A stretch of DNA of 27,116 nt from a virus, in the IMG/VR virus record IMGVR_UViG_3300048507_000378, positions 1-27,116 of that record. The stretch is one strand, 5' to 3'. Under the pieces are notes generated by a model. That model saw only the letters and a list, made by a program, of their open reading frames with translations. It had not been told where the DNA came from and did no database searches. How positions within the stretch are numbered: the first letter of the stretch is position 1; each line of letters opens with the position of its first letter. Shown piece by piece: positions 1 to 27,116 of this stretch. The translations under genes and the position numbers were made by a program.

Positions 1-1
1 A

Positions 2-550
2 TGCTTTATTAACTTGTTCTCTAGCTAATTTTTTCTTTTCAGTTGGTTGATCGGATGCTGTAATTTCTTTCTTCTTCTTATCATATTTAGCCTTTACCTT
101 AGCAAGCATTTGTTCTGTTTTTTCAATAGAGTCCTCATCAAACTCTCCTAGCTGTTGTACTGCGTCAAGTTCTAATTGTAATTTATCAGCATACAGTCCT
201 GGCCAACTAGCCTGTAGTCTTGCAAGAAACTTCATAGACTTAAATGTCTTTAACATCTCTTCCATAAAATTTTCATTTAAGGCGTCATATTCTCCCCAAT
301 TAGTATTTTCTAGTATAGAATCTGCTTCTTCTGTAATCTGTTTTGAAAGCTGTTCTAGGTTAGTTAGAATAGTATCAACGTCTTTTACAATCTCTGCTCT
401 AACTTTTTCACCTTGAGATTTTTTATCAAGTGATATAGTTTTAGAGTCTGTTTTAACAGCAGGTGCTGTTGTATCTTGTGGTTTAGAAATCTCTCCAGCC
501 ATAAAATCTTCCATAAGTCTTAGGGGGCTCTTTAAATTTAATTTTGCCAT
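2..550 (-). CDS. Unrecognised coiled-coil protein, 3' end beyond window
   Basis: An open frame of 183 codons starts at the ATG at 548-550 and runs off the window without a stop, so its C-terminus is missing. The product begins MAKLNLKSPLRLMEDFMAGE and is hydrophilic, rich in Lys and Glu and probably mostly helical, with Leu/Ile spacing suggesting coiled coil. I see no signal peptide or catalytic motif. It follows the major capsid gene after a terminator and has its own late-type element at 588-599, which suggests a late virion or assembly protein. In T4 the next gene is 24, a gp23 paralogue, but this protein does not look like a capsid fold. Function unknown. Confidence 0.75.
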   Translation of the reverse strand, partial: MAKLNLKSPLRLMEDFMAGEISKPQDTTAPAVKTDSKTISLDKKSQGEKVRAEIVKDVDTILTNLEQLSKQITEEADSILENTNWGEYDALNENFMEEMLKTFKSMKFLARLQASWPGLYADKLQLELDAVQQLGEFDEDSIEKTEQMLAKVKAKYDKKKKEITASDQPTEKKKLAREQVNKA

Positions 551-587
551 GTTAGTTATTTTCTATTTTAATTAAAAATTTTGTATA

Positions 588-599
588 GTTTATATATCT
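588..599 (-). promoter_or_regulatory. Late-type promoter element
   Basis: Read on the minus strand the element is AGATATATAAAC, one of several nearly identical copies ahead of structural genes. It lies between the gp23 terminator and the next gene, about 38 bases before that ATG. The core resembles the T4 late -10 TATAAATA. The promoter role is inferred. Confidence 0.5.
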
Positions 600-611
600 A
601 TCAAAACTTGG

Positions 612-643
612 ATAAAAGAAAAGGCCCTCAAAAGAGGGCCTTT
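612..643 (-). terminator. Terminator after major capsid gene
   Basis: On the minus strand a perfect 10-bp stem (AAAGGCCCTC pairing with GAGGGCCTTT) with a TTTT loop is followed by TCTTTT. It starts 26 bases past the gp23 stop. This is a classic intrinsic terminator. Confidence 0.9.
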
Positions 644-669
644 AACTAATTTATATGAACTTTACTAGA

Positions 670-2100
670 TTATAGTAATGTTGCACCGTTATCTCCTAAA
701 TCAATTGAGAATTTCTCATATTGAGTTCCTGGGTGGAATCCAGCTTCAACTAATGCGTATCTAGATTTTACAGCTACTTTTGGAGCCATAGTACCTTCAA
801 CGATAGCTTGTACTGATTCAGCCATTAAGTAAGGCATGAATACAAGACCTGGACCGTTACCATCACCTTTTCTACCAACTAAGATCTCTAAAGATCCGAA
901 TTCGATAGATGGGTCAGTATAAACATTAATACCAGCGATTGAACCTAAAGGATAGATTGAACCTGCAACTTGGTTTACAGTGTTAGCCATTGGATATGCA
1001 ACGAAACCAGCAACTGATTGTAACGCAGAAGCTACTAATCCACCTACTACAGCGAAGTTACCAGCACCTCTTCTACCATTTTGCGCGATTAAGTTCGCAG
1101 CAGCAAGTACAGAAGTTAAGATTTTTCTGTGTTGATCAGCTTTAGTTTCACCACCAGCTAATGTATCGAAAAGAACATCATCGATACCACTACCAGCGAT
1201 AGATCTCATCTTAGTTAAGATGTGCTCGTTGATAGACTGAGTTAATTCGTTAGTTAAAACTGCTTCTACTTGAGCAACAGCATCAACACCGAATTGTTTA
1301 AGATCTTGAACTTGTTCTCTAGTAACTGCAGCAGCAACTTGGAAAGTTTCAGCAGCAACTGATTTAGAGAATAAGCTTAAGCCCATTACTTTGTCTGGAG
1401 TTTGTTCCCCTACGCCTCTTGACATTGGAGCGTTATTAGCATCAGCACCAGAGAAACCAGGAATATGGTCTTCTAAAGCTTTTACTAATTCTACTTTTAC
1501 ATTACCTAAGTCAACACTAAAACAGTCAGCTACAGAACCATCATTAGCTTTAGTATTACCAGCTTCAGTTAATTTGTAGATTCCATGTCCATCAATTCTA
1601 GATGCTTTTGGTAATAATTCAGCGAATGGAGCTGCATTTAAAGCACCAATAGTTACAACACCATCCTTGTCATCAGAATAAACTTTCACGTAAGTTGGAG
1701 CAGTTGTACCAGCTACTTTACCACCTTCGTATACGAAGTCTAGGTAAGATAAAAGACCCATTGGTCCAGCCATAGGTACAACAGGTACTAAATCTAGACC
1801 GATTGTTTGTGCAGCAACTTGCATTGCTAAAGGTAAAAGAGTTGGAGCTTTATCGCCCGAACCTTTTGCAGCGCCAGCAGCGCCGTTTGCAGGAGCACCT
1901 GCAGGGAATGAGACTGCGCCCATACCAAAGATGTTACCAGCAGACCCTAGAGCCATTGTTGATGCATCTTCATAAAGCTTGTGATTGTGACAGTATTCTG
2001 ACATCCAAGCTAGCTTTGAGCTTTCGTTAATACCAGTAGCTTCCTCAATGATTGGAGACCACGTGTTTCTAACTTCAGCTTCGTTAATTAAATTTGCCAT
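670..2100 (-). CDS. 23: Major capsid protein (gp23)
   Basis: The 476-residue protein forms the hexameric shell of a T4-type head. Resemblance to T4 gp23 (about 521 residues) is clear in several places: the LVPVVPMAGPMGLLSYLDF region matches the block around T4 GVQPMNSPTGQVFAL, GRRGAGNFAVVGGLVASAL matches TGRGEGNFIIASRNVV, and the C-terminal PYLMAESVQ...KSRYALVEAGFHPG matches the PYVALTPLR...KTRYGIGINPF block. The N-terminal region is shorter than in T4, and I cannot place the cleavage site used to remove the propeptide; GINE at residues 23-26 is one candidate. The ATG has an A-rich leader with no Shine-Dalgarno. It is preceded by a roughly 95-base leader from a late-type element and followed by a strong terminator, consistent with very high late expression. 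Confidence 0.93.
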   Translation of the reverse strand: MANLINEAEVRNTWSPIIEEATGINESSKLAWMSEYCHNHKLYEDASTMALGSAGNIFGMGAVSFPAGAPANGAAGAAKGSGDKAPTLLPLAMQVAAQTIGLDLVPVVPMAGPMGLLSYLDFVYEGGKVAGTTAPTYVKVYSDDKDGVVTIGALNAAPFAELLPKASRIDGHGIYKLTEAGNTKANDGSVADCFSVDLGNVKVELVKALEDHIPGFSGADANNAPMSRGVGEQTPDKVMGLSLFSKSVAAETFQVAAAVTREQVQDLKQFGVDAVAQVEAVLTNELTQSINEHILTKMRSIAGSGIDDVLFDTLAGGETKADQHRKILTSVLAAANLIAQNGRRGAGNFAVVGGLVASALQSVAGFVAYPMANTVNQVAGSIYPLGSIAGINVYTDPSIEFGSLEILVGRKGDGNGPGLVFMPYLMAESVQAIVEGTMAPKVAVKSRYALVEAGFHPGTQYEKFSIDLGDNGATLL

Positions 2101-2196
2101 TTTGAAATTTTATTATTTTTGGTTTTTGTTTAAATGTTTCTCTCGAAACTCGACTTGCTTGGGTTTTTCGCTTCTGTCACCCTTATCGTCGATTAA

Positions 2197-2207
2197 TTTA
2201 TATATCT
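2197..2207 (-). promoter_or_regulatory. Late-type promoter element before gene 23
   Basis: On the minus strand this is AGATATATAAA, matching the other late-type elements. It sits immediately upstream of the gp21/22 stop codon and about 97 bases before the gp23 ATG, leaving a long AT-rich leader. Role inferred from motif and position. Confidence 0.5.
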
Positions 2208-3707
2208 TTATTTTTTAAATCTTTTCTTTAAGCTTTCAGCGTATCCAGAAACGTCATATAATGGCTCGTCTTTCTTCTCAGTCGTAGCTGATTCGTTAAC
2301 TGCCGCTAATTTTTCTAGGTCAACTTTTACCTCTCTTAGATCTCTAGTTTCCCAGAAGTTTCTAACTTGATACTCAGTCTTTAGAGTATGGTAGTTCGCT
2401 TGAGCTTTGATTTGATTTTGTTTTCCTTCAGTTAGAGATTCAAACTTCTCTTTATATTCTGCAGGAGCTGCAGTCATAAAGAATGGTTCTTCATTTCTAG
2501 CTTCAACAACAGCATTTGCGTTATCAATGATTGCACTGATTTGCGCCTCATTCATAAATGCTCTTTTTGTAACTCTGTTTCTAACTTCAGTTTTTGCATC
2601 TTCGTTTAGTGTATTGTAAGCTTCTTGTATAGAACTTGATACTACATTTAAAAATGCAGGGTTTTCATTTTCTTTTACTTGTGCAGCTTCAACTAATGCA
2701 TCTAACTTAGATGAAATTTCTTTTTTGTAAGACTCTAATGGATCGTGTGCTCCATCTTCACCTTCAGTTTCTTCATCACCCTCACCAGCTTCAGCCTCTT
2801 CAGTTTCACCTTCTGGCTCAACTTCAGATACATCTTTAGTTTCATCTTCTAATTCTTCAGCAGGCTCACCGATGTCACCCTTAGGATCTACATCACCTTC
2901 TTTTGAATTATCTCCAACGTTTTCAATATCGTCTTCTGCTTCTTCTTTTTCTTGACCAGGCTCTTCAGCTGCATCTTCTTCTTCAGAAACTTCCTCAGAT
3001 TCAGAGTGGAATTCTTCGTCTTCGTCTTCAACTACTTCTTCAGCACCTTCACCAGCTTCATCTTCTTCAGCTACTTCTTTAGCTCCATCTTCACCTTCAT
3101 CTTCAGCAGGCATTTCACCAGCTTCAGCAGCGTCAACTTCGTCTTTAACTTCAGCATCTGATTTTACAGTTTCATCTTCTAACTCTTCAGCAGGTTCTCC
3201 TGATTCATCTTCAACTTCTTCTTCAACTAAATTTTCGTTGATTTGAGTTGCAATATATTCAGTGTATTCTGAAACTGTCTGTAAGTTTTCTTTTAAGTAT
3301 TCAACATACTCTAAAAGATTTTTACTTGTATCAACACCTTCATTATGAGATTCTGCTAAATAATTAGCAAAGTCTTTAACTTTAGTAATACCTTCTGCGA
3401 TATGTTCAGTATATTGAATACCTTGATCTAATTTTTCAGCAATAGTCTCAGTATAAGATATACCTTTATCTGCTTTTTCAGCAACGTGTTCTGAGTACTG
3501 AATTGACTCATCTAATTTGCCAGCTAAATACTCAACATATTCTGATAGAGTATTGACACTTTCAACGATATGGTCGTTATGGGATTTTACATTCTCTAAC
3601 GTGTTATCTTCGCTTTGAGCTCCGATAGACTCTTTAATGCCTTTAATTTCATTAGCTAAGTACTCAGAATACTTATTGAAATCTTCAGCTTTTACAAATT
3701 CTGCCAT
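2208..3707 (-). CDS. 22: Possible in-frame nested scaffold (gp22-like) from internal ATG
   Basis: The ATG at 3705-3707 is codon 207 of the protease-scaffold frame and would give a 499-residue protein beginning MAEFVKAEDF. The preceding bases, GAAATAAAAGAAAAAAAC, resemble the A-rich leaders before true starts in this window, and Met-Ala is the most common beginning among its neighbours. The product would be the coiled-coil and acidic core without the protease. Phage lambda provides a known parallel, with scaffold Nu3 nested in frame at the 3' end of protease gene C. Whether this start is used cannot be told from sequence alone; the alternative is autocleavage of the fusion. Confidence 0.5.
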   Translation of the reverse strand: MAEFVKAEDFNKYSEYLANEIKGIKESIGAQSEDNTLENVKSHNDHIVESVNTLSEYVEYLAGKLDESIQYSEHVAEKADKGISYTETIAEKLDQGIQYTEHIAEGITKVKDFANYLAESHNEGVDTSKNLLEYVEYLKENLQTVSEYTEYIATQINENLVEEEVEDESGEPAEELEDETVKSDAEVKDEVDAAEAGEMPAEDEGEDGAKEVAEEDEAGEGAEEVVEDEDEEFHSESEEVSEEEDAAEEPGQEKEEAEDDIENVGDNSKEGDVDPKGDIGEPAEELEDETKDVSEVEPEGETEEAEAGEGDEETEGEDGAHDPLESYKKEISSKLDALVEAAQVKENENPAFLNVVSSSIQEAYNTLNEDAKTEVRNRVTKRAFMNEAQISAIIDNANAVVEARNEEPFFMTAAPAEYKEKFESLTEGKQNQIKAQANYHTLKTEYQVRNFWETRDLREVKVDLEKLAAVNESATTEKKDEPLYDVSGYAESLKKRFKK

Positions 3708-4325
3708 GTTTTTTTCTTTTATTTCTGTATTTGTGTTTGTTGTAATAATTTCTTTTTCAATAACTTCAGTTTCTCCGTTCATTTCGTAGATCCAAAGACC
3801 TGAATTATTATCAAAACCATAAGATTCATTTACTCTCTTTAACTCAGCATTAGCAAATCCAGGATCTGCAACTAAGTCATAAGTAAATAATTGTTTGATT
3901 TTAACTTGACCGTTTGATTCTACGGCTCCCGCAGCTCTTGAAGAGATCTGTAAAGGTACACCAGCATCAACTAGTGCTTTAGCTTGACGACCAGCGTCAG
4001 TATCTAATAGTCTAATTTTACCCTTTACGTGCTTTGAGTCTTTATCGTAGAAAAGTTCCTCTATAATATGCGAAACATTTTTTAGAGAAACATCAAATTG
4101 TTGAGGATGGTCTAACTCACCTAATAGTTTAGAAGACTTAATCTTGTCTTGTAACTGTTCGATTTGAGGTATATACTCATCTTCAGTATAAATTCTGTTG
4201 TTTTTATTCTTAGTGTCTATTTCACCAAAAATACCTTCGAGAATGTACTCTTTATTTTCCTTTGAAGCTACGCTCAGTTGGGAAGAGGACATTTCGACGA
4301 TTAATAAATCGTTAGCTTTTGCCAT
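2208..4325 (-). CDS. 21: Prohead protease fused to core scaffold (gp21-gp22)
   Basis: This 705-residue protein joins two T4 head functions. Residues 1 to about 170 are a gp21-like serine protease (family U35 type): LGELDHP carries the likely catalytic His73, ISSRAAG the Ser at 128/129, and FTYDLVADPGF follows as in the family. A short linker leads to Met207, after which the protein is scaffold-like: 14-residue coiled-coil repeats with Tyr at 263, 277, 291, 305, 340 and 354, a Glu/Asp-rich tract from about 367 to 545, a helical region, and a basic end (KKRFKK). T4 has gp21 (about 212 residues) and gp22 (about 269) as separate genes. The gene lies between a core protein and gp23, as in T4. A start-like context at Met207 suggests separate scaffold synthesis. 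The protease presumably digests the core and cleaves gp23 during maturation. Confidence 0.88.
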   Translation of the reverse strand: MAKANDLLIVEMSSSQLSVASKENKEYILEGIFGEIDTKNKNNRIYTEDEYIPQIEQLQDKIKSSKLLGELDHPQQFDVSLKNVSHIIEELFYDKDSKHVKGKIRLLDTDAGRQAKALVDAGVPLQISSRAAGAVESNGQVKIKQLFTYDLVADPGFANAELKRVNESYGFDNNSGLWIYEMNGETEVIEKEIITTNTNTEIKEKNMAEFVKAEDFNKYSEYLANEIKGIKESIGAQSEDNTLENVKSHNDHIVESVNTLSEYVEYLAGKLDESIQYSEHVAEKADKGISYTETIAEKLDQGIQYTEHIAEGITKVKDFANYLAESHNEGVDTSKNLLEYVEYLKENLQTVSEYTEYIATQINENLVEEEVEDESGEPAEELEDETVKSDAEVKDEVDAAEAGEMPAEDEGEDGAKEVAEEDEAGEGAEEVVEDEDEEFHSESEEVSEEEDAAEEPGQEKEEAEDDIENVGDNSKEGDVDPKGDIGEPAEELEDETKDVSEVEPEGETEEAEAGEGDEETEGEDGAHDPLESYKKEISSKLDALVEAAQVKENENPAFLNVVSSSIQEAYNTLNEDAKTEVRNRVTKRAFMNEAQISAIIDNANAVVEARNEEPFFMTAAPAEYKEKFESLTEGKQNQIKAQANYHTLKTEYQVRNFWETRDLREVKVDLEKLAAVNESATTEKKDEPLYDVSGYAESLKKRFKK
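2839..2870 (-). repeat. Direct repeat, copy in distal acidic tract
   Basis: This 32-base stretch is nearly identical (3 differences) to 3169-3200. Both encode GEPAEELEDET within the acidic part of the scaffold, suggesting duplication of an acidic segment. Confidence 0.8.
3169..3200 (-). repeat. Direct repeat, copy in proximal acidic tract
   Basis: Partner of the repeat at 2839-2870, encoding the same GEPAEELEDET peptide about 110 residues earlier in the protein. Confidence 0.8.
3225..3539 (-). repeat. 14-residue coiled-coil repeats in scaffold
   Basis: Residues 263-367 contain units of 14 residues beginning Tyr-x-Glu-(Tyr/His/Thr)-(Ile/Val/Leu)-Ala at 263, 277, 291 and 305. A divergent unit at 319 (Phe) is followed, after one extra heptad, by units at 340 and 354. 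The period of two heptads fits a long coiled coil, as expected for a head core protein. Confidence 0.8.
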
Positions 4326-4347
4326 ATCTATGGTTTTTATTATTTTT

Positions 4348-4357
4348 AATATATATC
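4348..4357 (-). promoter_or_regulatory. Weak late-type element before protease-scaffold gene
   Basis: On the minus strand this reads GATATATATT, one or two bases off the stronger late-type copies, and ends about 22 bases before the ATG at 4325. Role inferred. Confidence 0.35.
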
Positions 4358-4386
4358 ACGTCTTATTATGCAAATATCTTAATATG

Positions 4387-4731
4387 TTAAATGCCTGCTA
4401 GAGGATCGTCTTCTTCGCCTCCCTCTTCTTCTTTACCAGCATCCTTCTCTTCTTCTTTCTCCTCTTCAGCGTCTTCAGTTTCTTTATCTAGATAATATTT
4501 AACTAGAACGTCTATTTCGCCTTCAGCAAATGCATCTTGACCATATTCGTTAAAGAAATAATCTTTAAATTCTTTTTCTGTTTTAGATGCCGTAATTGCA
4601 CCTAAAATCTCAGCTGATTTAATCTCAGCACCAGAATCTAATTTTACTGGTTCTACATATACATCCGATTCTTCTCCGGCTTTTAATGCATCTTCAGTAA
4701 TAAATTCTTTAAATGTTTTGTAAATCTTCAT
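4387..4731 (-). CDS. Acidic prohead core protein with capsid-targeting peptide
   Basis: The protein has 114 residues. Its N-terminus, MKIYKTFKEFITE followed by Asp-Ala, resembles the capsid-targeting sequence of T4 internal proteins (such as MKTYQEFIAE-A in IPIII), where the prohead protease cuts after the Glu of an Ile-x-Glu motif. The last 30 residues are almost entirely Glu, Asp, Lys and Gly, like the acidic tail of T4 core protein gp67. T4 places 67 and 68 between the portal gene 20 and protease gene 21, exactly this position. I infer a prohead core or internal protein that is processed during maturation. The similarity is positional and compositional, not a full alignment, so no gene symbol is given. 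A late-type element directly abuts the start codon. Confidence 0.7.
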   Translation of the reverse strand: MKIYKTFKEFITEDALKAGEESDVYVEPVKLDSGAEIKSAEILGAITASKTEKEFKDYFFNEYGQDAFAEGEIDVLVKYYLDKETEDAEEEKEEEKDAGKEEEGGEEDDPLAGI

Positions 4732-4732
4732 G

Positions 4733-4744
4733 TTTTATATATCT
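4733..4744 (-). promoter_or_regulatory. Late-type element abutting a start codon
   Basis: On the minus strand this is AGATATATAAAA, followed immediately by C and then the ATG at 4731. A T4-like spacing would place transcription start at or just inside the codon, so this copy may produce a leaderless message, serve downstream genes, or not be a promoter. Confidence 0.4.
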
Positions 4745-4770
4745 CTTTTTCTTAATTATCTAGGACTATA

Positions 4771-6369
4771 TTAGAATCCCATACCATCATCTTCTGGTTC
4801 TGGCTCTTCTGCAGCGGCTTTTTGGGCTTTAGCTTTGTAAGCCTTATTAGCTCTAATTTCATCTTCAGATAACTTCAAGTATTTAGTAACAAGATATTCT
4901 TGGTCAAAGTAGTATTCTTCTTCCATAGTTTCTTGGTTGGTTGTCATTAATGAGTCTCTCATACTTGAGATAAAGTCTAATCTCAACTGCATGATTTCTT
5001 GATTTTTTAATTCAGCAAATACATTCTCTTCATTAAATCTTAAAGCTACTTGAGTTTTAAACTGTGGGTCGTCGCTAAACTCAGGGTATTTAAGACACAT
5101 TTGAATGTAAAGAGGTTTTACTAGAATCTCTTGGAATACCGATCTTAATCTATTAATAAACTTAGCAAATTTAATTTCATCTCTTACCATACCATCGCCT
5201 GCTAATGCATAATCACCACCATCTTCTTCATATAAGAATCTATTGTAAGGAATTTTAGAAACTTCTTTAAGTTTATCTTGAAAATATTTAAGTGCTTCGG
5301 TATCTGATAGGTCTGGTCCTTCACCGCCAAGAGTTTCAATTTCTGGCGTTTCACCATCTTTAGAAGGTAACCAATACTCTTTAGAGAATTGTAACATTGG
5401 TTTGCCGTCTGTTGTTAATGAACCTGATTCGAAGTCAAAGTCAACAACTTCTTTATAGTTATTCATTAGTTGAGCTAACGATTGTTTTGCTCTTGTTTTA
5501 GATTTACCACCAACAGGGATAATAAACTTCATTCTAAATGAAGCATTGGTCACTGCCCAAATTACTCTGGTGTGTTCCATAATTCTAAGTAGGTTAAACG
5601 ATCTAATTAATCTCTCAACATAACTAACTCTTGAAGCAGTTGAAAGAGAAGAATAAGAAAGGTAAATGATTTGAGAATCATATAATACCCTTTCTTTTAC
5701 TGGATCATCTTTATATTGAATCCATACCTTCTTGCCATCGTCTTTATTAAAACCTGGCATTAAGGTTACTGGATCTATTTCTTTAAAACCTATAATTTCT
5801 TTTTGGTCTGGAGAATAAATTATCTCAAATGATAAATAACCATCAACTAGGAATTTTCTAAAGAAGTACCATGCTGATTGTTCACCATTAAAACCAAAAT
5901 AGTGATAGATTTGTCTAAAGTATTTGTTAAGGTCTTTGGTAACCTCTTCGGAAACATCAAGACCCATAATAGAAGGTTGTGCAAAGAAATTCTTTTCATC
6001 ATATACAACTGCTTCATCACAAAGTATATCTAGAATATCTTCAACTTCATCGTTCATCGCGAACCTTCTAAGTTCGTCTCTTTTACCAGGATAATCAATA
6101 TCAAAGAACGGTACGTTCTTCTTCATATTAATATCTGCCATGGAAAGTGCAGCAAATGCACCATAAATATCATCGTTGTCTAGGCCAAACGGGTTCATCT
6201 CTCTATAGCCAAACTGGTCTTCCATTGGACCAATCGCTTGAGATTGTCTAAGTACCATGTCATCATAGCGCATACCGAAAGAACTTAGCGTTTTCAAAGC
6301 ATTTGAAAGGCTAAATGGTCTGCTATTTGAACTAAATGGTCCGTTTCTTTTATCAGTAAATCCTGCCAT
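4771..6369 (-). CDS. 20: Portal vertex protein (gp20)
   Basis: At 532 residues this is close to T4 gp20 (about 524), the dodecameric portal at the unique head vertex through which DNA is packaged and to which the neck attaches. The sequence is typical of the T4 portal family: FFDIDYPGKRDELRRFA near residue 85, DEVEDILDILCDEAV near 105, the conserved core EIIGFKEIDPVTLMPG, and LKEVSKIPYNRFLYEEDGGDYAL, corresponding to the family block around LY..MRKLPxSR. The C-terminus is acidic. Gene order gp4 - unknown - gp20 - core protein - gp21/22 - gp23 supports the call. A late-type element lies about 20 bases upstream of the ATG, inside the end of the preceding gene. Confidence 0.92.
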   Translation of the reverse strand: MAGFTDKRNGPFSSNSRPFSLSNALKTLSSFGMRYDDMVLRQSQAIGPMEDQFGYREMNPFGLDNDDIYGAFAALSMADINMKKNVPFFDIDYPGKRDELRRFAMNDEVEDILDILCDEAVVYDEKNFFAQPSIMGLDVSEEVTKDLNKYFRQIYHYFGFNGEQSAWYFFRKFLVDGYLSFEIIYSPDQKEIIGFKEIDPVTLMPGFNKDDGKKVWIQYKDDPVKERVLYDSQIIYLSYSSLSTASRVSYVERLIRSFNLLRIMEHTRVIWAVTNASFRMKFIIPVGGKSKTRAKQSLAQLMNNYKEVVDFDFESGSLTTDGKPMLQFSKEYWLPSKDGETPEIETLGGEGPDLSDTEALKYFQDKLKEVSKIPYNRFLYEEDGGDYALAGDGMVRDEIKFAKFINRLRSVFQEILVKPLYIQMCLKYPEFSDDPQFKTQVALRFNEENVFAELKNQEIMQLRLDFISSMRDSLMTTNQETMEEEYYFDQEYLVTKYLKLSEDEIRANKAYKAKAQKAAAEEPEPEDDGMGF

Positions 6370-6387
6370 AATATAGTATTATTTCTG

Positions 6388-6399
6388 TTTTATATATCT
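6388..6399 (-). promoter_or_regulatory. Late-type promoter element before gene 20
   Basis: On the minus strand this is AGATATATAAAA, identical to the copies at 4733-4744 and 10724-10735. It overlaps the stop codon of the previous gene by one base and is about 18 bases before the portal ATG. Role inferred. Confidence 0.5.
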
Positions 6400-6980
6400 C
6401 ATTTATTTGAATGGTTTCTGAACATAGCTCTTACGGCTCCAACACCCTTGCCTTCTAGATCTGTAAAATCGCAAAGTGCTATCCTTGACCAATGTTCATA
6501 ACCTACTACTGCTTGTTGTTTTTTAAGACTTGGAATATATTGTCTAATTGCAAAATCAAAACCAAACCTACCTAAGAAACCCTTTGCTCCGTCGTAGCTT
6601 ATTCCTAACGGTGCCTGATTTTTAGCTGGTTTACCATCTTGCCCTTTAATAAATCCTTGAAATCTCTCATAAACTACATCTAATAGTTCTTCTTTAATAT
6701 TGGGTGGTAACATATTTAAATTAATCCCGCAATCATTACCACCAGACGGGTCTAATGCCAATACACATGGGTTCTTATCCCACCACTCTGCTGACTTTGG
6801 CGTATCATATCTAAATACGTATATCTGTCCAGGTCTAAATCTTCTAGCAGTACTCTGTACTGCATTTTCTCTAATAGACTTTTTTGAATCTTCAAACCAA
6901 GATTCAGCAGCAGTCTTGGCTCTAGCTTTACCACCAGATTCCTTTGCTAATTCTCCTATACCTTTTTTAATAGCTCCCAT
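6399..6980 (-). CDS. Unnamed protein of the T4-like head block
   Basis: This 193-residue protein has a basic, Lys/Ala-rich N-terminus (about 45 residues) followed by a compact domain beginning RPGQIYVFRYDTP, with WWDKNPCVLAL and GINLNMLPPNIKEELLD downstream. I recall a similar pattern (an R-P-G-x-x-Y start, an aromatic-Asp-x-x-Pro block, then a Gly-hydrophobic-Asn-Leu-x-x-Leu-Pro-Pro block) in uncharacterised proteins of T4-like marine phages, but no function. There are no membrane segments. The start codon overlaps the gp4 stop by one base (TAATG), so it is translationally linked to gp4 and sits just before the portal gene. A head or neck morphogenesis role is a positional inference only. 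Confidence 0.75.
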   Translation of the reverse strand: MGAIKKGIGELAKESGGKARAKTAAESWFEDSKKSIRENAVQSTARRFRPGQIYVFRYDTPKSAEWWDKNPCVLALDPSGGNDCGINLNMLPPNIKEELLDVVYERFQGFIKGQDGKPAKNQAPLGISYDGAKGFLGRFGFDFAIRQYIPSLKKQQAVVGYEHWSRIALCDFTDLEGKGVGAVRAMFRNHSNK

Positions 6981-7456
6981 TATTTAAGTGTTTTTTCTGT
7001 TAATACAATAAATCTCATATTACGACTTTCACACCATGCCTGTGCGTATTTATATTTGTCAGTATTTTTAACGTATTGTTCTGCTAAAAATTTATATGAA
7101 TTAAGAGCTTTTTTAGATTTTGTTTTAGGAGGGAGCGGTTTTTTAATTTGAGCTTCTGGTTTTATTTCAACCATAAACTCTTCTTCAATACCTTCTTCAT
7201 TTTTAGTCTTCATATAGAAATCAGGATAATACTTATGTTGTTTATTATCTTGTCTAGAAATATATTTAATTTCTACAGGTTCACTTGACCACTTTAATAC
7301 ATTATCTTTAGTATCACACATAATACAAAACTTTCTTTCCCAAGAGGAACGGTAAATGATCGGCGTTGGGCCGATATATTTCTCAGGATTTTGAGGCTCA
7401 TAATAGCCTTGTACAAATCCTGAATTCCCAGTTGGTTTTAAGTTTTTTATTGACAT
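6980..7456 (-). CDS. 4: Head completion protein (gp4), TnsA-like nuclease fold
   Basis: The 158-residue protein matches T4 gp4 (also called gp50, about 150 residues), needed to finish DNA-filled heads before tails join. Conserved blocks are FVQGYYEPQNPEKYIG, YRSSWERKFC (Glu40), VLKWSSEPVEIKY, HKYYPDFYMK (Asp79) and FMVEIKP (Glu97, Lys99). The Glu...Asp...Glu-x-Lys pattern is that of the TnsA/PD-(D/E)xK nuclease fold, and all key residues are intact. The C-terminal half is Lys-rich. Its ATG overlaps the sigma gp55 stop by one base and its stop overlaps the next start by one base, so the three genes form one translational unit. Confidence 0.88.
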   Translation of the reverse strand: MSIKNLKPTGNSGFVQGYYEPQNPEKYIGPTPIIYRSSWERKFCIMCDTKDNVLKWSSEPVEIKYISRQDNKQHKYYPDFYMKTKNEEGIEEEFMVEIKPEAQIKKPLPPKTKSKKALNSYKFLAEQYVKNTDKYKYAQAWCESRNMRFIVLTEKTLK

Positions 7457-7830
7457 TAGATATTAAACATTCCTCCTTCTGATCCACTATTGGTATTAAT
7501 CTTATCCATTGACATAGTATTCTTATATTTTGTAGGATGTATTTTATTCCAGCCCTTCGCATACCCTCTCTTTGCTATCTCTGTGAAATAGGCAAAGGCG
7601 TTAGTATATTTAGGATTAAAGTTACGCCAGTATTTTAAGAGGTCTAGTATTGCAAATTGTAGACAATCATTTCTATCATCATTATTTACATAAACTAGTT
7701 TTCTTATTGCCCTCTCTGCTAAAAGAATTAACATCTTTTCAGCATCCCTAGTTAACTTATCATCCTCTAAAGACTGCACAATCTGATTGTATAGATCTTT
7801 ATTATTTAGATAATTCTTTTTTCTTGGCAC
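7456..7830 (-). CDS. 55: Late sigma factor (gp55-like), GTG start
   Basis: The 124-residue protein resembles T4 gp55 (about 185 residues), the small sigma-like factor that directs RNA polymerase to late promoters together with clamp gp45 and co-activator gp33. Matching parts are YLNNKDLYNQIV near the N-terminus (T4 YNYVNNKELLQAII), a helical block MLILLAERAIRKLVYVNN...DCLQFAILDLLKYWRNFNP, and KYTNAFAYFTEIAKRGYAKGWNKIHP, which parallels [25 protein letters not shown] of T4 and corresponds to sigma region 2. The protein is shorter at the C-terminus but ends in GGMFNI, a possible clamp-binding tail. The start is GTG at 7828-7830; no upstream ATG was seen before the promoter. It directly follows a terminator that overlaps its promoter. 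Confidence 0.75.
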   Translation of the reverse strand: MPRKKNYLNNKDLYNQIVQSLEDDKLTRDAEKMLILLAERAIRKLVYVNNDDRNDCLQFAILDLLKYWRNFNPKYTNAFAYFTEIAKRGYAKGWNKIHPTKYKNTMSMDKINTNSGSEGGMFNI

Positions 7831-7851
7831 GTTTGCTTTGTTTAATTTACT

Positions 7852-7879
7852 ATTATATGAAAAAAAGCCCGAATGTTTC
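7852..7879 (-). promoter_or_regulatory. GAAAC-N17-TATAAT promoter for gene 55
   Basis: On the minus strand GAAAC (7875-7879) and TATAAT (7852-7857) are separated by exactly 17 bases, as in three other copies in this window. The -35-like box lies in the loop of the terminator hairpin and the -10 follows its U tract. The start codon is 22 bases downstream of the -10 box. Confidence 0.65.
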
Positions 7880-7891
7880 GAAACGGGCTTT
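7858..7891 (-). terminator. Terminator between 392-residue gene and gene 55
   Basis: On the minus strand AAGCCCG pairs with CGGGCTT around the loop TTTCGAAACATT and is followed by a run of seven T residues. It lies about 27 bases past the preceding stop and overlaps the gene 55 promoter. Confidence 0.88.
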
Positions 7892-7917
7892 TAATGGGAT
7901 TTAGGAAGAAAGTTTAA

Positions 7918-9096
7918 TTAAAATGCATCTTTAGAATCTAAAGCAATTTTAAACTTTTCAATTCTTGCAGGCTCATCTTTTATGAATACTGTAAGTATAT
8001 CATTCTTTCCTGCATTATTATATTCAAGAGCGTCTACTCTCATTACCTGGTCTTTTGGATAACCATCAGATTCTACTTTTAATTGAGCAGAGACATATCC
8101 ATCTTCAATATCTAAAATATCTTCATTTTGTGCAGTAGATAAAACTTCAGAAATTCTTTTGATTTCAGACTTTAATAAGTTATCCGCAGCTTTAATATCT
8201 GGTAAGTTTCTATCAGCTTCTGCTAATCTACCTACTTGATCGTGTAGGAATGATAACATCTCATTGTAAAGATTAATCTTTTCGTTTTTAGCAGCTCTTC
8301 TTTCTGATAAAGATTCTAATAAAGACTCTACTAATTCTGTAATATCATCTCCTGTTTGTTCTGCTACATATTCTACTGCAGCATCTGCTAATAATTTTTT
8401 AAACTGAGAAATTTTAGTAGTTTCATTTACTCTATAAATAAATACATTATTTTCAGCTTTCATTGTGTAAACTTTAATATCGTTATTTACAGACTCTTTT
8501 ACAAAATCTAGCTCTACAAAAGATTTAAAATTTTCTGCTGCTAATTCAAATAATCTAAAAACTGACTTATCTTCATATTTAATATAACCGGCAGCAAATA
8601 CGTTTTCTGTTAAAGACTCATCTTTAGCCATTGCAAATTCTATTTTGCCTGCATAATATGATTCTTTATTCCAGTGGAATTTAATAGTTGTAGCAGATTC
8701 ATTAACACTATTAAGTGAATCTTTAGTAGATTTTATCTCTTTATTAATAGATTTTACAGCTTCCTTTTTTCCGGAAACTCTAAGTTTTTTAGCCTCTTCG
8801 TTTAAAAAGTCTAATTTTTCACTTAATTCGTTAAATTTGTCAAAATTATCTAAAGAACCTTTCTCTATATTGTTAATAACTGATTTATTTTTAAAATCAT
8901 AATAAAAGGTTACACCATTTTCATTTATTTCAAATAAATCTTTAGCTTTTAAAAGATTATTAAAAACTTCTGATGTATAATTAGATTCTTGAATATGACT
9001 ACCTGTAATCTTGAAGTTCTTTCCAGCTACGTTAAAGATATAACCAAAACCTTCTTCAACTGTAGGTGAAATAACTGTTTTTCTTGAATTTGTCAT
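7918..9096 (-). CDS. Unrecognised late protein, Lys/Glu-rich, 392 residues
   Basis: I do not recognise a family. The protein has an N-terminal segment with beta character (FGYIFNVAGKNFKITGSHI), a charged helical stretch at about 85-130 likely to be coiled coil, a second mixed domain around 135-240 and another helical segment around 255-325. There is no signal peptide or membrane span. The heptapeptide VNESATT at 131-137 also occurs near the C-terminus of the scaffold, and LTENVFAAG near residue 165 resembles a Leu-x-Glu prohead protease site. It is preceded by a late-type element and followed by a terminator, within the morphogenesis block. I infer a virion or internal head protein; direct evidence is lacking. 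Confidence 0.8.
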   Translation of the reverse strand: MTNSRKTVISPTVEEGFGYIFNVAGKNFKITGSHIQESNYTSEVFNNLLKAKDLFEINENGVTFYYDFKNKSVINNIEKGSLDNFDKFNELSEKLDFLNEEAKKLRVSGKKEAVKSINKEIKSTKDSLNSVNESATTIKFHWNKESYYAGKIEFAMAKDESLTENVFAAGYIKYEDKSVFRLFELAAENFKSFVELDFVKESVNNDIKVYTMKAENNVFIYRVNETTKISQFKKLLADAAVEYVAEQTGDDITELVESLLESLSERRAAKNEKINLYNEMLSFLHDQVGRLAEADRNLPDIKAADNLLKSEIKRISEVLSTAQNEDILDIEDGYVSAQLKVESDGYPKDQVMRVDALEYNNAGKNDILTVFIKDEPARIEKFKIALDSKDAF

Positions 9097-9120
9097 TTTG
9101 TTTGTTTTTATTTCTATTAT

Positions 9121-9132
9121 ACTATATATCAG
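9121..9132 (-). promoter_or_regulatory. Late-type element before 392-residue gene
   Basis: On the minus strand this is CTGATATATAGT, a variant of the late-type element with G for A near its end. It is about 25 bases before the ATG at 9096, just after the stop of the preceding gene. Role inferred. Confidence 0.4.
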
Positions 9133-9137
9133 TTAAA

Positions 9138-10214
9138 TTATTCATCTATTTTACCACCAAATGGGTATTCACTTCCTTCAACTGTATAATTATCTCCTAG
9201 CATTGTTCTATCTTTCTCAATTGGCTTACCTATTAAGGTCTCTGTATTGCCAATATTAAACATTCTATTTGATTGTTTTCTTCTTCTTGATACTTTCTTA
9301 ATTTGAGAATCAGAGCTTACTAAACCACCTAAAAATGCTAATACATTAGGATCTGTACAATCTTTACCCTCTTCTACTTTAATCCACTCTTGTCCGTTAG
9401 ATTCCCATTTTGCAGGATAATAGCTATCATAATAAATATTAGGTATAAAGTCTGGTTCTATAAAACTATTAGGATCTCCATAATTTCCACAAATACCATT
9501 TTCGTATACGGTCCTTGTAAACTTTCTATAAGTATCTTCTTCAAAATCAAATGAAGGAATAAATGAATTAATATCTAAACTAAATGTAATTTTATGATTT
9601 GCTTTATCATCAAAGCTATATTCTACAGGTCTTTCTTGGGTATAATCATCTGGCATTTGATATTCAGATGAAATTCTATAGGTGCCTTCTTCTAAATGGC
9701 CAGCGTCAATATGATAAAAATTAGCCTTATACATTTTTTTAACGATAGCCTCTGTTACTTTAAATAAATCTAATTGACTTGATACTAATATTTCAATATC
9801 GACTCCAATTACACACGGTATCATTTCGAATTCTGCAACATAGCCCTCCATTAGGCCATCTTCATTCATCATGGCATACTTACCTAAATTTCTTTTATTG
9901 ACTAACTTACCAGGATCTACTGCAAACGAAGTTAAATTAACAATACCTCTAGGTACTTTATCATAATTTCCATCTGCAAATTCACCATCAGGATCACATC
10001 CAGTGCCATTTACATTTGAGAATAAAAAGCTATCTTTTAAGAAATTTTCATCACCAGACACTGCATAAAAGAATGGGACATCAACAACCGATCTTTCATC
10101 ATTGCTAACTTGTCTCCAAAAACTTAGTTTACTATTTAAATCTGCTAATAAACCTACTACAATATGTCTAACAACGGAATCATCTTTATTAAATTTAAGA
10201 TTGTAAGTTGCCAT
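9138..10214 (-). CDS. Tail sheath stabiliser/terminator-like protein (gp15-like)
   Basis: The protein has 358 residues. The N-terminus pairs RHIVVGLLADLNSKLSF with VDVPFFYAVSG, and residues around 130 read MIPCVIGVDIEILVSSQ followed by LFKVTEAIVKKM. This layout resembles T4-like gp15 proteins of marine myophages, which start with an arginine-led hydrophobic helix (IRR..V.FG.LFNDI), then VP-x-x-YAP, and later VPYNINFSLNIM...QVLEQILPYF. In T4, gp15 caps the tail tube and stabilises the sheath before head joining. The protein is longer than T4 gp15 (about 272), with an extra Arg/Lys-rich C-terminal region including SRRRKQSNR. The family assignment is from remembered pattern only and is tentative; a virion role is well supported by context. 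Confidence 0.5.
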   Translation of the reverse strand: MATYNLKFNKDDSVVRHIVVGLLADLNSKLSFWRQVSNDERSVVDVPFFYAVSGDENFLKDSFLFSNVNGTGCDPDGEFADGNYDKVPRGIVNLTSFAVDPGKLVNKRNLGKYAMMNEDGLMEGYVAEFEMIPCVIGVDIEILVSSQLDLFKVTEAIVKKMYKANFYHIDAGHLEEGTYRISSEYQMPDDYTQERPVEYSFDDKANHKITFSLDINSFIPSFDFEEDTYRKFTRTVYENGICGNYGDPNSFIEPDFIPNIYYDSYYPAKWESNGQEWIKVEEGKDCTDPNVLAFLGGLVSSDSQIKKVSRRRKQSNRMFNIGNTETLIGKPIEKDRTMLGDNYTVEGSEYPFGGKIDE

Positions 10215-10230
10215 TAATTATCTTTAATTA

Positions 10231-10243
10231 GTTTATATTATCC
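10231..10243 (-). promoter_or_regulatory. Late-type variant before gp15-like gene
   Basis: On the minus strand this is GGATAATATAAAC, close to the GATATATAAAC elements but with one extra base. It is about 17 bases before the ATG at 10214. Low confidence as an independent promoter. Confidence 0.3.
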
Positions 10244-10260
10244 AGCATCAGCACCATAGC

Positions 10261-10704
10261 CTAGGCTCCTAGGTTACTGTCGTTATCTTGTGCTACTGAT
10301 CCTGTAAAGTTTGTCCAAAAACCCTTACCCTGTAACCATGCCAGAGCAGCATCAACATCGCCACCAAAAGATTGTGCACTTCCGGATATAAAAGGTTCTC
10401 TAGAAATTTCTTCACATTTGCGAATAAATTGCATATCTCCTGCAACATGTTTAAATCCAATGTATGCTGGAGTAGGATTGCCATTATTATCATATGTATT
10501 TCTTACGCCTGTTTTAACAGGAAATGCTATATGATTTCCAGCGCCGTTTTGACCTTCGTCTTCTGCACCCTGGTGCCATGTAAGGCCAGTAGCTGTAAAG
10601 TTTATTGAACTTTCAGTTCTTTGAACATATCCGTCAGTTGCATTTCCATGCTGAGCTACAGATGCAATGTTTGTATCATTTTGTGTAAATGCGTAGTGTG
10701 CCAT
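10261..10704 (-). CDS. Unrecognised 147-residue protein, first of late block
   Basis: The protein is neutral to acidic and rich in Asn, Gly, Thr and aromatic residues, with few long helices, which suggests a beta-rich fold such as a small virion decoration, tube or fibre-associated protein. I recognise no motif and no signal peptide. It is not similar to T4 tail tube gp19 by eye. It opens the run of morphogenesis genes after the recombination gene 46 and is preceded by three late-type elements within 65 bases, the densest cluster in the window, which suggests strong late expression. Function unknown. Confidence 0.75.
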   Translation of the reverse strand: MAHYAFTQNDTNIASVAQHGNATDGYVQRTESSINFTATGLTWHQGAEDEGQNGAGNHIAFPVKTGVRNTYDNNGNPTPAYIGFKHVAGDMQFIRKCEEISREPFISGSAQSFGGDVDAALAWLQGKGFWTNFTGSVAQDNDSNLGA

Positions 10705-10723
10705 ATTTTAAATATTTTATTTG

Positions 10724-10735
10724 TTTTATATATCT
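10724..10735 (-). promoter_or_regulatory. Late-type promoter element, proximal copy
   Basis: On the minus strand this is AGATATATAAAA, identical to the copies before the portal and core protein genes. It is about 20 bases upstream of the ATG at 10704. Confidence 0.5.
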
Positions 10736-10738
10736 GCT

Positions 10739-10746
10739 TATTTATA
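10739..10746 (-). promoter_or_regulatory. Exact TATAAATA late-promoter match
   Basis: On the minus strand the eight bases read TATAAATA, the T4 late promoter consensus. They lie between two GATATATAAA elements, 35 bases before the ATG at 10704. Confidence 0.45.
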
Positions 10747-10753
10747 TGATATA

Positions 10754-10765
10754 GTTTATATATCT
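10754..10765 (-). promoter_or_regulatory. Late-type promoter element, distal copy
   Basis: On the minus strand this is AGATATATAAAC, starting just past the gene 46 stop codon. It is the same sequence as the element at 588-599. Confidence 0.45.
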
Positions 10766-10767
10766 TT

Positions 10768-12438
10768 TTAATCTATATTCTCTATCGTAAACTTAGAAAA
10801 TCCATTTTCTCTATATATTTCAATCTTTTTATCAAAAATCTCATGTGGTAAAACAGAGTGGTTAATTACAAAGGTATTTATTTCGTGCTCTTTAATTACT
10901 TGGTTTAAAATCTTTAATATATTGTAAACACCATCATGGTCTACTGAAGATAATAACTCATCTAAGAACAATAAGTTTAGTTGTGGGAATCTTAACTTTA
11001 AGATTTTAATGATTGCGATAATAACAATAAAGTCTGCTTTCTTACGCTCACCAGTCGAAAGTGTCATTGGATTAATATCTTCACCTAAGTGATTAATAAT
11101 ACAATTAAACTTCTCATCAAATCTAATATGGAATTGCAAGTGCATCGTTTGTGCCATTGCAGCTATATTAGTATTAAGTCCTGGTAGGATAGTTTTAACT
11201 GCAAGATTCTTTACGCCATCTTCACCTAATATATTTTCTACAATTTCCATAAAATTATAGTCTGCATTTAGTCCATCTTTACTTGCAGATTTCTCAGCTT
11301 CTTTCTCTTCAAACTCTGTAATAAGACCTCTTAAGTGATCGAAGTCCGAACCTTCTGGAGTATCTTTTAATTTAACGAGTTCTCCTTTAAGTCCTCGCAT
11401 CGTTACTTTATTATCTGAGATCTGACCCTCTAGTTCTAACTTAGTCTCTCTTGCTGTAATTACTTTTTCTTGTAATTCATCCATCTCAGCCTTAATTGAT
11501 TTGATCTGATCTGTACTAGATTCTATCTTATCTGCAAATTCTACTTTCTGCGTTTTATGCCAATCTGAAGTTAACTTAGTTTCACATGTTGGACAATGCC
11601 CACTCTCATATAACTTTAACTTCTTATTTAGATAATCAATCTCTCTTTTAATATCTCCAGCTTCTGTACGCTTCTCGTTATATTGAGTATTGAAGGTATT
11701 CATTGCACCCTCTTCTTTTTTACGATTAGCTTCAATATCTAATACTACTTCGTGAAGAGCTACTAATTCATCTTTTAATTCTTGGATCTTAGATTTATTT
11801 ACAGTTTTAGATTCCTCTAATAAAGTATTTAGTTTACCTTTAACTGATCCAATTGAATTCATTATCTCATTTAACTCAGCATCAAAAGCATCAATATCAT
11901 ATTTAATATCTCTACGTTCATCTTTGATTTGCCTTTGCATATCATTAAGAATAGAGAAACCAAACATTCTATCGATAATCTGTTTCTTATCTTGATTAGA
12001 CATAGTTAAAAAGGATTTAAAATCATTTACTGATAGAATAATTATATTCTTGAATACGTGGTATGGAATACCGAATACTTCATCTTCTAAATACTCTTGT
12101 ACAGATTTCTTACCTGCTTTATCAAATTCAACCCCATTAATTAAAACACTAAATCTATTCGGTGCAATACCTCGCTCTATTTCTATAGCCATAGTACCAC
12201 ATTGTAAACCAATCTTTACGTGCAGTTCTTTATTAATTCGATTAGGTAAGTCTGCTAATTTAACACCTTCTACTTTTCCATATAAACCATAAATAATTGC
12301 ATTAGCAATAGTAGTTTTACCATGGCCATTTTTACCTAGAGTTAAAAATAGCTCTGAGGTATCTTTCTTAAATTCTATTCTCTGTACTTGATTTCCGTAG
12401 GAAGCAAAGTTCTTAAATTCAATGTAGTCTATTCTCAT
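10768..12438 (-). CDS. 46: Recombination nuclease ATPase subunit (gp46, Rad50/SbcC-like)
   Basis: The 556-residue protein is almost the length of T4 gp46 (about 560). It is an SMC-like ATPase: Walker A GKNGHGKT at 35-42, a central coiled coil with the zinc-hook GHCPTCETKL (Cys282, Cys285), the ABC signature LSTGE at 460-464, and Walker B LLFLDE ending near 494. With gp47 it forms the double-strand-end processing nuclease that makes 3' tails for UvsX-driven recombination-dependent replication. Its ATG overlaps the gp47 stop (TAATG), so the two subunits are translationally coupled, as expected for a fixed-ratio complex. No terminator follows; late-type elements begin right at its end. Confidence 0.93.
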   Translation of the reverse strand: MRIDYIEFKNFASYGNQVQRIEFKKDTSELFLTLGKNGHGKTTIANAIIYGLYGKVEGVKLADLPNRINKELHVKIGLQCGTMAIEIERGIAPNRFSVLINGVEFDKAGKKSVQEYLEDEVFGIPYHVFKNIIILSVNDFKSFLTMSNQDKKQIIDRMFGFSILNDMQRQIKDERRDIKYDIDAFDAELNEIMNSIGSVKGKLNTLLEESKTVNKSKIQELKDELVALHEVVLDIEANRKKEEGAMNTFNTQYNEKRTEAGDIKREIDYLNKKLKLYESGHCPTCETKLTSDWHKTQKVEFADKIESSTDQIKSIKAEMDELQEKVITARETKLELEGQISDNKVTMRGLKGELVKLKDTPEGSDFDHLRGLITEFEEKEAEKSASKDGLNADYNFMEIVENILGEDGVKNLAVKTILPGLNTNIAAMAQTMHLQFHIRFDEKFNCIINHLGEDINPMTLSTGERKKADFIVIIAIIKILKLRFPQLNLLFLDELLSSVDHDGVYNILKILNQVIKEHEINTFVINHSVLPHEIFDKKIEIYRENGFSKFTIENID

Positions 12439-13553
12439 TATTTGTCAGTATCGTAGTTATATGCACATTGTGTATACAATTGTTTTAACTTGCTCTTTAG
12501 TCTTATCGTCAAATCATCGTCTTGTTTCATACTATCAATATACATATTACAAAGATTAAGAATATTGTAATTCTTATACATCTCTTCAATTTCATCTATA
12601 TCATAAAAGTCTTTATCGATATATGAATCTTCTTCGTAAATATTAGGCTCTAATTTTCTTGATATATGTTGTATCTCATTAACCAACTGGCTCAATGCAT
12701 TGGTTGTGGCGATTTGTGAAGGTACGAATAGATCTACAAAGTTATTTTCTATTTGCTCCTTAAACTTGCCAAGAGGCATATCATATAGAGCTTTAATATT
12801 GTATCTTAAAAACTTGGGGGAAATATGATTCTCAAAGAAAGTCTCTTCCATTGTTTCTAGATTAACTAGATCAAATCCTTTCGGATTATCTCTATCGGAT
12901 CTTGTTAATTGATATGGTACACCGACCATTAGTAGTTTACCTCTTTCCTGTCTGAAGTGGATATGACCAGAGTAAACTCTTGTATATTTGTCATAGATGT
13001 TAGAATCTGTACCATGCTCATTCTTAACTTTAGCATTAAGGTAAATACCTCTAACTTCTGAGTGACAATATACAATATCTGCTTGTGGATAATCTGCTAG
13101 AGTTTCTGCTTCATGTTCTGCATCTCTTCTCCATGGCATTAATAATACATTCTTACCAGACCAATTTAAAAGTTCTGGCTCTTTGTAAACCTGTACATTA
13201 GGAATCCATTTTAAACTATCGATTGATGAAATATCATTTGACTTTTTAGCCCAAATATCATGGTTACCACAAATTACATAACATGGCAAAATCTGACCTA
13301 GTCTTTCAAATAGATCCACGGCATAGCTTAATACCTTAATATTAATAGACTGTCTATTATCAAAGGTATCTCCTACTTGTACTAATACATCACCTGGTTG
13401 TACATGCTTCTTCAATGTTGGGATAAACATATTCTCGAAGAAGTCTTTTTGGATATTTAGCCACTCGACCGAGTTTGCTCTTACACCAAAGTGTAAGTCT
13501 CCAAGGACCCATACTCTTTTGGCTCCTTGTTTAATTACCTTAGGTTCAATCAT
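12438..13553 (-). CDS. 47: Recombination nuclease subunit (gp47, Mre11/SbcD-like)
   Basis: The 371-residue protein carries the calcineurin-like phosphoesterase motifs in order: GDLHFG (Asp19, His21), GDTFDN near 61-66, CGNHD (Asn97, His98), the YCHSEV histidine (His164) and GHIHF (196-200). All metal ligands typical of Mre11 nucleases are present. T4 gp47 is about 339 residues; the extra length is in the C-terminal region that contacts the ATPase. It functions with gp46 in resection of DNA ends. It begins immediately after the stop of the preceding 145-residue gene with no gap, and its stop overlaps the gp46 start. Confidence 0.93.
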   Translation of the reverse strand: MIEPKVIKQGAKRVWVLGDLHFGVRANSVEWLNIQKDFFENMFIPTLKKHVQPGDVLVQVGDTFDNRQSINIKVLSYAVDLFERLGQILPCYVICGNHDIWAKKSNDISSIDSLKWIPNVQVYKEPELLNWSGKNVLLMPWRRDAEHEAETLADYPQADIVYCHSEVRGIYLNAKVKNEHGTDSNIYDKYTRVYSGHIHFRQERGKLLMVGVPYQLTRSDRDNPKGFDLVNLETMEETFFENHISPKFLRYNIKALYDMPLGKFKEQIENNFVDLFVPSQIATTNALSQLVNEIQHISRKLEPNIYEEDSYIDKDFYDIDEIEEMYKNYNILNLCNMYIDSMKQDDDLTIRLKSKLKQLYTQCAYNYDTDK

Positions 13554-13991
13554 TTAAAATAACTTTTTAATGTTCTTCTTTTCTAAAATACCAGTTTTAA
13601 GATCTAGCTCTTGTATTAAATCCTCTTTATATACATTTGAAAGTGAACTATAAAATTTTGTAGGTTTTATATCAAAATAAACACACATTTCACTAAAAAT
13701 ATCAATCCTAGACCATTTCGCTCCCATTTCATCTACAATATATCCATAAACTTCATTTATATCATTTTTTCTAAGTTTATTACATTTACCTAATTCATCT
13801 ACTTCGTTAAATACTTTAAACCTAGAAAGTCCAATTAATTTATGAATTTTCCTGGCAATCATATCAAAATGAATTCTTTCTTCTTCATCTTGATTTTGTT
13901 TTATACTAGGGTCTAGTTCAAAGCTAATATTACCTAGTTCAAATTCAGGAGTGTCAAAATTATTATTAAAAATTTTATCATTTTTTGCCAT
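13554..13991 (-). CDS. Unassigned 145-residue protein, candidate gp33-like co-activator
   Basis: No family is certain. The protein has an acidic, Asn-rich N-terminus (about 40 residues) and a helical C-terminal domain. By eye the stretch from YIVDEMGAKW to KEDLIQELDL runs parallel to the centre of T4 late co-activator gp33 (MVEEFGMSYLEATTAF...TQFAKF...IIEKIQ), and the protein ends in the hydrophobic tail IKKLF, as gp33 ends in a clamp-binding LDFLL. T4 gp33 is about 112 residues and bridges RNA polymerase and clamp gp45. The gene lies between helicase 41 and nuclease 47. The gp33 idea is a hypothesis; a replication accessory role is equally possible. Confidence 0.75.
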   Translation of the reverse strand: MAKNDKIFNNNFDTPEFELGNISFELDPSIKQNQDEEERIHFDMIARKIHKLIGLSRFKVFNEVDELGKCNKLRKNDINEVYGYIVDEMGAKWSRIDIFSEMCVYFDIKPTKFYSSLSNVYKEDLIQELDLKTGILEKKNIKKLF

Positions 13992-14006
13992 AGTGTGTTT
14001 ATTATT

Positions 14007-15323
14007 TTATATTGAATGAATATTTGAGTTGGACATTTCATGTGTCTCTTGAAGCCTCATATAATTCCAATCTATATTTAGTTTACATTTTGTTCCCTTA
14101 CCCTCACCATCTCTAATCTTTAATACTTTTAACCAGTATTCTTGATTAGCTCTCATTAAATCGTCTTGAATAATACCAAGCATTACATCTGCTGTATGTG
14201 AAAGTCCTGCAGATTCTGCGATGTCAGTCATAGTTATGTCCGATGCATTATAGCCTGATCTTGTTATTTGGGTTGCGGTTACGATCAACCAGTCATTACG
14301 AATACCCATAGCACGAAGGTCCTCTGCAATTTGCTTGATCTTCATATATGTATTCTCCGTATTTTGGTTGCGATAATTGGCTAAGATATTAATATAGTCA
14401 ATTACAACTGCGCCCACTTTAATTTGTCTTTCTTCTTCAATTTGATTTACATAAGCTTCAATATCTAGTACTGTAGCTTGTGATGTAGGAAACTGTTTTA
14501 CATATAGGTTACCGGGAGGAGTAAATCCATCGCCGACAGTTTCTAACCTACGTTTAATATGTTCTTTATTTTTAGCCTTCTCTGCATACTCATTAATGTT
14601 AACTGAAAGTAGATTAGAACCAATTCTTTTTACAAATTTATGTGCTGCCATCTCTGCAGTAACGACTACTGTATTAGTTCCCATCTTTACGAAATTGGCT
14701 GCATCATTCGCTAAGTAAATAGACTTACCAATATTTTGTTCACCTGCATAAACGATTAAGTTACCACCTTTGTCATAACCACCACTTAACATATCATCTA
14801 AGAAATTGTAACCTGTACTTACCTTTTCAGTTTCTTTCTGATCGTGAGCTTCCCAATCAAAGAAGTCTAGACCTAGATCTGAATTAAATGTCAGATTATT
14901 TCTATCATTGATAATACCTTTTACTTTGGTTACAATTGATTCTACATTTTCTGGAGTAACCTGTGTAGTTTTAATAAATTCAATTGTATCTGTAAATGAA
15001 GTGTTAAATGTTCTCCATTTAATCCAAGATTCTGCAGTAGATGTTAACCACTCTTCATCATACTTATTTAAGTCTACCTCAAATATAATATTAAGAATAT
15101 TTTCACTAACTCGTTCTTTAGATTTAGGATGGTTTTTTACAAGAAGTTCTAATTGCTCTTTAGAAGGAGTCTCATTGAATTTAGTATAAAACTTATTAGC
15201 TAAAAAGCTTAATGCATCAATTTCTTCTGATGTATAAAAGCCTGATTTAATTGCTTGTAGATATTTAACTTTTTCTAATGAAAGTCTAAAAAATATTTTT
15301 TCAAAATCTTGTCCGAACTGCAT
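14007..15323 (-). CDS. 41: Replicative DNA helicase (gp41, DnaB-like)
   Basis: The 438-residue protein is a RecA-fold hexameric 5'-3' helicase of the DnaB/T4 gp41 type (T4 about 475). An N-terminal helical domain of about 160 residues is followed by the motor: STGYNFLDDMLSGGYDKG, Walker A GEQNIGKS (194-201), VVVTAEMAAHKFVKR (H1a-like), Walker B AVVIDYINIL (Asp309) and VTATQITRSGY, which carries the sensor/H3 glutamine. It unwinds the phage fork and would pair with a primase (gene 61) that is not in this window. It follows uvsX and a small ORF, grouping recombination and replication genes. Confidence 0.9.
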   Translation of the reverse strand: MQFGQDFEKIFFRLSLEKVKYLQAIKSGFYTSEEIDALSFLANKFYTKFNETPSKEQLELLVKNHPKSKERVSENILNIIFEVDLNKYDEEWLTSTAESWIKWRTFNTSFTDTIEFIKTTQVTPENVESIVTKVKGIINDRNNLTFNSDLGLDFFDWEAHDQKETEKVSTGYNFLDDMLSGGYDKGGNLIVYAGEQNIGKSIYLANDAANFVKMGTNTVVVTAEMAAHKFVKRIGSNLLSVNINEYAEKAKNKEHIKRRLETVGDGFTPPGNLYVKQFPTSQATVLDIEAYVNQIEEERQIKVGAVVIDYINILANYRNQNTENTYMKIKQIAEDLRAMGIRNDWLIVTATQITRSGYNASDITMTDIAESAGLSHTADVMLGIIQDDLMRANQEYWLKVLKIRDGEGKGTKCKLNIDWNYMRLQETHEMSNSNIHSI

Positions 15324-15331
15324 ATTATTTT

Positions 15332-15631
15332 TTATTCAAATGGATTAACTATTATTTTAAAAGCCTCTTTACCGGGCTCTTCATTTGTTTGTTCGCATAA
15401 ACCCATAGTAACTAATTCCTTTGCAGACTCTAAAATCTTTGTATGATCTGAATCTGGGAATCTATAAGTTTTTAATGCATGGTAGGTAAAGCTACCTTTA
15501 TATCTGTCAGGATTTCTATTACATAGTTTTACTTCAGCTTGTAAAACATCTAGAGCGGTTGGATAATCTGGTAAATCTTTTTCTATCCCTAGGATATACT
15601 TGATTGGCAGTTTATCTTTATTCAGTTTCAC
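15332..15631 (-). CDS. Unrecognised 99-residue protein between uvsX and 41, GTG start
   Basis: The frame starts with GTG at 15629-15631 inside the end of uvsX (14-base overlap) and stops 8 bases before the helicase start. No upstream ATG is available, and the first internal Met is at residue 76, so GTG or translational coupling is likely. The product is mixed alpha/beta with alternating charged segments; its second half (ILESAKELVTMGLCEQ...EAFKIIVNPFE) could be a winged-helix-like end, but I cannot show this. No catalytic motif. The context suggests a helicase- or recombination-associated small protein. Confidence 0.65.
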   Translation of the reverse strand: MKLNKDKLPIKYILGIEKDLPDYPTALDVLQAEVKLCNRNPDRYKGSFTYHALKTYRFPDSDHTKILESAKELVTMGLCEQTNEEPGKEAFKIIVNPFE

Positions 15632-16730
15632 CTAGCTCTATTAATTCGTCAATATCAAGTTCTCTATGTTCTGTACTGTAATTGAAGAGTGGCTGAATTT
15701 TCTTTTCAATTTTCTGTAAGATTTCTTGAGTAAAAACTTTATCTGTAAAAAATTCAGAATTGGGTACTGCTTCATCTAGATGTTTACAAATCCAACCCCT
15801 TGCGGTAGCCTTAGGAGTTTTAACTCCCTTTTCAATACTACCCTTTGCAATACCGATTTCTTCCCAATCAATATATTGTTCTAGTCCAACAAATCTATTC
15901 ATACCTTCTGTAAAGTGTAAATGAAATTTAATTGGATGTGGTTTTGCAAATCTGTTTTTATTTGGTTTAGCTGTTACAATAATACCAGTCTTTTCACCAC
16001 CTTCTTTTAACTGAGCTTTACCTAAGAATAAAACTATTGAAGCTGCATATTCTGGTCCAGTACCACCACCTGCTACAGTCTGGGAAATAAATGACTGTGT
16101 TTGATATGTATGGTTAGTAAACAAGAATGGGATCTTAAGATCCGCAAGTGGTGTCATAATAATTCTAAAGATAGATTTAAGAACTTTCGATCTAGTCATA
16201 TCTGATTTCTCAGAACCTGACTTAGCGTCTTCAATCTCTTTCATTGTTGCTAAGTTACCAGCAGAATCTAAGATAATCATAATCTTAGGTACTTCACCAC
16301 CAGCTCTTTTTACCTCTTGCATTTTTGAAGTAATAGATGTTACAGAAGTTCTAAACTCTTGTACAGTATTACATGGTTGGTAATTGACTTTAGTAGTATC
16401 AATACCAAACTTCTTCATTAGTTCTCTATCAACTGCTGCTTCTGAATCATAAAAAATAACACTATATCCCATATCAATTGCTCTTGCAATAGAGTTTAGA
16501 ATCAAATAAGTTTTACCAGTTCCTGAAGGACCTGCAATTGAACAAGATCTATTATTAGGCCAACCTCTAAAAAGTGAACCACTGACACATGCGTTTAAGT
16601 GATAGTTACCAGTGTCAATCCATTCTGTAACCTCACTAAAATTAGAATGTTCCATAACGGAACCTAGCGGATTAAGGTCCGCTAATTCTTTATTAATGTC
16701 ATCAAAACTAAATGTTTTCTTTTTTGCCAT
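15618..16730 (-). CDS. uvsX: UvsX recombinase (RecA-like)
   Basis: The 370-residue protein is close to T4 UvsX (about 391). Motifs include Walker A GPSGTGKT (67-74), the catalytic Glu in VIFYDSEAAVD (Glu97), Walker B KIMIILDS (Asp155), and the DNA-binding loop region FLFTNHTYQTQSF...GGGTGPEYAA. It forms filaments on single-stranded DNA and drives strand invasion for recombination-dependent replication, working with the gp46/47 nuclease encoded downstream. The ATG is preceded by an A-rich leader and a GAAAC-N17-TATAAC promoter ending about 20 bases upstream, so it probably starts a transcription unit that continues through 41, 47 and 46. Confidence 0.92.
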   Translation of the reverse strand: MAKKKTFSFDDINKELADLNPLGSVMEHSNFSEVTEWIDTGNYHLNACVSGSLFRGWPNNRSCSIAGPSGTGKTYLILNSIARAIDMGYSVIFYDSEAAVDRELMKKFGIDTTKVNYQPCNTVQEFRTSVTSITSKMQEVKRAGGEVPKIMIILDSAGNLATMKEIEDAKSGSEKSDMTRSKVLKSIFRIIMTPLADLKIPFLFTNHTYQTQSFISQTVAGGGTGPEYAASIVLFLGKAQLKEGGEKTGIIVTAKPNKNRFAKPHPIKFHLHFTEGMNRFVGLEQYIDWEEIGIAKGSIEKGVKTPKATARGWICKHLDEAVPNSEFFTDKVFTQEILQKIEKKIQPLFNYSTEHRELDIDELIELGETE

Positions 16731-16749
16731 TTTATTATTTTTATTTATT

Positions 16750-16777
16750 GTTATATGGTAGTATTTGATATAGTTTC
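16750..16777 (-). promoter_or_regulatory. GAAAC-N17-TATAAC promoter for uvsX
   Basis: On the minus strand GAAAC (16773-16777) and TATAAC (16750-16755) are 17 bases apart, with CTA after the first box as in the gene 45 copy. It fills the 47-base gap before uvsX. Confidence 0.65.
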
Positions 16778-16987
16778 CTATACCTTATCTAGTACGTTAT
16801 CGTCTCCAAACTCTTCTTTCTCTTTAGCCCTAAGTTCGTTAAGCTCTTTTGTAAGCTCTTTAGCTCTATCAGAAAGACTGTCGATATTTACTTGAATATC
16901 TGCTAAACCATGTAAAATTCTTTGATATTCTAGAATATACTTTTGTTGATTTTTTGGTAAATCCTCTATATTAATTCCTTCTGCCAT
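16778..16987 (-). CDS. Small coiled-coil protein, 69 residues
   Basis: The product is almost entirely charged and helical, with heptad-like spacing through ILHGLADIQVNIDSLSDRAKEL and a Lys/Glu-rich tail ending VLDKV. I do not recognise it. Its ATG overlaps the stop of the preceding small gene by one base, so it is co-translated. It stops directly at the uvsX promoter. It may be a small subunit or adaptor of the replication machinery, but this is only suggested by position. Confidence 0.7.
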   Translation of the reverse strand: MAEGINIEDLPKNQQKYILEYQRILHGLADIQVNIDSLSDRAKELTKELNELRAKEKEEFGDDNVLDKV

Positions 16988-17166
16988 TAATCGTATCCTA
17001 ATATTGCATCGTCCCTAGTACCTTCATCATTGAAAATATCTAGTTGATTTGGGTTTTCTACTTCTTTTAATTTTTTAACTTCCCAATAGGCTCTTCTAAC
17101 TGCCTCTCCTAATTGCATATCGTTTGGGAATTTTTCTACTAGTTGGTTAATTTGTTCTATTGTCAT
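16987..17166 (-). CDS. Small protein with clamp-binding-like QLDIF motif
   Basis: I choose the ATG at 17164-17166 (59 residues, starting MTIEQINQLV) over an in-frame ATG 24 bases upstream, which lies inside the polymerase gene. The chosen start is 4 bases after the polymerase stop and has the AT-rich leader TTATTTTAAAATT. The protein is helical with a short acidic tail. PNQLDIFND in the last third resembles bacterial sliding-clamp-binding motifs of the Gln-Leu-(Ser/Asp)-Leu-Phe type. Given its place next to polymerase and clamp genes, contact with the clamp is possible but unproven. No named family recognised. Confidence 0.65.
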   Translation of the reverse strand: MTIEQINQLVEKFPNDMQLGEAVRRAYWEVKKLKEVENPNQLDIFNDEGTRDDAILGYD

Positions 17167-17170
17167 AATT

Positions 17171-18379
17171 TTAAAATAATGCTGATGCATAAATCAGGTT
17201 AGTGTCTAATGTCTGTAATTTAATAGCTTTTAATACTCTATTAAGTGGGTCAATCATACACTTTTCAAATTGTGTATCATAGTCTACTTTAGGTGCGATC
17301 TCATAAGGATGTTCACCTGGTAAATAAGCAAATACTTCAGAGATTGGAGTTTTACAATTGTAGATCTTAAGCTTCTCACCGTTACCAATCAATTTATATT
17401 TGTTTTTATATTTAGAATTGTTATTCAAGTTATAGTTATAGTAACCTGCTGCCTTTACATTAGCTGGACATTTTAGTCCTACTTGAAATTCAATTTGGTC
17501 ATCTACAATATACTTTTCAATATTATTAGTTCTTCTATTAAATGAGATGTCGTCAATATTTGCTAATGCAAATTCTTTTTTAGTCTCTTTCATAAAGCTA
17601 ACTAATTGTTGTAGCTCTTCAGCGCCAGGTGTTTTCTGTGATCTGAATAAAATTCTAAGTGCTTCTACTAATTTCTCTCTTGCAAACTTTGGCGTAGAAG
17701 ATTGAATAGTATCGAAGCCGATTGTTTTTACTTTCTTAAGTGATGGATGTCTATCAGTAGTTTCTAATTTATCATCCCATGCTATATTTTGAATATACTT
17801 TTTCTTTGACATCCAAATACCATTATAGGCAAGAGATTCTAGTTCAAAGAATAAGAAGTTATCAGTATTAGATACATCAGCATATTTTTGCATACATTTA
17901 GTAATATAGTCTTGAAGTCTAAATGCATAGAAAGCTAGGATAAATTCATCAATAGGTAAAACATTATCTTCATCTTCCCAGATAATAGATTCATAAAGGT
18001 CTTGAAACTGAACGTAACATGAATCTGTGTCAATATAAATTACTGCAGGTTTTTCAATTTTACCCTTTACTTTAATATTGAATTGTTCGTGTACTTTAGT
18101 ATCTTTATGCCAAAAATCATTAACGTATTTGTTAAGGATGGTTTCGGAATAAAGAATAGCATCTTTACCTTGTTTAGTAATGGACTCTGCAATATCAATA
18201 TTAAAAAAGTGAAACCACTTATTACCGAATGCACCATAAATAGAGTTAAGAGTAAGTTTTACAGCTTGTTCATAAGCAGTATACTTAGCGGAGAGTTGCT
18301 TGTAATGTTTTACAAGCACTTCCGCATCTTCTTTACTTAGTTGATCGGTTGGTTTATTTTCTAATGCAGTAACATCCAT
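17171..18379 (-). CDS. 43: DNA polymerase gp43, C-terminal half (motifs B and C)
   Basis: The 402-residue protein starts within the fingers of a family B polymerase. Motif B KLTLNSIYGAFGN is at residues 41-53, motif C IYIDTDS (Asp117, Asp119) follows, then the palm and thumb. It ends in IYASALF, a plausible clamp-binding tail like the C-terminus of T4 gp43. It lacks the exonuclease domain and motif A, which are encoded at 22935-24347; the two parts together total 872 residues, near T4 gp43 (about 898). The gene has its own ATG 3 bases after the gp45 stop, so clamp and polymerase half are co-expressed. Residues before motif B show no intein C-terminal signature, so the halves probably assemble without splicing. 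Confidence 0.93.
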   Translation of the reverse strand: MDVTALENKPTDQLSKEDAEVLVKHYKQLSAKYTAYEQAVKLTLNSIYGAFGNKWFHFFNIDIAESITKQGKDAILYSETILNKYVNDFWHKDTKVHEQFNIKVKGKIEKPAVIYIDTDSCYVQFQDLYESIIWEDEDNVLPIDEFILAFYAFRLQDYITKCMQKYADVSNTDNFLFFELESLAYNGIWMSKKKYIQNIAWDDKLETTDRHPSLKKVKTIGFDTIQSSTPKFAREKLVEALRILFRSQKTPGAEELQQLVSFMKETKKEFALANIDDISFNRRTNNIEKYIVDDQIEFQVGLKCPANVKAAGYYNYNLNNNSKYKNKYKLIGNGEKLKIYNCKTPISEVFAYLPGEHPYEIAPKVDYDTQFEKCMIDPLNRVLKAIKLQTLDTNLIYASALF

Positions 18380-18382
18380 TTA

Positions 18383-19126
18383 TTACGCAGTTTGACAAGT
18401 TGATACTGTAAGTAATGTACTAGATTCTGTAGATTCAAATACGATTTTAGAATCTGAAATATGCACTGTTTGCTCTTCTTTATCTAAAAGGTTTAAGTAT
18501 TTCTTGTAAACTGTTACTGCTCCAGATCCATTTGATTCTGGATTAATTGTAGCGTTAAATGATTTCCCACTTACTGCAACTCCTGTGCCATTAGCTTTTA
18601 CGCTGAAAGTCTCATCTTTATCTAAGCCAAATAGATTTTTAACTTTATTAATAGTATGCGTATCCATTGTAAAACTAAATTTAGTATCGTCAGTTGCGAA
18701 AATAGCTGCTTGTTGATCCGGTGTTAGGTCTTTAAATCCTAATGAAGGCTCTGAACAAGATAGAGTAATTTCTAACTCATCATTAAAGATTCTAAGTGTA
18801 GATGCAACGAACTCATTTTCGTTTTCTAAGAACTCAATTTCACCTTTGATAGCATCATGCTCAAAGTGTTTAATTGCATCAATTACTTTAGCTCCTTCAA
18901 AGAAAGCTACTTTCATTTCCTTATCAGTATCTGGAAATTCACTGATTTGGAAGATTTTATCACATGGAATATTATGTGATTTTACTGCGTCTCTCTGTGG
19001 TAGATAAACTGCAGAATGTATTTGTCCATCTTTAATTTTCATATAGACAAATGAGTCAATAAGCTTTACACGGTTAATAAACCCTGTTAGCTCGTGCTGG
19101 TCAATTCGATCAATTTGTAATTTCAT
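18383..19126 (-). CDS. 45: Sliding clamp (gp45-like)
   Basis: At 247 residues the protein matches the size of T4 gp45 (about 228), the trimeric processivity clamp that also activates late transcription with gp55 and gp33. Two tandem domains of alternating strands and short helices can be seen, with LTPDQQAAIFATDDTKFSFTMDTHTINKVKNLFGL at the domain junction and a C-terminal segment rich in strands. Sequence identity with T4 is low, so the call leans on length, the two-domain layout and its place directly before the polymerase half (T4 order is 45-44-62-regA-43). The clamp-loader genes 44 and 62 are not in this window. A strong promoter-like element lies upstream. Confidence 0.75.
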   Translation of the reverse strand: MKLQIDRIDQHELTGFINRVKLIDSFVYMKIKDGQIHSAVYLPQRDAVKSHNIPCDKIFQISEFPDTDKEMKVAFFEGAKVIDAIKHFEHDAIKGEIEFLENENEFVASTLRIFNDELEITLSCSEPSLGFKDLTPDQQAAIFATDDTKFSFTMDTHTINKVKNLFGLDKDETFSVKANGTGVAVSGKSFNATINPESNGSGAVTVYKKYLNLLDKEEQTVHISDSKIVFESTESSTLLTVSTCQTA

Positions 19127-19149
19127 CTAAGTATATTTTTTGTTTGATA

Positions 19150-19177
19150 ATTATATAGTAAAGTACTAGTTAGTTTC
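19150..19177 (-). promoter_or_regulatory. TTGAAAC-N17-TATAAT promoter for gene 45
   Basis: On the minus strand GAAAC (19173-19177), preceded by TT, and TATAAT (19150-19155) are 17 bases apart. It lies between the terminator of the outer-membrane protein gene and gene 45, whose ATG is about 23 bases below the -10 box. This is the best copy of the family. Confidence 0.7.
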
Positions 19178-19180
19178 AAT

Positions 19181-19211
19181 AAAAAACCCAGGGATCCTAG
19201 AAACCCTGGGT
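19181..19211 (-). terminator. Terminator after outer-membrane protein gene
   Basis: On the minus strand ACCCAGGG pairs with CCCTGGGT around a 10-base loop and is followed by a T tract. It starts 24 bases after the stop at 19235. Confidence 0.92.
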
Positions 19212-19234
19212 ATTTCAAACCAAATCTGATTAGC

Positions 19235-19651
19235 TTAGAATTTTAAGCCAAATCCGATTTGAAGGTTAGTAGTTTCAGCTCCTAAATCGTAAACGATTTT
19301 TGGATCTACAAACATTGCCCCTTTATGGAACTCAAACATTTTACCTACACCTAATTGAGCTTGATCGAAATCAAAGTCGTTTAGTGCAACATAGCCAAAA
19401 AAGCCTTTATGGAAATATCTTCCTTCTAGACCTAAGACCATGTCTTCTGTTGAGTCTGCTTGTGTTAAATTCATTCCAACCATATAGTTGTCAGAAAAAG
19501 CATAGCCAATTGTTGGCTGGATTGATAACTCAGTCCAAGCCGTGTTAGTAATATCGCCAGTACCTACGTACCAGTCACCTTTTGCATTTTGTGCATTTAC
19601 ACTTAAAGTTGTTAAAACTGCAAGCGTCATTGTTAAAATAAAATTTTTCAT
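19235..19651 (-). CDS. Small outer-membrane beta-barrel protein with signal peptide
   Basis: The 138-residue precursor starts MKNFILTMTLAVLTTLSVNA, a typical signal peptide, with likely cleavage before Gln21 as is common in Bacteroidota (NAQ). The mature part of about 118 residues alternates polar and hydrophobic/aromatic residues in strands (YVGTGDI, WTELSIQPTIGYAF, YMVGMNL, MVLGLEGRYF, GFFGYVAL, AQLGVGKMFEF, NLQIGFGLKF) and ends in Phe, the usual barrel-assembly signal. Eight short strands would fit the OmpX/OmpW-like small-barrel size. It has its own terminator and sits between RNR and clamp genes, so it is an accessory gene. It would act at the host outer membrane; receptor masking or superinfection exclusion is a guess. 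Lambda lom is a known phage-borne OmpX-like example. Confidence 0.82.
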   Translation of the reverse strand: MKNFILTMTLAVLTTLSVNAQNAKGDWYVGTGDITNTAWTELSIQPTIGYAFSDNYMVGMNLTQADSTEDMVLGLEGRYFHKGFFGYVALNDFDFDQAQLGVGKMFEFHKGAMFVDPKIVYDLGAETTNLQIGFGLKF

Positions 19652-19687
19652 TTGTTAATTAATTTGGTTTATTGATTATTTGAAATA

Positions 19688-19780
19688 CTAGTCTACTCTA
19701 GGAATTGATGAGCTAGTATTAGCCGCCGAGTCGGAATCGGAGGTTTGCTTTAATATTTTTGTTAACGATTTATCGTTCAT
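19688..19780 (-). CDS. Possible 30-codon leader ORF before outer-membrane gene
   Basis: An ATG at 19778-19780 opens a 30-codon frame ending in TAG, with product MNDKSLTKILKQTSDSDSAA followed by NTSSSIPRVD. It has an A-rich leader and lies 17 bases below a TATAAATA element. The base composition of its second half is more GC-rich than surrounding DNA. It could be a leader peptide or the remnant of a gene, or simply chance. No homology recognised. Confidence 0.3.
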   Translation of the reverse strand: MNDKSLTKILKQTSDSDSAANTSSSIPRVD

Positions 19781-19799
19781 TTCTTTATTAATGTGCTTA

Positions 19800-19827
19800 T
19801 TTATACAGGGGTTCTGTGTTTTGTTCC
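19800..19827 (-). promoter_or_regulatory. GGAAC-N17-TATAAA promoter for outer-membrane protein unit
   Basis: On the minus strand GGAAC (19823-19827), preceded by TT, is 17 bases from TATAAA (19800-19805), which extends to TATAAATA (19798-19805). It lies between the nrdA terminator and the small ORF, so it should drive the outer-membrane protein gene. It combines the spacing of the GAAAC family with a T4-late-like -10. Confidence 0.5.
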
Positions 19828-19846
19828 AAAAAAAGTTAATAAACTT

Positions 19847-19887
19847 GTAAAAAAGATGAAGCCAGGTAGTAGCGAACTCCTGGCTTC
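19847..19887 (-). terminator. Terminator after nrdA
   Basis: On the minus strand GAAGCCAGG pairs with CCTGGCTTC around a 12-base loop, followed by ATCTTTTTT. It is 51 bases past the nrdA stop. Confidence 0.9.
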
Positions 19888-19890
19888 GTT

Positions 19891-19906
19891 CCGAGAACTA
19901 TCTCGG
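19891..19906 (-). other. Second hairpin just upstream of nrdA terminator
   Basis: CCGAGA and TCTCGG form a perfect 6-bp stem with a 4-base loop, 4 bases from the terminator stem. The pair makes a stacked double hairpin at the nrdA 3' end. It has no U tract of its own and may stabilise the RNA. Confidence 0.6.
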
Positions 19907-19937
19907 TCCTAAGAAGTGGACTTAACCACAACTAATA

Positions 19938-21764
19938 TTATCCGTCACATGCAACACAATCTGGATCAGTGGCTGCTTTCGCAATATCACCTCTTAACAC
20001 AGATTCTGTTCTCATATAATAAAGTGTTTTAACTCCCTCTTTAAAAGCTTCTAAGTGTACTTTATTAATAAACTTAGTATCTGCTTCTGTTGGGAACGCT
20101 AGGTTTAAACTTACAGCCTGATCAACATATTGTTGTCTAACACCTGCTTGTTTAACTAGGTCTAATTGGTTTATCTCTTTAAAAGTTTTAAATATATCTT
20201 TTGCTGGAATCCATTTATCTTGCTCTAACTCTGGAAGTGCCTCAAATTTCTTTTTAGAAATTAAATTATCCTTTACAGTAATATTAGTAGCCACTTGTAC
20301 ATAATGGTCATCTAAGAAATCTAGACCCTGTACCGAACCTCCGTCTTCTAGAATTTTATTCCATGTTGGTTTTGTATCTCTATTAATTGCAGCTAAAAAG
20401 CCTTCTAATACTGGATTCTTTCTAATAAATGTACCCTTTGCTGTTTGTTCTGTGAACACGTTAGCAGCCCAAGGCTCAATGCCTGCAGATACATTACCTG
20501 CTAGTTTTGAGTTGCTTACAGTAGGTGCAATGGCTCTTAGGTGAGTATTTCTCATACCAGTTCCTTTACACCATAGTGGTTCGCCATATTCCAATGCCAT
20601 ATCTCTTGAAGCCTTTTCACTTTCGGTCTTTAACTGCGAAAAAATCTTACGAGTCTCAAATTGAGCTGGTAAACCTTCAAATGGAATACCTCTTTCTTGT
20701 AAATAAGTATGCCACCCAAGAACTCCAAGTCCTAGTGCTCTACCTTTTTCTGCAGATCTTACAGAATTCTCAAAACCTCTCATGAATTTTGCCTTCTGAA
20801 TAAATTCATCTAACACTCCATCTAGGAACCAAGTTGCAGTATAAACTAGATCGGTATTCTTCCACTCATCATATTTTGCTAAGTTAACAGAAGATAGACA
20901 ACATACAAAAGAGTGAGACTCATCTGTATGTAGGGTTATCTCAGAGCAAATATTAGTCATATAAACTTTAAGGCCGTTCTGCTTGTATGCCTCTGGATTT
21001 GCTCTATTGATATTGCCCTTAAACATTACATAAGGCTCTCCTGTTGCTTTTCTCTTTCTTAAAACACCAATCCACCTCTTACGCGCTTCAGGGTCTCCCA
21101 TTTGCACTTTCTGCATAAAACCATCTGGTACTACAACACATTGGTGCATATTAAGAGATTGTCTATTAACATCGCCTTTAGGCTCTCTAATTTCCAACCA
21201 TTCCCAGAAGTCACCGTGTTCAATATCAATATTAACTGATGCTGCTCCTCTACGAACAGAACCTTGATTAGTTGCCAGTATTGTTGAGTCGTATATTTTA
21301 CAAAACGGTACGACACCATCACTTGTTCCATTACCTGCTATATTACTTCCAGCGGGTCTAATTTGATTTACTCCAATGCCAACTCCACCGCCATGTTTTG
21401 CGAGTAACATCATCTCCAGATTTTTAGAACCAATGTCATGGATAGAATCCGCAACATCAATACCGAAACAAGAAATAGGAAGACCTCTTTCTAATCCTGT
21501 ATTAGATAAAACTGGAGAGGCTAGGTTTAACCAGCCTTTCCATATATAATCAAAAAATTTGCTTGCCATTTCAGGTTTACCTAAACGTCTTGCTACTGTA
21601 GTCGAAACTCTCCAATATGCGTCTTTTGGTTTTTCACCATTAAATAAGTAACCTGCTGATATTGTTTTAATATAAACCTCAGTATTTGCCCATTCTGGAA
21701 AATCAACTCCTAATTTCCAGCCTAAGTATTCTGCGTGGTTTACTGTTTTATTATTGTCTTTCAT
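19938..21764 (-). CDS. nrdA: Class I ribonucleotide reductase large subunit (NrdA), no ATP cone
   Basis: The 608-residue protein reduces ribonucleotides to deoxyribonucleotides for phage DNA synthesis. Catalytic residues are intact: redox Cys99 (LPISCFG), Asn271-Cys273-Glu275 (NICSE), the partner Cys at 288/289 (FVCCLSS), the radical-transfer pair Tyr582-Tyr583 (TLYYMRT), and a C-terminal Cys603-x-x-Cys606 for re-reduction. It is much shorter than T4 or E. coli NrdA (about 750 residues): the N-terminal ATP-cone domain that lets dATP switch the enzyme off is absent, since the catalytic barrel begins within the first 90 residues. The ATG is 8 bases after nrdB, so both subunits are made from one message. 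A terminator with a double hairpin follows. Confidence 0.94.
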   Translation of the reverse strand: MKDNNKTVNHAEYLGWKLGVDFPEWANTEVYIKTISAGYLFNGEKPKDAYWRVSTTVARRLGKPEMASKFFDYIWKGWLNLASPVLSNTGLERGLPISCFGIDVADSIHDIGSKNLEMMLLAKHGGGVGIGVNQIRPAGSNIAGNGTSDGVVPFCKIYDSTILATNQGSVRRGAASVNIDIEHGDFWEWLEIREPKGDVNRQSLNMHQCVVVPDGFMQKVQMGDPEARKRWIGVLRKRKATGEPYVMFKGNINRANPEAYKQNGLKVYMTNICSEITLHTDESHSFVCCLSSVNLAKYDEWKNTDLVYTATWFLDGVLDEFIQKAKFMRGFENSVRSAEKGRALGLGVLGWHTYLQERGIPFEGLPAQFETRKIFSQLKTESEKASRDMALEYGEPLWCKGTGMRNTHLRAIAPTVSNSKLAGNVSAGIEPWAANVFTEQTAKGTFIRKNPVLEGFLAAINRDTKPTWNKILEDGGSVQGLDFLDDHYVQVATNITVKDNLISKKKFEALPELEQDKWIPAKDIFKTFKEINQLDLVKQAGVRQQYVDQAVSLNLAFPTEADTKFINKVHLEAFKEGVKTLYYMRTESVLRGDIAKAATDPDCVACDG

Positions 21765-21772
21765 ATTAATAT

Positions 21773-22777
21773 TTAATCAAATAAATCGTCTTCGTCCCAG
21801 TTTTCACCTTCACCAGCTTTTGCGTAGTCAGTTGGTCTAACTGCGAAAAAATCTGTGTGAGTATGTCCACCTGTTAAATGATAGAACCAGTCTAATTCTC
21901 CTGCTTGTTCTTCATTAAACTCGAATTCAGATTCGTACCCTAATTCAACTAATTTCTCATTAGTTCTCTTGTTAATAAATTCTTTTAAATCTTGAGCTTT
22001 TAAATTATCTAAATCGCCTTGCTCAAATATTTTATCAATAAACTTATGCTCCATTTGGCGCATTAAGTCTGCTGCTTGTAATACGTCAGCATAAACCTCT
22101 TGTTTCAGTTCAGGATATTCCTGACACATGTGTTTAAATAATTGACATCCCATTCTAGAATGTAGAGACTCGTCTCTTACTGACCATTTCATTTGTTGAC
22201 CAATACCTTTCAATAAATTTCTCATTTGGAAAGAGTATAAAACTGCAAAAGAACTATAGAGGCTAACTCCTTCTGCAAAAGCAGAAAAAATTGCTAGAGA
22301 TCTTGCAACCTCTTTTCTTGCATTAGCATCTTTAGCTAAGTCTTCATGTGTATATTCAGCTGTAGTTGAAGTTAATAAGTCAAATTTATCTGCCATCGTA
22401 GGTTCATGTAAGAATGCTTCAAAATCTTCTAGACCTAAAGTTTCATTTAGATATGAATAAGCTGTAGCGTGAATTGTTTCTTGTGAACCAAACATCATGG
22501 CCATTTGCTTAATTTCGTGTTTAGGGAACCATCTGGTTACCATTGTTGTCCAGTAATCAGATACTGCACATTCTGTTTGCGCAAATCCTAGAAGGATATT
22601 TCCTACTAAATGTTTTTCGTGTGGTAAAAGATTTTCATTCCAATCTTTCACATCACCTTGCATTGATATTTCTGTATGCAGCCAAAAGGCTTGTGCTTGT
22701 TTTAACCAACCTTCTGTGTAGTATTCTGGATATTCAAAAGGCTTAAAGGGAATTCTTTCAGTAAATAGTGATGACAT
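21773..22777 (-). CDS. nrdB: Class I ribonucleotide reductase small subunit (NrdB), Glu at first metal ligand
   Basis: The 334-residue protein is the ferritin-like radical-generating subunit. Metal ligands can be placed by spacing against E. coli NrdB: Glu69 (for Asp84), Glu100 and His103 (QETIH), Glu169 (AEGVSLY), Glu203 and His206 (DESLH). The intervals 69-100 and 169-203 equal those of E. coli exactly. The radical tyrosine corresponds to Tyr107 (HATAY). Asp to Glu at the first ligand is unusual for standard class Ia enzymes; Glu is found there in the metal-radical class Ic, which however lacks the tyrosine. The C-terminus is an acidic tail ending DDLFD, as needed for NrdA binding. It follows a terminator and is co-transcribed with nrdA. 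Confidence 0.93.
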   Translation of the reverse strand: MSSLFTERIPFKPFEYPEYYTEGWLKQAQAFWLHTEISMQGDVKDWNENLLPHEKHLVGNILLGFAQTECAVSDYWTTMVTRWFPKHEIKQMAMMFGSQETIHATAYSYLNETLGLEDFEAFLHEPTMADKFDLLTSTTAEYTHEDLAKDANARKEVARSLAIFSAFAEGVSLYSSFAVLYSFQMRNLLKGIGQQMKWSVRDESLHSRMGCQLFKHMCQEYPELKQEVYADVLQAADLMRQMEHKFIDKIFEQGDLDNLKAQDLKEFINKRTNEKLVELGYESEFEFNEEQAGELDWFYHLTGGHTHTDFFAVRPTDYAKAGEGENWDEDDLFD

Positions 22778-22829
22778 ATTGCTAATAAGTTGTTTTTTTT
22801 AGTTATTTAAGTTTTAAAATAATAAAGGC

Positions 22830-22853
22830 CAAAAAAGGTCTTTGTGAGACCTC
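22830..22853 (-). terminator. Terminator between polymerase half and nrdB
   Basis: On the minus strand AGGTCT pairs with AGACCT around CACAA and is followed by TTTTT. It is 82 bases past the gp43 N-half stop and about 53 bases before the nrdB start. Confidence 0.85.
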
Positions 22854-22896
22854 TCTTAATCTAATCTTTAATCTGAATTATTAGCAGCGCTGCTAG
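22836..22896 (-). ncRNA. Candidate small RNA between gp43N and nrdB
   Basis: A late-type element (22900-22910) is followed on the minus strand by a 14-bp perfect palindrome and, about 40 bases on, by an intrinsic terminator, all in the 157 bases between the two genes. This layout would yield an RNA of roughly 60 bases with a 5' and a 3' hairpin. No ORF of note lies within. It could equally be an nrdB leader with an attenuator. Prediction from sequence layout only. Confidence 0.3.
22882..22895. repeat. 14-bp perfect palindrome
   Basis: TAGCAGCGCTGCTA is its own reverse complement and is GC-rich in AT-rich surroundings. It could be an operator, or an RNA hairpin if transcribed. Confidence 0.7.
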
Positions 22897-22899
22897 TGA

Positions 22900-22910
22900 T
22901 TTATATATCT
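22900..22910 (-). promoter_or_regulatory. Late-type element between gp43N and nrdB
   Basis: On the minus strand this is AGATATATAAA, the same core as upstream of gp23. It is the only copy outside the structural block. It lies upstream of a terminator, so it would produce a short RNA or a leader to nrdB. Confidence 0.4.
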
Positions 22911-22934
22911 CGCAAGTGCTAATAAACTTCTAAT

Positions 22935-24347
22935 TTATAGACTAAATTTTTTTTGTAATTCGTCAGCTTTTGTATAATAATCATAAGAAGTTTTCTTGTA
23001 ATCTTTTCTTTGAGCATATAAATCTCCTAAGATTTTTTTAAGAACGCTTTCTTCTTTTGAATAAACAACTCCATTCTGACAAACTATAACATCTTGGTCT
23101 TTTCTACGTTCCTTGACTTCTGCTTCAGGAACAATTTCGATGAACGAATCCGGTGAAATATTAAATTGCCTCATTACGGATGGATATAGTGATGCAAAGT
23201 CAAATGCACTTACTCCACTATAATATCCGGTTATAGGTTCTTTAACAAAGGCGCCGGCATACTTTGCATCTTTCTTACCATCTTCCCTGTCCCACTCGGT
23301 GCCGATACGTTTATCCTGTTCGGCTAACTTACGAGCGATTAAAGATTCAGTAATAGCCACCGGTGAGGCAGCTTTATATAGTGGCATTTTAGTAATAGTT
23401 GCTAACGTTAGCAGAACTTCCATTGACCTAAGCTTCTGGTCAATATAGTAAACTAATACCGAGTCAATTACATTATAGAAAACATATTTTTGAAAATCGT
23501 TTTCATAAAGGTCTTGTAATGAACCACTATAATTAATCTTACTTATACCATCTAAGACTGCGCCAGATACAAATGCTAATGCGTTTGATTCTTTTACATG
23601 TCCAGATCTATCATATTTATCGTACAATTGCATGTAGTCTAAAATACCCATATGTAAAGGTCTAGAATCTTTTTTATCTAATGCTCCTGTGATAGCAACA
23701 TCGGTTAAATCGATTTGTAGTCTTTTACATCTGTTGACAATATATTGCCAGTCATAGTTGATAAAGTTCCAACCAGTCATCATAGGAAACTTAGGTAAAA
23801 ACTTGTGCAAGAATGTATACAACATATTGTATTCATCTTTGAACTTGTAATAACTAAATTCCCAGTCCTGGTCATAATCACCTGTTTTAAAATGAGCATT
23901 AGTATCTTCTTCAATCTTTTTGATCTGTTCTGCAGAAAGATCTTCAAGACCAAGAACGATAGCTTTACGCTCTGGGGTGATAATTGAGAAAGTTAATATA
24001 CGAGACTTAGCTTCTTCAGGCTTTGGAAAACCATCTACAATCTCTGTCTCAATATCAACAAAATAAGTGCGAGGCATATTGAACTCATAGATCTCATCTC
24101 GATCTTCTTGAGAAAGAGAATCCATAAAATAAAGTAATGAAAACTTATTAAAGGTCCTGGATCTGGACTTTTTTAAAGTTCTGCCATCCCAGTTTTTAAT
24201 GTTTGGGTCTCTCCACTTGTCGTCATCTTTCGTTACGACCCAATTTTGAAACTGCTTTACCGGATAGCGTTTAAATGATACTGTACCTTCTTTATTAAAG
24301 TAAGATACAATTAACTCATTCTCTTTTTGTTCAATATCTAATAGCAT
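22935..24347 (-). CDS. 43: DNA polymerase gp43, N-terminal half (exonuclease and motif A)
   Basis: The 470-residue protein carries the 3'-5' exonuclease motifs Exo I FVDIETE (Asp98, Glu100), Exo II GWNFINYDW (Asp199) and Exo III YNVIDSVLVY (Asp295), then palm motif A FDFASLYPS (Asp383). It ends after a basic helix (YAQRKDYKKTSYDYYTKADE) that corresponds to the first part of the fingers. Motifs B and C are absent and are encoded separately at 17171-18379, so this is one piece of a split family B polymerase that must assemble with the other to replicate DNA. The stop is clean and there is no intein N-terminal segment. The ATG overlaps the stop of gene 56 (TAATG). Split polymerases are known in some Aeromonas T4-like phages and in Rhodothermus phage RM378. 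Confidence 0.93.
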   Translation of the reverse strand: MLLDIEQKENELIVSYFNKEGTVSFKRYPVKQFQNWVVTKDDDKWRDPNIKNWDGRTLKKSRSRTFNKFSLLYFMDSLSQEDRDEIYEFNMPRTYFVDIETEIVDGFPKPEEAKSRILTFSIITPERKAIVLGLEDLSAEQIKKIEEDTNAHFKTGDYDQDWEFSYYKFKDEYNMLYTFLHKFLPKFPMMTGWNFINYDWQYIVNRCKRLQIDLTDVAITGALDKKDSRPLHMGILDYMQLYDKYDRSGHVKESNALAFVSGAVLDGISKINYSGSLQDLYENDFQKYVFYNVIDSVLVYYIDQKLRSMEVLLTLATITKMPLYKAASPVAITESLIARKLAEQDKRIGTEWDREDGKKDAKYAGAFVKEPITGYYSGVSAFDFASLYPSVMRQFNISPDSFIEIVPEAEVKERRKDQDVIVCQNGVVYSKEESVLKKILGDLYAQRKDYKKTSYDYYTKADELQKKFSL

Positions 24348-24811
24348 TAATATCCTCGGTTTTGACGGTCATGGTTTTCTGCATTCTTTGCCATGTACAG
24401 GTTAACAATATCTTTACTTGTCATACCGATAGAAATTGCAAAGTTCATGTAGAAATGCAAACCATCAATCCATTCGTAGAATAATTCTAATTTATCAGCT
24501 TCAGAAAGATCCTCGATCTTCATATCGGCTGCTTGAGCATTAGTACTCTTCCAGTATTTCCATGCACCAGAGGCAATACCGTCGTTGATACCTCCAAGGG
24601 CATCAAACATTTCATTTAATTCATCTGACATTGCGTGTTTATTTACACACCAGAAATCTGCAATTTGTTTTAGATTCCAACCTGTAAAGTCGAAGCCTAA
24701 ACGCTTTTGTAATTCTACTTGTTTGTTGTAAATAAGACCCAATGTGTCTTCTGCTTCTGAATGAAAGTCTTGGACTTCCAAATCTGCACATTTGTTATCT
24801 GCGTTTGCCAT
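24347..24811 (-). CDS. 56: dCTP/dUTP pyrophosphatase (gp56-like)
   Basis: The 154-residue all-helical NTP pyrophosphatase aligns closely with T4 gp56 (about 171 residues) over its C-terminal half: KIEDLSEADKLEL...WIDGLHFYMNF...SIGM and the ending KNAENHDRQNRGY match T4 KIQDLSPEDQLEI...LIDQFHFFMNK and KNAENFARQDRGY. Metal-binding acids are in DELNEM (64-69) and EWIDGLHF (113-120). T4 gp56 hydrolyses dCTP and dUTP, feeding dUMP/dCMP to modification and thymidylate pathways and keeping unmodified cytosine out of phage DNA. The gene has its own GAAAC-N17-TATAAC promoter and overlaps the polymerase start by one base. Confidence 0.88.
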   Translation of the reverse strand: MANADNKCADLEVQDFHSEAEDTLGLIYNKQVELQKRLGFDFTGWNLKQIADFWCVNKHAMSDELNEMFDALGGINDGIASGAWKYWKSTNAQAADMKIEDLSEADKLELFYEWIDGLHFYMNFAISIGMTSKDIVNLYMAKNAENHDRQNRGY

Positions 24812-24827
24812 ATATTTTTATTTAATT

Positions 24828-24855
24828 GTTATAGTTAGATTTACTTATCTGTTTC
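24828..24855 (-). promoter_or_regulatory. TTGAAAC-N17-TATAAC promoter for gene 56
   Basis: On the minus strand GAAAC (24851-24855), preceded by TT, lies in the last codons of the PLP-enzyme gene. TATAAC (24828-24833) is 17 bases further on, about 16 bases before the gene 56 ATG. After the -10, AATTAAATAAAAAT closely matches the uvsX leader. Confidence 0.65.
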
Positions 24856-25737
24856 AAGTATTTCGCCCCAAGCTCTTTCGGACTTTGTTAAAGATTTTGT
24901 GTTAATATCTTTTGGTTTAGGATCTCCACCAACATTCCAGAACCAGGCACCAGGACTTCCATGCTTTGTCATGAACTCCCAAGCCTTCGCATCATAATTC
25001 ATAGCCGATGGGAATGGTGGATTATATTGTGGATCTACATCTTGTGTAAATGCTTTTGGGTGAGACCAAATTTCTGCAATACCTCTTTCACCCTTCTTAA
25101 TATTTCTTGCTACTGCAACTCCATTAAACTTAGCATCTGGCCATGCTATTTGTAAAGACCTTTGTAGAACGCCAGTAGATATTGCTGACCATACTTCTTC
25201 TGGATAACCATGTTTCTCTGCAAGATCATGCGCGACTTTCACAGCGGCTGCTGTAACTAATTCATGGCGAAGTCCTAAAGGAATAAAAAATGCATTGTTT
25301 GATTCTGCCCATTTCTTAGCGTGAGCATTTAAGACTGGCATTGCTGCAATTCTTTTAAATTTCATTTCAGCTCCCATCTCAACACAAATGGCTTGGTGGT
25401 CTGAAATCTCTTTTTGACTTGGACTAAATAGTACAAGTTTCTTATTATACTTCTTTGCTAGATATGCAAGTGAGATACCTGCAAATCCATATCTAGGTTG
25501 AACATATACTAGAGTATCTTGTTTACAAGTACTAACTAGAATATCTCCAAATCTACATTTAGAACCAAAACCCATTAGGTCTTCTCTGACTACTTTAAAT
25601 CCATCATGGTCTACTAATTGTGGAGCCTCGAATGGATCTTGCCAGTCACCTGCTAAATCCAACCATGCCTGTTTATTCGGCATCATTAGATTTAGATCCT
25701 GGTTCATAAGTAATTCTGTGTGATTATTGTGTGCCAT
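24841..25737 (-). CDS. PLP-dependent enzyme, tryptophan synthase beta / ACC deaminase fold
   Basis: The 298-residue protein has the hallmarks of fold-type II PLP enzymes: GFGSKCRFGD near residue 60 resembles the Gly-Asn-Lys-x-Arg-Lys segment of ACC-deaminase-like proteins, making Lys60 the probable Schiff-base lysine. VQPRYGFAGISLAYLAKKYNKKLVLF (79-104) matches the substrate-binding block with its following helix and strand, and SAISTGVLQRSL (185-196) fits a phosphate-binding loop. Substrate is unknown; members act as deaminases, lyases or beta-replacement enzymes on amino acids. It lies between a glycosyltransferase and gene 56. PLP enzymes take part in DNA base hypermodification in some phages, so that role is possible but unproven. 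Confidence 0.68.
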   Translation of the reverse strand: MAHNNHTELLMNQDLNLMMPNKQAWLDLAGDWQDPFEAPQLVDHDGFKVVREDLMGFGSKCRFGDILVSTCKQDTLVYVQPRYGFAGISLAYLAKKYNKKLVLFSPSQKEISDHQAICVEMGAEMKFKRIAAMPVLNAHAKKWAESNNAFFIPLGLRHELVTAAAVKVAHDLAEKHGYPEEVWSAISTGVLQRSLQIAWPDAKFNGVAVARNIKKGERGIAEIWSHPKAFTQDVDPQYNPPFPSAMNYDAKAWEFMTKHGSPGAWFWNVGGDPKPKDINTKSLTKSERAWGEILETDK

Positions 25738-25743
25738 ATTATT

Positions 25744-26463
25744 TTATAGTTTAATTTGAGAGTCCATCCAATTTAATTTCTTCCGCATACCGATCTGTGA
25801 TTTGTTACTATCATGAATTCTATATTCATATAATTTTTCAGGTAGGTTATACATATTTACACCTGACTCTAGAATTCTTCTCCATAAATCCCAATCTTCT
25901 GGTTGCCAACTCTCGTTTAAGTTAGTATCATACATTCCTACCCCTTCTAACATAGATTTTTCTGCTAATAAAGTTGGATGGTTAAAAAACCAGTGTCTAG
26001 AATTAGTATGTAGTATATCTGATTTTACTAGATGTTGATGGCCTGTAATTTTACTTCTTTTTCCATTTTGATAAAAATATAGCTGAGTTCCTACTATTTT
26101 ACAATCAGGTGTTTTTTCAATAAAATCTACTTGAGTTTTAAATCTTTCCGGGAGGGAAATATCATCATCGTCTTGTCTAGCTATCCAGTCATGTGTACTA
26201 TTTATTATACCTTGATTTAAAGCACCCGGGAGGCCGATGTTCTCTTCTAATCTAATTAATTTAACTTCTTTAGCTTGACTTAATTTATCTTGAGTATATT
26301 TAGTTAGGGTATCTGTAGAACCGTCGTCAACTAAAACCACTTCTATTTCTCCATCCCATGTTTGATAAGTTGATAGACATGAAACAACAGAGTCAATCAA
26401 CCATTGGGGTTTTGAGTTGTAAGACGCTAAAACTACTGATATTCCTTTTACTCTTTTACCCAT
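25744..26463 (-). CDS. Family 2 (GT-A) glycosyltransferase
   Basis: The 239-residue protein begins ISVVLASYNSKPQWLIDSVVSC, the classic GT2 opening, followed by VVLVDDGSTD (44-51), ENIGLPGALNQGI (74-86), a DDDD metal-binding motif at 98-101, and PEDWDLWRRIL with the likely catalytic base Asp190. The fold and residues appear complete; there are no membrane segments, so it is soluble. It would transfer a sugar from an activated nucleotide donor. The acceptor cannot be told: phage DNA, a virion protein or host surface glycan are options. Its start overlaps the upstream 219-residue gene by 8 bases, and the PLP-enzyme gene follows after 6 bases, so the three are probably one unit. Confidence 0.88.
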   Translation of the reverse strand: MGKRVKGISVVLASYNSKPQWLIDSVVSCLSTYQTWDGEIEVVLVDDGSTDTLTKYTQDKLSQAKEVKLIRLEENIGLPGALNQGIINSTHDWIARQDDDDISLPERFKTQVDFIEKTPDCKIVGTQLYFYQNGKRSKITGHQHLVKSDILHTNSRHWFFNHPTLLAEKSMLEGVGMYDTNLNESWQPEDWDLWRRILESGVNMYNLPEKLYEYRIHDSNKSQIGMRKKLNWMDSQIKL

Positions 26464-27115
26464 ATAATTCTGCTACTTTTTTCTTATATGCTTCTACTGT
26501 TAAACCAGCTTCTGCAATTATTTTATCATCAGAAGGGTGGTGTTTCATTCCGTTAAATGTTTCTATTAGCCCTAAGTCTAACATTGCTTTTTGTCTACCG
26601 AATGGGTGGTCAATAATTGTAGATGAATTCCAAACTCCGTCCATATCAATATGTGCATAGTCAGCTCCTGGTCTCATATAGTTTTCAATCCATCTAATAA
26701 AGTCACATGCTACATCTTCTGCGTTATACGGAAGACTGCCTGTTTGTTCATATATTTTTGTCATCACTGCATCTAGGAAAGGTTCTGATTTCTTACCCTT
26801 GCCTTCTACAGGATCTGCTAGATAACCAATACATTCTATTGCATTCGTACCATAGTAGAACATTGAGTCCTTGTTAACATACTGTGGAAACCAATCTGCT
26901 ACATCTGCTAAAACTGCTGCATATTGGAATTTATATTGTCTTAATCCGTTTGCCACATTCCAATCAAACATCCATTGACCTAGCTCTCTTAGGTCTTTCT
27001 TACCACCCTCTTCTAAGTACTTAGCCATGTCTCTAGCTAGGCGTGGTGCAAATTCACATAGGAAATAATCACCGCCTCTCTTGTAAGTAAACTGAGGGCC
27101 TTCGAAGTTTGCCAT
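26456..27115 (-). CDS. Unrecognised 219-residue protein, first of modification-like cassette
   Basis: The ATG at 27113-27115 lies one base from the window edge, so a longer frame upstream cannot be excluded. The product is mixed with several helices, many aromatic residues (GQWMFDWNVANGLRQYKFQY, IRWIENYMRPGADYAH) and a His/Asp-containing C-terminal part (IIDHPFGRQKAML, MKHHPSDDKII). I recognise no family. A catalytic site is conceivable given conserved-looking D/H/W residues but not demonstrable. It overlaps the glycosyltransferase gene and so is probably part of the same pathway. Confidence 0.72.
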   Translation of the reverse strand: MANFEGPQFTYKRGGDYFLCEFAPRLARDMAKYLEEGGKKDLRELGQWMFDWNVANGLRQYKFQYAAVLADVADWFPQYVNKDSMFYYGTNAIECIGYLADPVEGKGKKSEPFLDAVMTKIYEQTGSLPYNAEDVACDFIRWIENYMRPGADYAHIDMDGVWNSSTIIDHPFGRQKAMLDLGLIETFNGMKHHPSDDKIIAEAGLTVEAYKKKVAELYG

Positions 27116-27116
27116 G

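Follow-up and report, generated by a model that had tools for sequence, protein, structure and literature searches.

Two short boxes, GAAAC and TATAAY, separated by exactly 17 bases on the gene strand, almost certainly constitute a promoter family, and this M element probably serves T4-like phages, whose hosts are probably Bacteroidota, as their middle promoter. The host is deduced, being named only for the Lak phages (Prevotella); the family, its spacing, strand, position and regulon are read from the sequence itself. The window, which is the whole analysed stretch of 27,116 nt (IMG/VR record IMGVR_UViG_3300048507_000378, positions 1-27,116), carries four exact sites, all on the minus strand, against 0.11 expected (100 shuffles: mean 0.11, largest 1). 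An earlier note had located these four sites by eye and had found no other exact match; a pattern scan of the window returned the same coordinates and no fifth exact site, and GRAAC-N17-TATAAH with zero mismatches added only 19800-19827. The putative promoters and their genes are as follows.

7852-7879, minus strand: M promoter of gp55 (GAAAC 7875-7879, TATAAT 7852-7857; 23.5 bits)
7456-7830, minus strand: gp55, late sigma factor (PHROG 234, E 1.2e-9)
16750-16777, minus strand: M promoter of uvsX (GAAAC 16773-16777, TATAAC 16750-16755; 26.5 bits)
15618-16730, minus strand: uvsX recombinase (PHROG 97, E 1.3e-58)
19150-19177, minus strand: M promoter of gp45 (GAAAC 19173-19177, TATAAT 19150-19155; 25.2 bits)
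18383-19126, minus strand: sliding clamp gp45 (predicted fold; identity by structure match)
24828-24855, minus strand: M promoter of the gp56-like gene (GAAAC 24851-24855, TATAAC 24828-24833; 20.6 bits)
24347-24811, minus strand: gp56-like nucleotide pyrophosphohydrolase / dUTPase_2
19800-19827, minus strand: variant promoter GGAAC/TATAAA, preceding a short ORF (ATG 19780) and an ompA-like gene (19235-19651)

Sequence searches gave no named match for gp45 (one PHROG of unknown function, E 0.01), so that its identity as the clamp was settled by the predicted fold, for which PCNA gave the best Z of 18.9 and T4 gp45 (1czd) a Z of 17.8, rmsd 2.8, with 208 aligned; the PDB match lists are second looks at Foldseek matches, and absence from them is uninformative. 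With TATAAY taken as -12 to -7, the [GT]AAAC box falls at -34 to -30. Reading of the sequence confirmed that the sites end 16-23 nt before start codons, the gaps being 21 nt for gp55 (GTG), 19 for uvsX, 23 for gp45, 16 for the gp56-like gene and 19 from the variant to its ATG; 2.6% of the strand lies 12-35 nt upstream of a called start. The gp56-like promoter overlaps the 3' end of a gene at 24841-25737. On the matrix the variant reaches no more than 3.0 bits, and its place is nonetheless conserved in relatives: of 22 regions inspected upstream of ompA-like genes, with duplicates counted, 20 show G[AG]AAC-N17-TATAA. The description of the box as TTGAAAC-like holds only in part, with T at -35 in 45 of 80 sites and at -36 in 37 of 80.

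The fixed spacing on the gene strand, first proposed from the window, was borne out in relatives. GAAAC-N17-TATAAY occurs 153 times on the gene strand of 80 related loci and 0 times on the opposite strand, every other spacing from 8 to 30 giving at most 11, and 74 times sense and 0 antisense in 39 dereplicated loci. In the dereplicated scan, the count at k = 32 is 17. Seven long contigs hold [GT]AAAC-N17-TATAAY 77 times sense and once antisense (N18: 20 and 8), and the other spacings from 5 to 40 on their sense strand average 4.2 with a maximum of 9. Exact GAAAC proved too narrow as the full motif; [GT]AAAC recovers uvsX sites in several loci. The family core in relatives is [GT]AAAC-N17 or N18-TATAAY, of which the GAAAC-N17 pattern is a subset. 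Of the 77 sites whose distance could be measured, 58 have their end 15-34 nt ahead of a called start; another 14 precede an internal ATG by 116-122 nt, the gene caller, a simple longest-ORF rule that missed gp55 GTG starts, having overlooked the start of gp55, and 5 lie farther away. The concern that matches might be as frequent within coding sequence is answered by the finding that 65 of 78 sites do not overlap any called gene, even though such genes take up 96% of the bases (these 77- and 78-site counts include L005, nearly identical to the window). A matrix count of 126 sense versus 2 antisense sites is biased, the sense strand of these contigs having also served to refine the matrix; LR756500, excluded from that count, gives 53 sense and 13 antisense at 14 bits. 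G011 entered the analysis up to base 100,000 of its 100,897. Two boxes, fixed spacing, gene strand, pre-start position and occurrence beyond chance are what is found of a sigma-dependent promoter family.

The genes preceded by [GT]AAAC-N17/18-TATAAY encode the clamp, clamp loader, helicase, gp32, uvsX, RNase HII, dCMP deaminase, thymidylate synthase and the late sigma gp55. In function (replication, recombination, nucleotide and late-switch genes), this set corresponds to a T4-like middle regulon, and the replication, nucleotide and regulatory classes suggested by the window recur in relatives. An exact M site precedes gp55 in 21 of 35 loci (34 of 35 in relaxed form), gp45 in 26 of 33, the gp56-like gene in 3 of 17 (relaxed, 8 of 17) and gp41 in 2 of 38; a recognisable site is present at 22 of 39 uvsX loci in the clade, where identities of box versus spacer are biased, the sites having been picked by the box. 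Structural genes carry GATATATAA rather than the M element. The two elements are distinct, as the earlier note held: 106 genes have M only, 120 the late (L) element only and 57 the early-type (E) element only, and mixtures are rare (5 genes L+M, 4 E+M, 2 E+L). The window's nine late-type elements all lie on the minus strand, with none on the plus strand.

6391-6398, minus strand: late-type GATATATA element before the portal gene 4771-6369 (PHROG 213)
22909, 10764, 10734, 9130, 4743, 4357, 2206 and 598 (5' ends), minus strand: other late-type elements

Relatives encode a candidate reader of the M promoters, for which the earlier note had named no factor: an ECF-type sigma of about 203 aa with regions 2 and 4. 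It scores 72 bits on TIGR02937 (cut-off 42.9) and exceeds the Pfam cut-offs for r2 and r4_2; its nearest PDB chains include SigW and sigmaE, with region 2 of the model matching 4lup at Z 13.3 and region 4 matching 2h27, sigmaE with -35 DNA, at Z 10.1. The two regions, the family score and the predicted fold mark the protein as an ECF sigma factor. The gene is absent from the window, a fragment, and a sigma query gave no match in 5 of 11 long marine contigs. The host-like TATATTWR stands upstream of 55 of 56 sigma genes, compared with 135 of 1021 other genes, and an M-type (GAAAC) promoter precedes the sigma gene in 0 of 56 loci; this count omits 4 of 60 loci whose match is not at position 6001. 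Both the ECF-type gene behind a host-like element and gp55 behind an M promoter are features of the DNA as it stands, and the fold is a prediction from it. Seven other sigma-carrying contigs hold KAAAC-N17-TATAAY 7-16 times on one strand and 0-2 times on the other (reversed-pattern control, 0-3), counts that are not independent where identical sites recur in a pair of contigs, as in G015/G018 and G020/G021.

The -35 elements of SigW and sigmaE are TGAAAC and GGAAC. In the portions available of two accounts, ECF sigmas generally read AAC at -35 (PMC4153023, PMC8791391) and the typical, though not universal, -10 motif is CGT (PMC4153023). The phage sigma and its putative promoter thus have in common with SigW and sigmaE a two-domain fold and AAC in the -35, but the -10 is TATAAY instead of CGT-like; in the recognition helix, SigW shares TVKxRIxRG with the phage sigma whereas sigmaE has TVRSRIFRA. 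AAAC beats the same-letter controls CAAA and ACAA (N17 and N18 pooled) in the marine contigs and five huge phages; in the marine contigs the control boxes reach as many as 14 and 21 at other spacings, which may come from further A often following the true box. The M promoters are quite likely read by the phage ECF-type sigma.

Exact GAAAC-N17 numbers would make Lak and the other huge phages counter-evidence, but spacing scans overturn this view: their box is looser and mostly at N18, and in Lak-A2 it is [ACGT]AAAC at N18 with exact GAAAC-N17 at chance level. AAAC-TATAAY ending 10-90 nt before a start occurs at N17 and N18, respectively, 0 and 31 times in Lak-A2, 5 and 12 in LR756502, 5 and 9 in LR756501, 19 and 16 in LR756504, 17 and 4 in LR756500, and 53 and 14 in seven marine contigs, other spacings averaging 1.0-2.4 with a maximum of 3-7; whole T4 and cyanophage S-RIM8 give 0 and 0 each. 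The scanned portions were 460,000 of 541,299 bases for Lak-A2, 438,002 of 642,428 for LR756502, 440,101 of 735,411 for LR756501, 480,107 of 636,363 for LR756504 and 160,000 of 168,327 for S-RIM8; LR745206 and Lak-C1 were left out. All five huge phages encode sigma homologues of 22-35% identity. More than one region-2 protein over the cut-off is present in LR756500, LR756504 and two Lak records searched, so the argument by elimination for this sigma is limited to the marine contigs, of which G002 and G006 have one extra weak region-2 match each, with in-frame stops. We lean towards a joint reading in which T4-like Bacteroidota phages, from marine ones to the Prevotella Lak phages, run their middle regulon through one old phage ECF sigma that they share, not through T4-style appropriation, and in which the gp55 promoter of the marine clade is nested in the preceding gene's terminator.

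In the proposed cascade, the host sigma would transcribe the ECF sigma gene early from a host-type TAHHTTTG-like promoter. Host core RNA polymerase with the phage ECF-type sigma would then read the [GT]AAAC -35 box and switch on replication, recombination and nucleotide genes as well as gp55, which by analogy with T4 would direct the GATATATAA promoters late; the M genes would be timed unlike the TATATTAG genes. Binding of the sigma to the box and the timing are what we infer from this arrangement. Points against the ECF reading are a TATAAY unlike CGT, a looser box outside the clade and the missing sites at many uvsX and gp41 loci. To our knowledge, the early-to-middle switch of T4-like phages outside Proteobacteria and Cyanobacteria has been little studied, and the aberrant primary sigma of Bacteroidota sharpens the question. 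If the model is true, the middle step of the T4 plan is solved by a different protein family, the phage sigma departs from the usual by combining an ECF-type -35 with a TATAAT-type -10, and the sigma/promoter pairs are orthogonal to the Bacteroidota primary sigma. The regulon, candidate factor and three promoter classes could give gene timing from sequence in uncultured marine phages and Lak megaphages.

Bacillus phage SPO1 turns on its middle and then its late genes with phage sigmas made one after the other; phage and promoters are unrelated, and only the principle of a sigma cascade is shared. Phages phiEco32 and 7-11 likewise encode a sigma distant from the sigmaA family, and their middle and late promoters were likewise predicted by intergenic comparison; in the text available, 7-11 infects Salmonella, a single phage sigma with middle and late variants is predicted, and the phiEco32 motif TAATGTATA is treated like an extended -10, unlike the M promoter (PMC4331800). 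Group 2 (T4-like) jumbo phages, including Lak-B8 and Tenacibaculum PTM1, are all said to encode sigma factors, and the term ECF is absent from the text of that account, whose available part describes neither promoter nor regulon (PMC7824862). The phage sigma is related to PHROG 1740, 'RNA polymerase sigma factor' (E 2.6e-21), and is 25-29% identical to 'sigma-W factor' genes of gut phages cr50_1 and others. We know of no promoter assignment for either group. Searches of the open-licence PMC literature showed no account of this promoter or of an ECF-driven middle class in T4-like phages.

T4 middle promoters have the gene classes (recombination, replication, nucleotide metabolism, late switch) and a TATAAT-like -10 in common with the M family, and the part of the T4 list available includes PuvsX and P56/69 (PMC2988021). 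This resemblance of regulons would suit a T4-like appropriation, in which an unrecognised MotA-like activator occupies the box and a host sigma reads TATAAY; some of the T4-like jumbo phages are reported to have AsiA (PMC7824862), and small proteins like MotA and AsiA may escape Pfam. Such appropriation is unlikely, since [GT]AAAC lies 17-18 nt from the -10, at the -35 position, whereas the MotA box TGCTT is centred at -30, at 12 +/- 1 nt (PMC2988021); in this the M promoters differ from MotA-dependent T4 middle promoters. In addition, MotA_activ and AsiA exceeded the Pfam cut-offs in 0 of 13 records, mostly fragments, although both were detected in T4, and the only two weak MotA_activ matches lie inside ORFs over 600 aa; a dedicated sigma is probable in these phages. 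A TATAAY-reading host sigma would also not be the known Bacteroidetes primary sigma. As for an alternative host sigma of the ECF type, induced or captured by the phage, the M -35 box is ECF-like and Bacteroidota have many ECF sigmas, but phages whose hosts presumably differ have kept the box and have an ECF sigma of their own, which makes it quite improbable. Among 84,980 genomes, a pattern-based scan turned up 19 sigma relatives, mostly titled Riflebacteria, and all only 21-26% identical, so no close host copy of the phage sigma was seen among them.

Direct reading by the host primary sigma is very improbable. TTGAAA-N18-TATAAT, the form at gp45 and the 56-like gene, is close to the E. coli consensus of sigma70-type (TTGACA/TATAAT) promoters, but rare SD-like sites (34 of 1179 genes) and A making up half of the 12 nt preceding starts fit a host among the Bacteroidota, and a separate host-like element precedes the sigma gene. 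In the part of PMC6847099 available, the T at -8 hardly varies among F. johnsoniae promoters and the Bacteroidetes primary sigma reads TTTG / TAHHTTTG, with T at -8 and G at -5. The M element differs from this consensus, as had been claimed for the flavobacterial host: among boxes picked without any demand on the -10, A stands at -8 in 69 of 101 GAAAC and 41 of 77 TAAAC boxes, and G at -5 in only 9 of 101 and 11 of 77; the host-like dyad TTTG-N14..25-TAnnTTTG has no gene-strand excess. Origin by chance, or as a by-product of hairpins with GAAAC as loop and TATAAT as AT-rich leader, is next to negligible: across more than 1 Mb, the exact spacing and the strand bias refute it for the whole family. 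In its favour, the box lies within hairpins at many gp55 and some uvsX sites. Two terminator-like hairpins of the window are as follows.

7863-7892, minus strand: terminator-like hairpin whose loop holds the gp55 GAAAC box (-12.1 kcal/mol, z -3.9)
19180-19217, minus strand: terminator-like hairpin ending just before the gp45 promoter (-17.6 kcal/mol, z -2.7)

The uvsX box of the window also forms the loop of a small hairpin without a T-run (z -2.3), and in relatives the box lies in a hairpin at 6 of 21 uvsX sites but at only 4 of 26 gp45 sites; folding at the 56-like and 19800 sites is no stronger than in shuffled sequence (z -1.0 and 0.2). Of the 34 gp55 loci where a relaxed site exists, 30 have the box within a hairpin, a count that uses the last relaxed match per locus and may be low because the L057 match is spurious. 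The T-run of the gp55 hairpin falls inside the promoter spacer.

A pattern scan of the window, a linear virus sequence of 27,116 bases, placed four GAAAC-N17-TATAAY sites on the minus strand, the one with the recognisable genes, exactly where the earlier note had read them, and a GGAAC/TATAAA variant was the sole additional exact match to GRAAC-N17-TATAAH.

7852-7879, minus strand: GAAAC-N17-TATAAY before gp55 (late sigma)
16750-16777, minus strand: GAAAC-N17-TATAAY before uvsX
19150-19177, minus strand: GAAAC-N17-TATAAY before gp45 (sliding clamp)
24828-24855, minus strand: GAAAC-N17-TATAAY before 56
19800-19827, minus strand: GGAAC/TATAAA variant

Start codons follow the sites by 16-23 nt, as had been noted, and the four GAAAC sites compare with a mean of 0.11, never more than one, in shuffled sequence. 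Among IMG/VR candidates 257 uvsX relatives were confirmed, and in the best 80 of these 257 loci, scanned on both strands, GAAAC-Nk-TATAAY occurred 153 times in sense and 0 times in antisense at k = 17; no other k between 8 and 30 gave more than 11 on either strand. After removal of loci more than 90% alike, 39 loci retained 74 sense and 0 antisense sites. The sites are not equally common in coding sequence: 65 of 78 (these 74 and the window's four) lie wholly outside called genes, which make up 96% of the bases. In seven long marine contigs related to the window, plain patterns gave 77 sense and 1 antisense matches to [GT]AAAC-N17-TATAAY and 20 and 8 to the N18 form, the remaining spacings reaching a sense-strand maximum of 9 (mean 4.2).

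Since selection by the -10 was to be avoided, boxes were also sampled without regard to it, taking all whose +17 hexamer ended 12-36 nt ahead of a start. TATAAT and TATAAC were the two most frequent hexamers both for the 101 GAAAC boxes (17 and 9) and for the 77 TAAAC boxes (11 and 12), and neither was among the six most frequent after CAAAC or AAAAC. A matrix refined on the seven contigs and LR756500 has a predominant A at -2; its 126 sense and 2 antisense sites at 14 bits in the seven marine contigs are a biased count, because the matrix was trained on the sense strand. The promoter family, the central claim of the earlier note, is thus real and conserved, and it extends further than had been proposed, to the Lak megaphages.

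When a gene of the seven contigs was scored as middle-type (M) if a site ended within 60 nt of its start, dCMP deaminase and the clamp carried M sites in all seven, gp41 helicase in six, and the PolB-type exonuclease, RNase HII, gp32, a DUF6378 protein, the gp44 clamp loader and a KTSC protein in five each. The 56-like enzyme and uvsX followed with four each, thymidylate synthase and guanylate kinase with three each, the polymerase N part with two, and six more unannotated families with two to four. For gp55 this gene caller gave two contigs, and a relaxed site was present in 34 of 35 loci; uvsX had no recognisable M site in 17 of 39 loci. In the window, gp43 DNA polymerase is split into two genes (C-terminal, 17171-18379; N-terminal, 22935-24347) that flank nrdA, nrdB, the clamp and an ompA-like gene. 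A threonine dehydratase-like gene and a GtrB-like glycosyltransferase gene adjoin at 24841-25737 and 25744-26463, beside replication genes.

The Bacteroidetes primary sigma is described in PMC6847099 as reading TAHHTTTG with nearly invariant T-8 and G-5. M boxes chosen independently of the -10 have A at -8 and seldom G at -5, which bears out the difference from the host consensus. The marine phages probably infect Bacteroidota, because SD-like sites occur in 34 of 1179 genes and the early element resembles TAHHTTTG; the Lak records give Prevotella as host. A Pfam region-2 search found a second sigma besides gp55-like matches in six of eleven marine contigs; the five without this sigma perhaps lack it because they are fragments. 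This sigma, encoded in sixty IMG/VR loci, is a protein of some 203 aa that comprises regions 2 and 4, exceeds the ECF model's cut-off, and scores 80 bits against TIGR02985 (a Bacteroidetes subfamily), under that model's cut-off. SigW and sigmaE are among its closest PDB chains. An AlphaFold2 model had pLDDT 82 and pTM 0.44, so that domain placement is untrustworthy; modelled region 2 matches sigmaE region 2 (4lup, Z 13.3, rmsd 2.0, 94 residues) and modelled region 4 matches sigmaE region 4 with -35 DNA (2h27, Z 10.1, rmsd 2.2, 68 residues). The recognition helix LQT[VI]KNRIxRGK is identical across 35 aligned sigmas. ECF sigmas are described as generally reading AAC at -35 (PMC4153023, PMC8791391); their -10 is typically CGT, where the M promoters differ. 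MotA and AsiA, the T4 sigma-appropriation pair, gave nothing over cut-off in 13 records, in a search that recovers both in T4. This sigma is the probable reader of the M box, to judge by its co-occurrence with the box, by the preference of its family and, for the marine contigs, by elimination. Both phage sigmas and T4-like middle regulons have precedents, of which an ECF-type sigma replacing MotA/AsiA in T4-like phages of Bacteroidota would be a novel form.

The closest uvsX of a named phage is that of the 462-kb LR756500 (63% identity), and next come those of huge phages and of the Lak phages of Prevotella, at 36-38%. Sigma homologues were found in five huge phages: LR756500 (35% identity), LR756502 (32%), Lak-A2 and LR756501 (27% each) and LR756504 (22%). 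In the seven marine contigs AAAC-Nk-TATAAY ended 10-90 nt ahead of a start 53 times at k = 17 and 14 times at k = 18. The corresponding pairs were 17 and 4 in LR756500, 19 and 16 in LR756504, 5 and 12 in LR756502, and 5 and 9 in LR756501; at remaining k these records, and Lak-A2 with them, had means of 1.0-2.4 and maxima of 3-7. Lak-A2, with TAG read through (stretches L303-L322 and L199-L201), had 0 and 31, as [ACGT]AAAC, with other spacings averaging 1.3. T4 and cyanophage S-RIM8 had 0 before starts at either spacing, and control boxes of the same letters, CAAA and ACAA, gave 0-5 at these two spacings. In each of seven more sigma-carrying contigs, one strand held 7-16 KAAAC-N17-TATAAY sites and the opposite strand 0-2; T4 held one. 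Lak-C1 has TAAAC-N18-TATAAT upstream of uvsX, where Lak-A2 carries a form with AAAAC. Outside the marine clade box and spacing drift, and on sequence grounds [ACGT]AAAC-N18-TATAAY is a promoter class of Lak megaphages. LR756500.1 also encodes two larger sigma-like proteins besides the ECF orthologue, of 278 aa (75544-76380) and 277 aa (440925-441758).

Of 56 sigma loci, 55 have TATATT[AT][AG] in the 110 nt upstream, compared with 135 of the 1021 remaining genes and 200 of the 5655 antisense tiles; none of the 56 has an M-type site in that stretch. In the seven contigs, which have genes on both strands, the element preceded by GTCA at 11 nt is present in 51 copies on the main strand and 11 on the opposite one. 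An M promoter precedes gp55. The host-like element at the sigma gene and the M promoter at gp55 therefore place host sigma, ECF sigma and gp55 in that order in the promoters. In the proposed cascade the host sigma would drive the sigma gene early and the ECF sigma would then drive the M genes including gp55; its timing presumably follows the same order. Before many small genes (G001-G005, G007, G011 and L223-L282, all related contigs or loci) stands a third element, a T-run and ATGTCA-N11-TATATTAG, the latter being the early-type element, then about TACTGTAATTAAAA; it is longer than a plain host promoter and therefore perhaps needs an extra factor. Clusters of predicted tRNA genes directly follow the sigma gene in the related loci L095 (2941-5344, 10 genes), L104 (4956-8471, 15) and L111 (15754-19979, 23).

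Of the 34 gp55 loci that have a site, 30 place the M box inside a terminator-like hairpin (7863-7892 in the window) and 31 have a T-run in the spacer; elsewhere the box is in a hairpin at 4 of 26 gp45 and 6 of 21 uvsX sites. Terminator and promoter of gp55 have bases in common, which could block read-through from the preceding late-type gene yet leave gp55 open to the middle sigma.

In the window a GATATATA element precedes the capsid, protease and portal genes among others, and also nrdB. At 107802-107829 of the marine contig G001, and in orthologues, GAAAC-N13-GATATATAAT forms a combined middle/late promoter before a short ORF and, in G001, gp32; in this one family the M element and the late-type element (GATATATAA) have their -10 in common. 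At 2208-4325 of the window, a gene with homology to head maturation protease contains, by eye, a long E-, A- and D-rich stretch.
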